From NCBI RefSeq assembly GCF_003075435.1, contig NZ_QCZJ01000014.1, positions 62,001-126,000 on the forward strand: a stretch of DNA of 64,000 bases, in the 5' to 3' direction. Under the pieces are notes generated by a model. The model was given only the letters and a program-made list of their open reading frames with translations. It did no database searches and had not been told where the DNA came from. Within the stretch, counting starts at the first letter, position 1. Each line of letters starts with the position of its first letter. The translations under genes and the position numbers were made by a program. Below are positions 1 to 64,000 of the stretch, in pieces. Origin of the DNA: Terrimonas sp. GTDB lineage: Bacteria; Bacteroidota; Bacteroidia; Chitinophagales; Chitinophagaceae.

Positions 1-922
1 GCCCATTGTTAGTAACAGCAACATCCCAGCCTATTGACTTGTTTTCTGGCACAAGCCTTGCAGCATTTACTACAAGCTGCAAACATTCCTGCCAATATGG
101 TATCTGAAATCCTTCAATCGGCTCATTGGTTACAGGATGGTTATATACATCAGGCTTCATCCTGTTTAAATATATCCCCGGTTTGTTGATTTTACCGGTT
201 TGCAGGTCAATGGAGCAACCAAAATTTCTGCTGTAATTATCTGCTGATAAATTGTCAATATCGGAGTTTACGCTTACTCTTAAAAAGGCTAAAATTATGA
301 TCACTTCGCTTTCCAAATATTGAGTGACTATCCTGATCGTATTAAGTCCTGCAGAAGACATTCTCATCAGTGCATCGTGCTGTACAACGTAAGACTCAAG
401 CAGATCAAAACCTTTACTTTGCATAAGAGCGAGCACTTCTTCTTTATTTCTATTTTCAATATCTATTATCTCAACTGCCTTACCGGCCTGACCGGTAGAA
501 TTTTTAATAACAACTTTGCATTTTACTTTGCTAAAAAAGTTTTCAGCAAAAGACGTGTCTGAACTCAGCTTAGACAGTGTAGCCCATTCCCTGCCGGTTA
601 ACCCTTCAAATTGTTCAAGAAATAATATTTTATTTTTTAGCACATTTCTGTATTTCTGGGGATTCATCGCCAACTGATATTCATACATAAACCCGGTACA
701 GCTCCAATCTTCACGTTCAGATTCATCTAAATCATAAAAACGAAATGAAAAATAATCAAGTGGTGAAGCATTATATTTAAACACTGTATAAATCACCTGC
801 CTGTAAAGGTAAAACGCCGAAACGCCTTTCTTTTCTTTTACATATCGCACATATTCTGAAAACAAAGTCCACGGGGTCTTCACTACGTAATATACCAAAT
901 AGAGTAGTCGTTTAACAATCAT
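1..922 (-). CDS. Sugar-transfer-associated ATP-grasp protein, 3' end cut by window edge
   Basis: Reading the minus strand from an ATG at 922 gives 307 codons without a stop up to the window edge, so the gene is partial. The protein starts MIVKRLLYLVYYVVKTP. It has a glycine-rich ATP-binding loop around residues 139-150 (KNSTGQAGKAV) and the block GLNTIRIVT near 182-190, then IGWDVAVT near 297-304. This pattern matches the sugar-transfer-associated ATP-grasp family (ATPgrasp_ST), usually found beside polysaccharide or cell-surface biosynthesis genes. Substrate unknown; an amino acid or amine ligase acting on a surface polymer is the family-based guess. The frame is open upstream of 922 as far as a stop at about 982-984 but holds no earlier ATG. 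The family is inferred from motifs, not from a search. Confidence 0.8.
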   Translation of the reverse strand, partial: MIVKRLLYLVYYVVKTPWTLFSEYVRYVKEKKGVSAFYLYRQVIYTVFKYNASPLDYFSFRFYDLDESEREDWSCTGFMYEYQLAMNPQKYRNVLKNKILFLEQFEGLTGREWATLSKLSSDTSFAENFFSKVKCKVVIKNSTGQAGKAVEIIDIENRNKEEVLALMQSKGFDLLESYVVQHDALMRMSSAGLNTIRIVTQYLESEVIIILAFLRVSVNSDIDNLSADNYSRNFGCSIDLQTGKINKPGIYLNRMKPDVYNHPVTNEPIEGFQIPYWQECLQLVVNAARLVPENKSIGWDVAVTNNG

Positions 923-1175
923 GTATTTATTCAATGTTGTATCTATGATCCAAATGAAAAATCCAATTAGTAAAATGCTTATTTATGAATCAAGATACAT
1001 CTTAATCATAAACGCATAAATTTTTCATCAGGCAATTACATTCAGGGCTATAAATGGGGTAAAGCAAGATTCTTAAACAGAAGATAGTGGAATTCAATAT
1101 TAAAGAGGTTGTATAGAACTATTAAAGCAATAAACCTTGCTGCAAAATAAAGTGTTTAATTAAAAAAAACAACAA

Positions 1176-2072
1176 TTAATATACATTACGGGGGCATGCC
1201 AATCCCGGAGCGCTGCCCCCACCAAGGCGTCCCAGGGTACGATCTGACTTAAATAAGCGATAAGTAACAGTAATACCCGAAAAGTAATACCAGTCTTTTG
1301 TTTTTGGATTTCCCCTGACAGCACCTGCAGTAGGATATACAGGATTCCCGTTTTTTACTTCACCGCCCCTGTATGCAAGCTCAGCGGGTTTTGTGCCATG
1401 AGGACCTGATATCAGCACATTGTAATCAGCATAAGTGGTGCTCACATCATCAAGATAATCAGTAAACGTTTTATTAAAACGAAATTCCCATCCCAGCGTT
1501 ACTCTCTCATTTACTGCAAATTTAACTCCTGCACCAAAAGGTAATGAAAACTGATCCAACTTATATCTTTGGCGCTCAGGATATTGTGGATATCCCTGTC
1601 CTTCGGTTCCATAAGGCTGTAACCACCTTCTTGAGCCCGAAGAATCTGTAGTATATGGAGAAAAATGAAAAAAAGAAATACCCGCGAAAACATAAGGTGT
1701 ATATCTCTTTTCTAATACATCAAAAATATCATAAACAATGGTTGCACTTGCATCATAAACCCTGGAACCAAAATCAAGATTACGTTGCCTTTTAGCAAGA
1801 CTTGAACTATATTTATCTGAGGCCTGAATCGTACCAACGGTAGCAAGCCCTCTTAAATAAACCTTATCCGTTATGGCAATATTTCCTCCTAAAGCAATAG
1901 CAGGTTTAGCCTGGGAAAACGTATACCCGTTTTCCTGCAATTCCCCCTGGTAGTTGGCCAGTCCCCCAAAAGCTTCAAAACTGAATCTTTCTATTACCTT
2001 TCTCACGAACCCCTGCGAATATATTTGCCCGTACGCAAAAAGGCAGCATGTTGCAAAAATGATTTTTTTCAC
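1176..2072 (-). CDS. Outer-membrane beta-barrel protein (DUF6089-like)
   Basis: 298 residues beginning with a signal peptide (MKKIIFATCCLFAYGQIYSQ). The mature part alternates hydrophobic and polar residues and is rich in Gly, Tyr and Phe, with segments such as FSFEAFGGLANYQGEL, VTLGWEFRFNKTFTDYLDDV and WYYFSGITVTYRLF that look like barrel strands. It resembles the small outer-membrane barrels common in Bacteroidota, often annotated DUF6089 or porin family. The tail after the last strand is Gly-rich and ends LACPRNVY instead of the usual terminal aromatic residue, which is slightly odd. It is monocistronic in appearance, 154 bp from the next minus-strand gene. Function unknown. Confidence 0.75.
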   Translation of the reverse strand: MKKIIFATCCLFAYGQIYSQGFVRKVIERFSFEAFGGLANYQGELQENGYTFSQAKPAIALGGNIAITDKVYLRGLATVGTIQASDKYSSSLAKRQRNLDFGSRVYDASATIVYDIFDVLEKRYTPYVFAGISFFHFSPYTTDSSGSRRWLQPYGTEGQGYPQYPERQRYKLDQFSLPFGAGVKFAVNERVTLGWEFRFNKTFTDYLDDVSTTYADYNVLISGPHGTKPAELAYRGGEVKNGNPVYPTAGAVRGNPKTKDWYYFSGITVTYRLFKSDRTLGRLGGGSAPGLACPRNVY

Positions 2073-2226
2073 TGGTTTTTGTTTTGATGATACGTTTACA
2101 ATAACGTACAGGTTGGCAAAAAATTTAATAACAGAATAACAAAATATAATGCCAAAGTAAACTCAAAAACGGCATGTTAATTTGTTAATTTTGCTATCCC
2201 CTGAAAAAATCTCCCGAAAACCTGCT

Positions 2227-3123
2227 TTACCAAAGGCTTTGGGGATATTCTCCCCTGGCTACCAATGTGTTAATGCTGTTTTCTACTACAGGAGCATCCT
2301 CCTTATATGTTACGCCAAACCATTCAGATTGGGTTGGGATAACCTTCATTACACTGTCCGGCAGGGTTATAAATTTCGCCGCCACATCAACTACATATAT
2401 TTCAGCTTTAGGCTGATGGAGATTCTTTTGAAGAAATTCTTCAAACATTTCTTTACAAATACTGAAAACGTATGGGGTAAAGCACCAGAAATTCATTGAT
2501 ACTTTTGAATCAGACGGCACCTCAACTTTTTTATCTCCGTCTTCATACACGATCTTATCTCCTTCAGCATATATTTTGGTACGCTCTGCTATGGCTACCA
2601 GATTACCTGATGCATCAACTTTACAAACACCACGGCTTACTGAACCATTATCAGATAATGTTTTTATTAACTCGTATCCAACTAAACCAAAAGTGTGATC
2701 ATTTGCGCTTTCTGTCAAAAATTTATACGCTTTTTCAAAAGCATCCCTGCCATAAAAATCATCTGCATTAATAACAATAAAAGGTTCTTTTACCGCAGCG
2801 GAAGCACAAAGCACAGCATGTGCTGTTCCCCAGGGTTTGGTTCTATCTTGTGGAATGGCGTGCCCTTCAACAAATGAATGTAAATCCTGGAAAACATAGT
2901 CAATAGCAACTTTATCTTTCAGTTTAGGCTCAAAAATGGCTTTAAAATCTTCTGCAAATTCTTTCCTGATGATAAATACAACTTTTCCAAACCCGGCGCG
3001 TACCGCATCATAAATAGAATAATCCATGATGGTTTCTCCAGATGGTCCAAAACGCTGTATCTGTTTTAAGCTGCCATATCTTGAGGCCATTCCCGCGGCC
3101 ATTATCACTAAAGTAGGTTTCAT
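2227..3123 (-). CDS. Sugar-phosphate nucleotidyltransferase family protein
   Basis: 298 residues. The N-terminus has the nucleotide-binding signature of NTP transferases (MAAGMASRYGSLKQ, residues 8-21), followed by GPSGETIMDYSIYDA and, near residue 118, VINADDFYGRDAF, the metal/sugar-binding Asp region. These enzymes join an NTP to a sugar 1-phosphate to make a nucleotide sugar in the cytoplasm. The exact sugar cannot be read from the sequence; Bacteroidota genomes carry this version as a stand-alone gene of unknown specificity. It lies divergent from the SMP-30 gene with a 210 bp shared upstream region. Confidence 0.85.
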   Translation of the reverse strand: MKPTLVIMAAGMASRYGSLKQIQRFGPSGETIMDYSIYDAVRAGFGKVVFIIRKEFAEDFKAIFEPKLKDKVAIDYVFQDLHSFVEGHAIPQDRTKPWGTAHAVLCASAAVKEPFIVINADDFYGRDAFEKAYKFLTESANDHTFGLVGYELIKTLSDNGSVSRGVCKVDASGNLVAIAERTKIYAEGDKIVYEDGDKKVEVPSDSKVSMNFWCFTPYVFSICKEMFEEFLQKNLHQPKAEIYVVDVAAKFITLPDSVMKVIPTQSEWFGVTYKEDAPVVENSINTLVARGEYPQSLW

Positions 3124-3333
3124 GTATTAATACAATTAAATGAATAAATACGCCAACTTACACAAGTTGTTTTATCGTGTCTTAATTTTTTGAGCAGCGA
3201 AAATAAAGAATAAAAGCCAATTGCTTATATATGTAACTTGTTTTTGCAGTTTGCTAAAATCCTGCAGTCACAAAAATCTAAAGTTTTTACAGGCTTAATA
3301 TTTTTCCTTTTCTTTATTTATTAAAACTGGTGA

Positions 3334-4227
3334 ATGCAACATACAGTTCAAAACATGGCTGCGCTTGAAATAGACGCAAAAGCATTTTTAGGCGAGGGTG
3401 CTATCTGGCATCCCCTGGAGCATGTATTGTATTGGGTAAATATTGAGGGGAAGACCTTGCACATATATGATCCTGCCACAAAAGAGCTTAAAACCTTTAA
3501 TATGGGAGAGCGCATTGGCACTGTTGTTTTTGACAAACACGGAAACACCATTGCTGCGCTGCAAAATGGCATTCATACAATAGATATTCAAACCGGTGAA
3601 CTGAGTTTGATTGTCAATCCTCTTCCTCATAAAGATATCAGGTTTAATGATGGTAAATGCGACCCGGAAGGCAGGTTTTGGGTTGGATCAATGCATATAA
3701 ACCAGGTAGAGGGTGCCGGCTCATTATACCGCATGGATCATGACCTGGGTATACACAAAATACTTGATGGCATAACTGTGTCAAACGGGATTGTGTGGAG
3801 CCTTGATAAAAAATTGATGTATTATATTGACTCTCCTTTAAAACGGGTGGATGTATTTGATTATGAGAATGCAACAGGAAATGTACGTAACAGGAGAATT
3901 GCCTTTACAATACCAGAAGGCTTAGGCTCTCCTGACGGAATGACTATTGACAATGAAGGATACTTATGGATTGCTGTTTGGGGCGGTAGCTGCGTTGGAA
4001 AGTTTGACCCGCTGACAGGAGAAATGAAGCTGAAGATCACCGTTCCTGCTCCCCATGTTACTTCATGTGCCTTTGGAGGAAATGATATGGATACACTTTA
4101 TATAACAACTGCCCGTGAAAATCTTACTGAAGATGAATTAAGAAAATATCCGTTAAGTGGCTCGGTTTTCTCCGCAAAACCCAATAGCAAAGGCATACCT
4201 GCCCATTTTTTTAAAGGAGCAGTGTAA
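3334..4227 (+). CDS. SMP-30/gluconolactonase family protein
   Basis: 297-residue beta-propeller lactonase. The three metal ligands of the regucalcin/SMP-30 family are placed as expected: Glu21 (LGEGAIW), Asn151 (TVSNGIVWS) and Asp201 (GSPDGMTID), together with the RFNDGKCDPEGRFWVGSM substrate-pocket region (about 103-120). It should hydrolyse a sugar lactone such as gluconolactone or xylonolactone to the acid. No signal peptide, so cytoplasmic. The start at 3334 is used; Met8 (3355) is an alternative. It converges on the CBS-domain gene, with only 30 bp between stops. Confidence 0.88.
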   Translation: MQHTVQNMAALEIDAKAFLGEGAIWHPLEHVLYWVNIEGKTLHIYDPATKELKTFNMGERIGTVVFDKHGNTIAALQNGIHTIDIQTGELSLIVNPLPHKDIRFNDGKCDPEGRFWVGSMHINQVEGAGSLYRMDHDLGIHKILDGITVSNGIVWSLDKKLMYYIDSPLKRVDVFDYENATGNVRNRRIAFTIPEGLGSPDGMTIDNEGYLWIAVWGGSCVGKFDPLTGEMKLKITVPAPHVTSCAFGGNDMDTLYITTARENLTEDELRKYPLSGSVFSAKPNSKGIPAHFFKGAV

Positions 4228-4257
4228 TACAAACATTATGCGCTTCCGTAAGTTGAA

Positions 4258-4695
4258 TTAGACTGTGGAATGTATATAGTTATGCAGCTGATCAATGGTT
4301 TCCTGTTGCGCAAGTATGGTTTCTTTTACTATATCAAGCACAGAAACAACGCCATAAAATTCATTATCAACAAATACAGGCAGGTAGCGGATATTATGCG
4401 CTGTCATTATTTCCATACAGTCTTCGAGTGTGTGATCCGGCGTTACTTTTGGAAGATGCTCCAGCATAATTTCACTAACAGGGGTATCACTGGAAGATTT
4501 TCCAAGCAGGATAACTTTACGGGCATAATCCCTTTCTGTGGCTAAACCACAATAATTGCCATCAAAATCAACCACGATCACCGAACCAATATTTTTTTCT
4601 GACATGATTCTAAGCGCTTGTAAAACAGTAACATCAGGAGTGATTGTGATGTTATGACGCCCCTTGCGTTGAAAGATATTGGCAACCGTTCTCAT
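4258..4695 (-). CDS. CBS-domain pair protein
   Basis: 145 residues made almost only of two CBS motifs. The first runs over about residues 10-65 (ITPDVTVLQALRIMSEKNIGSVIVVD) and the second over about 78-135 (VTPDHTLEDCMEIMTAHNIRYLPVFVD). Stand-alone CBS pairs bind adenosine nucleotides (AMP, ATP, SAM) and act as regulatory modules. The partner is unknown and no catalytic domain is present. The gene is apparently monocistronic and is followed by the convergent SMP-30 gene. Confidence 0.88.
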   Translation of the reverse strand: MRTVANIFQRKGRHNITITPDVTVLQALRIMSEKNIGSVIVVDFDGNYCGLATERDYARKVILLGKSSSDTPVSEIMLEHLPKVTPDHTLEDCMEIMTAHNIRYLPVFVDNEFYGVVSVLDIVKETILAQQETIDQLHNYIHSTV

Positions 4696-4886
4696 TTTTA
4701 CAGTTTTAGTTTATAATATGATTGATTAGCTCTCAAAAGATACGATATTTTTTTTTATAACATTTCAAAATGTTTCTAAAAAAATGTTTTTACCAAACAA
4801 TAACTTCTTCTGACACAAGTTTATATAGTGGTTGCTCAAGACAGGCTTTAGTGTTTTGAAAAAAACCAGGAAAATCAATATCCCTG

Positions 4887-6683
4887 ATGATGAAGACCAA
4901 CTATATCCTGGCCTTAAAGGCGCTATTTGTGTATGTATGCGGAAGAGACAAGACCTCTTTTTCCCGGTTAAATATTTATAAACAGTATTTTGCTTCACGG
5001 TATTTTCAAAAATCATTACAGTTTTTTTTGGTATTGCTTTCTTTCAGTGCAATACCTCAACATATGTATGCTGCTGTTGACAGGGGAATTTCCATCAGTG
5101 TAAATAATCCTTCTGCCCCTGCGGGCAATAATGTAGTTTTTACATTAACCGCAATAAACAACGGCACCAGCCCCGCAACCGGGGTTACCGTAACTGATAT
5201 ACTACCTTCCGGTTTCACTTATCTTTCATCATCAGCCTCCCAGGGAACATATGATAATACAACAGGCATATGGAGTGTTGGAGCACTGGCTGCCGGCGAT
5301 GATGCAACGCTAACAATAACGGCTACTGTAAATGTAGCCGGCTCATATCAAAATACGGTTTCCATTTCCGGAACTGAAGCGGACACTAATAACAGCAATG
5401 ACAATGCATCTGTAACAGTAACTCCCTCGGTTAGTCAACCGGTATTTGCAGCAGGCAGCAGCTCTTCACGCTGCCAGGATACCGGCAGAATTACATATAG
5501 TGCAACAGCAGCCAATTCAACCGGAATAACCTATAGTATCTCACCACTTTCCGCAGGATCAATTAATGCGATGACAGGCGAAGTAATATGGAGTGGTACC
5601 TTCAGCGGAACGGCTACCATCTCTGCCAGTGCGGCCGGCACCAATGGTCCCTCCGGAAATACGCATACCGTAACCGTAAACCCGTTGCCCACCGCTTCCA
5701 TATCATACGGAGGTGTTCCATATTGCAGAACCGGCACAGTTGCAGTAATGCTTACCGGTCAAACCGGCGGTTCTTACAGTTCCACCACAGGATTAAGCAT
5801 CAATTCATCCACCGGTGAAATAAATTTGGCCTCCTCTACAGCAGGTACATATAATGTTACATACAGTTTCAGTAACGGCAATTGCAATAACAGCACAGAT
5901 GCAACTATCATCATCAATGATATACCCTCTGTAGTTATTACTGAGCCGGCGCAGGTTTGCAACCCGGCTACCATAGACATTACAGGAAGTAACATTACAA
6001 CCGGAAGCACTGCGGGACTAACGTATACCTATTTTTTGAACGATGCTGCCACCATTGCATTAACCCATCCTGAAACAGTAGCTGAAACAGGAACATACTA
6101 TATTAAAGGTACCAACAGCAGTGGATGCAGTGATATACAACCTGTGCAGGTGACTATAAACAATATTGCTGCAACCTTAACAAGCAGTGCCGGCGCTGTT
6201 ATACAGGGAAACAATTTTACACTTACAACAGGTGCCGATACAGACTATGAAATAATCTCATGGTCGCCAACTGCTTTATTTGCTGACCAAACAGCAAAAA
6301 CCCAAACAGCAACGCTTAAAGATTCCTCAACAACTTTTACTGTGATCGCTGTTTCAGAAGATGGTTGCAGAGATACAGCTACGGTGAAAGTGGCGCTTGC
6401 CGGAGGTGCTAAAGACTTGTTTATACCTAACGCGTTTACCCCTAACCGCGATGGTAATAATGATGCATTTAAAGTTTATGGCTCAACAATCATAGGTGCG
6501 GAAATAAAAATTTATACGCAATGGGGAGCACTTGTATACGAAACAAATGACAACACCAAAGGTTGGGATGGCACAAGCAAAGGCGTAGCACAACCTGTTG
6601 GAACATATATATATGTTGTAAAAATAAGGACCAGCGACCAGGATACATTTTTGAAAAAAGGAACCATAAACCTAATACGATAA
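4887..6683 (+). CDS. T9SS type-B cargo protein with DUF11 repeat and gliding-type C-terminal domain
   Basis: 598 residues. A DUF11-type repeat lies at about 65-160 (ISVNNPSAPAGNNVVFTLT and the VTVTDILPSGFTYLSS block). Ig-like/PKD-like segments rich in Thr, Ser and Gly follow. The last 90 residues form the gliding-motility-associated (CHU_C, type B) sorting domain: DLFIPNAFTPNRDGNNDAFKV, IKIYTQWGALVYE and the GWDGTSKG turn. Such proteins are exported by the type IX system and held at the surface. The export signal is unusual: the hydrophobic stretch (FFLVLLSFSAIPQHMYA) begins only around residue 46, after a long polar N-region, and no later Met could serve as start. First gene of a three-gene cluster with PorP/SprF and an OmpA protein. 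Confidence 0.88.
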   Translation: MMKTNYILALKALFVYVCGRDKTSFSRLNIYKQYFASRYFQKSLQFFLVLLSFSAIPQHMYAAVDRGISISVNNPSAPAGNNVVFTLTAINNGTSPATGVTVTDILPSGFTYLSSSASQGTYDNTTGIWSVGALAAGDDATLTITATVNVAGSYQNTVSISGTEADTNNSNDNASVTVTPSVSQPVFAAGSSSSRCQDTGRITYSATAANSTGITYSISPLSAGSINAMTGEVIWSGTFSGTATISASAAGTNGPSGNTHTVTVNPLPTASISYGGVPYCRTGTVAVMLTGQTGGSYSSTTGLSINSSTGEINLASSTAGTYNVTYSFSNGNCNNSTDATIIINDIPSVVITEPAQVCNPATIDITGSNITTGSTAGLTYTYFLNDAATIALTHPETVAETGTYYIKGTNSSGCSDIQPVQVTINNIAATLTSSAGAVIQGNNFTLTTGADTDYEIISWSPTALFADQTAKTQTATLKDSSTTFTVIAVSEDGCRDTATVKVALAGGAKDLFIPNAFTPNRDGNNDAFKVYGSTIIGAEIKIYTQWGALVYETNDNTKGWDGTSKGVAQPVGTYIYVVKIRTSDQDTFLKKGTINLIR

Positions 6684-6693
6684 ACTTTTTGAG

Positions 6694-7686
6694 ATGAGAA
6701 GCATATTGAGGAATATATTGTTAATGTGGATGCTGTTGATGAGCAGCCGGGCCATAAGCCAGGTAGATCCTCATTTTTCACAGTATTTTATTCAGCCGAT
6801 GCTGCTTAACCCTGCACTAACAGGTGCTATTGAAGGAGATTATCGTGTATCGGCCATTTGGCGAAGCCAGTATGAAAATACTTTCACCACGGCTGGTGTA
6901 TCGGCAGAAATGGTGACAAACAAAAACATAAATCTTGGTATTAATATACTCAATCAATCTTCTTCTGACAAAGCATATAATTTTTCCAATGCTTACCTGA
7001 GCGCGGCATATACCGGGGCAAGATTTGGAAATCATTACATGGTGATGGCTATGCAGGCGGGCTTTATAAACCGCAGGTTTGATGTAAGCAAATTGCAGTT
7101 TGGCGACCAATGGACTGCAGGCATTGGATACGATCACAATACCACATCAGCAGACGCATTCAATCGCCCATCTGTTTTTACATTTGACGCTGGGGCAGGC
7201 GCTTTGTATTATGATGCTACGCCCGATAAAAAAATAAATCTCTTTGCAGGATTTTCAGCATATCATTTAAGCCAGCCGAAAGATCCGTTCATTTCAGGTT
7301 CAGGAGAAAAGCACCTGTTGCCCATCAGATATAGCGCACATGCAGGAGCTAGAATTATACTGAATGATTTCTTCAACATTGTTCCCAACATTCTGTATAT
7401 GCGCCAGGGAAATAGTGAAGAAAAAATGGCAGGGGCATATGTACAAATTAACGCAAGCGAAAATGTTGACCTTATGGTTGGCGCCAATATGCGTTTTAAT
7501 GATGCACTTTCGCCCTTTGCAGGTTTTTATTATAAAGGGCTAACCGTAGGCATGAGCTACGACACCGGTATTTCAACAAAAGATGCTATGACCATAAACC
7601 GGAATAGCGTGGAAGTGTCTCTTTCCTATACCTGGTGGCGAAAAAATTCCATGCAGACCAAACCATTTTTTTGTCCGCGCTTTTAA
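6694..7686 (+). CDS. PorP/SprF family type IX secretion membrane protein
   Basis: 330 residues with a signal peptide ending near SRAISQ. The family opening DPHFSQY...PMLLNPALTG sits right after the cleavage site, followed by a barrel-like alternating pattern and a C-terminal strand VEVSLSYTWW before a short tail. PorP/SprF proteins are outer-membrane barrels that anchor or help secrete type-B T9SS cargo. The gene starts 10 bp after the cargo gene and ends 9 bp before the OmpA-like gene, so the three are almost surely co-transcribed. This layout (cargo, SprF, PorE-like) is frequent in Bacteroidota and suggests this SprF is dedicated to the upstream cargo. Confidence 0.92.
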   Translation: MRSILRNILLMWMLLMSSRAISQVDPHFSQYFIQPMLLNPALTGAIEGDYRVSAIWRSQYENTFTTAGVSAEMVTNKNINLGINILNQSSSDKAYNFSNAYLSAAYTGARFGNHYMVMAMQAGFINRRFDVSKLQFGDQWTAGIGYDHNTTSADAFNRPSVFTFDAGAGALYYDATPDKKINLFAGFSAYHLSQPKDPFISGSGEKHLLPIRYSAHAGARIILNDFFNIVPNILYMRQGNSEEKMAGAYVQINASENVDLMVGANMRFNDALSPFAGFYYKGLTVGMSYDTGISTKDAMTINRNSVEVSLSYTWWRKNSMQTKPFFCPRF

Positions 7687-7695
7687 ACCTATATC

Positions 7696-9753
7696 ATGTT
7701 TACAATACCATATAAAATATTTCTGCTAAGATTGTTTGCGGTACTGGTAATGATGCCGGCAATAAGTGCTATGCCGCAATATGCTTCAGCGCAAAACAAT
7801 GTTCGCGGGTACTATGTTAAAGCCGAACAATTATTTAAACAAAAAAAATACTACGAGGCTATTCAGTATTATGAAAAATACCTCGGCGAAGAAGTGTCAA
7901 TAACCGCAAGATCTAATCCATTTGCCGTACAAAAAAAGATCAAAGGCAAATCCAATCTGAGCACACGCAACGAGTCGGTTTATCATCTTGCAGAAAGCTA
8001 CCGGCTTTGCAACAATTATACAAAAGCAGAAAAATGGTATAAAGAGGCTACCGGTTTTGATAAAAGTGCATACCCTGAATGCCTTTACTGGTATGCTGTT
8101 ACACTCAGGGCAAATCAAAAATACGATGATGCCCTTACCGCATTTACCGCATTCAGGGAGTCTTATACAAATATGGACAAGCTTTTAACCGGTGCAGACA
8201 GGGAGCTTGAAAATTTAAAGTTCATCAAACAACAGCTGGCAAAAGAAAAACAAACCTTTACTGTTACTCCCGTACAGATGCCTGAAAATATATCGGCATA
8301 TGCTATGAACTACGCTGCTGAAGACAAGACAGCATTTACATCCATAAAAAGCGATAGTAGTTCAAATGATAAAACATTAACGTATGCAGTAAGCTTATAT
8401 GAAACTTCTTTTGATGGCTCAAAGATTGAAAAAACTGAAAAAATAAATTTCCCTGAAGAAAAAGGTTATCATAATGGTATGGCAACTTTTGATACAAAGG
8501 GAAAAACAATGTTCTTTACGAGATGGAAAGTTGAAAACGGTAAAACTATTTCATCCATTTACAAGTCTAAAAAAACAGATACGGGCTGGACAAAGCCAGT
8601 GAGCTTAGGGCAACCGGTAAATGTTGAAGGATCAAATACAGCTCAACCATTTATTACCGCAGATGATAAGTATTTACTTTTCTCTTCTGATCGGGCCGGT
8701 GGTATTGGGAAATTTGATCTGTGGTTTGCGCCGCTCGACAGTAATTTAAATCCCCTGCTGGTAACCAATATGGGTAATATTGTAAACACTGCAGAAGATG
8801 AGCTTGCGCCCTCTTATCATCAAACCAGCAGAACACTTTTGTATTCAAGCAACGGGCTCACCGGCATGGGTGGTTTTGATATATATTCTGCAAAAGGAGA
8901 TTTTCAACTTTCTAACTGGGATAAGCCCAAAAATGCGGGGTATCCCATCAATTCATCAAAAGACGATCTGTACTATATAAGCACCGATGAAGATAATCTT
9001 TGGAATACGGGAATATTAAGTTCCGACAGGAATAGCGAATGCTGCCTGGATATGTTTGCCGTAAGACAGGATAATAAGCAAATTATTAAAGGATTGGTCA
9101 TTGATTGTAAAAGCGGATTACCATTACCAGGCGTTTCTTTATCTATACGAAATGCTAAAAGAATTTCAAGAAACTTTATTACGCAGAACACCGACTACAA
9201 TGGCAATTATAGCTTCAGCCTGAATAATGCCTCAAGATTTGAAATTACTGCCAACAAAGAAGGCTATGAACCGGTTGAACAAAGCTATACGATATACTTT
9301 GATTCCGGAACAGATACGATCCGCAATGCGGTACTTTGCCTGTCAATGGTTAAAAGCATAAAAGATATTGCCGTACAAAACGCTATTGATGTATTGAATG
9401 AAAGCTCCACCATAGCTAAATTCCCCTACAATAAATCATCGTTGGTAAAAGGTGCTCATTACGAGCTCGATTCACTCGTATCACTTATGACCAATAACCC
9501 TTACATAACCATAGAAGTTGGAGGATACACTGACAGCAAAGGTTCAGAAGAATACAATCTCCGGCTTGCCCAAAAACGTATTGATGCATGTATCAAATAC
9601 CTTGTGTCCAAAGGTATAGCCAGAAGCAGGCTTATCGGCAAAGCCTATGGAGAATGCTGCCCGCTCGAACCTGAAACCATGGATGGTGTGGATAATCCTG
9701 CTGCTCGGGAAAGGAACAGAAGGGTTGAATATAAGCTGATTGAAAAAGAATAA
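7696..9753 (+). CDS. PorE-like OmpA family protein with TPR, PD40 and CNA-B/carboxypeptidase-regulatory domains
   Basis: 685 residues. Order of parts: signal peptide (1-33), TPR-like helices (about 35-155, with KAEQLFKQKKYYEAIQYYEKYL), PD40/WD40-like propeller repeats (about 200-440, LLFSSDRAGGIGKFDLW and LLYSSNGLTGMGGFDIY), a carboxypeptidase-regulatory-like fold (about 455-530, GLVIDCKSGLPLPGVSLSIRN), and an OmpA C-terminal domain (about 570-685) with the peptidoglycan-binding block TDSKGSEEYNLRLAQKR. This domain set is that of PorE/SprF-partner proteins that tie the T9SS apparatus to peptidoglycan. Third gene of the operon. It ends with a doubled stop (TAA TAA). Confidence 0.92.
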   Translation: MFTIPYKIFLLRLFAVLVMMPAISAMPQYASAQNNVRGYYVKAEQLFKQKKYYEAIQYYEKYLGEEVSITARSNPFAVQKKIKGKSNLSTRNESVYHLAESYRLCNNYTKAEKWYKEATGFDKSAYPECLYWYAVTLRANQKYDDALTAFTAFRESYTNMDKLLTGADRELENLKFIKQQLAKEKQTFTVTPVQMPENISAYAMNYAAEDKTAFTSIKSDSSSNDKTLTYAVSLYETSFDGSKIEKTEKINFPEEKGYHNGMATFDTKGKTMFFTRWKVENGKTISSIYKSKKTDTGWTKPVSLGQPVNVEGSNTAQPFITADDKYLLFSSDRAGGIGKFDLWFAPLDSNLNPLLVTNMGNIVNTAEDELAPSYHQTSRTLLYSSNGLTGMGGFDIYSAKGDFQLSNWDKPKNAGYPINSSKDDLYYISTDEDNLWNTGILSSDRNSECCLDMFAVRQDNKQIIKGLVIDCKSGLPLPGVSLSIRNAKRISRNFITQNTDYNGNYSFSLNNASRFEITANKEGYEPVEQSYTIYFDSGTDTIRNAVLCLSMVKSIKDIAVQNAIDVLNESSTIAKFPYNKSSLVKGAHYELDSLVSLMTNNPYITIEVGGYTDSKGSEEYNLRLAQKRIDACIKYLVSKGIARSRLIGKAYGECCPLEPETMDGVDNPAARERNRRVEYKLIEKE

Positions 9754-9832
9754 TAACAATAAAGGGTAGCAAATATTAAACAGGCGGTTATTAAAAGTGT
9801 ACTTATTTATTCATAAGTTAAAAATATGAACA

Positions 9833-10255
9833 ATGAACGAAGCACTTTTAATAATACTTATACTGATAACAGGCGTAACTTTTTTCAACCTGACAAAAAA
9901 AATTGGCATTGCGGCGCCGGTTCCCGTTCCCATATCCTATCCGAACGGGCTTGCTAACTACCCGGAGAATCTTACAAAAGTTATCTACTCGGGAATAAGT
10001 GAAGAAGCAAATACAATGTATAGCAATCTCTGGTCTGTTACCGCTACTGCAGACGTAAGCGCCTCTCCTGTATCAAATAAAATAACGGTAATTTATCACC
10101 AGTACAAAAAAGCATGTCACATTCCGGTTTACAGCAACAGAAGTATTGACGAAGCGCAAACCAATATAGATACTATTCCCCCTGATGCGGATGTATGCGT
10201 GGCATCTACCATCAGCGATATGCAATACAGGCATGTTTTACTGGAGCAATACTAG
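9833..10255 (+). CDS. Small membrane-anchored hypothetical protein
   Basis: 140 residues not recognised as a known family. The N-terminus is a hydrophobic helix (MNEALLIILILITGVTFFNL), probably a signal anchor, followed by a Pro-rich stretch (APVPVPISYPNGLANYPENL) and a polar domain of about 95 residues with two Cys (CHIPVYSNR, DVCVAST). It lies 79 bp after the PorE-like gene on the same strand, so it could be a fourth member of that transcription unit. Coding is supported by the clean signal-anchor pattern and normal composition; function unknown. Confidence 0.6.
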   Translation: MNEALLIILILITGVTFFNLTKKIGIAAPVPVPISYPNGLANYPENLTKVIYSGISEEANTMYSNLWSVTATADVSASPVSNKITVIYHQYKKACHIPVYSNRSIDEAQTNIDTIPPDADVCVASTISDMQYRHVLLEQY

Positions 10256-10259
10256 TGCA

Positions 10260-10378
10260 CGTTAAGTTTATCATGTCGCATATGGTCGTTAAAAGTGAAA
10301 TGTAAGACTTGTCTGCCGGCAGCTGCAGGCGTGAGATACTCACGTTATCGTCTGACGTTTCACAATTAACTTAACACC
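10260..10378. repeat. Imperfect inverted repeat between convergent genes, with GC-palindromic core
   Basis: The space between convergent stop codons holds nested inverted repeats. GTTAAGTT near 10261 pairs with AACTTAAC near 10367. GTGAAATGTAAGAC (about 10296-10309) pairs with GTCTGACGTTTCAC (about 10350-10363) with two mismatches. Inside are the palindrome CTGCCGGCAG and the small hairpin CGTGAG-ATA-CTCACG. The arms show a roughly 7-base periodicity. Likely a bidirectional transcript-end structure; there is no clear U-tract. Confidence 0.65.
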
Positions 10379-10431
10379 GGTAGCATAAAAAATCATCAAA
10401 AAACAATAGCATTAAAGTTGCCCGTTCCGCA

Positions 10432-11196
10432 TTACCGGGGAACCTGGAAAGTAAGCGGTTGCTTACGATAAGCCTTTACATTATGTCCATCCATATATGC
10501 AGGATTCCATTTAGGAGACTTTTTGATAATTCTAATTGCCTCTTCATCAAGAGAATACTCAACGGATTGCACCACTTCTACATTTGTTACGTTTCCTTTT
10601 GAATCAACTATAAATTCAACTACCACTGTTCCGGATTTACTGAGTTTATTTGCCCGCTCGGGGAATGTAATATTTTTCTGAATAAATTTTACCCAGGCTT
10701 TTTCTCCCCCGTCAAATGAAGCTTCTATTTCATCTTTAACCACGCGGTTATTCCATTCCCGTTCTTTCTCCTCGTTTGCCAGCCTGATTGCCGTAGTATC
10801 CATGCGTTCAAGCAACTTCCCTTTATCGTATTTTTCTTTACGAAATAAGGTAGAAGAATCCGTCATATAATACCACCAGTTATTTTTCTTTCCTTCGTAT
10901 GTAGTTCCGGATGAATCTATTTTTCCATCCCCTCCAAAAAAGATGAACGATCCATGAGGTATTGTTCCATCTTTATCTTTATATGTTTCAATAGTCATCA
11001 ATGGCCCGTCAAAATGATAGTATTTCCATTGATACGCGGTATCGCTTAACTTACGCAAACAGCCCAGGTATTTTGCCTGCTCAATTTTACAGGCTTTCCA
11101 GTTTTCATCAAAAACATAAAGGCTTACGTTGTTATCTTTTTGTGCGAACAAACAGACAGTTAAAAACAGGGCAGTTAAAGTAAACAGTGTTTTCAT
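10432..11196 (-). CDS. Secreted protein with C-terminal TonB domain
   Basis: 254 residues. A signal peptide (MKTLFTLTALFLTVCLFAQ) is followed by a MORN/YwqK-like antitoxin-type segment (about 60-125, WKYYHFDGPLMTIETYKDKDG and WWYYMTDSST), then a TonB C-terminal domain (about 160-254: ITFPERANKLSKSGTVVVEF, DSKGNVTNVEVVQS, AIRIIKKSPKWNPA). Proteins like this are often named energy transducer TonB, but here there is no N-terminal transmembrane anchor and no Pro-rich spacer, so true ExbB/ExbD coupling is doubtful. It lies 115 bp downstream of two DoxX-like genes on the same strand. Confidence 0.85.
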   Translation of the reverse strand: MKTLFTLTALFLTVCLFAQKDNNVSLYVFDENWKACKIEQAKYLGCLRKLSDTAYQWKYYHFDGPLMTIETYKDKDGTIPHGSFIFFGGDGKIDSSGTTYEGKKNNWWYYMTDSSTLFRKEKYDKGKLLERMDTTAIRLANEEKEREWNNRVVKDEIEASFDGGEKAWVKFIQKNITFPERANKLSKSGTVVVEFIVDSKGNVTNVEVVQSVEYSLDEEAIRIIKKSPKWNPAYMDGHNVKAYRKQPLTFQVPR

Positions 11197-11311
11197 AATA
11201 ATTTTAATTGAAGCGAAATAAAGGAATCAGATATGGAAATTTGAGAAAAGTGTTGAACATGTTATTTGTACAATATCAAAATGCCTCACTCTTTTATCTC
11301 TACCGAAGTTC

Positions 11312-13009
11312 TTAATATTCACCCGGCTGTAAACTGCTTTCCTTTAAAGTATATTTACGATCTATGCGATCAAGTAAAATATAAAGGGAATCATTATTTT
11401 CATCTGTACCAGATAAAATAATACGCTGACCATCAAGAGTGTCATATTTTAGTACCATTCTTTTTCTGACTTCATCATTCGCAGGCTCTGCATATTCCTT
11501 TATTCTTCTTGTAGTCACTGCTTTTGGATTTATTTTATATACTTCATTACCAATATTAGCCAGTGCTTCTTTGGGTATCCAGTTATACTGGTCATACGCT
11601 TCACTTTCTGTATCATCCTCTCCGCCATAAATTATTTTATTTTGCTTTTTTACATTCCACGTGGGTCCAACTGCACCTCCAACTCCGGCAGCACGGTTTC
11701 TTGCTATTGGCAAAGGAGTATATTTATCCTGTAAATACAGGGTTTTATTAATTTCATCTGCAAGATAATGAAATGCTCTTTGCCCCCCGGCTATTGCTGT
11801 AATTTCAAAAGTACGATCAATATCTCTTTGTGAATCGCCTCCGCCATTAGAAAGGTCGAGAGGCAATGGTTTATTAACTTTGAACGTAAGTGTTGGCCAT
11901 TTCTCAAATGTAACATCCTGCCACCGCACACTATCCAGCGGCGAATAAGGAATTATTTTATCATTAAGCCTGAACTCCGTTACTGTATAATTACCCCTGA
12001 GCTCTTTTACTCCGGCTGCAGATGGCAATTTATAAGGGTCATATCTCCAATTAATATACTGGAGATAAAAAAACAAAGGGAGAAAAATAAGAATAGTAAC
12101 AGTTTTTATACCAATACGCGCCCATCGCTGCCATACTTTGGAAAATGCCGGATAATAATTAACCGGCACCGTAAACTCTTCTTTTATGAACAGTTTATAA
12201 ATTTTAGGAACATCTGCTATCAGCAGAAAAGCTGCAAGCAATACAAAGTATGAACTATATACGTGCACACCGCCACTATAAGCTACATTTACAATTACGA
12301 TATCTCCGAGTGCGGCAAACAACAAAACAGAGCCCAGTGTTGTAGTTCGCCGGAATAACAATAATGTACCTGCACCCACTTCTACAACGCCTGCAAATAT
12401 TTGATACCATGGTGCAATGCCGACTGATAACCAGTAAATTTTCTGAGCCGTTATATCACCAAAATCAGCATTTAGCATGCCGAGCGATGGAAAAGGCATC
12501 TGCACCGGAAATACTTTTGTAAATCCAAACCCTATTATTCCTATACCAGCCCGGTAACGTACCAATGTCCTCAGCCAATAATAAAGAGTATTGTATTCCT
12601 CACGGTCTTTCCTTAGCAGGCGTACAACAACAGTCCATAAGAATCCTGCATTGATTGCAGCAATAGCTGTAATGAGCCAGTTTGCATAACCACCCAATGA
12701 TTTACCCAAAAAAGAATCTCCAAAAAAATTAATACCTGACCCAAACCTCGCTATATCATATAAGTCCCGATAATTAAGGCTGCTCCAATCTATATTGAGC
12801 ACCAGTTTAAACCATTCAGGGTTATTGGGAATACAGATAGCAACAAGAAAAATGAGCCCGATGCGAAACAAAATTTTTTCATACTGCTTCCATGGACGTA
12901 AAGCTGTTGTTTTTATTTGCTCACTTCCTGTCTCTAATGCTCTTTCGTATTCATCAGCATCAATCCTGTTAGATATTTTCATTTTGTCTATCTTATTTCC
13001 AGATGACAT
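11312..13009 (-). CDS. DoxX-like multi-pass membrane protein with C-terminal extracytoplasmic domain (copy 1)
   Basis: 565 residues. About seven or eight hydrophobic helices lie between residues 45 and 320, including the DoxX-like block LRTLVRYRAGIGIIGFGFTKVFPVQMPFPS and a following helix rich in Gly (IFAGVVEVGAGTLLLF). The last 240 residues are soluble and lipocalin-like in pattern (LRGNYTVTEFRLNDKIIPYS, LYILLDRIDRKYTL). DoxX-like proteins are linked to quinone or thiol redox chemistry in other bacteria, but no redox residues can be assigned here. It is a clear paralogue of the gene just upstream, which ends 28 bp before it. Function unknown. Confidence 0.8.
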   Translation of the reverse strand: MSSGNKIDKMKISNRIDADEYERALETGSEQIKTTALRPWKQYEKILFRIGLIFLVAICIPNNPEWFKLVLNIDWSSLNYRDLYDIARFGSGINFFGDSFLGKSLGGYANWLITAIAAINAGFLWTVVVRLLRKDREEYNTLYYWLRTLVRYRAGIGIIGFGFTKVFPVQMPFPSLGMLNADFGDITAQKIYWLSVGIAPWYQIFAGVVEVGAGTLLLFRRTTTLGSVLLFAALGDIVIVNVAYSGGVHVYSSYFVLLAAFLLIADVPKIYKLFIKEEFTVPVNYYPAFSKVWQRWARIGIKTVTILIFLPLFFYLQYINWRYDPYKLPSAAGVKELRGNYTVTEFRLNDKIIPYSPLDSVRWQDVTFEKWPTLTFKVNKPLPLDLSNGGGDSQRDIDRTFEITAIAGGQRAFHYLADEINKTLYLQDKYTPLPIARNRAAGVGGAVGPTWNVKKQNKIIYGGEDDTESEAYDQYNWIPKEALANIGNEVYKINPKAVTTRRIKEYAEPANDEVRKRMVLKYDTLDGQRIILSGTDENNDSLYILLDRIDRKYTLKESSLQPGEY

Positions 13010-13037
13010 GCTATTTGTTTTGAATTGAATTATTGGG

Positions 13038-14387
13038 TTACAGTTTCAGCTTCCTGCCACGTTTCTGCTTTTGAATAACTTTCAATAAATATTTTTTATC
13101 TACCCTTCTTAATGTGGCAAAAACAGAATCTTTATTCTGATCAATTCCTGCCAAAATAAATGTTGAATCATCGGGGTTTTCATACCTGAAAACAAGTGTT
13201 TCGTCTTTATAATTGGGATTGCGGTTTTGAAGCGTTAAAATATGGTTAACTGAATCAGCTTCATAACTGTAATAATGTCTCCCCGCTGAACCCTGTAGTT
13301 CATATATCCTGTTATTATTTTCTTTATAAATTCTATTAATATTGGTTGAATCAATTATTACCTCCCTGTTGGAAGCGATACTGATTGTATTCCAGTTCTC
13401 AAAAACAACATCCCTCCATCGTTTTGGATGTGTTTCAGAATAGGCAATGGTATCTTTGTTTAAAATAAATTCCTCCACATTATAGAAACCGCTGGACCCC
13501 GGCAAGCCTTTGGTAACAGGAATCTGGTAATTATCATAATAGTATCCATTGCGCGTTTTAAAGCCATATATAATAACAAAAAACAAAATAAAACCAGCTT
13601 TCAATGTCCACCTCCCATATTTCTGCCAACGCACATTAAATACTGGTTTGAAATAATTGGGGGCTGTAGGTTTTTGAAATATCAGGAGCTGTACTATTCG
13701 TTCCAGATCAAATAAGAGAATAAAAAAAGACATACTAAGCAAGAAAAGACAATACACATATTCTCCACCTTCGTAAGCAAGATTAGACATGAAAACATTT
13801 CCCGCAAAAATGATAATAAGAAACGCAGCAATAGAAGCTGTTTTACGATACAGTAATCCAAGCGCCAACATTATTTCTGTAAATCCGAGAAATGATTGAT
13901 ATGCTGGCACAATACCGAGCGTTAATGAAAATAATTTCCACAGATTAAAGTCGCCATAACTTGTATTTAGATTACTTATAGAAGGATAAGGAGCCAGCAT
14001 TGGAAACAACTTAATAAATCCATATGCCAGTAAAGCAACAGCTAACCTGAATCGTAATAATACACGTAACCAGTAATATAAAATTTTAAAATCGCGATCT
14101 TTATTTTTATCTGTCAGCCACCATATTGTTGCAATAACAGTTGCTATCAATAATACAATTCCCCAATCGGCAAAACTTTCACCGCCAGCCACAAACTGAG
14201 GCATGTAATGAGCAAGATTAAAAATATCTCCATAATACAGGTGCAGCCAGTTAACCGAGAAGATATATCTGTAAAATTTCCAGTCTACTGGTATTATCTG
14301 AAGTATGAAATAAACAAAAACAATTCGAAACACAGCTTTTTGAAATCTGCTCCATATAAGTCTCTGGTTCTTGGGGTTTAGGGACAT
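13038..14387 (-). CDS. DoxX-like multi-pass membrane protein with C-terminal domain (copy 2)
   Basis: 449 residues from the ATG at 14387 (MSLNPKNQRLIW). The frame also opens at a TTG at 14462, adding 25 polar residues, but the ATG is preferred. It shares order and local sequence with the downstream gene: WLRVLLRFRLAVALLAYGFIKLFPMLAPYPSISNLN matches WLRTLVRYRAGIGIIGFGFTKVFPV...PS, then NTSYGDF/NADFGD, EGGEYVYCLF/SGGVHVYSSY, and a soluble C-terminal domain ending DQNKDSVFATLRRVDKKYLL, matching DENNDSLYILLDRIDRKYTL. This copy has a shorter soluble domain. The tandem arrangement points to gene duplication. Confidence 0.8.
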   Translation of the reverse strand: MSLNPKNQRLIWSRFQKAVFRIVFVYFILQIIPVDWKFYRYIFSVNWLHLYYGDIFNLAHYMPQFVAGGESFADWGIVLLIATVIATIWWLTDKNKDRDFKILYYWLRVLLRFRLAVALLAYGFIKLFPMLAPYPSISNLNTSYGDFNLWKLFSLTLGIVPAYQSFLGFTEIMLALGLLYRKTASIAAFLIIIFAGNVFMSNLAYEGGEYVYCLFLLSMSFFILLFDLERIVQLLIFQKPTAPNYFKPVFNVRWQKYGRWTLKAGFILFFVIIYGFKTRNGYYYDNYQIPVTKGLPGSSGFYNVEEFILNKDTIAYSETHPKRWRDVVFENWNTISIASNREVIIDSTNINRIYKENNNRIYELQGSAGRHYYSYEADSVNHILTLQNRNPNYKDETLVFRYENPDDSTFILAGIDQNKDSVFATLRRVDKKYLLKVIQKQKRGRKLKL

Positions 14388-14687
14388 AACGTATTGATTA
14401 AACTGATACTGTTCAGGGTTACTAAAAGGTTTAAAATTTTTATCTTTCTGTTGCCACAACAAAATGGGATTACCATTGGTCTGTACCTAAGGTTTAAAGA
14501 TAATATTTTGTCTGGAAAAGTAATACCAAACGCGTTGCCGGGTAAAAATCCGTCATTGTTCCTTGTATCGCACGCTTCAAAAAGTATTAACTATCAATAT
14601 TATAAATCAACTATTTCACTGCTTTATCAACATTACATTTTCTATCTTTACCAATCCAAACCAGACACATCATCAAATTCTTAAATC

Positions 14688-15413
14688 ATGAAACACTTGC
14701 CATTATTAAGACATTTTATTGTTGTTGCTGCGCTCATAACATTTTTCGGTTTTGATGCTCCGCTGAAAAGTATTTCTCCATTGAATGGTGCGTGGAGCAT
14801 AACGGATAATAATAACACTACCTCCCTGTTGATAAGTGATGGTTATTGCATGATAACCACCTATGATAAAGATGGCAAAAAATTCATCAATACCTGGGGA
14901 GGGAGTTTTACCGTTGCCGGCAACCAGGTAAAGCTTAATGTTGAATTTAACAGCGATGATAAAACACAGGTAGGAAAAAGCCTGGCGTATACTTATTCTG
15001 TCCGGAATAATACCTTAATAACTGATGGAAACGGCGAACGGGCTGAATGGAACAGAGTGGATGATGGGAAAAGCCCACTTGCCGGCAACTGGCGTATTAC
15101 ACAGCGCAAACAAAACGACAAAATGGCTGATATGCCCTTAAGATCCAGAAGAACATTAAAACTACTTACAGGCACCCGTTTTCAATGGGCCGCCATAAAT
15201 ATAGAAACAGGAGAATTTTCAGGCACAGGTGGAGGAACCTATACTTTTACCAACGGCAAATACGCTGAACATATTGAATTTTTCTCCCGTGATAATTCAA
15301 GGGTGGGAGCATCATTAAGCTTTGATGGAAAAATTGAAGACGGGAATTGGATCCATTCAGGATTGAGTTCAACAGGACAACCCATTTATGAAATATGGTC
15401 GAGATTTAAATAG
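14688..15413 (+). CDS. Secreted protein with two tandem lipocalin-like domains
   Basis: 241 residues. A signal-anchor-like N-terminus (RHFIVVAALITFFGFDAP) is followed by two copies of a domain of about 100 residues. Copy one has LNGAWSITD...GGSFTVAGNQVKLNVEFNS...TQVGKSLAYTYS; copy two has LAGNWRITQ...GGTYTFTNGKYAEHIEFFS...SRVGASLSFDGK. Both start with the GxW signature of lipocalin-like folds. Small proteins of one such domain are common in Bacteroidota; the internal duplication is plain here. Probable periplasmic ligand binding, not established. The stop codon is directly followed by a heptamer repeat array. Confidence 0.78.
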   Translation: MKHLPLLRHFIVVAALITFFGFDAPLKSISPLNGAWSITDNNNTTSLLISDGYCMITTYDKDGKKFINTWGGSFTVAGNQVKLNVEFNSDDKTQVGKSLAYTYSVRNNTLITDGNGERAEWNRVDDGKSPLAGNWRITQRKQNDKMADMPLRSRRTLKLLTGTRFQWAAINIETGEFSGTGGGTYTFTNGKYAEHIEFFSRDNSRVGASLSFDGKIEDGNWIHSGLSSTGQPIYEIWSRFK

Positions 15414-15551
15414 TTTGTGGTTTGTGGTTTATAGTTTATAGTTTATAGTTTATGGTTTATGGTTTGTGGTTTATGGTTTGTGCCTTGTTTACAATTTGAA
15501 TTGTGGCGTAACCCAACCTCAAACCATAAACCACAAATTACAAACCTTATA
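15414..15551. repeat. Heptamer array with inverted complementary arm filling a convergent intergenic region
   Basis: Starting at the base after the upstream stop codon there are ten 7-base units in exact phase (15414-15483): TTTGTGG twice, TTTATAG three times, TTTATGG twice, TTTGTGG, TTTATGG, TTTGTGC. After about 40 bp, complementary units follow in phase: CCATAAA, CCACAAA, TTACAAA, CCTTATA (15524-15551), the last overlapping the stop of the opposite gene. The transcript from either side would form a long AU-rich hairpin, so a bidirectional terminator or mRNA 3' end is likely. Confidence 0.85.
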
Positions 15552-16719
15552 CCCCACTTCTCAATATCCCCAGTTCCAAACCTCTTAATTCTGCCAATCC
15601 GCGTAAGCGGCCGATGGCTGAATAACCCGGGTTATTTACCTTACCCATATCATCCAGCATCTGGTGACCATGATCTGGCCGGAACGGAATATGCAATGAA
15701 GATAACTGTTGTACATTCAGCAGTGCTTTCATTACCGCATACATATCCGTATCGCCATCCAGGTGGTCTGCTTCATAAAAATTGCCTTCTTTATCCCTTT
15801 TGGTATTACGCAAATGGGCAAAATGTATTCTCGTATTTACCTCGTTGATCATATCAGGTAAATCATTAGCCGGGTTTGCGCCTAATGAACCTGTACAAAA
15901 ACAAATGCCATTTGACGGAGCGTTCGAAAATGAAATGATATCCATCAGGTCCTGCCTGTTGCAAACGATTCTTGGCAATCCCAGTATATCAAAAGGAGGA
16001 TCATCTGGGTGTATTGCCAGCTTTAAACCAAGCTCCGCGGCAACAGGGGCTACTTCCTGCAGAAAATATGCAAGATTTGATTTAAGTGCCTTCCTGTCAA
16101 TATCTTTATACTTCTCCAGCTCTTTTTTCATGCCCGCGGTTGTTCTTTTTTCTTCGCCGGGAATTCCGAATAAAACAGTATCTATCAGCGCGTCTTTCTG
16201 AGCAGGGGTAAGATCATTATTCTTTTGAGTTGCTTTAGCCACTACCGCTGCAGGATAATCATTTTCTGCATCTTTTCTGCCCAGCAGATAAATATCAAAC
16301 AAGGCAAGATCACTCCAGTTAAAATACAATGCCTGCGATTCATCTGCCATCGGGTAATAGATATCCGTACGCGTCCAGTCGTTAACAGGCATAAAATTAT
16401 ATGTGATGATCTTTACGCCACAGGCTGCAAGATTAGCAAGCGATTGTTTATATTTTTCAATATATAGTTTATAGTTGCCGGTTCTTTGCTTAATATCTTC
16501 ATGTACCGTCAGGCTTTCAACCACACTCCATTCAAAACCGCCTTTTTTTAATTCATCAATCCGTTTATTGATTTCTTCTTTCGTCCATAATTCACCATGA
16601 GGAATATGGTGCAATGCCGTTACAATACCCTGTGCGCCTGCCTGTTTAATGTCCCTGAGCGATACGGGGTCGTTTGGTCCGAACCAGCGCCAGGTTTGCA
16701 ATAGATTTTTTGAGTACAT
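15547..16719 (-). CDS. uxuA: Mannonate dehydratase
   Basis: 390 residues from ATG 16719 (MYSKNLLQTWRWFGPNDPV). A TTG at 16740 would add seven residues but the family starts near the ATG. The WRWFGPNDPVSL opening, TALHHIPHGELWT, FNWSDLALF, the metal-ligand region LAIHPDDPP, CFCTGSLGA, HFAHLRNTKR and FRPDHGHQML are the UxuA family blocks, with the Cys and His ligands present. It dehydrates D-mannonate to 2-keto-3-deoxy-D-gluconate in hexuronate (glucuronate) catabolism, in the cytoplasm. No other uronate genes lie beside it, so this is an isolated pathway gene here. Confidence 0.95.
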   Translation of the reverse strand: MYSKNLLQTWRWFGPNDPVSLRDIKQAGAQGIVTALHHIPHGELWTKEEINKRIDELKKGGFEWSVVESLTVHEDIKQRTGNYKLYIEKYKQSLANLAACGVKIITYNFMPVNDWTRTDIYYPMADESQALYFNWSDLALFDIYLLGRKDAENDYPAAVVAKATQKNNDLTPAQKDALIDTVLFGIPGEEKRTTAGMKKELEKYKDIDRKALKSNLAYFLQEVAPVAAELGLKLAIHPDDPPFDILGLPRIVCNRQDLMDIISFSNAPSNGICFCTGSLGANPANDLPDMINEVNTRIHFAHLRNTKRDKEGNFYEADHLDGDTDMYAVMKALLNVQQLSSLHIPFRPDHGHQMLDDMGKVNNPGYSAIGRLRGLAELRGLELGILRSGV

Positions 16720-16939
16720 GCTGAAAAATTGAGTTTGCAAAGTAGGGTAAAAAAGTCAAAAGCGAAATATTGAATATTGCTTTTTGACTACCGTTGTTTT
16801 GGGCGGGGCAGATGTGTATATTACAATAGAAATGAAGAATATATACCTGCTACCCGTAAATCTCACAAATAATAACCAAAATTGTATAATGCTTCCTTCC
16901 CCATTCTTTGCCAATTTTGCATTATTAAAAATAATAACA

Positions 16940-17167
16940 ATGAATAACGATACTACAAACCTTCAGTTCAAAACAAATATTAATTGCAGCGGTTGCATAG
17001 CTTCGGTAAAGCCATTTTTGGACAAAGCTGAAGGCATCACCCAATGGGATGTAAACACTACAGATAAGAATAAAACCCTTACTGTTAAATCAGAAGGCAT
17101 AACAGTGCAGCAGGTAATAGACACAGTACAAAAAGCAGGCTTCAAAATTGAATCTATTAATCAATAA
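16940..17167 (+). CDS. HMA-domain copper chaperone-like protein
   Basis: 75 residues from the ATG at 16940; a TTTTGC -7-like element lies about 20 bp upstream, and longer frames starting at 16784 are not credible. It is a single heavy-metal-associated domain with the metal-binding C-x-x-C motif at Cys16-Cys19 (INCSGCIASV), and the typical ITQWDVNTTDKNKTLTV strand and QKAGFKIESI end. It should bind Cu(I) or another soft metal in the cytoplasm and pass it on. It leads a three-gene copper locus with a DUF3347 protein 10 bp downstream and a multicopper oxidase. Confidence 0.88.
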   Translation: MNNDTTNLQFKTNINCSGCIASVKPFLDKAEGITQWDVNTTDKNKTLTVKSEGITVQQVIDTVQKAGFKIESINQ

Positions 17168-17177
17168 AATTACTTTT

Positions 17178-17633
17178 ATGAAAAGGCTTCTTTTAGCAGC
17201 ATGTGTGCTGCTTTTTGGACAAACCGTATTTGCACAGGATGCAGACGATCTCCTGACCAGTTACTTTTCCATAAAAAATGCATTGATAACGGCTGATAGT
17301 AAAGCTTCTTCCAAAGCCATAGAGGATTTTATTGAAGCAATAAAAGCCGGTAAAGATTTTACACAAAAAAATGATTTACTGAAAACTGCGGATGCAATGG
17401 GCAGATCAACTGATATCGAAAAGCAAAGAGTAGCATTCGAAAAGGTTTCAATTACTATGTGGGAGATAGTAAAACAATCAGTTCCGTTAAATCAGGATGT
17501 ATATTATCAATATTGCCCTATGAAAAAAGCTTATTGGCTGAGTAATGAATCTGCTATCAAAAACCCATACTACGGATCAAAAATGCTTACATGTGGCAGT
17601 GTGAAAGATAAAAAATTAAATGGAAAGGAGTAA
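17178..17633 (+). CDS. DUF3347 copper-associated periplasmic protein
   Basis: 151 residues from ATG 17178, which gives a clean signal peptide (MKRLLLAACVLLFGQTVFAQ). DUF3347 features are clear: a helical N-terminal half (LLTSYFSIKNALITADSKAS) and the conserved Cys/Met/Tyr block QYCPMKKAYWLS...NPYYGSKMLTCGS near the C-terminus, whose Cys and Met are probable copper ligands. The family is found next to, or fused to, RND-type and P-type heavy-metal efflux components. It starts 10 bp after the HMA gene and precedes the multicopper oxidase by 109 bp. Confidence 0.85.
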   Translation: MKRLLLAACVLLFGQTVFAQDADDLLTSYFSIKNALITADSKASSKAIEDFIEAIKAGKDFTQKNDLLKTADAMGRSTDIEKQRVAFEKVSITMWEIVKQSVPLNQDVYYQYCPMKKAYWLSNESAIKNPYYGSKMLTCGSVKDKKLNGKE

Positions 17634-17742
17634 GGTTATGGGAACCTGATCGATCCACTATGTTCAAGCCTCAAAATAAAAAGCAGGCAAATTATTGGTA
17701 AGGTATTGAAGCATATACAAAATGATTTAAAATATTCATAGT

Positions 17743-19863
17743 ATGCGGCGTCTTCCTATGGCATTATTACTCTCGTTTGCCATTATGCACGGTTTTTCGC
17801 AAAAGCTTATTCATTACGATTTAACTATAAAAGATACAGTCGTAAACTATACAGGAAAAGTGCGCAAAGCAATTGCAGTAAACGGGCAACTGCCGATGCC
17901 TGTTTTATATTTTACGGAAGGTGATACTGCCGAAATATTTGTACATAATCTTATGCACCATGAAACTTCACTCCACTGGCATGGCCTGCTTGTGCCTAAT
18001 GAGCAGGATGGGGTTCCTTATCTTACAACTGCAGCTATAAAACCACACAGCACGCATAAATATAAATTTGTGCTCCGGCAATCAGGCACATATTGGTATC
18101 ATTCTCATACCATGTTACAGGAACAGGTGGGTATGTACGGCGCTATTGTAATTTACAAGCGCACTGAAAAGCCAAAGCATGAAGAAGTATTATTGCTGAG
18201 TGATTGGTCTGACGAAAACCCACACCAGATTGAGCGTTCGCTCCATTATGCTACAGATTGGTATATGATCAGGAAAAACGCTGTACAGAGCTATGTTGAA
18301 GCCATTAAAGAAAAACACCTGCAAACAAAACTGGGCAATGAGTTTAAGCGTATGCATGCAATGGATGTAAGTGATGTATATTATGAAGCTTTTACAGTCA
18401 ACGGGAAAAAAGCAGAAGCCCGTTTAATATACAAAGCCGGAGACAAAATCAGGCTGAGGATTATCAATGGAAGCTCAAGCACTTATTTCTGGCTTAATTA
18501 TGCAGGCGGAAAAATAACCGTAGTAGCTTCAGATGGGATAGATGTGCAACCGGTAGAAGTGGACCGGCTTATTGTGGCTGTTTCTGAAACCTATGATGTG
18601 GAGATTACTATACCGGAAGCTGATAAGTCGTACGAGTTTACCGCTACATCAGAAGACCGTATCGGGCAAGCTTCCTTTTGGATAGGAGGAGGAGAAAAAA
18701 TATATCAGCACAAAATGCCCCCGCTAAACTATTTTGAAGGGATGAAGATGATGAATGACATGATGACCCCGGGTGGAAATATGAATGATATGGGTATGAA
18801 CATGAGCCTGCAACAGATGGATATGAACTTGGTAATGTACAGGGAGAAGTATGATACACTCACCACACTTAATTACGGAATGCTGAAATCTACCGTAAAA
18901 ACAACTTTGCCTGATAAGCCATTCCGTGAACTGCGTTTTGAACTAACGGGTAATATGAACCGCTATGTGTGGACAATGAATAATAAAACTGTTTCTGAAA
19001 GTGATAAGGTACTTATAAAAGCAGGCGAAAACATACGTATCATTCTCACCAATAATTCAATGATGCGCCACCCCATGCATTTGCACGGACATTTTTTCCG
19101 GGTAATGAATGAGCATGGAGCATATGCTCCATTGAAAAATGTGCTGGACATTATGCCAATGGAAACCGACACACTGGAATTCAATGCCTCGGAGAAGTAT
19201 GGCGACTGGTATTTCCATTGCCATATTTTGTATCACATGATGGCAGGTATGGGCAGGATATTTAGTTATGAAAACGCTCCTCCTAACCCGCAGATACCCG
19301 ATGCCAGGGCGGCTTTGAAAAAAGTTTATGCTGATGACAGAAGGTTTTTCATGGGTGCTGAGATTGGACTGGAAAGCAATGGCAGTGACGGAGAGGTAAC
19401 GCTGATGAATACACGCTGGAAACTAAGTACAGAATGGCGTTTAGGCTTAAACAACAGGAAAGGTTATGAAACCGAAAGTCATTTCGGAAGATATATTGAC
19501 CGCAACCAGTTCTTGTTTGGATATATAGGTTGGGACTGGCGATACCGCAGTGAAGAACATGGTAAGAATATCTTTGGCGCGTCAAATACAAAAAACACCA
19601 GGCATGTAGCTCATATCGGCTTGCAATACACATTGCCATTTTGGGTTGTTACAGATGTGTCTTTAGACCATACAGGCTATTTCCGCGTGCAATTTAAAAG
19701 GGAAGATATTGCCATCACCAGGAGGCTGCGGTTATGGGGTATGTGGAATACAGATAAAGAATATGCTGTCGGTACAAGATATATTATCACCAAATACCTT
19801 TCAGCTTCCGCGCATTATGATAGTGATATGGGGATAGGCGCAGGTGTAGCAATAACTTATTAA
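17743..19863 (+). CDS. Multicopper oxidase (CopA-like) fused to a C-terminal CopB-like barrel domain
   Basis: 706 residues with a signal peptide ending GFSQ. All type 1/2/3 copper motifs are present: HWHG (78-81), WYHSH (118-122), HPMHLHGHFF (about 443-452) and HCHILYHMMAGM (about 492-503). A Met-rich loop lies at about 333-370 (MKMMNDMM, MNDMGMNMS), as in copper-resistance oxidases. From about residue 534 to the end the protein changes character: Trp/Tyr-rich alternating segments (FLFGYIGWDWRYR, HVAHIGLQYTLPFW, IAITRRLRLWGMW) resemble the outer-membrane copper protein CopB, normally a separate gene. It probably oxidises Cu(I) at the cell envelope and is anchored in the outer membrane by its own C-terminus. 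Confidence 0.9.
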   Translation: MRRLPMALLLSFAIMHGFSQKLIHYDLTIKDTVVNYTGKVRKAIAVNGQLPMPVLYFTEGDTAEIFVHNLMHHETSLHWHGLLVPNEQDGVPYLTTAAIKPHSTHKYKFVLRQSGTYWYHSHTMLQEQVGMYGAIVIYKRTEKPKHEEVLLLSDWSDENPHQIERSLHYATDWYMIRKNAVQSYVEAIKEKHLQTKLGNEFKRMHAMDVSDVYYEAFTVNGKKAEARLIYKAGDKIRLRIINGSSSTYFWLNYAGGKITVVASDGIDVQPVEVDRLIVAVSETYDVEITIPEADKSYEFTATSEDRIGQASFWIGGGEKIYQHKMPPLNYFEGMKMMNDMMTPGGNMNDMGMNMSLQQMDMNLVMYREKYDTLTTLNYGMLKSTVKTTLPDKPFRELRFELTGNMNRYVWTMNNKTVSESDKVLIKAGENIRIILTNNSMMRHPMHLHGHFFRVMNEHGAYAPLKNVLDIMPMETDTLEFNASEKYGDWYFHCHILYHMMAGMGRIFSYENAPPNPQIPDARAALKKVYADDRRFFMGAEIGLESNGSDGEVTLMNTRWKLSTEWRLGLNNRKGYETESHFGRYIDRNQFLFGYIGWDWRYRSEEHGKNIFGASNTKNTRHVAHIGLQYTLPFWVVTDVSLDHTGYFRVQFKREDIAITRRLRLWGMWNTDKEYAVGTRYIITKYLSASAHYDSDMGIGAGVAITY

Positions 19864-19905
19864 AGTGCGAAAAAATAGTAAACAGGGCACAATAGTGCTA
19901 TACTA

Positions 19906-19975
19906 TATAAGGTACAGGTTATAGGCTGTATATCCTATTCCTTAAACCTTATCTTATCTCCCCTACCCTTTTTCT
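19906..19975. repeat. Heptamer-phased inverted repeat between convergent genes
   Basis: Between the oxidase stop (19863) and the opposing desulfurase stop (19974) lies a run in 7-base phase: TATAAGG, TACAGGT, TATAGGC, then CTTAAAC, CTTATCT, TATCTCC, CCTACCC. The purine-rich left arm is roughly complementary to the pyrimidine-rich right arm, so the transcript can fold back. The unit differs from that at 15414 but the architecture is the same. The array again ends on the stop codon of the opposing gene. Confidence 0.65.
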
Positions 19976-21104
19976 AAATCAATTCCTTCAGCTTTTCCAC
20001 CACCACATCCACTTCCTCTTTGGTATTATATTTTGAAAAAGAAAACCGAACCGCTATTTTGTTGGGATTGTTATTGATCGCTCTTATTACATGAGAGCCC
20101 TGGTCGGCTCCGCTGGTGCAGGCACTTCCGCCTGATGCGCAGATGTTATTGATGTCAAGGTTAAATAACAGCATTTCCGACTTTTCCGTTTTTGGAAAAG
20201 AAACATTCAGTACAGTATATAAACTTTTGCCAAACACATCTCCATTAAAAGAAACATCTTTTATATTTTGCTTTAGTTTATCAGCCATGTACAACTTTAA
20301 TGACTTTATTGCCGCACTATCGTTCTGATAATTAGCTGTAGCCAGTTCAAGTGCTTTGGCAAAACCCACAATACCATATAAATTCTCGGTACCTGCTCTC
20401 ATGTTCCTTTCCTGCGATCCACCATGTATATAGGGATGTATCCTTACGTTTTCGTTTATATACAGGAGCCCTACTCCTTTGGGTCCATGAAACTTATGCG
20501 CTCCGCCTGTTATAAAATGTACAGGAGTATTGCGCAGATCAAACGGGTAATGTCCTACAGTCTGCACTGTATCAGAATGAAATATTGCACCGTATAATTT
20601 GCATAAATTTCCCACCGCATGTAAATCAAGCACATTCCCAATCTCATTATTGCCGTGCATCAAAGTCACCAATGTTTTGGCTTCGCTGCCGGCAAGCAAC
20701 TGCTCAAGATTATCTATATCAATATGACCATCAGGTAATAGCTTTACAAAAACAAGTTCAGCTTCTCCCCTGTTGCGCAAATATTCTACGGTGTGTAATA
20801 CCGCATGATGCTCCACGGCAGAAGTAATGATCCTTGTGCAACCTAAATCTCTTACAGAAGCAGTGATAGCTGTATTAGAACTTTCGGTTCCCCCACTGGT
20901 AAAAAATATTTCTGCAGGATGAGCATTTAAAATTTTAGCCACAGATTTCCTTGCATTTTCAATAGCAAGCCTGCTCTCCCTGCCATAGGAATATATCGAG
21001 GATGGGTTACCAAATTTTTCCCTCATATAAGGCAACATTGCTTCAAGCACATCATTACTTAAAGCGGTAGTAGCCGCATTATCAAAGTAGATTCTCTTTT
21101 CCAC
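19974..21104 (-). CDS. Cysteine desulfurase (NifS/IscS family)
   Basis: 376 residues, a class V PLP aminotransferase fold. Seen: IYFDNAATTAL at the N-terminus, FTSGGTESSN, HGNNEIGNV, the PLP lysine Lys204 in GGAHKFHGPKG, and the catalytic Cys329 in ASGGSACTSG. It takes sulfur from cysteine as an enzyme-bound persulfide for Fe-S cluster or thio-tRNA assembly. The short loop around Cys329 with AC-S-G suggests the IscS/NifS group I type. It lies 34 bp downstream of glmM on the same strand; no isc or suf scaffold genes are adjacent. Confidence 0.93.
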   Translation of the reverse strand: MEKRIYFDNAATTALSNDVLEAMLPYMREKFGNPSSIYSYGRESRLAIENARKSVAKILNAHPAEIFFTSGGTESSNTAITASVRDLGCTRIITSAVEHHAVLHTVEYLRNRGEAELVFVKLLPDGHIDIDNLEQLLAGSEAKTLVTLMHGNNEIGNVLDLHAVGNLCKLYGAIFHSDTVQTVGHYPFDLRNTPVHFITGGAHKFHGPKGVGLLYINENVRIHPYIHGGSQERNMRAGTENLYGIVGFAKALELATANYQNDSAAIKSLKLYMADKLKQNIKDVSFNGDVFGKSLYTVLNVSFPKTEKSEMLLFNLDINNICASGGSACTSGADQGSHVIRAINNNPNKIAVRFSFSKYNTKEEVDVVVEKLKELI

Positions 21105-21138
21105 AGCAAAATATTATATACCAAAAAACTACGAAAGG

Positions 21139-22524
21139 CTATTTCAGCTCTTTAATATCACGCATAAGCCTCAACGCTATATTATTAGCAGTTGACTCAA
21201 AATTACTTTCGGCGTAGATGCGTATAATAGGTTCAGTATTACTGGTGCGCAGGTGAACCCAGTCATTATCAAATTCAATTTTTAATCCGTCTTCTGTATT
21301 TACCGGGTGGCTTTTATATTTTGTTTTTATCTTCTCAAAAACATCTTTTACGTCAACGTCCTGCTCCAGTTCAATTTTGTTTTTACTGATAAAATAATCA
21401 GGATACGTACCCCTTAACTGCTTTATGCTTTTTTGTGCATTGGCAAGATGTGTAAGGAACAATGCTATACCCACCAATGCATCGCGGCCATAATGAAGCT
21501 CAGGCAATATTATTCCGCCATTACCTTCACCGCCTATAACGGCATTTACTTCTTTCATACGTGTTACCACGTTTACTTCGCCAACTGCACTGGGATAATA
21601 TTCTCCTCCATGTTTTAAAGTAACATCTTTGAGTGCACGGGTAGAAGACATATTGCTTACCGTGTTACCCGGTTTCTTGCTCAATACATAATCAGCAACC
21701 GCTACCAGTGTGTATTCCTCTCCAAACATGCTGCCATCTTCACAAACAAAACAAAGCCTGTCAACATCAGGGTCTACTGCTATTCCAAGATCAGCACCTA
21801 ATTTCTTAACAGTAGCGCTTAATTCAACAAGATTTTCAGGAAGCGGCTCCGGGTTATGCGCAAACCTGCCATGCACTTCACTATTAATCACGGTAATATC
21901 TTTGGCGTTTACGCCCAAAGCCTCTAAAAGTGCAGGCACAAATACAGCCCCGGTGCTATTAATAGCATCTACTACTATTTTGAACTTCCGTTTTTCAATA
22001 ACTTCAGTATCTACCAAAGGCAATGCAAGTATCGCATCAATATGCTTTGCCATAAAAGAATCATCTTCTTTTACAGTACCCAGCTTATCAACAGCAACGA
22101 AATCGAAATTTTCAGCAGCAGCGATCTCCAACACCTCACGTCCATCATCACCCGAAATAAATTCGCCTTTTGCATTCAATAATTTGAGTGCATTCCACTC
22201 TTTTGGATTATGGCTTGCCGTCAGAATGATACCTCCTCCGGCATTTTCCATTGTAACAGCCATCTCAACGGTAGGAGTAGTGCTTAATCCCAAATCAACA
22301 ACTTCTATACCTAATGCACTGAGTGTGCTTACAACTATATCGCGGATTATAGGCCCGCTTATTCTGCCGTCTCTTCCAATTACTACCTTACGGTTACCGG
22401 TTTTGTTAATAAGCCATGTACCATACGCTGCAGTAAATTTTACAACATCCAAAGGAGATAAGGTTAACCCAGGTTTACCGCCTATAGTACCGCGTATGCC
22501 GGAAATACTCTTGATCAATGCCAC
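21139..22524 (-). CDS. glmM: Phosphoglucosamine mutase (alpha-D-phosphohexomutase)
   Basis: 461 residues. Motifs of the phosphohexomutase family are intact: the phosphoserine loop TASHNPKEW with Ser104, the magnesium-binding DPDVDR (251-256), the sugar loop GGEGNGGI, and the phosphate-binding RTSNTEPIIRIY near the C-terminus. It interconverts glucosamine 6-phosphate and 1-phosphate for UDP-GlcNAc and peptidoglycan synthesis; a phosphomannomutase role cannot be excluded by sequence reading alone. The start ATG at 22524 follows a TAATTTCG -7-like box. Co-directional with the cysteine desulfurase. Confidence 0.88.
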   Translation of the reverse strand: MALIKSISGIRGTIGGKPGLTLSPLDVVKFTAAYGTWLINKTGNRKVVIGRDGRISGPIIRDIVVSTLSALGIEVVDLGLSTTPTVEMAVTMENAGGGIILTASHNPKEWNALKLLNAKGEFISGDDGREVLEIAAAENFDFVAVDKLGTVKEDDSFMAKHIDAILALPLVDTEVIEKRKFKIVVDAINSTGAVFVPALLEALGVNAKDITVINSEVHGRFAHNPEPLPENLVELSATVKKLGADLGIAVDPDVDRLCFVCEDGSMFGEEYTLVAVADYVLSKKPGNTVSNMSSTRALKDVTLKHGGEYYPSAVGEVNVVTRMKEVNAVIGGEGNGGIILPELHYGRDALVGIALFLTHLANAQKSIKQLRGTYPDYFISKNKIELEQDVDVKDVFEKIKTKYKSHPVNTEDGLKIEFDNDWVHLRTSNTEPIIRIYAESNFESTANNIALRLMRDIKELK

Positions 22525-22763
22525 GTTTCAAATAAATTTTGAGGTGCGAAATTAGCTTAAAATTTTAAAAGAAGGCCCAGTGATCACATTGTGGCACAAG
22601 ATTTAAGCCAAGAAGCCAGAAAGTATTACATTTGCCAAACAATTTTTTTCTTTCATGCCGGATTATCACCGATCCAATAACCACGCAATTATTAGTTGTA
22701 CCTGCCCGGCTTTGCATGGATTTTTCACAACTGCATGCACTTTGATATATAATTACAATCTGC

Positions 22764-23333
22764 ATGGATAAGCTTATTCATTACGACATAGCGCTTTTTT
22801 CTAAGATAAACGGAGAATGGCATAACCAGTTTTTTGATTGGTTTTTTCCATTGATGCGCAACCAGTACACATGGGCGCCATTGTATCTTTTTGCAGTGAT
22901 ATTTATGTTGCAAAATTATAAGTGGAAAGGATTCGGCTGGATTTGCTTCTTCCTGATCACCTTTGCTATAACCGATATGTGCAGCAGTGCTGTTATAAAA
23001 CCGCTTGCAGGCAGAATACGCCCCTGCGCTGACCCCTTCCTTGCAGATGCTGTTCGCTCACTCGTTGGTTGCGGCGGCAGGTGGAGCTTTCCTTCTTCCC
23101 ATGCATCCAACCATTTTGGACTGGCAATGTTTTCTTTTAAAACTCTATTGTTTATTCCTTTAAAATGGAGATGGCTTTTGTTTTTGTGGGCTGTTGTTAT
23201 TTGCTATGCACAGGTTTATGTTGGTGTTCATTACCCTATTGATATTATCTGTGGTACGTTGCTTGGCTGTACTGTTGGTTATTTAACCGGCGCAATTTTT
23301 AATAAAAGAGTGGGTTTTGGTTCTTTAGCTTAA
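22764..23333 (+). CDS. PAP2-family membrane phosphatase
   Basis: 189 residues with five or six hydrophobic helices. The three-part acid phosphatase signature is complete: KPLAGRIRP (79-87), PSSHASN (110-116) and YVGVHYPIDI (152-161). It removes phosphate from a membrane lipid such as undecaprenyl pyrophosphate, phosphatidylglycerophosphate or a lipid A precursor; which one is not readable. The next gene begins 12 bp later, so the two are probably co-transcribed. Confidence 0.9.
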   Translation: MDKLIHYDIALFSKINGEWHNQFFDWFFPLMRNQYTWAPLYLFAVIFMLQNYKWKGFGWICFFLITFAITDMCSSAVIKPLAGRIRPCADPFLADAVRSLVGCGGRWSFPSSHASNHFGLAMFSFKTLLFIPLKWRWLLFLWAVVICYAQVYVGVHYPIDIICGTLLGCTVGYLTGAIFNKRVGFGSLA

Positions 23334-23345
23334 CTTCATAACACT

Positions 23346-24644
23346 ATGGTTGAAATTCTGATAATACTGGGATTAATATTACTGAATGGCATTTTTTCCA
23401 TGGCTGAGATCGCTTTGGTTTCTGCACGCAAAGCGAGGCTGGAATCGCAGGCGTCTAAAGGAGATAAAAGCGCTAAAGATGCACTTGAACTGGCTGAGCG
23501 GCCAGATACATTTCTTTCAACAGTGCAGATAGGCATTACGCTTATAGGCATATTAACGGGTATTTATTCAGGTGAAGCGCTAAAAACCGAATTAATTGAC
23601 TTTCTGAACCGGTATGATTTTATACGTCCGTATTCAAGTGTTGCGGCAACCACTATCATTGTTGTTGTAATTACGTATTTCACTTTGGTTTTGGGCGAAC
23701 TGGTGCCAAAGCGAATAGGGTTATCACGTCCTGAAGCCATTGCCAAGCTTGTGGCAAAGCCGATGAGCTTTCTCAGCAAGATTACATATCCCTTTGTGTG
23801 GTTGCTCAGCAAATCCACATATCTTACTGTAAAGCTATTTAACATCAAGCCAAAGGATAACCAGGTTACGGAGGAAGAAATAAAAGCCATTATAAGTGAG
23901 GGAACTGAGCAGGGAACCATTGAAGAAGCGGAACAGGAAATTATAGAACGTGTTTTTCATCTCGGCGACAGAAATATCACCTCGCTTATGACACACCGTA
24001 ATGATATTGTGTGGTTTGATCTTGAAAAAAATGAGGAAAAAATTAAAGAGAAAATTATTGTTGAACCACATTCCGTTTACCCGGTTTGCGATGGAAATAT
24101 TGATAACATAAAAGGAGTCGTATCAATTAAAGACCTGTACATCCATGAAAACACAGCTATACTTAAAGAAATAATGCAGCCTACATTATTTGTTCCGGAA
24201 AACAACACAGCGTACCAGGTACTGGAAAGATTTAAGGAAACAAAAATACATTGCTGTTTTGTGGTGGATGAATATGGAAGCCTTTTAGGCATGATCACGC
24301 TGAATGATATTCTTGAGGCGATAGTTGGCGAAATTCCACAGGTGGATGATACTGAAGATTACGAAATAAGAAAAAGAGAAGATGGCAGCTATTTTGTTGA
24401 CGGACAACTCCCGTTTTATGATTTTTTAAGCACTTTCAGAAAAACGGAATGGATGAATGAAGGTGAACAGGAATTTGACACCCTCGCAGGTTTTATCTTA
24501 CATCAATTAGAACGCATACCCCGCACCGGTGATACATTAGAATGGCGCGGTTTTACTTTCGAAATTGCCGACATGGACGGGCACCGCATTGATAAAGTGC
24601 TGGTAACCATTTCAGACGATATAAGAAAAGAAATGGAAGAATAA
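23346..24644 (+). CDS. CNNM/CorC (HlyC) family membrane protein
   Basis: 432 residues. A DUF21 transmembrane domain fills about 1-190 (ILLNGIFSMAEIALVSARKARLE; VLGELVPKRIGLSRPEAIA). A CBS pair follows at about 205-335 (VEPHSVYPVCDGNIDNIKGVV and HCCFVVDEYGSLLGMITLNDIL), and a CorC_HlyC transporter-associated domain closes at about 350-432 (YFVDGQLPFYDF, DTLAGFILHQLERIPRTGD). Family members are linked to magnesium or cobalt efflux; in Bacteroidota one branch is GldE, but nothing here ties this copy to gliding. Downstream of the PAP2 gene. Confidence 0.9.
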   Translation: MVEILIILGLILLNGIFSMAEIALVSARKARLESQASKGDKSAKDALELAERPDTFLSTVQIGITLIGILTGIYSGEALKTELIDFLNRYDFIRPYSSVAATTIIVVVITYFTLVLGELVPKRIGLSRPEAIAKLVAKPMSFLSKITYPFVWLLSKSTYLTVKLFNIKPKDNQVTEEEIKAIISEGTEQGTIEEAEQEIIERVFHLGDRNITSLMTHRNDIVWFDLEKNEEKIKEKIIVEPHSVYPVCDGNIDNIKGVVSIKDLYIHENTAILKEIMQPTLFVPENNTAYQVLERFKETKIHCCFVVDEYGSLLGMITLNDILEAIVGEIPQVDDTEDYEIRKREDGSYFVDGQLPFYDFLSTFRKTEWMNEGEQEFDTLAGFILHQLERIPRTGDTLEWRGFTFEIADMDGHRIDKVLVTISDDIRKEMEE

Positions 24645-24724
24645 TTTTCACATTTGATATTGCTTAGCGGCATCAGATTTGATTTAAAGTGGCACAGAAC
24701 CTTTAAACTAAAATCTGATACTTT

Positions 24725-25585
24725 ATGAAGCGAACAATTGTAAAATTGTTTTATGCAATTTTATTGTCAACCCTTGTATTCTCCTGTAAAAAAGAAAATA
24801 CTGATTTGTCAAAAGAGGTCATCCCCCAGGAAACAAACTCCGGAACAAAGCCAGATGTTGATATAGTAGAAACAGCACCTCCTGTACAGGTAGCAATAAG
24901 CGAAAAAATAACAGATAACTGTCTTGGATTTTACAGGGCATTACCGGCAAGATATGATTCAACCTCAAAAAAATATCCATTGCTTATTTTTCTGCATGGA
25001 TCAGGAGAGATGGGAAATGGGACGACGGATCTTCCGCTCGTACTCAGAAATGCTGTGCCGAAGTTGATCAACAACAAGAAATTTCCGCCCAACTTTAATG
25101 TGGGAGGAAAGAATTATTCGTTTATTGTTTTTTCGCCACAAACAAAAAGCTGGACTACGGTAGCCGATGTATATGCAATGATACGATACGCTATAAAGAA
25201 ATACAGGATTGATACTACAAGAATTTATGTTTCAGGGTTAAGTTTGGGCGGAGGTTTAACCTGGGCTACGGGAGCTGCATATCCTAAAATGCTTGCGGCT
25301 ATAGCTCCGATATGCGGTTCTATTACTGCAACCGAATCCAATACCAAGCCAATTGCATCGGCTAATCTGCCCGTATGGGCCTTCCATAATGAGGATGATG
25401 ACAGAGCTTCGGTTAATTATACCAAAGAATATGTTGCAAAAATAAACGCTTACAATCCATCACCTAAAGCTAAAATGACTATTTGGCCCACCGGAAAACA
25501 TGATTCGTGGACAAAAGCAACAGACCCGGCATATAAAGAAAACAATATGAATATGTATGAGTGGATGCTGCAATATCACCGTTAG
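24725..25585 (+). CDS. Lipoprotein alpha/beta hydrolase (esterase)
   Basis: 286 residues. A lipoprotein signal (LLSTLVFSCKKEN) gives a lipidated Cys21. The alpha/beta-hydrolase core shows the oxyanion strand YPLLIFLHGSGEMGNG, the nucleophile elbow GLSLGG, an acid region FHNEDDDRAS and the catalytic His in PTGKHDSW. It resembles the carboxylesterase/PHB-depolymerase group often linked to polysaccharide deacetylation or feruloyl ester release, but the substrate is unknown. It stands alone, 80 bp after the CorC-family gene, and is followed by a strong terminator. Confidence 0.87.
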   Translation: MKRTIVKLFYAILLSTLVFSCKKENTDLSKEVIPQETNSGTKPDVDIVETAPPVQVAISEKITDNCLGFYRALPARYDSTSKKYPLLIFLHGSGEMGNGTTDLPLVLRNAVPKLINNKKFPPNFNVGGKNYSFIVFSPQTKSWTTVADVYAMIRYAIKKYRIDTTRIYVSGLSLGGGLTWATGAAYPKMLAAIAPICGSITATESNTKPIASANLPVWAFHNEDDDRASVNYTKEYVAKINAYNPSPKAKMTIWPTGKHDSWTKATDPAYKENNMNMYEWMLQYHR

Positions 25586-25615
25586 TTAAATAAGCTTATT
25601 CACTTTCAGATGTAG

Positions 25616-25642
25616 CCCGGGCAGATCCGCCCGGGTTTTTAT
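25616..25642 (+). terminator. Rho-independent terminator between convergent genes
   Basis: A perfect 7 bp GC stem, CCCGGGC (25616-25622) and GCCCGGG (25629-25635), has loop AGATCC and is followed by five T. It lies between the esterase stop and the stop of the opposing YigZ gene. It serves the plus strand best, since the minus side lacks a T-run. Confidence 0.88.
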
Positions 25643-26247
25643 TTTGCGGCAGTTATTTCTATTCCACGTATATCCTGCAGTTTAAACAGCACTTCATCAA
25701 GCCGGTTTTTGGGAATACCGATCTGCATATCACAAAACAACTGAACATCCTGTTTTAAGACACTGCAGTTATAGTATTTGCATATTTTCATTACATCATT
25801 CATAATGGTATAATCAAAATGAAGATGGTATTTTTTTTCGACCTGCTTTTGTATAACAGGCACTGTTTGCAGCACCAGCGCAGCTGCAGAACGATATGCA
25901 TTGATAAGCCCCGGAACACCAAGCAGGGTGCCGCCAAAATACCGCACCACTACAATCAGCACATCCGTTAACAGACGGTTCTCAATAACTCCGAAAATAG
26001 GCTTACCGGCTGTTCCTGATGGCTCTCCGTCATCACTTACCCTGTACATATTTCCATCAAGCCCTATGCGATAAGCAAAGCAATAGTGAGATGCTTTAGG
26101 ATATTCCTTTTTTATTGACTCAAGATTTGGTTTAAACTCATCTACGGAAGTAAAAGGAAGCACAACAGCAATAAAGCGGCTGCCTTTGTCCTTATATTCA
26201 GCTACACTCCTTTGTTCAACGGTATAATAAAAATCAGCATGCTTCAT
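25639..26247 (-). CDS. YigZ/IMPACT family protein
   Basis: 202 residues from the ATG at 26247 (MKHADFYYTVEQRS); the frame extends upstream to 26331 but those residues overlap the preceding gene and do not fit the family. The UPF0029/IMPACT domain is clear: YKDKGSRFIAVVLPF, HYCFAYRIG, DDGEPSGTAGKPIFG, LTDVLIVVVRYFGGTLLGVPGL. The C-terminal DUF1949-type domain follows (FDYTIMNDVMKICKYY). The bacterial family has an unclear role in translation or nucleotide binding. Third gene of the ribD-transporter-yigZ run; its 3' end abuts a terminator. Confidence 0.9.
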   Translation of the reverse strand: MKHADFYYTVEQRSVAEYKDKGSRFIAVVLPFTSVDEFKPNLESIKKEYPKASHYCFAYRIGLDGNMYRVSDDGEPSGTAGKPIFGVIENRLLTDVLIVVVRYFGGTLLGVPGLINAYRSAAALVLQTVPVIQKQVEKKYHLHFDYTIMNDVMKICKYYNCSVLKQDVQLFCDMQIGIPKNRLDEVLFKLQDIRGIEITAAK

Positions 26248-26267
26248 TTCGGTCAAATATATAATTC

Positions 26268-27152
26268 TTATCTCATCAAAATTCCTGAAATTAATAAAAT
26301 GGATATTGCGGCAAGCGCTATACCCAACCAATTTAATAACGAAAGCCTCTCTTTGAAAATAACTCCTGCGGCAAATGCACTCAATAAAACTACCGCGATA
26401 TTATTTACAGTTAGTATAACAGCACTTTTACCCGGATTTATTTTCAACACCTTTATAAGAAACCCGATAGAAAAATAATTAGGAATCCCCAATGCTACAC
26501 CTGCGGCAAGTGATCGCATGGAGAGCTTTTCGCGACCACTGATAATAATAAAAGAGAGTATAGCAATACCAATGCAGGCTGCAGTAGCAAATGCAGTCAC
26601 CAGATATTCGTCATTATTACTTGTGTTTAAAAACCGTGATTCTACAAATTTAATAGCCGTATCAAGCAACCCACTCCAGATAAAAATAACAGCAGGCACT
26701 ATGATCAATAATAGTTTTGGCAAAGCAGTTTTATTTTCAATACCGCTGTTTCGATAGCTGGTGAACACTACTGCAGCAAGCGCCAGCAATACACCTGCTA
26801 TCCTTGCAATATCCACTCCCTCATTATATAAATAAACAGAGAACAGGAAGGGAATAACAAGCGAGAGTTTATATGCCGTTACCGTAACAGCAATGCCTAT
26901 ACGCTGCGCTGAAAACCCAATAACATTAAACAGAAGGATAAAACTTGTACCCATAGCCAGTGCCCAGCCAAACCAATCTGCATATAAAGACGATTTAAGG
27001 GGAAGTTGCTGACGAATGATGCTGCCGGTTATTACGCAGGTTATATAGTTTGAAACAATTACCTGCATGGTGCTCCAGCCAAACCGCTGCGCTAACTTGA
27101 AAAACAGTGTAAGGTATGTTGAGCATACAATGCTGCCAACCAGGTATATCAA
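26268..27152 (-). CDS. EamA/DMT-family transporter
   Basis: 294 residues, with about ten hydrophobic helices spread over the whole length and the internal duplication typical of the drug/metabolite transporter superfamily. Examples are AMGTSFILLFNVIGFSAQRIG in the first half and NIAVVLLSAFAAGVIFKERLS near the end. Substrate unknown. Its start overlaps the ribD stop by 4 bp and its end lies 20 bp before yigZ, so it belongs to that operon; export or import of a metabolite linked to riboflavin is possible but not shown. Confidence 0.88.
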   Translation of the reverse strand: MIYLVGSIVCSTYLTLFFKLAQRFGWSTMQVIVSNYITCVITGSIIRQQLPLKSSLYADWFGWALAMGTSFILLFNVIGFSAQRIGIAVTVTAYKLSLVIPFLFSVYLYNEGVDIARIAGVLLALAAVVFTSYRNSGIENKTALPKLLLIIVPAVIFIWSGLLDTAIKFVESRFLNTSNNDEYLVTAFATAACIGIAILSFIIISGREKLSMRSLAAGVALGIPNYFSIGFLIKVLKINPGKSAVILTVNNIAVVLLSAFAAGVIFKERLSLLNWLGIALAAISILLISGILMR

Positions 27153-28234
27153 AGTGAAAGGGATTGATTGTTTGAATAATAAGCTACCTGGTCTGAAAAC
27201 AAGCGCTCATTCTTTACCGGGTGAGAAGACCCAAGCACAGGAGCTTTGATGCCTTCACCTGCTTCTAGATTTTCATTTGTAATAATCCTCGCTTCGTCCC
27301 ACATTCCTTCATCTATAAAAGATTGCAGCAACTTTGCCCCCCCCTCAATTAATACACTCTGAACGCGGAGATTATATAATGCATGTATGATTTGATGAAC
27401 AATGCTTACATCATTGGTCACCTGGTAATACCATGTTCTATTTTCCTTATTTTTTATATCGTCAAACGACTCAATAGTATTTTGTATCCTGTTAAAAACA
27501 ATCGTTGTTACGGCATTATCAAATAAATGCAGATGATGCGGCAAACTCAACTCCATATCAAGCACCAGTCTCACCGGGTTTTTCCCCGGCCATAATCTTG
27601 TAGTAAGCGATGGATCATCCAGCCTTGCGGTATTGGTGCCAACCAAAATAGCAGCTTCTTCGCTGCGCCATTTATGCACCAGCCGGTTCGTATATGCATT
27701 ACTGATATGAAGGCGATTATTGCCCAAATCACCAATAACCCCGTTATTACTTTGCGCCCATTTAAGTACAATATACGGGCGATGTTTTGTATGAAATGTA
27801 AAGAACCGCCTGTTCAGCGTTTTACATTCCTTTTCAAGCACATTGGCTATTACAGCTATACCTGCAGTTTTCAGCTTATCAATGCCCTTACCATCTACCT
27901 CAGTAAACGGATCCCGGCAGCCAATAACTACTGTGGGTATATCGTGCTTTGTGATAAGATCTGCGCAGGGAGGAGTTTTCCCAAAATGAGCGCAGGGCTC
28001 TAAGGAAACATACATTACACTTTTACTGATAAGATTTTCATCTGCTTTATTGACAGATGCAATGCAATTCACTTCCGCATGTGGTTGCCCATATGCTTTA
28101 TGATATCCCTCTCCTATTATTCTTCCTTCATGCACCAGCACTGCGCCTACCATTGGGTTGGGCGCTGTATTGCCGGCAGCAAGTTGCGCCAGTTGCAAAC
28201 ACCGGTTCATGTATAATTCGTGAAGAGACAACAA
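27149..28234 (-). CDS. ribD: Bifunctional riboflavin deaminase/reductase RibD
   Basis: 361 residues. The N-terminal deaminase domain (1-145) has APNPMVGAVLV, the zinc ligands in PHAEVNCI and the SLEPCAHFGKTPPC block. The C-terminal reductase domain (about 150-361) has RPYIVLKWAQSNNG, SEEAAILVGTNTARLDDPSLTTR and SVLIEGGAKLLQSFIDEG. It carries out the second and third steps of riboflavin synthesis from GTP. The start is unusual: the family-conserved HExYM motif (HELYM here) lies upstream of the first ATG (28210), so TTG at 28234 or 28231 is the likely initiation codon. First gene of an operon. Confidence 0.93.
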   Translation of the reverse strand: MLSLHELYMNRCLQLAQLAAGNTAPNPMVGAVLVHEGRIIGEGYHKAYGQPHAEVNCIASVNKADENLISKSVMYVSLEPCAHFGKTPPCADLITKHDIPTVVIGCRDPFTEVDGKGIDKLKTAGIAVIANVLEKECKTLNRRFFTFHTKHRPYIVLKWAQSNNGVIGDLGNNRLHISNAYTNRLVHKWRSEEAAILVGTNTARLDDPSLTTRLWPGKNPVRLVLDMELSLPHHLHLFDNAVTTIVFNRIQNTIESFDDIKNKENRTWYYQVTNDVSIVHQIIHALYNLRVQSVLIEGGAKLLQSFIDEGMWDEARIITNENLEAGEGIKAPVLGSSHPVKNERLFSDQVAYYSNNQSLSL

Positions 28235-28349
28235 GAGTTATATAGCGGTATAAAAATTTACCAACGGGCAAAGGTAACAAGTCTTTGAGTAATTATTACG
28301 CTTACAGGCACACCTGAGAATGTCACTTTCTTCAAACGATACCATCAGA

Positions 28350-28383
28350 AAACAGCCCCGCTTCAAATTAGGCGGGGCTGTTT
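28350..28383 (-). terminator. Rho-independent terminator after the FKBP gene
   Basis: Stem AAACAGCCCCGC (28350-28361) pairs with GCGGGGCTGTTT (28372-28383) around a 10-base loop. On the minus strand it is followed by TTTTC. It ends the nrnA-FKBP unit before ribD begins. Confidence 0.88.
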
Positions 28384-28409
28384 ATTTATTATACAGGTAC
28401 CGGAAGCTC

Positions 28410-29405
28410 CTACTGGTTTTTCTTTTTTACCGGCGGAGTTAATGGCCTGATCACTCTTTTTTTAGTAGTATCTACCTGAACCTGGGGAGCAGGCTGAGGA
28501 AGCTTGGGCGCATCTAATACATCTAATATCTCTACATCAAATATCAGGTTGCTGTTGGGTTTAATTTTACCTGAACCCTGCGAACCATATCCTAAAACAG
28601 AAGGTATGTATATTGTACCCTTTGCTCCTTTACCCATTTGCTTTAAGCCATCTTCAAAACCTTTTATTGAACCACCCTGTCCTATAGTAACATTATATGG
28701 TTCGGTATGACGGAAAGTTGAATCAATATTGCTGTCAAACGGTGTACCATCAAGCAACTTACCTGTGTATTTTACCACCAGCGTTTGCCCGTCTTTAGGC
28801 AGTTCACCACCAGCTTGTTTAATATCAACATAAGTTCCAACTGTTGTTTTAGCAGGCTTCAGGTTATTCTTGGCAAAATATTCTTCAAGTGTTTTTTCAT
28901 CTTTCACTTTTTGGCCAATAGCACGGATAGAATCTTCTTTCATGAATGCTGTTCTTTCTTTCATGAAATCTTCCTGGGCATTTTCTGTTTTAAGTATTCC
29001 CAGCACCTTGAAAGTGGTAGAAAGATATTCTCCCTTTTTAAATCCTGCAGGCATCATGCCCATACCGTCTTTAAAAATGCTGTCTGTGGGTATACGGGTA
29101 ATAATACTGTCGCCAACTTTAACCTGTTTAAATATTTCAAAGTATTCTTTAGGTAGCTGCATGCTGTCTATAGGCTGGTACTGGGGTAACTGTCCATAAG
29201 TATCTTTCAATAAAGAATCTTTATATTTCTGAGCGAAATTAAATTTCATCACCTCACCGTAGGCAATGGTTTTACCGTTTCCTGAGCTGATGATTTTATA
29301 CTCCATTCCGTTCTTTAGCTTTTTGAAAGAACTGTTTCCTTTATTGCAGGACATCATAAAGTTCCCCAGTACAATCGCTCCTAAAACCCATATTGCTTTT
29401 TTCAT
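28410..29405 (-). CDS. FKBP-type peptidyl-prolyl isomerase lipoprotein
   Basis: 331 residues. A lipoprotein signal (GNFMMSCNKGN) precedes two FKBP-like halves. The first, about residues 30-135 (KLKNGMEYKIISSGNGKTIAYG), lacks most active-site aromatics and is probably structural. The second, about 205-300, is a full FKBP domain (LVVKYTGKLLDGTPFDSN, GQGGSIKGFEDGLKQM, GTIYIPSVLGYGSQGS, NLIFDVEILDV). The tail is Pro/Lys-rich. Such lipoproteins face the periplasm and help fold outer-membrane or secreted proteins. It starts 12 bp after nrnA in the same operon. Confidence 0.92.
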   Translation of the reverse strand: MKKAIWVLGAIVLGNFMMSCNKGNSSFKKLKNGMEYKIISSGNGKTIAYGEVMKFNFAQKYKDSLLKDTYGQLPQYQPIDSMQLPKEYFEIFKQVKVGDSIITRIPTDSIFKDGMGMMPAGFKKGEYLSTTFKVLGILKTENAQEDFMKERTAFMKEDSIRAIGQKVKDEKTLEEYFAKNNLKPAKTTVGTYVDIKQAGGELPKDGQTLVVKYTGKLLDGTPFDSNIDSTFRHTEPYNVTIGQGGSIKGFEDGLKQMGKGAKGTIYIPSVLGYGSQGSGKIKPNSNLIFDVEILDVLDAPKLPQPAPQVQVDTTKKRVIRPLTPPVKKKNQ

Positions 29406-29417
29406 AATTAAAATTGA

Positions 29418-30443
29418 TTATTGTAATTGTGTTGCGTTTTCTTTTATAGCGTTTTTAAATGCCTGTACGGTTTTTTGCAGTGAATCAGCGCTTCTTCCAC
29501 CAGAAGCATTAAAATGCCCTCCACCATTAAAATATGTACGTGCAAAGGTATTTACATCAAAATCTCCTTTGCTTCTGAACGACCACTTTCTTTCTTCATC
29601 CCTGTCAATTACCAAACCAGCCAGCTTTATTCCCTGGATGGACAACGGATAATTAACCAGTCCTTCAGTATCGCCTGTTCGTACATTAAATTTCAACAAA
29701 TCAGATTTTGGTATAGCTATCAATGCCGCATTATATTCATAAAACACTTCCATCCTGTATAATAAAACGTGCCCGAGAAAACGGAGCCTGTCTTCAAGAA
29801 AATTATCATAAAGGTTTTCGTGCACAATTGAATGTTGAAGCCCCTTGTTTTTCAGTTCAGCCACCATGCGGTGAACATCTGATGAGGTTGCCGGAAACCG
29901 GAATGAACCTGTATCGCCTATAATGCCTGCATACAAACAGGAAGCTATATCCTGGTTAATGAGCTCAGCCTTGCCTGATCCAACTATAAAGTCGTATACC
30001 ATTTCGCTGGTAGAGCTTTTGGAAGTAAGGCTTATACCATAATCAAAAGATGCTGTTTCAGGCTGCTCATGATGATCAATTAAAACTTTAACACATTGCA
30101 GCTCTTTAAGCTTTTGAGCCATGTGCTTTGTTCTGTGCATGGCATTAAAATCAAGGCAGAACAACCATTCAGCACTATCCAGTATGGATAAAGCCTTTTC
30201 TTTTGCGGCTTCAAAATCAACTACGTTTCTGCAGCCCGGCATCCATTTTAAGAAATCGGGCCAATTGGTAGGAGATATTACGGCAATATTATGCCCAAGC
30301 TGGGATAAAAAACCCGCTAATGCCAGAGATGAGCCCATAGCATCCGGATCAGGCTTTTGATGCATGGTAATTACAATTCTCCGTGGGGTTGATAATAATG
30401 GATAAATCTCCTGGATGGGCTTCATAAAAGGCGCAAAAATCAT
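29418..30443 (-). CDS. nrnA: DHH/DHHA1 family phosphoesterase (oligoribonuclease/pAp phosphatase, NrnA type)
   Basis: 341 residues. DHH motifs are present: MHQKPDPDAMGSSLALAGFL (metal-binding Asp residues), CLDFNA, the IDHHEQP signature, and IIGDTGSFRFPATS. The DHHA1 end shows FNGGGHFNASGGRS. NrnA-type enzymes degrade very short RNAs and the by-product pAp in the cytoplasm. Starts at 30443 or 30425 (MKPIQEI) are both possible. Upstream partner of the FKBP lipoprotein gene; it diverges from ndk. Confidence 0.88.
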   Translation of the reverse strand: MIFAPFMKPIQEIYPLLSTPRRIVITMHQKPDPDAMGSSLALAGFLSQLGHNIAVISPTNWPDFLKWMPGCRNVVDFEAAKEKALSILDSAEWLFCLDFNAMHRTKHMAQKLKELQCVKVLIDHHEQPETASFDYGISLTSKSSTSEMVYDFIVGSGKAELINQDIASCLYAGIIGDTGSFRFPATSSDVHRMVAELKNKGLQHSIVHENLYDNFLEDRLRFLGHVLLYRMEVFYEYNAALIAIPKSDLLKFNVRTGDTEGLVNYPLSIQGIKLAGLVIDRDEERKWSFRSKGDFDVNTFARTYFNGGGHFNASGGRSADSLQKTVQAFKNAIKENATQLQ

Positions 30444-30546
30444 TTATAATAGCCATTCAGTCAAATATTTTTTCCTGCATAAACAGATACAGGCTTATAA
30501 GGATGCTAATTACACAAATCAATATGCTAATTATTAACCGAAACAG

Positions 30547-30554
30547 TACCTTTG
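30547..30554 (+). promoter_or_regulatory. Bacteroidota -7 box upstream of ndk
   Basis: TACCTTTG matches the TAnnTTTG -7 consensus and ends 18 bp before the ndk ATG at 30573. No good TTTG -33 box is visible at 19-22 bp spacing. It supports the 30573 start over the TTG at 30552, which lies inside the box. Confidence 0.5.
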
Positions 30555-30572
30555 CTGCCCAAAAGAAAAAAT

Positions 30573-30989
30573 ATGAGCAATAGAACATTTACCATGATTA
30601 AGCCTGACGCATTTGCCAATGGTCATTCAGGAGCTATTATAGACAGAATTATAAAGGCAGGCTTTAAAATTGTGGCTTTAAAACTCACATCGCTATCTGC
30701 TGAAAAAGCCGGTGAATTTTACGCGGTGCATAAGCAACGTCCTTTTTACGGAGAACTGGTAGAATTTATGAGCAGCGGACCCATTATCGCAGCTATTTTA
30801 GAAAAAAACAATGCAGTAGAAGATTTCAGGAAGCTGATTGGTGCAACCGACCCCGCTAAGGCAGATGAAGGTACCATACGCAGGGTTTTTGCTGAAAACC
30901 TTGGCAGAAACGCTATTCATGGCAGCGATAGTGATGATAATGCCGCCATAGAAGGCAATTTTTTCTTTTCAGGACTGGAAAGGATTTAA
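30573..30989 (+). CDS. ndk: Nucleoside diphosphate kinase
   Basis: 138 residues from ATG 30573 ([14 protein letters not shown]). All NDK landmarks are present: the KPDA N-terminus, the ATP-binding block [15 protein letters not shown], the [16 protein letters not shown] segment and the phospho-accepting His116 in [10 protein letters not shown]. It balances NTP pools by moving phosphate from ATP to NDPs. The length is normal for the family. It is monocistronic, with its own -7 box and a terminator right after it, and divergent from nrnA. Confidence 0.97.
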
Positions 30990-31023
30990 GTGTTTCTATT
31001 TAAAAAATAAATAATCTGGCGAA

Positions 31024-31049
31024 AAAAGACCGGTTTAAGACCGGTTTTT
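31024..31049 (+). terminator. Terminator after ndk
   Basis: ACCGGT (31029-31034) and ACCGGT (31040-31045) form a hairpin flanked by A-run and T-run (AAAAG...GTTTTT), a compact rho-independent terminator 35 bp after the ndk stop. Confidence 0.8.
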
Positions 31050-31436
31050 AAAATTTGGCATAATCTTAGTTATAATATAAACATCTTTCTCAAGGGTTTA
31101 GGGTTGAAACTAAAGGGGGCTCATTTCCATGGGCCTCAATTTTTTTTATATAGCGGGTAGTTCAATGTATTGCAAAAAAAGATTCCTACAATTTGTGCAT
31201 ATCATTTGGTATTGACCAAAAACTTTTACAACAATTAGTCCTCCGCAGAAAAAGCATAATTTCTTCAAAAAGACAACACACTAACAAAACTTACGCATTG
31301 AGCATGCTGTACAAATAAATGAACTTAAAAAGATTGTTGGATAAGACCTGGTTGAACTTCAGCGTTATTAAACATGAGATCAGAAGAGGGACCTAAAAGA
31401 GTTGTATTGCATCTGAAATTGTATGCAAAATCCCAA
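31050..31436. other. Gene-free region with possible decayed coding remnant
   Basis: No intact gene is seen. A hairpin-like stretch near 31116-31140 (GGGCTCATTTCCATGGGCCTC then a T-run) resembles the tRNA terminator 320 bp further on (31437-31470), as if the terminator had been duplicated. Around 31300-31370 a plus-strand frame reads HAVQINELKKIVG, stop, DLVELQRY, stop, which is the pattern of a decayed coiled coil such as the end of an IS3-type transposase OrfA. This is weak evidence; the stretch may simply be non-coding. Confidence 0.35.
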
Positions 31437-31470
31437 ATAAAAAAAGGGTCTCATTTTCATGAAACCCTTT
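31437..31470 (-). terminator. Terminator after tRNA-Val
   Basis: On the minus strand AAAGGGT...TCAT pairs with ATGA...ACCCTTT and is followed by a run of seven T (31440-31446 on the plus strand are A). It lies 11 bp downstream of the tRNA 3' end. Confidence 0.8.
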
Positions 31471-31481
31471 ACTGTATTGAG

Positions 31482-31556
31482 TGGGAGCACACGGGCTCGA
31501 ACCGCGGACCCTCTGCTTGTAAGGCAGATGCTCTGAACCAACTGAGCTATGCTCCC
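31482..31556 (-). tRNA. tRNA-Val, anticodon TAC
   Basis: On the minus strand the cloverleaf is complete. Acceptor GGGAGCA pairs with TGCTCCC plus discriminator A. The D arm is GCTC...GAGC. The anticodon stem TCTGC/GCAGA carries loop CTTACAA, so the anticodon is TAC (reads GTA/GTG valine codons). The T arm is CGCGG-TTCGAGC-CCGTG. The CCA end is not encoded (the next bases are CTC). A terminator hairpin follows. Confidence 0.96.
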
Positions 31557-31689
31557 TTTTTGTAGAACTACCCCGTTTTAATTGGGAGTGCAAAGATAAG
31601 TGTTGAATCATTTCTGCAAAATTTTTTTGAAATAAAATCAAACAAAATATATTTTCATCCTCCTCCCTCAATAAGATAATATCTCAAGC

Positions 31690-31757
31690 CAATGCTGATG
31701 ACTAATGGCTGACTGCTGATAGCTAACTGCCCAAAGCCCACAACCCACACCCCACCT
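31690..31757. repeat. Heptamer-phased array downstream of the SUMF1-domain gene
   Basis: Units in 7-base phase run up to the stop codon of the minus-strand gene: GCTGATG, ACTAATG, GCTGACT, GCTGATA, GCTAACT, then GCCCAAA, GCCCACA, ACCCACA, CCCCACC. Two different unit families are joined head to tail. No complementary arm is apparent, unlike the arrays at 15414 and 19906. Confidence 0.75.
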
Positions 31758-32583
31758 AATTCGGATACAGTACCAGCCTGAAGCCTCCAATATCATCCAT
31801 ATAATCCTGCTTAACACTATTGCGGGTGGTTACTCTGCAACTGGCTGCCTGGGTAAACCACGAGCCTCCACGCCTGACCCTGCCAGAACCTGACTCCGGC
31901 CCAACAGGATTATTATGCTCGTTTTGCTCGTAGTAAAATTTGCTATACCAATCCTGGCACCATTCCCAAACATTGCCCGTCATATCATACAAACCAATTG
32001 AATTGGGTTTCTTTTCTCCAACAGGATGCGGATGCCTGCCGCTGTTTCCCGAATACCACCCTGCTTCATCTATATCATCACTACCACTATAGCGAAACTG
32101 CTTCCAGTCCTTTCCTCCCTTTGCTGCATACTCCCATTCTGCTTCTGTAGGTAAACTGTATTTTTTATCCGTGAGCGCATTTAATATTTCTATAAACTTT
32201 TGTGCATCGTTCCAGGTTACTTTATCAACAGGGCATTGATCACAACCGGAAAATTCACTTGGGTTTGTTCCCATAATAGCAACCCATTGTCTTTGTGTAA
32301 CAGGATATTTACTTATAGCATACCCGTCTACGGTTACTTCATAAGCAGGGCGTTCATCTGCTTCACCTGCATCATTGCCCATTACAAAATTGCCGCCTGT
32401 TACCCACACCATATTGTTCTGAATACTATCTAATAACTCCTTACTCACAACAGGTAAAACAATTTTTTCCTTCTTGTTTTTTTTCTTCTTTTGCTGAGCT
32501 GATACATCAATACAAATCAACATAAACAGCATAGCCAAACCAGCTTTCAAAACATTTAATGTCATATGCCGCATTGTTTTCAT
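31756..32583 (-). CDS. Secreted SUMF1/FGE-fold protein, probably non-catalytic
   Basis: 275 residues. A signal peptide (AMLFMLICIDVSAQ) is followed by a Lys-rich linker (QQKKKKNKKEK). The formylglycine-generating-enzyme sulfatase (SUMF1) fold then has MVWVTGGNFVMGND, ISKYPVTQRQWVAIMG, YSLPTEAEWEYAAKGG, NSIGLYDMTGNVWEWCQDWY and RRGGSWFTQAASCRVTTRNS. In true FGE the last block carries two catalytic Cys; here the first position is Thr, so sulfatase activation is unlikely. In Bacteroidota this fold also appears in gliding/T9SS proteins such as GldK and GldJ, but no lipobox is seen here. It ends at a heptamer array. Confidence 0.87.
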   Translation of the reverse strand: MKTMRHMTLNVLKAGLAMLFMLICIDVSAQQKKKKNKKEKIVLPVVSKELLDSIQNNMVWVTGGNFVMGNDAGEADERPAYEVTVDGYAISKYPVTQRQWVAIMGTNPSEFSGCDQCPVDKVTWNDAQKFIEILNALTDKKYSLPTEAEWEYAAKGGKDWKQFRYSGSDDIDEAGWYSGNSGRHPHPVGEKKPNSIGLYDMTGNVWEWCQDWYSKFYYEQNEHNNPVGPESGSGRVRRGGSWFTQAASCRVTTRNSVKQDYMDDIGGFRLVLYPN

Positions 32584-32642
32584 AATGGTTTGATTGTTTA
32601 CAGAAAAATTATTTGAATAATATTGCCGTTTTCAAATATAGC

Positions 32643-32673
32643 AAAAAAAATCCCGCTTCTTTTGAAGCGGGAT
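32643..32673 (-). terminator. Terminator after groEL
   Basis: ATCCCGCTTC (32650-32659) pairs perfectly with GAAGCGGGAT (32664-32673) around a TTTT loop; the minus-strand transcript then runs into eight T. It ends the groES-groEL operon 30 bp after the stop. Confidence 0.92.
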
Positions 32674-32703
32674 ATATGATATATGACCTTTCGATCAACT
32701 GGA

Positions 32704-34386
<1,683 letters not shown>

Positions 34387-34436
34387 TAGCCGGGCATTCC
34401 TGCCAACCGTCTCTTTTAAAATTGCTATAAATATTT

Positions 34437-34718
34437 TTAAACGATAGCAAGAATATCAGACTCTCTCATAATAAGATAGTCTCCGCCATCAATCGTTATT
34501 TCAGTACCGGCATATTTGCCATATAATACTACATCACCTGATTTTACGCTTACAGGCTCGTCTTTTTTACCAGGACCAGCGGCAACAACAGTTCCACGCT
34601 GTGGCTTTTCTTTTGCAGTATCAGGAATAATGATGCCCCCTGCAGTCTTTTCTTCCGCAGGAGCTGGTTTCACGATCACCCTGTCATGAAGGGGAGTTAC
34701 ACTAAATTTTTTAGACAT
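34437..34718 (-). CDS. groES: 10 kDa co-chaperonin GroES
   Basis: 93 residues, standard length. Family blocks: [19 protein letters not shown], the mobile loop [27 protein letters not shown] and [30 protein letters not shown]. It caps the GroEL ring. First gene of the operon; a candidate promoter lies about 55 bp upstream of its start. No CIRCE-like inverted repeat (the HrcA operator) was seen in the upstream 300 bp, in line with Bacteroidota that control chaperones differently. Confidence 0.98.
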
Positions 34719-34771
34719 AAAAATGATTTTTTGTTGATTAAAGACTTGATTTTAAAAATCTTTAAGGCGGA

Positions 34772-34805
34772 CAAAGGTATACGAATAATATGCCAATGCG
34801 TCAAT
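34772..34805 (-). promoter_or_regulatory. Candidate promoter of groES-groEL
   Basis: On the minus strand TACCTTTG (34779-34772) fits the TAnnTTTG -7 consensus of the Bacteroidota primary sigma factor, with ATTG (34805-34802), close to the TTTG -33 box, 22 bp upstream. The distance to the groES ATG (34718) leaves a leader of about 45-50 nt. Confidence 0.5.
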
Positions 34806-34895
34806 GCCGGAAAAAATTTCAGTTTTTATTGTAATACCGCAATTTGTGGAAAAAGATGGCAGAAACGGACCTGGGGATATATGCCAATTTTACCG

Positions 34896-34986
34896 GAAAA
34901 GGTAGAAGGTAAAGGGTTTAAGGTATATGATTGAAACGATCTTCGCCTTATATCTCATACCTTCCATCTTTTCTCTTATACCAAAA
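34896..34986. repeat. Heptamer-phased inverted arrays in the groES-nusB divergent region
   Basis: The left arm is in 7-base phase: AAAAGGT, AGAAGGT, AAAGGGT, TTAAGGT, ATATGAT (34898-34932). The right arm is CCTTATA, TCTCATA, CCTTCCA, TCTTTTC, TCTTATA (about 34946-34980), largely complementary. Unlike most such arrays in this window, it lies between divergent genes, upstream of nusB. Confidence 0.75.
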
Positions 34987-35024
34987 TTTCCCTACCTTCG
35001 CCGCCGCTTAATAGTTCTTTAAAG

Positions 35025-35951
35025 ATGATCAGCAGAAGAAACATACGTGTAAAAGTTATGCAAACCCTCTACACTATTGATACCAGTGAAGAGCAAGCCC
35101 AGGGAAATAAATTTAATAAGTTATTAGACAAGCATTTAGAGCAATCCCGCCAGATTTTCGTTTATCTCATTCATCATATCATAAGCATAGCCCGCTATGC
35201 AGAAACGGACTCCCGTTTACGATCTTCAAAACATTTGCCCAGCAAAGAAGATCTGAATGTAAATATTAAAATAGCCGGCAATGAAATAGTATGGAAAATA
35301 CTGGAAGACTCCTCGTACCAGCGTGCTGTTGCCGAAATAAAGCCCCAGCACTGGGATAATGATGAGTTGATAAGAAAGACTTATTTACAGCTTGTAGAAG
35401 CGCCTGTATATAAGGAATATATTGCGCTGCAGGAAAGAAATAAGAAATCGGAGAAAAATATACTGGAATATATTTTTACAGACCTGATGCTGGCAAACGA
35501 TGACTTTATGTCTCATATGGATGATACCTTTCTCCACTGGGACGACGATGCAGAAATGATGAACCAGCTTGTACTGAACTTTCTGCAAAAACCGGCAAAT
35601 GCTGATTTCCAGGATATGCTGGGCGCGGAAAAAAGGAAATTTGCGAACGACCTGCTGCAAACTGTTTTAGAGAAAAAAGAATACTGCCTTGAGCTCATCA
35701 AGCCCAAATTAAAAAACTGGGATGCGGAAAGAATAGCTGTGCTGGATATGATCCTTATGGAAATGGGCGTTTGCGAGTTCCTGTATTTTGATACCATACC
35801 TACAAAAGTTACCATTAATGAATATATTGACCTGGCAAAGGAATACAGCACACAGCAGAGCGGGCATTTTGTAAATGGTATTTTGGATAATATTCATAAG
35901 GATCTGCTGGCACAGGATAAACTGCACAAAGTATCTCATAAAAAATCTTAA
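35025..35951 (+). CDS. nusB: Transcription antitermination factor NusB (long Bacteroidota form)
   Basis: 308 residues, about twice the length of the E. coli protein. The N-terminus keeps the NusB opening SRRNIRVKVMQTLYTID; the helical middle (about 40-190) is an insertion usual in Bacteroidota. The C-terminal NusB fold occupies about 195-300, with ERIAVLDMILMEMGVCEFLYFDTIPTKVTINEYIDLAKEYS and QSGHFVNGILDNI. It binds rRNA boxA with S10 in antitermination complexes. It has no close operon partner; DUF1573 follows after 159 bp. Confidence 0.94.
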   Translation: MISRRNIRVKVMQTLYTIDTSEEQAQGNKFNKLLDKHLEQSRQIFVYLIHHIISIARYAETDSRLRSSKHLPSKEDLNVNIKIAGNEIVWKILEDSSYQRAVAEIKPQHWDNDELIRKTYLQLVEAPVYKEYIALQERNKKSEKNILEYIFTDLMLANDDFMSHMDDTFLHWDDDAEMMNQLVLNFLQKPANADFQDMLGAEKRKFANDLLQTVLEKKEYCLELIKPKLKNWDAERIAVLDMILMEMGVCEFLYFDTIPTKVTINEYIDLAKEYSTQQSGHFVNGILDNIHKDLLAQDKLHKVSHKKS

Positions 35952-35959
35952 CGCGTTTA

Positions 35960-36016
35960 TAAAAACTATTAAGCAATTAAGAAAAGTTAAGCGGTTTAAT
36001 TCCCTTAATTTCTTAA
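35960..36016. repeat. Short-unit inverted array after nusB
   Basis: TTAAG-centred units (ATTAAGC, AATTAAG, AGTTAAG) spaced 8-9 bp are followed by TTAAT-centred complements (CCCTTAATTT, CTTAATGG). A transcript can fold into an AU-rich hairpin just past the nusB stop. The period is less regular than in the heptamer arrays. Confidence 0.5.
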
Positions 36017-36082
36017 TGGCTCAAAATATAAAATAACGCAGGCACTGCCAATTCCCTTCGCGCTTTCCTTGTAATAAAAATG

Positions 36083-36090
36083 TACATTTG
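36083..36090 (+). promoter_or_regulatory. -7 box upstream of the DUF1573 gene
   Basis: TACATTTG matches TAnnTTTG and ends 20 bp before the ATG at 36111, a typical leader length; a TTCG possible -33 lies 22 bp upstream. Confidence 0.45.
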
Positions 36091-36110
36091 CAGTCCAAAT
36101 TCAATAAAAG

Positions 36111-36557
36111 ATGAGCAGACTTATTTTGGCCGCCATTATTATTACAACTTTTTTTGCAGCCTGCCAGCAGGGAGAAAGCAAAACACCTGTGGCCACCGAT
36201 GCTGCAAAAGCAGCAAACGCTCCTGTTGATCCGGCAAGCCTAACAACCATACAATGGCTGGATTCTACGCTTGACAAAGGCACCATAACCGAAGGAGAAA
36301 AAATTGAAGTAGCATACCGTTTTAAAAATACCGGTAATAAACCCCTGGTAATAAAAGATGTTCGCCCTTCCTGCGGATGCACCGTAGCTGAAAAACCTGA
36401 AGAACCTATTGCACCAGGCGGAGAAGGTATTATTAAAGGTGTATTTAACAGCGCAAATAAATTGGGACCCAATCACAAGACTATTCATGTGGTTACCAAT
36501 ACACAACCCGATACCTATGCGCTTGTTTTTAATGTGGTAGTCAATAAAAAGAATTAA
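36111..36557 (+). CDS. DUF1573 lipoprotein
   Basis: 148 residues. Lipoprotein signal ILAAIIITTFFAACQQGE with the lipidated Cys at about 19, then a single DUF1573 Ig-like (ASH-type) domain: EKIEVAYRFKNTGNKPLVIKD, the signature VRPSCGCTVAEKPEEPIAPG, and HKTIHVVTNTQPD. These envelope proteins are abundant in Bacteroidota; function unknown. Its position just before yajC (33 bp gap) suggests joint transcription with the secretion accessory gene. Confidence 0.93.
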   Translation: MSRLILAAIIITTFFAACQQGESKTPVATDAAKAANAPVDPASLTTIQWLDSTLDKGTITEGEKIEVAYRFKNTGNKPLVIKDVRPSCGCTVAEKPEEPIAPGGEGIIKGVFNSANKLGPNHKTIHVVTNTQPDTYALVFNVVVNKKN

Positions 36558-36590
36558 TCAAATTTGTATTCAAATATTTAAAACAACAAC

Positions 36591-36923
36591 ATGACAAGTT
36601 ATTTAACATTATTACAGAGTGCACAGGGAAATGCCCAAATGATGCAGATGATTATGCTGGTAGGTATCATCGCGGTATTTTACTTTTTCATGATCCGCCC
36701 TCAAACCAAGAAAGCGAAAGAAGCTAAAAACTTTCAGACCAACCTTCAGAAAGGCGATAAAGTAGTTACCATTGCCGGTATACATGGCAAAATAGATAAG
36801 GTAAATGAAGACAATACCCTGCAGCTTGAAGTTAGCCCCGGCAGCTATCTCAAAATTGAAAAAAGTGCTATCAGCATGGAATGGAGCAAACAATTAAATG
36901 GCGCTGCTGCTGATAAAAAATAA
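36591..36923 (+). CDS. yajC: Preprotein translocase subunit YajC
   Basis: 110 residues, standard length. One transmembrane helix (MIMLVGIIAVFYFFMI) is followed by the family signature RPQTKKAKEAKNFQTNLQKGDKVVTIAGIHGKI and a short cytoplasmic beta domain. It associates with SecDF and the Sec translocon in the inner membrane. It is followed by a terminator and then coaE. Confidence 0.96.
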   Translation: MTSYLTLLQSAQGNAQMMQMIMLVGIIAVFYFFMIRPQTKKAKEAKNFQTNLQKGDKVVTIAGIHGKIDKVNEDNTLQLEVSPGSYLKIEKSAISMEWSKQLNGAAADKK

Positions 36924-36940
36924 AATTTAACGAGTTAATA

Positions 36941-36977
36941 AAAAATCCGGGATCCAGACTATGGGTTTCGGATTTTT
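36941..36977 (+). terminator. Terminator after yajC
   Basis: AAAAATCCG (36941-36949) pairs perfectly with CGGATTTTT (36969-36977), followed by a T-rich run. It lies 17 bp after the yajC stop and directly upstream of coaE. Confidence 0.78.
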
Positions 36978-37009
36978 ATTTTCTATAAGTTTATACAAAA
37001 TTTCAGTCC

Positions 37010-37642
37010 TTGCTTAAAATAGGTTTAACAGGCGGAATCGGCTCAGGCAAAAGCCTTGTTGCCCGCATATTTGAAGTGCTGGGTATCGCAGTGTATTATG
37101 CTGACACAGCGGCTAAAGCAATTATGAACAATGATGAAATACTGAAAGCCGGGATCATCAGGCATTTTGGCACCGAATCTTATACCAATGGATTGCTCAA
37201 TAGAAAGTATATCGCGTCAAAAGTATTTGGTAATGAAGATCAGCTAGCCTTATTAAACAGTCTTGTTCACCCGGCAACAATACGGGATGCTGAAAAGTGG
37301 ATGCTGCAACAAAGCGCTCCTTATACCATTAAAGAAGCCGCCCTTATTTTTGAAAGCGGCTCACAGGAACATCTTGATTATGTAATTGGCGTATATGCAC
37401 CCAAAAACCTGCGCATACTTCGAACCATGCAGCGCGATAATGTAAGCCGAGATGAAGTTTTAAAACGCATGAAAAACCAGATAAATGAAGAGATAAAAAT
37501 GAGGCTCTGCGATTTTGTTATCTATAATGATGAACAGAAAGCCATACTTCCACAGGTGCTTGCCCTGCACGAACAATTATTAACGATTGTAAAAAGAACA
37601 CTACATGAGCCACAAAGTCATTCCCATACTGCGCATATTTGA
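37010..37642 (+). CDS. coaE: Dephospho-CoA kinase
   Basis: 210 residues. The P-loop GLTGGIGSGKS lies at residues 5-15, then VYYADTAAKAIM, LVHPATIRDAEKW, and the RMKNQINEEIKMRLCDFVIYND lid and end. It phosphorylates dephospho-CoA in the last step of CoA synthesis. The initiation codon appears to be TTG at 37010: no ATG or GTG precedes the P-loop in frame. The end overlaps the next gene by 38 bp. Confidence 0.95.
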   Translation: MLKIGLTGGIGSGKSLVARIFEVLGIAVYYADTAAKAIMNNDEILKAGIIRHFGTESYTNGLLNRKYIASKVFGNEDQLALLNSLVHPATIRDAEKWMLQQSAPYTIKEAALIFESGSQEHLDYVIGVYAPKNLRILRTMQRDNVSRDEVLKRMKNQINEEIKMRLCDFVIYNDEQKAILPQVLALHEQLLTIVKRTLHEPQSHSHTAHI

Positions 37643-37979
37643 TGAAGCAAAAGCCCGTGAATTTTATATTGACTGGCTGGATTTTTCGGTTGATTGGGAA
37701 CATCGCTTTGACAGTAATACGCCCTTATATATGCAGGTATCTAAAGAAGATATTGTACTGCATTTATCCGAACACCACGACGACGGTTGCCCCGGCGCAA
37801 AAGTATTTATTGAAACAAGCGAAGGGCTTGCCCGCTATCAAAAATTACTGATAGAAAAAAATTACAAATACGGCCACCCCGGTCTGGAAGAAGCGCCATG
37901 GAATGCCATAACATTAACACTGCACGATCCTTTTGGCAACAAATTGTTGTTTAGTGAAAAGAAAATGGAACACGGATAA
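37605..37979 (+). CDS. VOC/glyoxalase superfamily protein
   Basis: 124 residues, one vicinal-oxygen-chelate domain: ILRIFDEAKAREFYIDWLDFSVDWEH, YMQVSKEDIVLHLSEHH, and a C-terminal strand LTLHDPFGNKLLFSE. It resembles bleomycin-resistance and glyoxalase-like proteins; His in LHLSEHH and Glu in LLFSE are candidate metal ligands. Substrate unknown. It overlaps the coaE 3' end by 38 bp in another frame, so translation is probably coupled. Confidence 0.85.
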   Translation: MSHKVIPILRIFDEAKAREFYIDWLDFSVDWEHRFDSNTPLYMQVSKEDIVLHLSEHHDDGCPGAKVFIETSEGLARYQKLLIEKNYKYGHPGLEEAPWNAITLTLHDPFGNKLLFSEKKMEHG

Positions 37980-38044
37980 AACGGATATGACGGATATTCA
38001 CGAAATGTATCCGCGTTATTCAGTACAATCCGCGTATTCCGTGT
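37973..38044. repeat. Nonamer-phased inverted array after the VOC gene
   Basis: Units in 9-base phase: ACGGATAAA, ACGGATATG, ACGGATATT, CACGAAATG, then the complementary TATCCGCGT, TATTCAGTA, CAATCCGCG, TATTCCGTG. The first unit overlaps the VOC stop codon. The transcript forms an imperfect hairpin. Same architecture as the 7-base arrays but with a 9-base unit. The remaining 230 bp before the next gene show nothing further except a -7 box at 38267. Confidence 0.75.
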
Positions 38045-38266
38045 GCTATTCTATAAAGAACAGGGTAATACATAAAACAGGTCAGTTGTTGTTCAAAAAT
38101 TATTTTTAAACAGCTTCTTAAAGACCTGCAAGGCCAGGCATCAGCCGGTTGTATAGAAAAATTGCCGGACATACAGCATAAATACAAAGTGTTCATAATA
38201 ATTATACAGAACAAAGATGAAGCCGTAGCTTTAGCACACTTCAACCGCTTATATTTTCCTTCATTT

Positions 38267-38274
38267 TAAATTTG
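38267..38274 (+). promoter_or_regulatory. -7 box directly before the serine hydrolase
   Basis: TAAATTTG matches TAnnTTTG but ends only 4 bp before the ATG at 38279, so the mRNA would be leaderless or nearly so if this box is used. Confidence 0.4.
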
Positions 38275-38278
38275 TAAT

Positions 38279-39622
38279 ATGGCGCGCTATTTCGTAACAG
38301 CGGTATTGGTATTTTTTGTTTTATCATCTTTTTGTCAAACAGAAACGGCACAACTGGATTCGCTGGTTAGCAGGTATGCCAAGCTGAACAGGTTTAATGG
38401 TTCAGTATTAATTGCAAAAGGTGGAAATATTCTGCTCAATAAAGGCTATGGCTACAGAAATGTTCCCAGTAAAATAACCAACGATGAAAACAGCATTTTT
38501 CAATTAGGTTCAATTACCAAACAATTTACTACCGCGGTTATTTTAAAATTACAGCAGGAAAAGAAATTAAATGTAACGGATAAGCTAAGCAAATACTTTC
38601 CAAAATTTCCCAAAGGAGATAGCATCACTATAGAACAACTCATGCTGCACACTTCCGGTATATACAGCTATACCAGTGACAGTAAATTTATGGAAACAGA
38701 AGTAAGCAAACCCGCTAACCGGGAAAAGATGATGGCTTTATTTAAAGACAAACCACTCGATTTTTCACCTGGCAAAGGTTGGAATTATTCCAACAGTGGT
38801 TATTCTATGCTGGGATATATTATTGAAAAAGTTACAAAAATGCCTTACGAACTAGTGGTGCGGCAATATATTTTTTCACCGCTGCAAATGACACATAGTG
38901 GCTTTGATTTTACACACCTGCAGTCGCCTGAAAAAACAACGGGTTATTTTAAAATAGATAATAAAAGTGCCGACACAGCCCCCATTGTAGATTCATCGGT
39001 ATCTTTTTCCGCCGGTGCTATTTACTCAACTGTAGGAGATTTATATAAATGGCACCAGGCGCTTGAAAACTATACCATCCTCTCCGAAGCCGACCAGGAA
39101 AAAGCGTATACGCCTGTACGTAATCATTATGGTTATGGCTGGGGAATAGATAGTATTGACGGTAAAAGAAAAGTTGGGCACAGCGGCGGCATACATGGTT
39201 ATATCACCAATTTTGTTCGCGTGCCGGAAGATGATATATGCATTGTATTACTCAGTAATGCATCTGACAAATCGCTGGAAGAAATTACAGATAAGGTATT
39301 GAAACAATTATATAATAAGCCCTACGATTTACCTAAACTAAAAACCGCTCTCATACTTACCGATTCTATTTTAAAACAGTATGAAGGCACTTATGAAATC
39401 CGCCCGGATTTAAAAGTAGTGATGAGCATAAAGAACGGCGCATTGAACGCTGCGCCTACCAATCAATCTGTAAAAGTATTATCGGCTGAAAAAGAAGATT
39501 CATTTTTTGACCCGAATGACAATGTACAGGTCGAATTTGTAAAGAACTTCAAAAATGAAGTAGAAGGTTTTTTACTATTCCAGGGTGGAAGAAAAATATT
39601 TTGCAGGAAGCTGAAAGAATAA
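38279..39622 (+). CDS. Class C beta-lactamase-fold serine hydrolase
   Basis: 447 residues. Signal peptide (FFVLSSFCQ). Catalytic motifs of the penicillin-binding/beta-lactamase class C fold: S-x-x-K at Ser78-Lys81 (LGSITKQ), Y-S-N at 170-172 (NYSNSGYSMLGY) and HSGG in VGHSGGIHGY near 302. A C-terminal lipocalin-like domain of about 100 residues (KQYEGTYEIRPDLKVVMSI) follows, as in many Bacteroidota esterase/peptidase paralogues. A periplasmic D-amino-acid peptidase or esterase is likely; resistance cannot be claimed. Confidence 0.92.
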   Translation: MARYFVTAVLVFFVLSSFCQTETAQLDSLVSRYAKLNRFNGSVLIAKGGNILLNKGYGYRNVPSKITNDENSIFQLGSITKQFTTAVILKLQQEKKLNVTDKLSKYFPKFPKGDSITIEQLMLHTSGIYSYTSDSKFMETEVSKPANREKMMALFKDKPLDFSPGKGWNYSNSGYSMLGYIIEKVTKMPYELVVRQYIFSPLQMTHSGFDFTHLQSPEKTTGYFKIDNKSADTAPIVDSSVSFSAGAIYSTVGDLYKWHQALENYTILSEADQEKAYTPVRNHYGYGWGIDSIDGKRKVGHSGGIHGYITNFVRVPEDDICIVLLSNASDKSLEEITDKVLKQLYNKPYDLPKLKTALILTDSILKQYEGTYEIRPDLKVVMSIKNGALNAAPTNQSVKVLSAEKEDSFFDPNDNVQVEFVKNFKNEVEGFLLFQGGRKIFCRKLKE

Positions 39623-39645
39623 GCTGCGTGCGCAACCAGTTTCTT

Positions 39646-40761
39646 TTACACTCTCAAAAACACCTTCTTCTTATAAAGGAAATATAAAACCGCCCATTTT
39701 ATCAGAACATACCCTATTGCCGCTACCACTATATTATATGGCGTTCCCGCAAGTTGTTCAGCCCATTTAAAAAAAGCATTAGTAGTATAATCCCAGTCAA
39801 TAAAATGTTCCGACATATAAATTAAAATGGAATTCATACCGATTACTTTAAAAAAGAATGCCCATTTTTTATACCCCTTAACATCAATGACATAGTAAAA
39901 AACGGCCAATAATATCAGGCTGTATCCTCCAACATTCAGCACAAAAGAACTGGTCCATAAATTTTTATTGATGGGAAAATCAATATCCCATATATGGGCT
40001 ACAATCACAAATACAACACCTGCAACCAGCATGTACAAAACTTTTTTGCTTTGTCCGAGTTGATTCTTTTTTAAAAAATTGCCTGTAATAATACCCAGCA
40101 AGCCTGTAGCTATAGCAGGTATTGTGCTAGCTAATCCTTCGGGATCGTGAATACCCAGGTATAGCTTACCGGGCATTACAAGTCGGTCTATATAAGAAGC
40201 AAAATTACCTTCCATTGTAAGATCGCCTGCGGGGAACCCGGGTGCAGATGTAAACTTCAGCAACAACCAATACCCGATTATAATTCCGAAGAACCAGATT
40301 ATCTGTGCCCGCTCCTTAAAATACAATGCTATAATGTTTGCAAACATGTATGCAAGCCCTATGCGCCCAAGCACACTCCCGAATCGTATTTCTGATAATG
40401 CGTGAAGTTGCAGACCATTATTATAAATAACACCAAACAATACAAGAAGCAACCCTCTTTTTATAACACGCCACAGAAGTTGCTGCCGTGTTTTACCTCT
40501 CTCCAGCTCTTTTCCAACTGAATAAGGAGTGGCCACTCCCGCAATAAAAAGAAACAATGGAAATATAAGATCGTAAAAATGAAAGCCATTCCAGTCGGGA
40601 TGCGTAAGCTCCTCTGCAAACCCTTTCCAGAAAGAAGAGCCGCTTGCCCTGGAAAGTGATTCAATTATGCCTTCGCCGCCCATAATCCAGAACATATCAA
40701 AACCGCGTAAAGCATCAAGAGAATATAAACGCCCGGAAGGTTGAGTAGTTTTCAATGCCAT
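39646..40761 (-). CDS. HGSNAT/DUF5009-type membrane acyltransferase
   Basis: 371 residues from ATG 40761 (MALKTTQPSGRLYSLDALRGFDMFWI); the frame extends upstream but the family begins with RxxSLDxLRGxxM. About ten transmembrane helices. Later family blocks FYDLIFPLFLFIAGVATPYS and MNSILIYMSEHFIDW are visible. It belongs to the heparan-alpha-glucosaminide N-acetyltransferase/YeiB-like group, proposed to move acetyl groups across the membrane to a sugar. Substrate unknown. Convergent with the serine hydrolase (23 bp between stops). Confidence 0.87.
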   Translation of the reverse strand: MALKTTQPSGRLYSLDALRGFDMFWIMGGEGIIESLSRASGSSFWKGFAEELTHPDWNGFHFYDLIFPLFLFIAGVATPYSVGKELERGKTRQQLLWRVIKRGLLLVLFGVIYNNGLQLHALSEIRFGSVLGRIGLAYMFANIIALYFKERAQIIWFFGIIIGYWLLLKFTSAPGFPAGDLTMEGNFASYIDRLVMPGKLYLGIHDPEGLASTIPAIATGLLGIITGNFLKKNQLGQSKKVLYMLVAGVVFVIVAHIWDIDFPINKNLWTSSFVLNVGGYSLILLAVFYYVIDVKGYKKWAFFFKVIGMNSILIYMSEHFIDWDYTTNAFFKWAEQLAGTPYNIVVAAIGYVLIKWAVLYFLYKKKVFLRV

Positions 40762-40899
40762 AATATGCAGGGAGTAAAATTGATTATTACAATTGAGATT
40801 ACACAAAGTAAGATATACTAAGGCACATGCAAAATAATTTGGTCGGGAAGAAAAAAAAGTTCCGATGCCAAACTTTGTTAATGATTTGCAATCGATTGT

Positions 40900-41107
40900 T
40901 TACCCAAACAATAAGTTGCCTTTATTAGCAATATTGGTGCGTTTATCAAATACACAATCTACATGCCGGGCTTCATCTATCGTTCCTTTTGTACTTCGAA
41001 TTACGCTTCCGTATTCAAGGCTATCTTCACCTGTAACCCTGACAGCAATTTGCTGGTCAAAATTTTCATTGAAAATGATAATGTACAGTTATATGACACA
41101 TGTCCAT
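40900..41107 (-). pseudogene. Frameshifted small coding sequence, unlisted in simple ORF calling
   Basis: On the minus strand the 61 codons before the TAA at 40902-40900 read as good protein (NENFDQQIAVRVTGEDS, LEYGSVIRSTKGTIDEA, RHVDCVFDKRTNIANKG) but contain no Met and meet a stop at about 41085. In another frame an ATG at 41107 opens MDMCHITVHYHFQ and stops near 41070, exactly where the long frame begins. One frameshift around 41065-41075 would join them into a protein of about 70 residues. It lies 14 bp downstream of the secreted-protein gene on the same strand. Family not recognised. It could also be a remnant of a longer gene. Confidence 0.5.
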
Positions 41108-41120
41108 GTATTATTGCCTG

Positions 41121-42092
41121 CTATTTACCCGCGTACTCTATTTTAATGGTGGCATTCTCCTGCAGGTTTGTTTTGGCAAACAACTCATAGTGATCATCAC
41201 CGGAAATTATACGCATAAAAGCGGTATTAGGGGGTATATTGCCCAGGTTCTCTGCTACCAGTATAAACTCATGTGTCCTTTTATCAGCACTTGCGGTAAT
41301 GGTATAAACAATAGGTGTAGTTCCCAGTATCTTCTTATCAATTATTTTATTGCCATTGTGATATACAGATACAATGTCCGTATCTATCTCTCCATTATCA
41401 AACAACATTATTTTTATTTCGGGTGAAAACACTTTATATGTTGCTATAACAGTATTGGTACGGGCTAGCTGGTTTATTGTATCAATAACGGGTGGCACAA
41501 CAGTTTTTGCAGTATCATTTTTCAGTATAGCATTAATATCTTTTGATACCTCCTTATCACCAAATGCGCCTGTAATTTTCTTCTGTACAGCAGCATCAAA
41601 ACCAGATAATAGTTTGTAGTATTTTGTTTCACCATCGCAAGTTTGCCCGCAATTAATATTGGTAAGCGTCAACAATATAGTATCTGCAGAAATACGGATC
41701 ACCGATGTTGAGTTACATGCCCTGCAATCCCACCATTGGCCATATGGCGGTTCTTTGGTATACAGTACCTGTCCATAATTAAATTTCAGTCCGCTGTTTT
41801 CATACAAACCTGTAAACGCGATATCCTGCCGCGTTCCTTTTCCATCTTTTACCTCACTAACCAGCTTGCCCATAAACCTGTTGCCCGCAACTTTATCTAT
41901 ATACAGTGTTCTAACATAATCAGTAGAATATAAACTGCCCGGAACAATACCTGTGCCCTTCCATACGCCAGACATCCAGGCGATATCCTGCGCATAACAA
42001 TTGCAGCATATAAAAACCATTAATACACTACCAATAACTCTCCTTAAAAACAAAAACATAGAATTGAAAACAGGCATAATGCTATTCAGCAT
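41121..42092 (-). CDS. Secreted protein of unknown function
   Basis: 323 residues. Signal peptide (IGSVLMVFICCNCYAQ). The N-terminal part has a lipocalin-like GxW opening (WMSGVWKGTGIVPG) and a Cys-rich segment (WWDCRACNSTS, NINCGQTCDGE). The C-terminal part has a repeated Bacteroidota pattern: IMLFDNGEIDTDIVSVYHNG, THEFILVAENLGNIPPNTAFM, a small beta domain seen at the end of many secreted proteins of this phylum. Role unknown. Followed after 14 bp by the frameshifted small gene. Confidence 0.75.
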   Translation of the reverse strand: MLNSIMPVFNSMFLFLRRVIGSVLMVFICCNCYAQDIAWMSGVWKGTGIVPGSLYSTDYVRTLYIDKVAGNRFMGKLVSEVKDGKGTRQDIAFTGLYENSGLKFNYGQVLYTKEPPYGQWWDCRACNSTSVIRISADTILLTLTNINCGQTCDGETKYYKLLSGFDAAVQKKITGAFGDKEVSKDINAILKNDTAKTVVPPVIDTINQLARTNTVIATYKVFSPEIKIMLFDNGEIDTDIVSVYHNGNKIIDKKILGTTPIVYTITASADKRTHEFILVAENLGNIPPNTAFMRIISGDDHYELFAKTNLQENATIKIEYAGK

Positions 42093-42287
42093 TTTACTTT
42101 CTTTAAAAAACTGATTAAAAGGTTTGAAGTATAACCGGTATGAAAGTTCTTCGAGGATTGGGGGCTAAAAATAGGAATTATATACAATCAGGCAATAAAT
42201 ATATTAAAGCAGCCCGCTCATCTATAACTTCCCTTGCTTTTCGGCAGGCTGGTGTATTTCAATAACCGCCCTAAAACCTAAAATCCT

Positions 42288-42295
42288 TATTTTTG
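42288..42295 (+). promoter_or_regulatory. -7 box directly before the amidotransferase gene
   Basis: TATTTTTG fits TAnnTTTG and ends 4 bp before the ATG at 42300, implying a leaderless transcript if used; the next in-frame Met (Met24) is too far in to be the start. Confidence 0.4.
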
Positions 42296-42299
42296 CGGG

Positions 42300-43148
42300 A
42301 TGAATCCGGAGGAAAAGAAGCCCATAAAAGTCGCGATATTGGATTTATATGAAGGCGTTCCAAACCAGGGAATGAGATGTATTCGCGAAATCCTGAACCA
42401 GTACGGAGAAGCTAATCACCTTGATCTTCAATGGGATGAGTTTGAAGTAAGACAGAAGCTGGAAATTCCTGAAGTTTCTGAATACGATATTTTTATATCC
42501 AGCGGTGGACCGGGAAGCCCACTTGACAGTGAAGGCAGCGAATGGGAAAAAAAATATTTTGACTGGCTGAATGCTTTACAAAACCGGAATGCCGACACCC
42601 TTAATCAACAAAAGAAATTTGCCTTTTTTATCTGCCATTCATTTCAGCTTATCTGCCGCTATTATAAGCTGGCTGTAGTCAGCAAACGAAAATCTACCTC
42701 CTTTGGCGTATTTCCGATGCACGTACTGGATGCAGGTATTAATGAAAATATTTTTGAAGGTTTGGATGATCCTTTTTACGCTGTAGACAGTCGTGATTAC
42801 CAGGTAACCTCACCAAATTACGCGCAGCTTGCTGCATTGCGTTCCAGCATACTATGCATTGAAAAAGAAAGACCTCATATACCACTTGAAAGAGCTATTA
42901 TGGCTGTGCGGTTTAATGATTATATGGTAGGCACGCAGTTTCACCCCGAAGCTGATGCGATAGGGATGAGCATGTATCTTCAGCAGGACGACAAAAAGAA
43001 AAGCGTGATTGAAGCATATGGCGAAGCCAAATGGGCATCAATGATAGAACAGCTTAACGACCCTGATAAAATACTATGGACATACGCCCATGTACTGCCT
43101 AACTTTCTCAATCATTCCATAGAACATTTACAGGCGGTTGTATTATAA
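42300..43148 (+). CDS. Class I glutamine amidotransferase-like protein of unknown pathway
   Basis: 282 residues, a stand-alone GATase1 domain. The triad can be placed: Cys112 in FFICHSFQL, His215 and Glu217 in GTQFHPEAD; the oxyanion glycines are in ISSGGPGSPLD (66-76). The nucleophile elbow is unusual: the flanking Gly residues of the common GxCxGxQ form are replaced (F-I-C-H-S-F-Q). It has a C-terminal extension of about 65 residues beyond the domain (EAYGEAKWASMIEQLNDPDKI). It should release ammonia from glutamine or cleave a gamma-glutamyl bond. The next gene, 30 bp on, is an ATP-grasp-like protein, which suggests a two-component ligase. Confidence 0.82.
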   Translation: MNPEEKKPIKVAILDLYEGVPNQGMRCIREILNQYGEANHLDLQWDEFEVRQKLEIPEVSEYDIFISSGGPGSPLDSEGSEWEKKYFDWLNALQNRNADTLNQQKKFAFFICHSFQLICRYYKLAVVSKRKSTSFGVFPMHVLDAGINENIFEGLDDPFYAVDSRDYQVTSPNYAQLAALRSSILCIEKERPHIPLERAIMAVRFNDYMVGTQFHPEADAIGMSMYLQQDDKKKSVIEAYGEAKWASMIEQLNDPDKILWTYAHVLPNFLNHSIEHLQAVVL

Positions 43149-43178
43149 ATATCGCTACCTTTCTGTAAACATTTTTGG

Positions 43179-44372
43179 ATGGTAGCATCATTGCGCAAAG
43201 CGTTCAACCAAAACTTTACCAGGGAACGTTACGAAGCATTTCTCGCTGATCTTACAAGCAAACATCCCGGCGCCATTGAATTCCGCGTAGCAGAAACGCC
43301 CATTTTTGCTGACAGGCATTTCACAAAAAAAATGACAGATGCCTGCGAAAGCATTGTTGATATTATTACAGGTACAGACTTTAAAAAGCTTACGGCGAGG
43401 GCAATTCCGCCCGGTGAAAACGTTGCGGCTGAAACGCCGCACAGCCACATGATCGCTTTTGATTTTGGCGTATGCATTAACGACAATGGGGAACTGGAAC
43501 CACAGCTCATAGAAATGCAGGGCTTTCCTACCCTCTTTGGTTTCCAGGTATATTACCCTGAAGTATTGGAAAAGCATTTTGATATACCGGGAAACTACTC
43601 GCATTATTTAAGCGGGTATAATAAAAACAGCTATGTAGCCATGCTGAGGAAGCTATTGCTTGGTGAGCATAATGTTGAAAATGTAATACTGCTTGAAATA
43701 AAACCACACGAACAAAAAACGCGTATAGATTTTTACTGCACCCAGGATTACACAGGTGTAAAACCGGTTTGTCTCACTGAATTATTTGCCGAAGGCAACA
43801 ACCTGTTTTATATGAATGAAGGAAAGAAAACTGCGGTAAAAAGAATTTACAACAGGGTGATTTTTGATGAACTGAAAAGCAGGAATGATCTTGGCAATAT
43901 CATTGACATCACCAAGCAATGGAACGTTGAATGGATACCTCATCCAAACTGGTTTTACCGTATCAGCAAGTTTACTTTACCTTTTATAAAAAACCCCTTT
44001 GTACCTGAAACCTTCTTTTTAAGCGATATAAAACAGATGCCGGCAGATTTGGAGAACTATGTATTAAAACCGCTCTTTTCATTTGCAGGCCAGGGTGTGG
44101 TGATTGATGTAACACAGGGTGATATCAATAGTATAAAAGATCCAGAAAACTGGATACTGCAACGCAAGGTTAAGTATGCAGATGTTATTGAAACGCCTGA
44201 TATTCCAGCCAAGGCAGAAATAAGAATAATGTATGTGTGGCCGGACAATGAAGCCCGCCCCCACCCTGCTATTAACCTTGCCCGCTTAAGTAAGGGCAAA
44301 ATGATTGGCGTACGATATAATGCGGAAAAAGAATGGGTTGGCGGATCGGTATGCTATTTTGAAACTTATTAA
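43179..44372 (+). CDS. ATP-grasp-like ligase paired with the amidotransferase
   Basis: 397 residues; not matched to a named family by eye. Features point to an ATP-grasp fold, perhaps circularly permuted. In the first half are HSHMIAFDFGVCINDNGELE and PQLIEMQGFPTLFGFQ, like the metal-binding D...E.N segment. In the second half are YVLKPLFSFAGQGVVID (ATP lysine and Gly loop), WILQRKVKYADVIETPD (adenine contact) and EIRIMYVWPD with NLARLSKGKMIGVRYN. It should join a carboxylate to an amine using ATP. A TACCTTTC box at about 43156 lies in the upstream gap, but the pair is probably one operon. Confidence 0.7.
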   Translation: MVASLRKAFNQNFTRERYEAFLADLTSKHPGAIEFRVAETPIFADRHFTKKMTDACESIVDIITGTDFKKLTARAIPPGENVAAETPHSHMIAFDFGVCINDNGELEPQLIEMQGFPTLFGFQVYYPEVLEKHFDIPGNYSHYLSGYNKNSYVAMLRKLLLGEHNVENVILLEIKPHEQKTRIDFYCTQDYTGVKPVCLTELFAEGNNLFYMNEGKKTAVKRIYNRVIFDELKSRNDLGNIIDITKQWNVEWIPHPNWFYRISKFTLPFIKNPFVPETFFLSDIKQMPADLENYVLKPLFSFAGQGVVIDVTQGDINSIKDPENWILQRKVKYADVIETPDIPAKAEIRIMYVWPDNEARPHPAINLARLSKGKMIGVRYNAEKEWVGGSVCYFETY

Positions 44373-44415
44373 CGTTATTTAACCTGTTCCATTATTAACC
44401 ATATATACACAATCG

Positions 44416-44423
44416 TACATTTG
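44416..44423 (+). promoter_or_regulatory. -7 box before the DUF4412-like gene
   Basis: TACATTTG ends 2 bp before the ATG at 44426 and 20 bp before the ATG at 44444. The spacing argues that 44444 is the real start. Confidence 0.5.
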
Positions 44424-44443
44424 TTATGAATAATAAACAAGCT

Positions 44444-45316
44444 ATGAAGTGGGTTATACTTACAATCACCGGTGTTGTTGTTTCTGCTGCTCAGTTAGCA
44501 GCACAACAAACCGCTACAAGCCTGATTGTAAAATCCAAAACAGAGATCACTTTTCCTGAAAACCCTAACCGTGGCGATGGCGATGGTTTTAACGGGCCAT
44601 CGGGAATGGAAAGTAAAAATACCACCTACTACAAGGGTGACTTTATAAAAACACTGAACCAGTCTGATTTTGGTAACAATATTGTCATCGTAGATAAAAA
44701 AAACAAAAAAACTACTACGCTTATAGAAGCGATGGGTAGAAAAACAGGATTTTATACAACAGAAGAAGACCAGGAGAAGATGCGGGAGGATGCACAAAAA
44801 AGAATGGATTCTCTCCGCCAGGCCAGAGGGGGGAATGACGACCAGCAAAGAAATTTTACACCTGCGGAACCTGAAATCGTATACACAAACGAAACAAAAA
44901 AAATAGCCGGTTACAATTGTAAAAAAGCAATCATCAAAACCAAAAGCAGGCAGGGAGAAGTATCTGAACTGCATGTTTGGTATACGCCCGATGTTCAAAG
45001 GCCGGAAGGCTATCCTGTTTCAGGTGCCAACACTGGCGGGGGCGGTTTTGCAAGAGGATTTTCCGGCGGCGGCCCGGGTGGTGGTGCATTTGGAGGATTA
45101 TCAAATCTTGAAAAAATTAATGGCTTTATTATGGGTTATAATATGAGCAGACCCAATGGTTTTAAAATGGAGACAGAAGTGACCAGCATTGAAGTAAACC
45201 CGGCTATTGAGGACAAGGTTTTTGAAATTCCAAAGGGATATGATATTAAGCCAATGTCTGAAATGCAGCAATTTTTCAACAGGCGTTTTAATGGTGGTTC
45301 GCCTCCTTCACAATAA
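44444..45316 (+). CDS. GLPGLI/DUF4412-like secreted protein
   Basis: 290 residues from ATG 44444, which gives a canonical signal peptide (MKWVILTITGVVVSAAQLAAQQ); the frame extends to 44426. Conserved pattern: YYKGDFIKTLNQSDFGNNIVIVDKKNKKT, TKKIAGYNCKKAIIKTK, LHVWYTPDVQ, and a late VNPAIEDKVFEIPKGYDIKPM. That is the GLPGLI/DUF4412 layout of Bacteroidota secreted proteins. A Gly-rich loop (GGGGFARGFSGGGPGGGAFGG) interrupts the fold near 200-220. Function unknown. Confidence 0.78.
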   Translation: MKWVILTITGVVVSAAQLAAQQTATSLIVKSKTEITFPENPNRGDGDGFNGPSGMESKNTTYYKGDFIKTLNQSDFGNNIVIVDKKNKKTTTLIEAMGRKTGFYTTEEDQEKMREDAQKRMDSLRQARGGNDDQQRNFTPAEPEIVYTNETKKIAGYNCKKAIIKTKSRQGEVSELHVWYTPDVQRPEGYPVSGANTGGGGFARGFSGGGPGGGAFGGLSNLEKINGFIMGYNMSRPNGFKMETEVTSIEVNPAIEDKVFEIPKGYDIKPMSEMQQFFNRRFNGGSPPSQ

Positions 45317-45357
45317 ACAATAAAGAGCTTTGGATTTTGGGGCTATTAACATACAAC

Positions 45358-45388
45358 GGGGCTGCCTGCCAGGCAGCCCCAATTATTT
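45358..45388 (+). terminator. Strong GC hairpin terminator
   Basis: GGGGCTGCCT (45358-45367) pairs with AGGCAGCCCC (45371-45380), loop GCC, followed by AATTATTT. It ends the DUF4412-like gene unit; the T-tract is weak. Confidence 0.72.
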
Positions 45389-45548
45389 AAAGCATGTATG
45401 AACAAACTACACCTGTTTAAATACCGGAAATAATTTTACAGCCGCGTATAGCATAAGCTATCATTAATATTTTACCAGTATTTGTGAATATCAGTTAATC
45501 CTCTCCCTGCAAATAACCCTACTTTTATATTGTTCAAATCAATATAAT

Positions 45549-47963
45549 ATGAGGAGTGGAATTATTGGATTTGCTTTTGTACAAGCCGCAATTGTATCGC
45601 TGCCCGCAACAGCCCAGGTAAAGTTAAAAACAGATTATCCTATACAACCTGTAGCATTTACACAAGTGCAAATAACAGATAATTTTTGGGCGCCTAAAAT
45701 AAAAGTAAATGCTGAGGTAACGATCCCCTACACATTGGATCAATGTAAAAAGCATGGGCGAATAGATAATTTTCTTGTTGCTGCAGGAAAGAAAAAAGCG
45801 GATAAACTTTCCGAATTTACTTTTGATGATACGGATATTTACAAAGTAATTGAAGGCGCATCGTATAGTTTACAGGTAAGCAAAAACGATCAATTAGGAA
45901 AATACCTTGACACATTAATTGCTATTATTGCCGATGCCCAGGAACCGGATGGGTATCTCTATACTTTTCGCACAGCTAAAGTTACTAACCCGCATGAATG
46001 GATAGGAAGCAAACGCTGGGAAAAAGAAGAAGACCTGAGCCATGAATTATATAACTCCGGGCATTTGTTTGAAGCCGCTGTTGCACATTACCAGGCAACA
46101 GGCAAAAAGAACCTACTGAATATCGCTGTTAAAAATGCAGACCTGCTTGTTAAAATTTTTGGTTATGGTAAAGAAGAAAAATTTCCCGGTCACCAGATAG
46201 TTGAAACAGGCTTAACCAAAATGTACAGGGTTACAGGCAAGCAGGAATATCTTGACCTCGCCAAATTCTTCCTTGATCTTCGCGGCACACCCGGGCATTT
46301 GAATCACGAATATAGCCAGGCAGATAAAAAAGTAGTTGACCAGCATGAAGCGGTTGGTCATGCGGTGAGGGCCGCGTACATGTATACAGGCATGGCTGAT
46401 GTGGCTGCATTAACAGGCAATACGGCATACTTACATGCTATTGATGATATATGGAATGATGTAACAGAGAAGAAAATTTATTTGACAGGCGGCATTGGCG
46501 CTACCGGTGCAGGAGAAGCTTTTGGAAAAGCCTACGACCTGCCGAATATGAGCGCTTATGCCGAAACCTGTGCCTCTATCGCCAATGTATACTGGAACAG
46601 CCGGATGTTTTTACTGCATGGCGACGCGAAGTATATTGATGTAATGGAAAGAACCTTATACAATGGTTTACTTTCTGGTGTTTCATTAAGCGGCGACAGG
46701 TTCTTTTATCCTAATCCATTGGCTTCATTGGGACAGCACCAACGCAGCGCATGGTTTAGTTGCGCGTGTTGTATTTCTAATATGACCAGGTTTCTGCCTT
46801 CCATGCCGGGTTATGTATATGCGCAAAACAAAAATGAGCTGTTTGTAAATCTGTTTGTAGGTAGTAAATCTCAAATTAAATTACCGGCAGGTAGTATCAC
46901 CATTATTCAAAATACCAACTATCCCTGGGATGGCAAAAATGAGATAACTATTAATCCGGCATCAGCGAACACTGCATTTGCATTGCATATACGCATACCC
47001 GGCTGGGCATTGAACAAACCAGTACCCGGAGATCTGTATAGCACGGAACAAACACCGGACAATGTACAGTTGCTGCTAAATGACAAAACGGTACCAGTGA
47101 ATATGCAAAAAGGATTTGCTGTATTAAACAGGAAATGGAAAAAGGGCGACAAGGTTACACTGATACTACCGATAACGGCTAAACGAATACTTGCAAATGA
47201 TAAAGTTGACGCAGATAAGAACAGGTTTGCATTGCAACGCGGCCCACTGGTATATTGTCTTGAGGGTCCTGACAATAAGGATTCTGCCGTAATGAATATT
47301 GTAGTTAAAAAAGATGAAGTCATAACAGCTGTTTACAAACCGGAATTACTGAACGGGGTAACGGTATTGGAAATGAAAGGCAGCTCAACCAAACGCCAGT
47401 TAAACAGTGATGCATTATTGCACAGTGAACAAATGGTAACCGCTATTCCTTATTATGCATGGGCTAACCGCGGAGCGTCTGAAATGGAAGTATGGATACC
47501 TTATAACGAATCAGCGGCAAGGCCTAAGCCAGCCCCAACCATTGCAAGCAAGAGCGCTATTACAGGTTCTGTTACCAACAAGCGCATGTTGCGGGCACTG
47601 AATGATCAGTACGATCCACAGGATTCGCAGGATGCAAGCGCTTCTTACCTACATTGGTGGCCAAAGAAAAACAGTTCAGAATTTTTGCAGTACGATTTTG
47701 ATAGCGTATATACCATTTCATCATCCAGCGTATATTGGTTTGATGACGCGCCTTTTGGCGGATGTCGTATTCCCGTATCCTGGAAATTGCTCTATAAGAA
47801 AGAGGGAGAATGGCTACCGGTAAGAAATACCTCGCCATACGAAATATCGAAGGATAAATACAACACGGTAAATTTTGAACCGGTTACCACTACAGCATTA
47901 AAACTCGAAATTCAACAGCCGGTTGAACATTCTACGGGAGTGCATGAATGGATGGTGAAGTAA
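45549..47963 (+). CDS. Glycoside hydrolase family 127 (beta-L-arabinofuranosidase, DUF1680)
   Basis: 804 residues with a signal peptide (ends PATAQ). The GH127 catalytic set is intact by position: Glu339 and Cys341 in AYAETCASIANVYW, and Cys407-Cys408 in FSCACCISNMTRF, the zinc-thiolate cluster that carries the nucleophile (HypBA1 has E338, C340, C417, C418). An (alpha/alpha)6 barrel occupies about 40-420, beta domains follow, and a discoidin-like end is visible at about 670-804 (SASYLHWWPKKNSSEFLQYDF, TALKLEIQQPVEHSTG). It releases L-arabinofuranose from plant glycans or extensin-type side chains. Faces an S9 peptidase and a second DUF1680 enzyme. Confidence 0.92.
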   Translation: MRSGIIGFAFVQAAIVSLPATAQVKLKTDYPIQPVAFTQVQITDNFWAPKIKVNAEVTIPYTLDQCKKHGRIDNFLVAAGKKKADKLSEFTFDDTDIYKVIEGASYSLQVSKNDQLGKYLDTLIAIIADAQEPDGYLYTFRTAKVTNPHEWIGSKRWEKEEDLSHELYNSGHLFEAAVAHYQATGKKNLLNIAVKNADLLVKIFGYGKEEKFPGHQIVETGLTKMYRVTGKQEYLDLAKFFLDLRGTPGHLNHEYSQADKKVVDQHEAVGHAVRAAYMYTGMADVAALTGNTAYLHAIDDIWNDVTEKKIYLTGGIGATGAGEAFGKAYDLPNMSAYAETCASIANVYWNSRMFLLHGDAKYIDVMERTLYNGLLSGVSLSGDRFFYPNPLASLGQHQRSAWFSCACCISNMTRFLPSMPGYVYAQNKNELFVNLFVGSKSQIKLPAGSITIIQNTNYPWDGKNEITINPASANTAFALHIRIPGWALNKPVPGDLYSTEQTPDNVQLLLNDKTVPVNMQKGFAVLNRKWKKGDKVTLILPITAKRILANDKVDADKNRFALQRGPLVYCLEGPDNKDSAVMNIVVKKDEVITAVYKPELLNGVTVLEMKGSSTKRQLNSDALLHSEQMVTAIPYYAWANRGASEMEVWIPYNESAARPKPAPTIASKSAITGSVTNKRMLRALNDQYDPQDSQDASASYLHWWPKKNSSEFLQYDFDSVYTISSSSVYWFDDAPFGGCRIPVSWKLLYKKEGEWLPVRNTSPYEISKDKYNTVNFEPVTTTALKLEIQQPVEHSTGVHEWMVK

Positions 47964-47979
47964 AATACCCTCCCCCCGG

Positions 47980-48003
47980 CCCCTCTCCACGAGTGGACAG
48001 GGG
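47980..48003. repeat. GC-rich palindrome after the GH127 gene
   Basis: CCCCTCTCCAC (47980-47990) and GTGGACAGGGG (47993-48003) form a hairpin with one mismatch and a GA loop. Such CTCTCCAC palindromes look like an interspersed repeat unit. Confidence 0.65.
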
Positions 48004-48147
48004 TACCCAAATTCAAATCAGGTTGATGATTTGCGTGGGGGGGCGTTTGTAAATCTAAAAGTTTGACGAATATTTTAAACACTTGCCCTGTTATATTCAA
48101 TAGCTGATGCGGTAGTTATATAGTTTGGAATCATTCAACAGCACCGT

Positions 48148-48167
48148 CCTTCTCCGTGCGGAGAAGG
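48148..48167. repeat. Perfect palindromic hairpin after the S9 peptidase gene
   Basis: CCTTCTCC (48148-48155), loop GTGC, GGAGAAGG (48160-48167). It lies in the 220 bp between two convergent genes, 15 bp from the S9 peptidase stop. No T-run on either side. Confidence 0.7.
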
Positions 48168-48182
48168 TTAAGAGAATGAGGC

Positions 48183-50462
48183 TTACTTATTCCTGTCCGG
48201 CGGATCAACTCCCAGCAAATGTTTTACAAAAAAATCTCTTTTCTTAACCCTTCCGTATGGGCCGCCATCACTGTGGCCAAGACCAGGAATTGCCAGGAAA
48301 TCAAAATGCTTTTTTGCTTTGATAAGCGCATCTGCTACGCGATAGGTAGACTCCGGTGGCACATTGGTATCTGCCTCTCCTACTATCAATAACAGGTTGC
48401 CTTTTAATTTATAGGCATTGGTAACATTTGATTGTTCCTCATAATGCTTACCCACAGGGTATCCCATCCATTGCTCATTCCACCATTGTTTGTCAACACG
48501 GTTATCATGACAGCCACATGCTGAAACCGCGGCGCTATAAAACTCAGGGTGGAACAATAAGCCACCGAGTGAATTTTGCCCGCCTGCAGAAGTTCCATAC
48601 AACCCTACCCTGTTTGCATCTACATAAGGATATTTTTCTGCCAAGGCTTTTATCCATAATATCCTGTCTGGAAAACCTGCATCAGCAAGATTGTGCCAGC
48701 ATACATCATGAAACGCTTTCGACCTGTTGCAGGTACCCATGCCATCTATCTGCACTACTATAAAACCGAGCTCAGCAAGGCTTTGCATTTCTCCACCGGT
48801 GGTAAAACTTTTCGGTACAAAAGCATCCTGCGGACCGGCGTATATATTTTCAATTACAGGGTAACTTTTTGTTGAATCAAAGTTTGCAGGGCGAAATACC
48901 ACCCCCCATATATCTGTTTTTCCATCGCGTCCTTTTGCATAAAATGGTTCTGCAAAACGAAAACCGGCTTTCAGGTATTCCGTTACATCTGTTCTTTCTA
49001 TTTCCGAAATTTTCTTTCCGTCAGACGACCTGCGCAGTTCAATTACCGGTGGAATATTTATTTGTGAATAAGTATCCAGATAATATTTCTTACCAGGAGA
49101 ATATGCTATCGTATGATTTCCTTTTTCCGGCGTAAGCTCCAGCAGGTTTGAACCATCAAAATTTATACGGTAATAATGTACAAAATAAGGATCTTCATCA
49201 GCATGCAGTCCGCTTGCGCGAAACCATATCTGCCTGCTCTTCGCACTAATGCTGTCAATATCCCGTACTACCCAATCTCCTTTTGTCACCGGTTGCATTT
49301 CGCCTGTGAGTGAATTAACGAGATATATATGCCGCCAGCCATCTTTTTCGGTTGCCCATATTATTTCATTTGTTTCAGGCAGGTATTCCGTATATATTTT
49401 TTGCTCGTAAATAAAGGTATTGGTTTGTTCATCCACTATTATTTTTGTTTCACCGCTCTTAACATCTACATCAATAATGCGAAAGCGTTGATGCCCGCGA
49501 TCTACTTTCTCATACAGAAGATGTGTTGCATCATCTTTTCTCCAGTTAAGATAAGGCTCAGGAAAAAAATCAATGATCTCCGTGTTTATTTTTGTTGTTT
49601 TCTTTTCCATAACCGAAAAAGCAAACATTTCGTAGGTAGTAAAAGGATCGCCAGGCTGCTTATATTCCTGCGATTTTAATTGTCCCCTGGTAGTGTTAGC
49701 TTGTGAAGTGAGCACATAATACACAAGCGAATCTTTGTATGGTGTAATCTTATACCCAACAACATATTTACTATCCGGCGACCAGGCTAAAGAACCATAG
49801 GGCTTTTCTGCTGTGCCGTCTGTTGTATATTGAATCGCATCGTCTCCGTTAACAGGTTGAATAAAAACATTACCTTCTTTAATAAAAGCCATTAATTGTT
49901 TATCAGGCGAAATGCTGTCTGTTTTATATCCCCACCAGCGGCTGCGCCTGTTATTCCTCCGCCACCACGGAATAGTTTGCGCTTCATTAGCGATTACCGT
50001 TCCGCTATCAGTTACTGCATAAGTACCCAGGTCACAATGCCACACTTTATTATTCATTTCAAAAGCCATGGAATGCTTTTTCCTGTTCACCTTAATATTG
50101 GTGAGCAATAATTTTTGAGGATTGAAATTTTGTCCTGTTTGTTTTGAAAGAGAAGCCGAGAGCTTTACATGATCAAATAATGGCTGCCTTTTTCCGGTAG
50201 CCACATTTACCAATACATATTCACGCACACTGTCTTTAAAAGCTCTCCTGTACCAAAATGCTTTCCCGTCATCAAGCCATGTTGGCTGTACGGTAAGGTT
50301 AAAAATTTTACCGCGGTTGATCGTACTGTCAGATACCGCAGCCTGCCTGTACCGTTCCAGCATTTCTTCTCTTGTTGGTTTATAGGCAGGATTTGTTTGC
50401 TGTGCAAAGAGTGTAGCTCTTAATGCTATAAAACAGGTAAGAAATAAGATTTTTTTCAGCAT
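48183..50462 (-). CDS. S9 family prolyl oligopeptidase / dipeptidyl peptidase IV-type peptidase
   Basis: 759 residues from ATG 50462 (MLKKILFLTCFIALRATLFAQ, a signal peptide); an ATG at 50477 adds five residues. The N-terminal half is a DPP-IV-type propeller (about 80-500). The C-terminal alpha/beta-hydrolase has Ser in LYGTSAGGQNSLGG (about 625), Asp in IVGEADTNVPP (about 695) and His in GLGHSDGG (about 730). It should cleave Xaa-Pro or similar dipeptides in the periplasm. Placed between two arabinofuranosidase-type genes, it may act on hydroxyproline-rich arabinosylated glycoproteins; that is inference. Confidence 0.9.
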   Translation of the reverse strand: MLKKILFLTCFIALRATLFAQQTNPAYKPTREEMLERYRQAAVSDSTINRGKIFNLTVQPTWLDDGKAFWYRRAFKDSVREYVLVNVATGKRQPLFDHVKLSASLSKQTGQNFNPQKLLLTNIKVNRKKHSMAFEMNNKVWHCDLGTYAVTDSGTVIANEAQTIPWWRRNNRRSRWWGYKTDSISPDKQLMAFIKEGNVFIQPVNGDDAIQYTTDGTAEKPYGSLAWSPDSKYVVGYKITPYKDSLVYYVLTSQANTTRGQLKSQEYKQPGDPFTTYEMFAFSVMEKKTTKINTEIIDFFPEPYLNWRKDDATHLLYEKVDRGHQRFRIIDVDVKSGETKIIVDEQTNTFIYEQKIYTEYLPETNEIIWATEKDGWRHIYLVNSLTGEMQPVTKGDWVVRDIDSISAKSRQIWFRASGLHADEDPYFVHYYRINFDGSNLLELTPEKGNHTIAYSPGKKYYLDTYSQINIPPVIELRRSSDGKKISEIERTDVTEYLKAGFRFAEPFYAKGRDGKTDIWGVVFRPANFDSTKSYPVIENIYAGPQDAFVPKSFTTGGEMQSLAELGFIVVQIDGMGTCNRSKAFHDVCWHNLADAGFPDRILWIKALAEKYPYVDANRVGLYGTSAGGQNSLGGLLFHPEFYSAAVSACGCHDNRVDKQWWNEQWMGYPVGKHYEEQSNVTNAYKLKGNLLLIVGEADTNVPPESTYRVADALIKAKKHFDFLAIPGLGHSDGGPYGRVKKRDFFVKHLLGVDPPDRNK

Positions 50463-50551
50463 ATAATCATTAAACATTTATCAATGATGAATTCCAAAAC
50501 ATTAATTATAAACGGTATCTGCAGATTGCACTATCGTCTATTTACTATTGC

Positions 50552-52918
50552 CTATTCATTCCCGCTCACCGTCCTGGCCCTAAATACTCTCCCTGCTGTT
50601 TTATCATAGTTAGCTTCTACCTTTACGGTTACCCGGGTTTTACCAGAAATCAGTTGTGCAGGCAGCTCATAAAATTCATTATAAAATTTTCCTGTTTCTC
50701 CACCTTTCCATTCTACTGTTTTAATTTTTTCACCATCAACCACAATGTCAAATTTCCGGTCTTTATCATCGCCTATATATACAAACATTAAACGGTTGGT
50801 CACAGATGGATCAACCTTCATTTCAAAGGTAAAATAACTTCCCTTCCTTGCTTCTCTTCCGTTTATGCCCAATGCATCACTCACATACGATCTTTCACCT
50901 GCGGTTAAATTATGATCGCGTTCCGGCTGCATTTCACCAATACGGAAATAATCAATCGTCATATCTTCAATTTCTTTCTGTTGCTTCTTTTCTGCTTCAT
51001 ATGTTACCTGGCGTGTCTGCCATTGCGCTTCCGTAAAGAAATCCCAGTATACATTATAGTACTCCTGCGATACCGCATAAAAAGGTTTTAATGCAACATC
51101 TTTGGGTTTCCCGGCTTTATTCAAATTAAAAGCGAGCGTTGAAGTATTTGTTTTTTCAATCCATACTTCCGGATCACGATTATCTGTCATTAATACGGGC
51201 ACCCCATATACAGGGTCAGGCATTTCGTTCCCTAATATGCCTGCAAGCAACACAGGTCCGTACAACAACGCTATCCTGTCTTTATTGTCAGGCATACTTT
51301 CCGTATATAACTGCATCGGAAATTCAACAGTTATTTTATCATTGTTCTTCCAGTACCTTGTAACAGTTAAAAATCCTTCAGTGTCTTTCTGTACCGGCGC
51401 TACCTTACCATTCACCTTTACTATAGCTGCTTGTTTTGCCCACCAGGGCTGGCGGATATGCACGGCAAATGATGTCCTTTTTTTAGGGTGAATGATGATC
51501 TCTGTTTTGTTATCAGATGGGAAACCAGTGTTTTGCTCTACAATTGTATTGTTCGCTTTCCAGTTCAGCGAGGAAGGAATAAAAAGATTCACATATAAGC
51601 TTCCATCTTTTCCTTCAGCATAAATATTCTCCGCATACTTGGAATGATTTTCCATGCCTGTGCCAACGCAGCAGGTAAAAGTATTGAACTGATCACTGAA
51701 TGTTTTGCGGGTACCCATGCGGAGCGGTACAAAATAACACATCATGCCATCTTCATGATTTTGCGAAGCAAGAATATGATTATATAAAGCACGCTCATAA
51801 TAATCACCCAGGGCAGCACTGGGCTGCCATGCAAACAAATGCCTTGTCAGCTTCAGCATATTATAGGTATTGCATGTTTCGCTTGTATTATCACTCAGCC
51901 TGTCATTAAGCTTATCTTCTTCACCGCAATACTCATAATTACTGTTGCCGCCGTTCACATAGGTGTGATGATGCACCATAGTTTGCCAGAAAAAAGACGC
52001 GATGGTTTTATCCCGTTCATTTCCGGTCAGCTCATATTGTCTTGCACTGCCAATAGCTTTTGGCACCTGTGTATTGGAATGTTTGCCCGGCATCGGATCA
52101 GTTTTTTCCGATAAAGGCTTCATCACAAAGTCATCAAAAAATTTATATGAAAGATCAAGGTATTTTTTGTTGCCCGTAATGCTGTAAATATTAGCCAGCA
52201 CATCATTCATGCCGCCATATTCACAACGAAGCATTTGCTGGATCTGCGTTTCGTTTAAATTTTTAAGCACATCACCTGTCCAGTCTGCCATACCGGTAGC
52301 CACCTTAAGCGCTGTGGTATTGTTGCAGTATAAATATGCATCTACTACACCACTGATCACTTTATGTACCGTGTACCAGGGCGACCATCCTCCGTTCAAA
52401 TCAAAACCTCCTGATTTTATTTCTCCTCGTTTCAGCTTCCCGAAAATAGAATCTTCATTTGGTATGGCGCCTACATACCCGGTTTTCCTTGCCTGCTGGC
52501 ATCGCAATAATTCATTACTGATATAATCAACCCTTCGCTTAAATTCAGGATTACCTGTAGAAGCATAAAACATGGCGCAGGCAGAAAGGTAGTGCCCTAA
52601 TGTATGCCCGGCAATACCGTCACTTTCCCATCCACCGTATACAGGCGCTTTTACAGGCAAGCCGGCATTTTTATAGAAATTGTGCAGCAACCGGTCGGGT
52701 TCAATCAGCAACAAATAAGCCGAATCCTTTTGCATAGCATTTTTAAAGGGACTATTACCCGTTAACCTTATATCAGCAAGGTTGAATGCATATGCCTGTA
52801 TATCAGCAACAGGCGCAACTTTAATTACAGCATTGTTTTTTTCAGGAACATAAGATTGCGCTATAGACTGCACAAAACAAAAACCACATAATGCCGTAAA
52901 GATTACTTTTCTCTTCAT
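50552..52918 (-). CDS. DUF1680 family glycoside hydrolase (GH127/GH146-like)
   Basis: 788 residues, signal peptide ending SIAQ. The catalytic set is again intact: Glu347 and Cys349 in SETCNTYNML and Cys416-Cys417 in FTCCVGTGMENHSKY. Other family blocks are WESDGIAGHTLGHYLSACAMFY and GGFDLNGGWSPWYTVHKV. The sequence differs strongly from the GH127 at 45.5 kb and fits better with the GH146-like branch; the C-terminus carries an extra beta domain (DUF4986 and a jelly-roll-like end near 640-785). Probable beta-L-arabinofuranosidase with a different linkage preference. Transcribed just upstream of the S9 peptidase (74 bp gap). Confidence 0.9.
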   Translation of the reverse strand: MKRKVIFTALCGFCFVQSIAQSYVPEKNNAVIKVAPVADIQAYAFNLADIRLTGNSPFKNAMQKDSAYLLLIEPDRLLHNFYKNAGLPVKAPVYGGWESDGIAGHTLGHYLSACAMFYASTGNPEFKRRVDYISNELLRCQQARKTGYVGAIPNEDSIFGKLKRGEIKSGGFDLNGGWSPWYTVHKVISGVVDAYLYCNNTTALKVATGMADWTGDVLKNLNETQIQQMLRCEYGGMNDVLANIYSITGNKKYLDLSYKFFDDFVMKPLSEKTDPMPGKHSNTQVPKAIGSARQYELTGNERDKTIASFFWQTMVHHHTYVNGGNSNYEYCGEEDKLNDRLSDNTSETCNTYNMLKLTRHLFAWQPSAALGDYYERALYNHILASQNHEDGMMCYFVPLRMGTRKTFSDQFNTFTCCVGTGMENHSKYAENIYAEGKDGSLYVNLFIPSSLNWKANNTIVEQNTGFPSDNKTEIIIHPKKRTSFAVHIRQPWWAKQAAIVKVNGKVAPVQKDTEGFLTVTRYWKNNDKITVEFPMQLYTESMPDNKDRIALLYGPVLLAGILGNEMPDPVYGVPVLMTDNRDPEVWIEKTNTSTLAFNLNKAGKPKDVALKPFYAVSQEYYNVYWDFFTEAQWQTRQVTYEAEKKQQKEIEDMTIDYFRIGEMQPERDHNLTAGERSYVSDALGINGREARKGSYFTFEMKVDPSVTNRLMFVYIGDDKDRKFDIVVDGEKIKTVEWKGGETGKFYNEFYELPAQLISGKTRVTVKVEANYDKTAGRVFRARTVSGNE

Positions 52919-53391
52919 AAAAAATATTTTTCAAAATCAGGCGGCTACCAATCATTCAAACAGGGATGTCGCTTTTAAGTTGAATAATTATACAGTTTTC
53001 CTTAGTGCTTGTAGTAAAACACAAACACGCTCCTCCGTCATTATAACTAAGCAATACGGAGATTGTAGTATAATCACTTTTACGCGAGGGAGAAACCTGC
53101 CTGCGGCAGGCAGGTCTGCCCGGGCTTTGGCATTAATGCTCAACTTTTGTACTACAACCCGGCAGATTTCTCTCCCGCCGCAATATACCTTGAATGCAGT
53201 CTTCATAAGGCGGGATCAAAATGACCATGCCGCAATCGTCTTTTTTAAAGCAAAATCCCTGATCATCCAAACTTAAAAAGCCCTCGGTAAAAAGAAGATG
53301 AAATATTTATCTATTTATGTTTGGATTTTAACCGGTTAAAATATATTCAGGAATGAATAAAATATAAACGCCGGTTTTGCCGGGCAACTTT
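52919..53391. repeat. Structured intergenic repeat element with nested inverted repeats
   Basis: A 512 bp gene-free gap. A near-perfect palindrome of CCTGCCTGC type is at 53096-53114. Around it, GCGAGGGAGAAACCTGCC (53084-53101) pairs with GGCAGATTTCTCTCCCGC (53161-53178), flanked by TTGTAGT (53064) and ACTACAA (53151). A further small hairpin is CTCCGT...ACGGAG (about 53033-53061), and a second TTGTAGT lies near 53010. Antisense reading frames here are short and unconvincing. This looks like an interspersed, folded repeat (REP/MITE-like) and not a gene. Confidence 0.65.
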
Positions 53392-53399
53392 TAATTTTG
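53392..53399 (+). promoter_or_regulatory. -7 box before the FAD oxidoreductase gene
   Basis: TAATTTTG fits TAnnTTTG and ends 31 bp before the ATG at 53431. No -33 TTTG at the right spacing was found. Confidence 0.42.
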
Positions 53400-53430
53400 C
53401 AACCTGCAAAACTACAATCCCTACAAAACA

Positions 53431-54681
53431 ATGAAAAATATAGTGATCGTTGGCGGAGGCATTATGGGTTTAAGCTCCGCGTTTTACCTTCAGAAATCAG
53501 GGCACAATGTTACTGTTATAGATAAAAATGATTTCTTAAACAACTGCTCATACGGTAATGCAGGATATGTTTGTCCCAGTCACTTTGTTCCGCTGGCTAC
53601 ACCAGGTATAGTATGGCAGGGTTTTAAATGGATGTTCAATTCGCAAAGCCCGTTTTATGTGCAGCCTTCTGTAAAAAGCGCGTTAATCGACTGGGGGTTA
53701 AAATTTGTGAAAAGCGCCAATGACAGCCATGTAGCTGCTTCGGCTATACCTTTGCGTGATATCGCTTTGTTGAGCCAGAAAGAATATGAAAAATGGCAGG
53801 AAATACCCGGTTTTGACTTTGCCTATGAACACAAAGGTTTGCTCGAGATATTTCAAACCGAGCCTGTTGGAGAACATGCCTATCATACTGTAGAAAAAGC
53901 AAAAGCAATAGGACTGGATACCGTTTTACTTAACGCGGAAGAACTGCAGCAATTAGAGCCTCAAACAAAAATAAATGCCCTGGGCGCTATATTATTTAAA
54001 TGCGATGCGCACCTATACCCGCAAAAATTAATGCACGGTCTTCTTAATTTACTGAAACAAAGTGGCGTACGGTTAATACCGGACGAGGCTGTTATAAAAT
54101 TTGAAAAAAAAGGGAACAGCATCAATAAAGTGATCACGGCAAAAAACGCGTATGATGCCGACTATATTGTTATTGCAACCGGTGCATGGTCAAGGGAGAT
54201 AGCTGCACTGGCAGATACAAAAATCCCTTTGATGCCGGGTCGCGGTTATTCTATTACGCTTGAAAATTCACCATATAAAATAAATCATCCTGCTGTATTA
54301 ATGGAAGGAAGAGTAGCGCTCACTCCTATGGACGGGAACAAAATACGCTTTGGCGGCACTATGGAAGTTGTACCTACCAGCACCCCACCCCGTTACAAAA
54401 GAGTAGAAGGAATAGTGAATGCAGTAAAACGTTATTATACAGCATTTGATATTCCCATGCCTGCTGAAAAAGATATATGGTATGGGTACCGCCCCTGCTC
54501 CGCGGATGGATTGCCCTATATTGGTAAAATAAAAAAGTATAATAATGTAGTTGTTGCTACCGGCCATGCAATGATAGGCTTAAGCACCGGCGCAGGAACA
54601 GGAAAATTGGTTTCCGAAATTGTGAATGGTGAAAAACCAAGCATGGATATAAAGCCGTTTGAAGTGGAAAGATTTGATTAG
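53431..54681 (+). CDS. FAD-dependent D-amino-acid dehydrogenase (DadA/hydroxyproline dehydrogenase-like)
   Basis: 416 residues of the DAO fold. The FAD-binding GGGIMGLSSAFYLQKSGHNVTVIDK lies at 8-32; CSYGNAGYVCPSHFVPLATPG near 40-60 is the DadA-type substrate region; IATGAWSREIAAL and RPCSADGLPYIGKIKKYNN with the GHAMIGLSTGAGTGKLVSEIV end complete the fold. It oxidises a D-amino acid, or cis-4-hydroxy-D-proline, passing electrons to the membrane. The hydroxyproline idea fits the nearby arabinofuranosidases (arabinosylated hydroxyproline proteins) but is not proven. A decayed copy of its last 105 bp lies 0.7 kb downstream. Confidence 0.9.
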   Translation: MKNIVIVGGGIMGLSSAFYLQKSGHNVTVIDKNDFLNNCSYGNAGYVCPSHFVPLATPGIVWQGFKWMFNSQSPFYVQPSVKSALIDWGLKFVKSANDSHVAASAIPLRDIALLSQKEYEKWQEIPGFDFAYEHKGLLEIFQTEPVGEHAYHTVEKAKAIGLDTVLLNAEELQQLEPQTKINALGAILFKCDAHLYPQKLMHGLLNLLKQSGVRLIPDEAVIKFEKKGNSINKVITAKNAYDADYIVIATGAWSREIAALADTKIPLMPGRGYSITLENSPYKINHPAVLMEGRVALTPMDGNKIRFGGTMEVVPTSTPPRYKRVEGIVNAVKRYYTAFDIPMPAEKDIWYGYRPCSADGLPYIGKIKKYNNVVVATGHAMIGLSTGAGTGKLVSEIVNGEKPSMDIKPFEVERFD

Positions 54682-54899
54682 GATTGGGCTATCCATAATT
54701 TGCTTTGAAAATCCTTTAAAGTTATTATGTCCTTAAACATAATATAGCTATCACCCTGAATTGTAGTTTCCGGAAGTTTATTTTATTCCAGCAATGCTGG
54801 TATTATATTATTTACATCAATCTCTGCGCTTATCTTCTTTTACTTTTTACAGCTAAATAACGATAGCGATACTATAATAAGAAGTGTGAGTTTTTTATA
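54678..54899 (-). pseudogene. Lipoprotein pseudogene
   Basis: On the minus strand the frame from 54899 reads KKLTLLIIVSLSLFSCKK, a textbook lipoprotein signal, but the start codon is missing (TAT where ATG is expected; losing one G from ATG explains it). An in-frame TAA comes right after SCKK, and a second TAA follows PALLE. After these stops the frame stays protein-like (KISAEIDVNNIIPALLE; then NKLPETTIQGDS, MFKDIITLKDFQSK) until a TAA at 54678-54680, overlapping the end of the oxidoreductase gene. This is a dead gene of about 70 codons. It begins 2 bp after the small membrane protein gene. Confidence 0.75.
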
Positions 54900-54901
54900 G
54901 C

Positions 54902-55084
54902 TCAGTTTTTAGTTTTAATAAACTTGATTAATGAGTATATACTGACCACCATAAACATCAATATACATCCCAATGTTACAAAAAAGAAAAAATCAAAGGC
55001 GGGAGAATGCTTAATCCGTAGAATGGAGGTTATCATGGTTAACACCATCATGGTAATACCAGAGTATAAAACTGCAAGTTTCAT
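54902..55084 (-). CDS. Small two-helix membrane protein
   Basis: 60 residues with two hydrophobic helices (AVLYSGITMMVLTMITSIL and FDFFFFVTLGCILMFMVVSIY) joined by a short polar loop (RIKHSPA) and ending with basic KFIKTKN. The layout is like the small GldL-like membrane proteins seen in Bacteroidota. Coding is supported by composition and topology but no family is certain. It sits just upstream of the lipoprotein pseudogene on the same strand; both may come from one inserted or decaying segment. Confidence 0.55.
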   Translation of the reverse strand: MKLAVLYSGITMMVLTMITSILRIKHSPAFDFFFFVTLGCILMFMVVSIYSLIKFIKTKN

Positions 55085-55779
55085 AAAAGTAATTGCGTTT
55101 TACAGGTGAATGATCAGCATAAATATACTTTAACCCGTTTAAATCACACAATCACTGTTGGTCCGTTCTAAATTTTCGCTCGCTTAGGCTGTGAAATTTA
55201 TGCTGAGCCATAGTACAAGTGATGAACATTTATCCTGATGCTGAATATTGTACTATACCATTGCTTTGCACCAATGCAAGTAAATGACTCAGCAGAGATG
55301 ATCTGCTTATATGGATGGCTGACGCGAACAATACAAATGATATCAAAAAACAAGGCTGGCTGCCGTCGAAGGAGTTAGCATCATCAACAGGCGCTTTAAG
55401 AACCGGTGCCGGAACAGGAAACTGGTTTCCTAAATTATAAATGGTGAAAAAAGCATGGATATAAAGCCGTTTGAAGTGGAAGAATTTGAATAAGATACAC
55501 TTAAGTCAACCGGTTTTAAAAATTTCAATAAATAATGGTTACTGATTCGAACACATATATAATATTTTACCACTTCTTAAAATTCTTTAAAAACAAGTTA
55601 AAATTTGATTAATTTTTTTGATTAACTATCTTACCTTCAATTGCTCATTATTGATTGCCCTCTCATAAAAATCATAATTACTGATAAACACAGGTAAAAC
55701 GCTTGATTGTGTGTTGTTACATCCTGTGAATAACACCTGAACGGATTTCGTTCATACAATAACTAAAACAAAACATGAC
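55085..55779. other. Gene-poor region between the oxidoreductase and the SusCD locus
   Basis: No intact gene is seen. It contains the decayed copy of the oxidoreductase 3' end (55392-55493), and before it several short broken frames. The last 280 bp are AT-rich and should hold the SusC promoter and 5' leader; no convincing -33/-7 pair could be picked out. Confidence 0.6.
55392..55493 (+). pseudogene. Decayed duplicate of the 3' end of the D-amino-acid dehydrogenase gene
   Basis: This stretch matches the last 105 bp of the gene at 53431-54681 (54577-54681). The similarity spans the codons for GLSTGAGTGKLVSEIV to the stop, and 30 bases match perfectly (54640-54669 and 55452-55481). The copy has lost one base, has TAA in place of the GAA of SEIV, and other indels. 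No trace of the rest of the gene was found upstream. The two copies bracket about 710 bp. Confidence 0.88.
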
Positions 55780-58700
55780 ATGAGAAAACTTTTCCTCTTG
55801 TGTGCTATTTTTTTAGCACTTTCTGCCTATGCCCAGGATACAAAAGTCTCCGGTATTGTAAAAGATGAAAACAATGAGCCTGTTTCAGGTGCATCAATTA
55901 AAATCAGAGGAACCAACAAAGGTACTTATACCGATGACAAAGGTCAGTTCACTATTATGGCTCCCGCCAATGCTACACTTGAAATTTCTTCTGTAGGCTT
56001 TAACAAACAAGAGATTAAGGTTAAAGGACAAGCCAATATTGAAATTGTGCTGTCAGTATCCACATCTTCAATGGAAGATGTTGTGGTAATCGGCTATCAA
56101 AAAATCACCCGCAAAAAAACTACCGCGGCTATTTCAAGCATTTCCGGTAAGGAAATTGAAAATCTTCCTGCTGCAAGTTTTGATCAGTTAATGCAGGGAC
56201 GATTATCAGGAGTTAACGTGCAAAACTTCAGTGGAGACCCCAGCGCCGCTGCAGCCGTTACCGTTCGCGGAAATACAAGGATCAGCAGAGATTGGGACGA
56301 AAATTCTGTAATCAATGGACCTTTATATGTTGTGGATGGAGTGCCTCAGAGCAATGAGGAATATGTAACCCCCGGAGCAGGTGCAGGGTTCAACTATCTC
56401 GGCGGTGTAAACCCTAACGATATTGAATCTATAGATGTGCTTAAAGACGCTTCTGCCGCTGCCATCTATGGTTCACGAGCAGCCAACGGCGTTATCCTGA
56501 TTACTACCAAAAAAGGAAGAGTTGGAGCCCCCAAAGTTATCTTTTCTGGTTTTACAGGTGTTACCGAAAGACCTGAATTAAGAGAAGTAACACTCGGTGC
56601 GCTGGAGAGAAGACAGAAAATGGCTATTCTCACCGCCCAGCTTACAGCCCCACAGCAACAGCAATTACCTTATTTATTAACCGATAGCCTGAACCCTGCT
56701 TTTAACGGAAATACCAACTGGCAGGATTTGTTTTATCAAACCGGGATTATTAAAAGCGCTGATTTGAGTTTAAGTGGAGGAACAGAAAATGGAACCAATT
56801 ATCGTTTCAGTACCGGTTATTATGATGAAGAGGGTATTTTAAAGGCAACAGGTGTTAAGCGTTATTCTGTAAGAATAAATCTTGGCTCAAGAGCATTAAA
56901 AGGAAAGTTAGAAATCAATCCTGTGATGTATTTTACACGTTCTGAAAGAAACAGGGGGATGGGAGTAGATCCAAGGTATGAAGACTATAATCCTTTCAGC
57001 CTGGGTGCAGGGAATATGCCTTCTTCCTTATTTAACCTCAGCGAGGCTAAAAAAGAAGCTATACTTGGAAATTATGACAAGAGTTTAGATAATAACCTTT
57101 CCAACGTTTTTAACTTCAATCTTAACCTCGGCTATAATTTCAGCAAAAGCTTTAAGTTTAATTCATTAAGCACTTATCAATATACTACTTCAAGAAGGAG
57201 TTTTAACAGAACCAACGAACTTGAAAATGGATTAGGAAACTACTCCTACAGCTTTGTCGATAACGCGGCTAAAATGCTCACATCAAACTATCTTAGTTAT
57301 GCAAATGGTTTTGGAGAGCATAATATCAGTGTTATTGCGGGACAGGATATTCAGTTTGACGTATATGAAAATACAATAGCTTCCGGCTATTATGGCGCTT
57401 CAGATCAAATACAAACGGTAAATGGCTTCACCCAGGCTACTATAAGGGCATCTTCTGATTACCAGGCGCATGGATTACTGTCGTATTATGCCCGGTTATC
57501 GTATGATTTTAAAAGCAGGTACCTGTTTGCATTCTCCGGGCGTTATGATGGTTCTTCAAGGTTTGGCGCAGATAATAAATGGGGCTTCTTCCCTTCTGCC
57601 TCTGTTGCATGGATATTAAGTGAAGAAGGATTTATGAAAAACAATTCGCTGTTCAGCTTATTAAAGCTCCGGGCAAGCCTCGGTACTTCAGGAAGCGAGC
57701 CTACAACCAACTACCTGCAATACAATCTTTACAACGTAAATGCCGGAGGTTATAACGGCAATAACAATGCTACTTCTTACAATGGTGTTACGGCGGTTAC
57801 TCCTAATTTTTATGATGGGGTAGCTCAAAAAAACCTGAGCTGGGAAAAATCAACACAATGGAATATAGGTGCAGACTTTGAGATACAACAAGGCCGCTAC
57901 TCAGCAGCAATTGACGTATATAACCGGGAAGGCTCTTTACAATTGTTTTCGGTAAGGTTACCTTTAACAACCGGGTATGACTATGCATTTACCAACTCTT
58001 ATGGCGTCAGGAATGCAGGCGTTGAGTTAACCGTTGCTGCAAATCCTTTATCACCATCAAGCCCGGTAAAATGGTTCACCAGGGTTAACATATCCTATAA
58101 TAAAAACACCCTCATGAGCCTGCCCAATGGCGGAAGAGACTATGCATTTGGCAACAGGTTTGACCAGGCACATATCCTTTCGGTTGGCAGTCCCGTAAAT
58201 GCCTTTTACCTCTATCAAACGCTCGGGGTATATGCAACAGACGATGATGTGCCCATCAATAAATACACCGGTGAAAGATTTGCAAGCGCTAACGGAGCTT
58301 ATACTGCTGGAGCTTTCCATCTTGCAGATCTTGACGGAGATTACTTAATAGATATTTTCAACGGGGGAATTAACCCGGATAAAACGCCTATGGGTGATCC
58401 AAACCCAAAAATCACAGGTGGCTGGACAAACAACATTTCCTGGAAGAATTTTTCTTTGGGATTATTTTTCTCCTTCACCTTTAAAAGAGATGTGCTGAAT
58501 TTTTTCAAAGCTGATCAGTTTTCAAATTCAACAGACAGTGATCCCTACTCCAAATTTGTGCAGTATTCTACACCCAACCTGGATAAGATCAATATATGGA
58601 GACAACCCGGCGACCAGGCAGAATACGCTAAATACGATTTAGGCACTTATTTATATTATTATACCTCAGCACAAACATTCTTTCTTACCAAAGGGGATTA

Positions 58701-58926
58701 CTTCAGGCTTAAAAGTCTTAATCTGCAGTATAACCTGGGAGCTAAAACCTGCCAAAAAATGGGAATTGACGGATTGAAATTCTTTGTGATAGCTGATAAC
58801 CTGTTGAAATGGCAGGCATCCAAAGATCTGCCAGATGCAGAAAATGTAAATTCTTATGGTGAGTATGACGGTAACGGCTACCCCATTCCCAGAAAATATA
58901 CACTCGGGTTTCAGTTGCAATTTTAA
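55780..58926 (+). CDS. SusC/RagA TonB-dependent outer-membrane transporter
   Basis: 1048 residues. Signal peptide (LALSAYAQ), then a carboxypeptidase-D-regulatory-like domain (about 22-98, VSGIVKDENNEPVSGASIKIRGTNKGTYTDDKGQF), the TonB box MEDVVVIGYQ (about 99-108), the plug (about 110-230, ending AAIYGSRAANGVILITTKKG) and the 22-strand barrel. It imports an oligomer through the outer membrane together with the SusD lipoprotein encoded next. It lacks the DUF4974/STN sensor domain, so no direct anti-sigma contact. First gene of a four-gene locus; no FecR/ECF-sigma, hybrid sensor or AraC regulator is nearby. Confidence 0.96.
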   Translation: MRKLFLLCAIFLALSAYAQDTKVSGIVKDENNEPVSGASIKIRGTNKGTYTDDKGQFTIMAPANATLEISSVGFNKQEIKVKGQANIEIVLSVSTSSMEDVVVIGYQKITRKKTTAAISSISGKEIENLPAASFDQLMQGRLSGVNVQNFSGDPSAAAAVTVRGNTRISRDWDENSVINGPLYVVDGVPQSNEEYVTPGAGAGFNYLGGVNPNDIESIDVLKDASAAAIYGSRAANGVILITTKKGRVGAPKVIFSGFTGVTERPELREVTLGALERRQKMAILTAQLTAPQQQQLPYLLTDSLNPAFNGNTNWQDLFYQTGIIKSADLSLSGGTENGTNYRFSTGYYDEEGILKATGVKRYSVRINLGSRALKGKLEINPVMYFTRSERNRGMGVDPRYEDYNPFSLGAGNMPSSLFNLSEAKKEAILGNYDKSLDNNLSNVFNFNLNLGYNFSKSFKFNSLSTYQYTTSRRSFNRTNELENGLGNYSYSFVDNAAKMLTSNYLSYANGFGEHNISVIAGQDIQFDVYENTIASGYYGASDQIQTVNGFTQATIRASSDYQAHGLLSYYARLSYDFKSRYLFAFSGRYDGSSRFGADNKWGFFPSASVAWILSEEGFMKNNSLFSLLKLRASLGTSGSEPTTNYLQYNLYNVNAGGYNGNNNATSYNGVTAVTPNFYDGVAQKNLSWEKSTQWNIGADFEIQQGRYSAAIDVYNREGSLQLFSVRLPLTTGYDYAFTNSYGVRNAGVELTVAANPLSPSSPVKWFTRVNISYNKNTLMSLPNGGRDYAFGNRFDQAHILSVGSPVNAFYLYQTLGVYATDDDVPINKYTGERFASANGAYTAGAFHLADLDGDYLIDIFNGGINPDKTPMGDPNPKITGGWTNNISWKNFSLGLFFSFTFKRDVLNFFKADQFSNSTDSDPYSKFVQYSTPNLDKINIWRQPGDQAEYAKYDLGTYLYYYTSAQTFFLTKGDYFRLKSLNLQYNLGAKTCQKMGIDGLKFFVIADNLLKWQASKDLPDAENVNSYGEYDGNGYPIPRKYTLGFQLQF

Positions 58927-58949
58927 TCCTGTAAATCAACAGAACTTTT

Positions 58950-60686
58950 ATGAAAAAATATTCAATACGTTTATATATACCCGCTGTTTTAGCGATAATG
59001 ATAAGCATAACCAGCTCTTGTAAAAAAGTGCTTGAGCAGGAACCAAGAAACTCAACGTATGCAGATGTATACTGGCAATCGGTACGTGACTGTGAAGCGG
59101 CAGTAGCAGGGAACTACAGCCTTTTGCGGGCCGCTTTTGCTTATGGAACCTGCATGAGCTATTATATGTATGGTGATGCAGAAACATCGTCGTCTACCTA
59201 TTTCACAATGAACTATACCGGCGATGGGTTAGAAGGTATACAGGGCGGTGATTTTACCTTTAAATATAATATTGAGAGCCTGGGCGACTGGACAAGGTTT
59301 TACAAAGTAATAGCCATGAGCAATATTATTTTAACGAAAGTGCCACAGATAGATGATGCATTACTGGCAAAAGATGTGGACGATGTTGCTGCATATAAAA
59401 ACAAAGTAATGGGGCAGGCGCTATTCATCCGGGCGCTTACTTATTTTCAGCTTACCAGGGTTTTTGGTGATGTGCCTCTTGTTACAGAAGCATACGATGA
59501 TCCTTTAAATGCACCCCAATTACCCAGAACAGACCGCCTGGTAGTGATGAAGCAGATTGAAGACGATTGCCACCAGGCAATGTCAATGCTTAACTGGGGC
59601 TATGAAAATATATCTGAAAGAGCTGTAACAGCCAACAGGGGTTCAGTATATGCTTTATTGGCGCATTTATATTTATGGAGAGCTACAACAACTAATTTAT
59701 CTTCTGCTGAACCTGTTGCTGAAGATGTGAACAGCGCGGATACTACACTGCAGACTTTAATAAATACCGGTGGTTATATACAACAGGATACCACTAAATA
59801 CGGAGACCAGTTTATAGGGCGTTCTGCAGAAAGTATTTTCGAAATAAACATGAATGAAAACACACAGGAAGGATCTTCATCACATATAGGATTGTATTTT
59901 CTTACCGGTGCTTATGTAAATAACTATGGCTATACACCCCGTTTATGGGTTCCCTCTTCCTATACAAACACGCATTACAGCGTTCCACTTGAAGGAGAAG
60001 GCTGGGATTACTGGTGGGATGGCTCCGGATGGGCTTGGACTGAATTTAAAGTAGTTGGGATTAAATATTATTTAAAAGATACCAATGAAGAAATTCCGAT
60101 CGATTATATTTATTATGCCTATGACAACCCGGGATGGGCATATGTATATAATGCAGATATTGATGATTTTGACTATTTGCAGGTTGCAGGTTTTGGCGGA
60201 GATGCAAAAGACGTTAGATACAGGAATAATTTTGCAGGCACGGTTTGCACAAAATATAAAAACATCGTTTACAGAAATCCCGCGAAACAAACTGAAGGTT
60301 ATCTCAGCAATAATATGATCATCTTCAGGTTAAGTGATATGAAATTGCTGCAGGCTGAAGTTGCAATCTATAAAAACAACCTGCAAACCGCGGCAGATAT
60401 TATCAATGCTTTCAGAGACAGGAACAATTCAAGCTCCGACAGGGTTAGCGCCACAGACACAAAGTACAATATCACTTATCAATATATGATAGAACGCGGA
60501 AGGGAAATGTACCTGGAAGGTCATTTGTATTTTGATTTAATGAGAACGAGAATGTTTGTCGAATTTATTCCATGGTTATCGGAATCAAGATTTGCGGCAG
60601 GAGGCTTTTTCTGGCCTATTAATCCAACGTTGTTTAACGACAACCGGTTTCTTACCCAAACTGCCTACTGGAGAGGAAAAGTATAA
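58950..60686 (+). CDS. SusD/RagB outer-membrane nutrient-binding lipoprotein
   Basis: 578 residues. Lipoprotein signal ending SITSSCKK. SusD features: YADVYWQSVRDCEAAVAGNY, the TPR-like helices (MGQALFIRALTYFQLTRVFGDVPLV), MIIFRLSDMKLLQAEVA, and the C-terminal ERGREMYLEGHLYFDLMRT. It caps the SusC barrel and binds the substrate. A Trp/Tyr-rich insertion (GEGWDYWWDGSGWAWTEF, DNPGWAYVYNADIDDFDYL, about residues 345-415) is likely part of the binding face. Starts 23 bp after susC. Confidence 0.95.
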   Translation: MKKYSIRLYIPAVLAIMISITSSCKKVLEQEPRNSTYADVYWQSVRDCEAAVAGNYSLLRAAFAYGTCMSYYMYGDAETSSSTYFTMNYTGDGLEGIQGGDFTFKYNIESLGDWTRFYKVIAMSNIILTKVPQIDDALLAKDVDDVAAYKNKVMGQALFIRALTYFQLTRVFGDVPLVTEAYDDPLNAPQLPRTDRLVVMKQIEDDCHQAMSMLNWGYENISERAVTANRGSVYALLAHLYLWRATTTNLSSAEPVAEDVNSADTTLQTLINTGGYIQQDTTKYGDQFIGRSAESIFEINMNENTQEGSSSHIGLYFLTGAYVNNYGYTPRLWVPSSYTNTHYSVPLEGEGWDYWWDGSGWAWTEFKVVGIKYYLKDTNEEIPIDYIYYAYDNPGWAYVYNADIDDFDYLQVAGFGGDAKDVRYRNNFAGTVCTKYKNIVYRNPAKQTEGYLSNNMIIFRLSDMKLLQAEVAIYKNNLQTAADIINAFRDRNNSSSDRVSATDTKYNITYQYMIERGREMYLEGHLYFDLMRTRMFVEFIPWLSESRFAAGGFFWPINPTLFNDNRFLTQTAYWRGKV

Positions 60687-60732
60687 ACAGCTTTAGCATT
60701 ATCATGTTTGACGACAAACAAAAAATAATACA

Positions 60733-61416
60733 ATGAAAAAAATAATAATACAATCCATACTGCTTACAGGCTTATTATTCATGTTTGCTTCCTGTAAAAA
60801 GGAATTTGCTGCAGACGGCGGTGTTTCTGATGCGCATGTAAATATGACAACCTATGATTACCTGAAGTCCAAACCAATATTCTCCTCTCTGGTAACACTC
60901 ATAGACAGGGCAGGGCTAAAAGATATGGTTAATAGTAACTGCACTTTTTTTGCAACAACCAATTACGGTATTGATGAATATCTGAAGGCTATGAAAAATA
61001 TCAGGGCGGTAGAACTGGATGATGAAAATATCACCTATACGCTTGACAGCATTCCCTTGTTCAGGGTTGACTCTTTGAAAACATATATTTTTGATGGTCA
61101 GCTCGGACGGGATGCTTTAACTACATCGGGCAAATACTACACTTCCAAATACGGGGATATTCCGAATGTTCAGTTTAAGCTTTGGCTCGACAGAACTTAC
61201 AATTATGGCGCTTATGTTGATTATGTAGATTATGTGGCATATACAAAAATTATAGGAACAGACGATAGCAAAGAATTAGACATTAATGATATTCCCGTTG
61301 AGGAAAGAGATAAAACGGTATATGTACAATCGTCTGGTATAATTACAACCAATGGCGTTGTTCATGCGCTGGATGGTTATCACCGGCTCTTTTTCAACAC
61401 AGATAACGCAAACTAA
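60733..61416 (+). CDS. Fasciclin-domain lipoprotein
   Basis: 227 residues. Lipoprotein signal (LLFMFASCKKE). One fasciclin (FAS1) domain: TYDYLKSKPIFSSLVTLIDRAGLKDMV, NCTFFATTNYGIDEYLKAM, and the end SSGIITTNGVVHALDGYHR. FAS1 domains mediate adhesion or carbohydrate contact outside the cell. Encoded 46 bp after SusD in the same transcription unit, so it is probably an accessory surface lipoprotein of the import complex. Confidence 0.9.
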   Translation: MKKIIIQSILLTGLLFMFASCKKEFAADGGVSDAHVNMTTYDYLKSKPIFSSLVTLIDRAGLKDMVNSNCTFFATTNYGIDEYLKAMKNIRAVELDDENITYTLDSIPLFRVDSLKTYIFDGQLGRDALTTSGKYYTSKYGDIPNVQFKLWLDRTYNYGAYVDYVDYVAYTKIIGTDDSKELDINDIPVEERDKTVYVQSSGIITTNGVVHALDGYHRLFFNTDNAN

Positions 61417-61444
61417 ATATTTAAAACTTATAGTTTAAATTTTT

Positions 61445-62425
61445 ATGAAAAAAACATTATTATATCTATTTACAGCGTGCGTATCATTTTTTGCATGTAA
61501 AAAGATAACTGAAGGCTTTTTAAGCGATACGCTTAGATATACCAGCCCTGCCCTGTATTGCCAAAGGGGTTTGGCACTTGTTCAATCAGACAAGATATAT
61601 CTAGACGGATCAACTCCCCCGGTAACTTTTGAGATGCAGAATCTCAGGGACAGTTCAGGAGGTAAATTGCCGGAAGCATTTAATACAAAATATGAGATCA
61701 CTGTTTTTAAAACAGGCGTGACATTTAATGTGGATACGGATACAACTGTTGAATTGCTGAATCAAAAAAGAGAAACTATCCAGACAGTACCGATGGAGTT
61801 TAACACAGTAAGCGGTCAGCTTACATTTAACAGGGCTTCTACAAACATTCCCCTGGGTATATACAATTTTGATATCCAGGCAACCAATAGAAACGGAACA
61901 AAATTTTACCCTTCATTTGGAAGTATTCATGTGGTTGACCCCACTGAGGAGGATATGTTTACCCAGGAAGATAATGTTAACAATGTATTCAGTGATGCTG
62001 ACGGCAGCTCGCAGGCGGTTAAAAATCCCAAATTAACATTCAGGAAGGTTTCAGACGAAGGGGCCAGAATTATTCTCAAAATCATTGATAAAAATGGCAA
62101 CGCATTTAATCCGGCGGCAGGTGAAATAATGGCAAGAGGCGACAGACCTACATTTGAAAATTATGCCCGTTTTAATCCAGTTATTTTTTCGGATACTGCA
62201 ATGATATGTGATTTTGAGGTTGCCCCATTTCCTTTAGCCCCTTACATAGATGCAACAACTAATTGGGCGCATTTAATATATTACAGAATTCCCAGCAATC
62301 ATGTTACTATTGATGGATTCCCTGACGGCAAATACTCAGCTAATCCACGCTTTGCATTTCAAATTAAACTGGAAGGCACTTTTATTGTGCAATTGCAATT
62401 AACAGACGCGGTAAGAAAACCGTAG
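61445..62425 (+). CDS. DUF5007-type surface lipoprotein
   Basis: 326 residues. Lipoprotein signal (ACVSFFACKK). The mature part is beta-rich (GFLSDTLRYTSPALYCQRGLA, SDKIYLDGSTPPVTFEMQNLRD, LGIYNFDIQATNRNGTKFY). The pattern and position after SusCD and a fasciclin gene fit the DUF5007 family of Chitinophagaceae; function unknown. A surface glycan-binding role is a guess from context. It ends 18 bp before a terminator. Confidence 0.75.
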   Translation: MKKTLLYLFTACVSFFACKKITEGFLSDTLRYTSPALYCQRGLALVQSDKIYLDGSTPPVTFEMQNLRDSSGGKLPEAFNTKYEITVFKTGVTFNVDTDTTVELLNQKRETIQTVPMEFNTVSGQLTFNRASTNIPLGIYNFDIQATNRNGTKFYPSFGSIHVVDPTEEDMFTQEDNVNNVFSDADGSSQAVKNPKLTFRKVSDEGARIILKIIDKNGNAFNPAAGEIMARGDRPTFENYARFNPVIFSDTAMICDFEVAPFPLAPYIDATTNWAHLIYYRIPSNHVTIDGFPDGKYSANPRFAFQIKLEGTFIVQLQLTDAVRKP

Positions 62426-62443
62426 ATCCGTACTGTTATAAGC

Positions 62444-62484
62444 AATAAAGGGTTGTTAAGCAGTTAACAGCCCTTTATTTTTTG
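62444..62484 (+). terminator. Terminator after the SusCD locus
   Basis: AATAAAGGG-TTGTTAA (62444-62459) pairs with TTAACAG-CCCTTTATT (62464-62479), followed by TTTTT. It marks the end of the four-gene SusCD unit. Confidence 0.85.
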
Positions 62485-62489
62485 TGAAT

Positions 62490-62497
62490 TACATTTG
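62490..62497 (+). promoter_or_regulatory. -7 box before the aminopeptidase gene
   Basis: TACATTTG matches TAnnTTTG and ends 26 bp before the ATG at 62524, so the aminopeptidase has its own promoter right after the upstream terminator. Confidence 0.5.
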
Positions 62498-62523
62498 TAC
62501 CTGTTAATAAAACACAATAAATA

Positions 62524-63909
62524 ATGTTCAGCAAGCAAACATATATCGACAGAAGAAACGGATTAAAAGCGCTTGTCGGCAATGGTATTATCTTACTTCC
62601 CGGCAATGAAGAAAGCAGCATGAATTATAAAGACAATCTCTATCATTTCCGGCAGGATAGCAGCTTTCTCTATTATACGGGCTTAGACAAACCAGCTTTA
62701 TTTTTTTTGATGGATATTGACAACAATAAGGAAACTATTTTCGGAGATGAAGCCACTATTGATGATATTGTTTGGACAGGCGCTACACAAACCATACATA
62801 CTCAGGCAGAGCAATCCGGCATAACAACTGTGCTGCCTGTATCAACACTGGTTTCAGCTTTGCAACAATATACCAATGAAAAACGAAAGGTGCATTACCT
62901 GCCTCCTTACCGGGCTGATACGGCCGTTAAAATAAGTGAATGGCTGAATATTCCTTATAATACATTAAATGATAAAGCATCCATACCGCTTATTAAAGCT
63001 ATTGTAAAACAGCGTTCCGTAAAATCCGCTGAAGAAATAGCTGAAATGGAGAAAGCCATCAATGTTACTGCCGATATGCAGCTTAAAGCAATGCAGCTCT
63101 CACGGGAAGGCGTACCTGAATACCAGGTTGCAGGGCATTTAGAAGGTATAGCGAAAAGTGCAGGAGGAAATTTATCTTTTCCCATCATCCTCACTACCAA
63201 TGGTCAATACCTGCATAATCATGCAGGCAGTAATATTTTAAAAAACGGGCAATTATTGCTGTGTGATTGCGGTGCGGAATTACAATCTCATTATGCCGGC
63301 GATTTAACCAGGACTTCTCCTGTTGGCGGGAGGTTTACAAGCTTACAGAAACAGGTATATAACATTGTGCTTAACGCACAGGAAGCCGCATTAGCCGCTC
63401 TTGCTCCCGGCAAAAAATTTATTGATATCCATTTGCTAGCCTGCGAAAAGCTCACAGCCGGGCTTCAGCAACTAGGTTTAATGAAGGGCGATATAAAAGA
63501 AGCGGTAGCCGCCGGCGCCCATACTTTATTTTTTCAATGCGGGCTTGGGCATATGATGGGGCTTGATGTACATGATATGGAAAACCTCGGAGAACAATAT
63601 GTTGGCTATACAGATGATTTAAAAAAAAGCACAGCATTCGGGTTGAAATCGCTCAGGCTTGCCAGGGCACTGGAAGAAGGTTTTGTAGTAACTATAGAGC
63701 CGGGATTATATTTTATCCCGGAACTGATGGATATGTGGAGCGCAGAAAATAAACATTCACAATTCATCAATTATGGCGCACTGGATGCTTTCAGGAATTT
63801 TGGGGGAATACGTATAGAAGATGATGCCCTCATTACTGCAACAGGCAGCCGGGTTTTAGGAAAGCCGCTTGCTAAAACAAGCCAGGAAATTGAAGCCTTG
63901 TGCGGATAA
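62524..63909 (+). CDS. Xaa-Pro aminopeptidase (aminopeptidase P, M24B family)
   Basis: 461 residues. An N-terminal AMP_N domain (about 1-130; GIILLPGNEESSMNYKDNLYHFRQDSSFLYYTG) is followed by a pita-bread M24 domain with the dinuclear metal ligands in place: Asp in LLLCDCGAE (about 247) and Asp in HYAGDLTRTSPV, His in GLGHMMGLDVHDM, Glu in VTIEPGLYF, Glu in GGIRIEDDAL. It removes N-terminal residues before proline, in the cytoplasm (no signal). Its own -7 box follows the SusCD terminator. Confidence 0.95.
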   Translation: MFSKQTYIDRRNGLKALVGNGIILLPGNEESSMNYKDNLYHFRQDSSFLYYTGLDKPALFFLMDIDNNKETIFGDEATIDDIVWTGATQTIHTQAEQSGITTVLPVSTLVSALQQYTNEKRKVHYLPPYRADTAVKISEWLNIPYNTLNDKASIPLIKAIVKQRSVKSAEEIAEMEKAINVTADMQLKAMQLSREGVPEYQVAGHLEGIAKSAGGNLSFPIILTTNGQYLHNHAGSNILKNGQLLLCDCGAELQSHYAGDLTRTSPVGGRFTSLQKQVYNIVLNAQEAALAALAPGKKFIDIHLLACEKLTAGLQQLGLMKGDIKEAVAAGAHTLFFQCGLGHMMGLDVHDMENLGEQYVGYTDDLKKSTAFGLKSLRLARALEEGFVVTIEPGLYFIPELMDMWSAENKHSQFINYGALDAFRNFGGIRIEDDALITATGSRVLGKPLAKTSQEIEALCG

Positions 63910-63946
63910 CAATGTTTGAAGGATAAACTAATTATAAAAAGATGAT

Positions 63947-64000
63947 TGAATGGTGAATTGCTATACACCTGTCACACTTACTATTACCCGTTCACCATTC
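63947..64000. repeat. Inverted, roughly heptamer-phased array at the right window edge
   Basis: GAATGGTGAA (about 63948-63957) is complementary to TTCACCATTC (63991-64000). Between them are ACC/CAC-containing units spaced about 7 bp (CACCTGT, CACACTT, ACTATTA, CCCGTTC, ACCATTC). It follows the aminopeptidase gene and is cut by the window end. Confidence 0.6.

Follow-up and report, generated by a model that had tools for sequence, protein, structure and literature searches.

REP/BIME elements with RAYT, and MITEs, are dispersed intergenic palindromes of bacteria. Long simple sequence repeats with an excess of heptanucleotides were reportedly described by Mrazek et al. in 2007, slippage being said to have been proposed for them, and the heptanucleotide repeats of Calothrix are named STRR. 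The Calothrix repeats are cited in a study of Xanthomonas and Nostoc (Rehm et al. 2015, PMC4692102), the portions of which used here describe intergenic GGGAATC / GGGGA(C/T)T heptamers that are linked to G-quadruplexes, lie nearer to their 5' ORF (on average 28 vs 160 nt), are fewer between divergent ORFs, often pair up 'in convergent orientation' (Xcc, 70 cases; Xac, 75) and, between two close species, mostly keep their position while varying in length and sequence. TAACTGA direct repeats have been described in Beggiatoaceae, Cyanobacteria and five Bacteroidetes (MacGregor 2015, PMC4679880); according to the sections of that paper drawn on here, these heptamers are mostly intergenic, lie in the BOGUAY genome mostly in one orientation ahead of start codons, comprise one word with rare inverted pairs, and were interpreted as a translational control site, and a Microcystis sample had mixed orientations (6 forward, 8 reverse and 8 between stops).

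The arrays analysed here are a known, unexplained kind of repeat in unusually varied form; the first-pass annotation knew of no named class, but published ones exist. Like the Rehm repeats, they consist of seven-base intergenic units that mostly lie nearer to the 5' ORF and form inverted pairs mostly of one polarity. The Rehm repeats, as far as the portions used here go, are one G-rich, quadruplex-capable word type, whereas here each genome had many words, most of them lacking three-G motifs, some gaps mixed words, and words turned over at kept sites. The word nearest to TAACTGA (word B) differs from it: its complement is TAGCTGA-like, one base off TAACTGA, and is the orientation that faces start codons, and word B sits at stops as well as starts. 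The preference for 7-nt units is shared with the Mrazek and Calothrix repeats, whose descriptions in the portions of citing papers used here mention no inverted arms or strand rule. Compared to REP/BIME elements and MITEs, the heptad arrays had no fixed length or core and were not enriched near the Y1 genes examined. In the literature covered, which was open-access, with subscription journals mostly outside its scope, we found no report of oriented multi-word heptad arrays in Chitinophagaceae.

Nine places in the window (the whole 64,000-nt stretch of Terrimonas sp. DNA that was analysed) had been listed as arrays of 7-base units (in one case 9-base, in one 8-9-base), and each was tested for period and inverted repeat against 500 dinucleotide shuffles of the local stretch. 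The features at these places were as follows.

10,261–10,375, no strand assigned: wide inverted repeat GTTAAGTT...AACTTAAC; GTGAAATG...ACGTTTCAC (inverted repeat P = 0.008).
15,414–15,488, + strand: forward arm of a word A array (GTTTATG/GTTTGTG/GTTTATA), immediately behind a stop codon and within the convergent gap that leads up to the end of uxuA.
15,515–15,544, − strand: complementary arm of word A, AAACCATAAACCACAAA, adjoining the uxuA stop codon.
15,547–16,740: uxuA (PF03786).
19,906–19,960, no strand assigned: word-E-like stretch between convergent genes.
31,729–31,755, + strand: heptad array GCCCAAAGCCCACAACCCACACC (listed as 31,690; lag 7 P = 0.002), with GCTGAT-like units seen by eye directly ahead of it.
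34,351–34,387, + strand: array of word C (ATTTGAA) between groES and groEL, reading TCAAAT on the operon strand just ahead of the groEL start.
34,897–34,983, no strand assigned: a weak hairpin made of word E (AAGGTNN ... NNACCTT), placed where groES and a NusB-domain gene diverge.
35,952–36,110, no strand assigned: TTAAG-type units spaced 8-9 bases apart that form an inverted repeat (P = 0.020).
37,964–38,057, + strand: a ~95-bp palindrome containing 9-base units (ACGGATATG), one copy of a dispersed element.
63,948–64,000, no strand assigned: GAATGGTGAA...TTCACCATTC, an inverted repeat (P = 0.010) where the window ends.

The period was significant at four of the nine places and borderline at 34,896, and four were without a period. 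The earlier description of most places as having a forward and a complementary arm was overstated: five of nine had a significant inverted repeat, but both features coincided only at 15,414 (lag-7 score 48, P = 0.002; inverted repeat of the arms P = 0.002) and, weakly, at 34,896 (lag 7 P = 0.02, best of lags 7–9 P = 0.06, inverted repeat P = 0.018). There was no significant inverted arm at 31,690 (P = 0.59, 500 dinucleotide shuffles), and at 34,351 (lag 7 P = 0.002, best of lags 7–9 P = 0.004) complementary arms were not above chance (P = 0.30). The period was not significant at 35,960 (lag 7 P = 0.18, best of lags 7–9 P = 0.25) or 63,947 (lag 7 P = 0.11), 10,260 was rejected as a heptad array (lag 7 P = 0.46), and at 19,906 neither period (P = 0.17) nor arms (P = 0.28) rose above chance in this genome. 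The place listed as 37,973 had a 9-base period (best of lags 7–9 P = 0.002), with complementary arms that were not significant relative to shuffles (P = 0.25), and at least 24 further copies in the genome (25 scored of 213 candidates); it is a conventional dispersed palindromic element that fits the REP/BIME and MITE type. Only this element is one conserved palindrome of fixed length, whereas the heptad arrays comprise many words and vary in length (two to about ten units in this genome). At gathering scores, the sole Rfam match in the 64-kb window was a tRNA, and the arrays matched no family. The placement of the arrays at gene ends stood only loosely, since the places include a divergent gap (34,896) and the groES-groEL gap (34,351), and the claim that the unit differs at each place was correct within the window but not genome-wide, where words recur.

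The 7-base signal was examined in 470 gaps of the same genome, consisting of the 64-kb window and a further 800 kb; this sample is partly biased, as 260 kb outside its C1 part (540 kb) were chosen near word-A matches, and lag-7 identity in gaps was 0.289 in C1 alone and 0.2905 in the full sample. At a score of ≥ 10, lag-7 arrays were present in 43 of 470 gaps, cf. a mean of 1.0 in five shuffles, so the signal survived the shuffled controls; the corresponding counts were 35 vs 0.8 at lag 14, 9 vs 1.0 at lag 8 and 6 vs 0.6 at lag 9. Lag-7 identity in coding DNA (0.2528) was not above that of neighbouring lags indivisible by three, and 50 kb of E. coli contained no lag-7 arrays. Among 80 GroEL loci, nearly all from Bacteroidota, arrays with a score of ≥ 12 numbered 42 at lag 7, 13 at lag 8, 10 at lag 9, 4 at lag 10, 2 at lag 13 and 0 at lags 5 and 11. 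A survey of 79 other loci (700 gaps), from which one locus (L057) was excluded because it belongs to the genus, yielded arrays in 28 gaps at lag 7, 15 at lag 8, 26 at lag 14 and 12 at lag 16, with at most 5 at any other lag from 4 to 20. Gene calls were home-made, with a simpler ORF caller for the 79 loci and the word-orientation counts. Thus, 7-nt tandem units are over-represented in intergenic DNA, as in heptameric repeats of the Rehm/Mrazek type.

The units had been called unrelated, which was incorrect, as they form a small vocabulary that recurs across loci and genera, including GTTTRTR (word A), AGCTRTC, ATTTGAR, GGTTNCA and others, and 19.7% of array pairs were alike, cf. 2.6% with permuted profiles (77 arrays). 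Threefold repeats of word A occurred in 16 of 296 Bacteroidota genomes (reversed pattern in 7), of word B in 17 of 296 (reversed in 2) and of word C in 5 of 148 (reversed in 2), the genome studied here being included in each count. Reversed words thus also form arrays, which implies that many words can arise. No common core or ends were seen among the words.

The feature that the arrays have in common is a strand rule, by which the word mostly points from the nearest 5' gene into the gap. Within the genus, the closer of the two neighbouring genes was the one 5' of the word for 101 of 122 occurrences of words A–D (opposite in 21); distances to the 5' and the other neighbour had a median of 33 vs 108 nt and a mean of 69 vs 163 nt, respectively. 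Orientation was defined by inspecting this genome and then tested elsewhere, counting only matches between two called ORFs (in other genera, 17 gaps for word A and 14 for word B) and excluding eight more matches of ≥ 20 bases that fell within ORFs as called; in other genera, word A followed the rule in 18 of 20 cases. Words pointed inward in convergent gaps (A 13/13, C 7/7, D 11/12), word D followed the rule poorly in tandem gaps (8/14), and word E, with few cases, did not follow it (2/4 in this genome). Across 51 two-array gaps of the genus, the first arm was more G-skewed than the last in 46 and less so in 5, including divergent gaps (higher in 5, lower in 0), and where a divergent gap had one array only, in its right half, the direction was mixed (6 vs 5). 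G+T content failed as a universal measure of polarity, being without polarity in the 79 wider loci (left 3/12, right 13/22, two-array gaps 3/6), and word-specific orientation was therefore adopted.

We tentatively favour the view, at rather less than even confidence, that the arrays are products of replication errors, namely 7-base slippage and fold-back copying, and are neither one element nor a regulatory code. Slippage in steps of 7 nt, less often 8 or 9, would amplify a seed lying between genes, and its growth would be tolerated there; the nascent G/T-richer strand would then fold back and be copied into a complementary arm, stretches copied between loci would spread words and form mosaics, and sites would persist while words turn over. 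Some of the resulting hairpins may function at 3' ends or in a terminator-like way. Hairpins can arise by template switching, according to the part of a published account used here (PMC8794818), and fold-back of the G/T-richer strand would yield the 5'-word ... complement-3' polarity whichever strand it occurs on. When 170 arrays were folded as DNA, the G-strand folded better in 70, the C-strand in 16 and both equally in 84, a small advantage (mean −1.82 vs −1.55 kcal/mol). An array's own arm was ranked as its best partner in just 2 of 25 two-array gaps, many of which pair different words; this counts against recent fold-back copying, which predicts more. Pairing kept by exact compensatory change was rejected, as own arms were no better than cross-locus arms. 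The heptad excess in gaps but not in coding DNA, the likeness of array pairs, the G-skew of two-array gaps, the inward words of convergent gaps and a gap known in filled (G004) and short versions speak for the replication reading; the exceptions shown by words D and E, the mixed single arrays of divergent gaps and the missing G+T polarity of the 79 loci speak against it. This replication process is argued from sequence comparison, and no mutation was observed as it occurred.

Persistence of sites with turnover of words was supported by orthologous gaps, for which groups of more than four genomes were reduced to pairs with the studied genome or G004; the genomes compared are kin and hence not independent samples. 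Arrays were present in neither gap of 143 pairs, in one only of 14 and 26, and in both of 15 (odds ratio 5.9, P = 5e-5), and word similarity at the 15 shared sites was 0.70, cf. 0.62 for random pairs (P = 0.03); array positions were thus kept better than words in sister species. The groES-groEL gap carried a TCAAAT stretch in 11 of 11 genus genomes for which it was fetched (2 pass the array cut), the groES/NusB-domain-gene gap held different words in some sister species, and so did the site behind the same aminotransferase gene at 19,906. Upstream of groES, arrays were seen by eye in 6 of 11 genomes with recognisable flanks, with differing words, and 4 of 9 in the ortholog set passed the array cut. 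Copying between loci was assessed by shared non-periodic 18-mers (≤ 4 lag matches), which occurred in 6 of 21 array gaps, cf. 0 of 74 other 3'-end gaps, in G004, in 2/15 vs 1/61 in G005 and in 7/67 vs 28/395 in the studied genome. The excess was larger at a looser cut, but partly due to shared words. Inter-locus copying was therefore clear in G004 only; G005 gave a weak signal and the studied genome no clear one. In G004 composite blocks could be aligned and composite junctions were common to several loci, because of which slippage alone may not suffice, although the several words with one architecture, without the look of a single element, agree with the earlier suggestion of a process such as slippage.

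It is possible, though on balance unlikely, that the arrays are instead selected 3'-end elements, kept as hairpins or as G-poor, C/A-rich Rho sites that end transcription or protect RNA ends, with words drifting while structure persists. The conservation of array positions between sister species favours such selection, as do the better folding of array gaps (median z-score −1.98 vs −0.91 in length-matched gaps, P = 0.019, 82 each) and one convergent gap occupied by a word-D array in G001 but by a GC-rich hairpin with TTT behind it in the studied genome and G007. It is also favoured by the lag-7 arrays of the studied genome, which lay in 41/329 tandem, 8/73 convergent and 0/90 divergent gaps (2/101 divergent gaps at a lower cut). 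The 79 other loci gave 19/493 tandem, 6/95 convergent and 3/112 divergent. Against it, in G004 (3/15) and G005 (4/20), divergent gaps carried arrays at about the same rate as other gaps. Canonical terminators, scored with a detector that responded to 18 of 200 shuffled sequences as well, were found in 9/23 array vs 42/97 other convergent gaps (P = 0.82) and 13/79 vs 115/467 tandem gaps (P = 0.15), and with no significant exclusion, arrays as substitutes for such terminators were not supported. Many gaps also had a single arm or arms of different words.

It is improbable that the words are diverged variants of a dispersed family moved by an enzyme, either REP/BIME with RAYT or a MITE bounded by terminal inverted repeats. 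The 5'-word...complement-3' polarity is similar to that of terminal inverted repeats, G004 has recurring composite cassettes, one gap exists in a filled (G004, 134 nt) and a short version (40 nt in the studied genome), the 9-base place is a dispersed palindromic element, and Y1_Tnp matches were present in 12 of 12 genus genomes. However, the words lack a visible common core or ends, array length ranges widely in this genome, and around 20 of 72 Y1_Tnp matches (four genomes) we counted 12 arrays in 86.5 kb, or 0.139 per kb relative to a background of 0.10–0.21. With no enrichment around these 20 Y1-transposase genes, origin from one mobile element or RAYT was rejected, in agreement with the earlier claim except at the one of the nine places that is a conventional palindrome.

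We consider it very unlikely that translation selects the polarity, with the complement kept before start codons so as to avoid spurious starts or add stops and the arrays otherwise neutral. The complement had no ATG, GTG or TTG in four of four example words, and TAACTGA repeats of Beggiatoaceae also lie just ahead of start codons, mostly in one orientation, in the sections of the MacGregor paper drawn on (PMC4679880). The rule nevertheless holds for words A, C and D in the convergent gaps counted above, which have no start codon; word B, whose example lacks a start codon whichever way it is oriented, follows it in 14 of 17 cases, and word C, whose complement has no stop, in 24 of 28. Start-codon avoidance as the sole cause of polarity was thus rejected. 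G-quadruplex biology, as proposed for GGGAATC heptamers, whose placement and strand rule equal those found here in the portions used (PMC4692102), is scarcely credible for this genus, as a four-tract three-G motif occurred in 1 of 194 arrays and a two-G motif in 26.

The replication-error reading may extend further, although we regard this generalization as doubtful. A general, largely sequence-independent replication process would write oriented heptad arrays into bacterial gaps under one rule, word inward from the nearest gene and complement on the far side, for the quadruplex words of Xanthomonas and Nostoc, TAACTGA in Beggiatoaceae and the G-poorer words of Bacteroidota. The polarity would be a relic showing which nascent strand folds back, caused by neither G-quadruplexes nor translation signals, and sites would persist while words are overwritten, in some genomes by inter-locus copying. 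Separate reports of odd heptamers would thereby be united under one testable rule, which speaks against quadruplexes as the general cause. If the polarity does reflect fold-back copying of one strand, the gaps would record strand-specific polymerase errors, and the genus gives natural comparisons, such as the gap upstream of groES.

Within the Terrimonas sp. genome (6.18 Mb in 82 contigs, the window spanning 62001–126000 of contig C14), we sampled 470 intergenic gaps of 40–1000 nt from the window plus 800 kb, 115,622 nt in all. Identity at lag 7 was 0.2905 in these gaps versus 0.2732 in shuffles (z = 10.9) and 0.2528 in coding DNA from the same genome, with further signal at lags 14 (z = 14.2) and 21 (z = 8.1); lags 2 and 3 were raised too (z about 15). 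Array gaps scoring ≥ 10 were observed 43 times at lag 7, 9 times at lag 8 and 6 times at lag 9, compared to 1.0, 1.0 and 0.6, respectively, after shuffling. In a set of 80 GroEL loci (Bacteroidota by label in almost all cases, and L057 from the same genus), arrays scoring ≥ 12 numbered 42, 13, 10, 4 and 2 at lags 7, 8, 9, 10 and 13, respectively, and lags 5 and 11 had none. One 50-kb stretch of E. coli contained no lag-7 arrays.

The first-pass annotation had listed nine places in the window (10260–63947) as arrays of 7- to 9-base units, most with forward and complementary arms. The period was significant at four of these and marginal at a fifth (34896), and an inverted repeat was significant at five; period and arms coincided only at 15414 and, weakly, at 34896. 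The strong case, a listed place of another kind and a further repeat were as follows.

15414–15546: GTTTATG/GTTTGTG units and a complementary arm that fill a convergent gap, one neighbour of which is uxuA.
37964–38057 (listed as 37973): one copy of a dispersed palindrome of ~95 bp with 9-base units.
31026–31047: AAGACCGGTTT, a perfect 11-base tandem pair followed by T's directly past an ORF end, a candidate terminator hairpin.

The palindrome at 37964–38057 is an ordinary short interspersed element, with at least 24 further copies in its own genome (25 of 213 candidates scored), full-length alignment across six copies and, among the matches listed, two in G009 and one each in G005 and G008, all same-genus genomes.

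The units had been described as unrelated from place to place; instead, a small set of words recurred in this and other genomes. The stretch at 15380–15580 had at least 56 matching pieces in its own genome, itself included (40 of 92 candidates scored). Arrays across this genome were built from words A (GTTTRTR), B (AGCTRTC), C (ATTTGAR), D (GGTTNCA) and E (AAGGTNN), as well as rarer words and 8- and 9-base words, and 19.7% of pairs among 77 arrays had similar unit profiles versus 2.6% with permuted columns. Triple word A matched 56 times within this genome (overlaps counted), and its backwards pattern 0 times. Among 296 Bacteroidota genomes, the window's own included, 16 contained triple word A (7 its backwards pattern) and 17 word B (2 backwards); for word C, the count was 5 of 148 genomes (2 backwards), again including the window's genome. 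At L228 (G065:C8), L224 (G174:C1) and L233 (G111:C16), an AGCTATC array lay no more than about 30 bases from the contig end, and such arrays may therefore break assemblies.

The architecture common to the arrays is a strand rule, whereby a word, oriented separately for each word as the strand that leads in the window's genome, lies nearer the gene on its 5' side and points into the gap, with its complement on the far side. Within the genus, 101 of 122 occurrences of words A–D were nearer the gene on the 5' side (median 33 vs. 108 nt; A 40/45, B 14/17, C 24/28, D 23/32), or 63 vs. 9 with 8 ties when counted per gap. Convergent gaps followed the rule (A 13/13, C 7/7, D 11/12), as did words A, B and C in tandem gaps (24/29, 12/15 and 14/18), but word D followed it poorly there (8/14). 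The first arm exceeded the last in G-skew in 46 of 51 two-array gaps and fell below it in 5; in divergent two-array gaps, the first arm was the more G-skewed by 5 to 0. Array-free gaps had a weak skew in the same direction (net 60 and 104 of 632). A further 40 loci from other genera were picked solely for word A or B content, five of them belonging to G044, a member of the same family, and the remainder coming from the order outward. Counted in gaps, 18 of 20 occurrences of word A there obeyed the rule (P = 4e-4), as did 12 of 16 of word B (P = 0.08), leaving out eight further matches within ORFs as called. In 79 wider loci, there was no polarity by G+T content (left 3/12, right 13/22, two-array gaps 3/6), which counts against generality of the rule.

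Comparison with sister species, proposed earlier as a check of position against unit, showed array positions to be better conserved than words. Orthologous gap pairs lacked arrays in 143 cases, had one on a single side in 14 and 26 and on both in 15, for an odds ratio of 5.9 (P = 5e-5). The words at these 15 sites had a similarity of 0.70, compared to 0.62 for random pairs (P = 0.03). Upstream of groES, the flanks were recognisable in 11 genomes and the contents differed; by eye, the window's genome (G000) had word E, G004 D+A, G005 D+B+C, G001 D+C, G009 D and G010 A+C, with no clear array in G002, G006, G007, G008 and G011, and the array cut was passed in 4 of 9. Past the 3' end of a class-V aminotransferase gene, where only the gene end is common and the following gene varies in some genomes, G000 had E-like units, G004, G005, G001, G002 and G011 had other words, and no array was seen by eye in G003, G007, G008, G009 and G010. 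One gap measured 134 nt in G004, where it held a word-E hairpin, and 40 nt in G000, where the hairpin was missing. Between groES and groEL, a TCAAAT stretch preceded the groEL start in 11 of 11 genus genomes fetched, 2 of which passed the array cut. Near-identical TCTAAC/TCTGAC heptad arrays stood immediately before groEL in 3 of 3 Chryseobacterium loci (L124, L126, L135), a placement like that of the word C array in Terrimonas.

The arms of one gap corresponded at the level of words without exact register: a gap's own arm ranked top against all other loci in only 2 of 25 two-arm gaps, many of which paired different words. Perfect hairpins were seen by eye at some loci (e.g. C14:25602–25653). 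RNA folding z-scores had a median of −1.98 in array gaps and −0.91 in gaps matched for length (P = 0.019), and fell below −3 in 25/82 and 15/82, respectively. It is possible that arrays act as terminators, but canonical terminators were not significantly rarer in array gaps, which lends such a role no support. In G000, arrays at cut 9 occupied 41/329 tandem, 8/73 convergent and 0/90 divergent gaps (contig C1 alone, 21/192, 4/45 and 0/53). A second count, using cut 8 and different gene calls, gave 53/374, 12/86 and 2/101 in G000, 16/79, 2/13 and 3/15 in G004, and 6/59, 5/13 and 4/20 in G005; of these three genomes, only G000 had a clear deficit in divergent gaps.

Multi-word composite blocks were repeated across several loci in G004 and G005. 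We scored 18-mers shared with another gap, allowing ≤ 7 (loose) or ≤ 4 (strict) lag matches, in array versus other 3'-end gaps. The loose test gave 10/21 vs. 1/74 in G004, 6/15 vs. 1/61 in G005 and 13/67 vs. 42/395 in G000, and shared words account for part of this signal. The strict test (6/21 vs. 0/74, 2/15 vs. 1/61 and 7/67 vs. 28/395) held in G004, so copying was supported there only. A short palindromic insert of the GCCGTGGCGG type occurred within word C arrays at G004:C8:20550–21054, G005:C4:72976–73312 and the G001 groES upstream gap. No transposase link was found near the 20 of 72 Y1_Tnp matches examined.

Rehm et al. 2015 (PMC4692102) describe GGGAATC and GGGGA(C/T)T heptamers that match the present arrays in placement, polarity and inverted pairing; they suggest G-quadruplexes and report no role found. 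Unlike those heptamers, only 1 of 194 arrays here had a three-G motif, and therefore quadruplexes cannot cause the strand rule in this genus. TAACTGA repeats of the BOGUAY genome, mostly in a single orientation ahead of start codons according to MacGregor 2015 (PMC4679880), are oriented as is the TAGCTGA-like complement of word B. Both sources relay Mrazek's proposal that 7-nt slippage is favoured by a 7-nt polymerase contact. PMC4060949 surveys tandem and inverted repeats of prokaryotes, and PMC8794818 offers general precedent for hairpins arising through template switching. On self-folding energy, the G-strand was lower in 70 of 170 arrays, the other strand in 16 and neither in 84, a small advantage for the G/T-richer strand. 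The arrays have a preferred 7-nt period, oriented words, sites that persist while words change and, in G004, composite blocks in common. Slippage may have generated the seven-base arrays, the G/T-richer nascent strand may have folded back and been copied, and template switching or gene conversion may have acted between loci.
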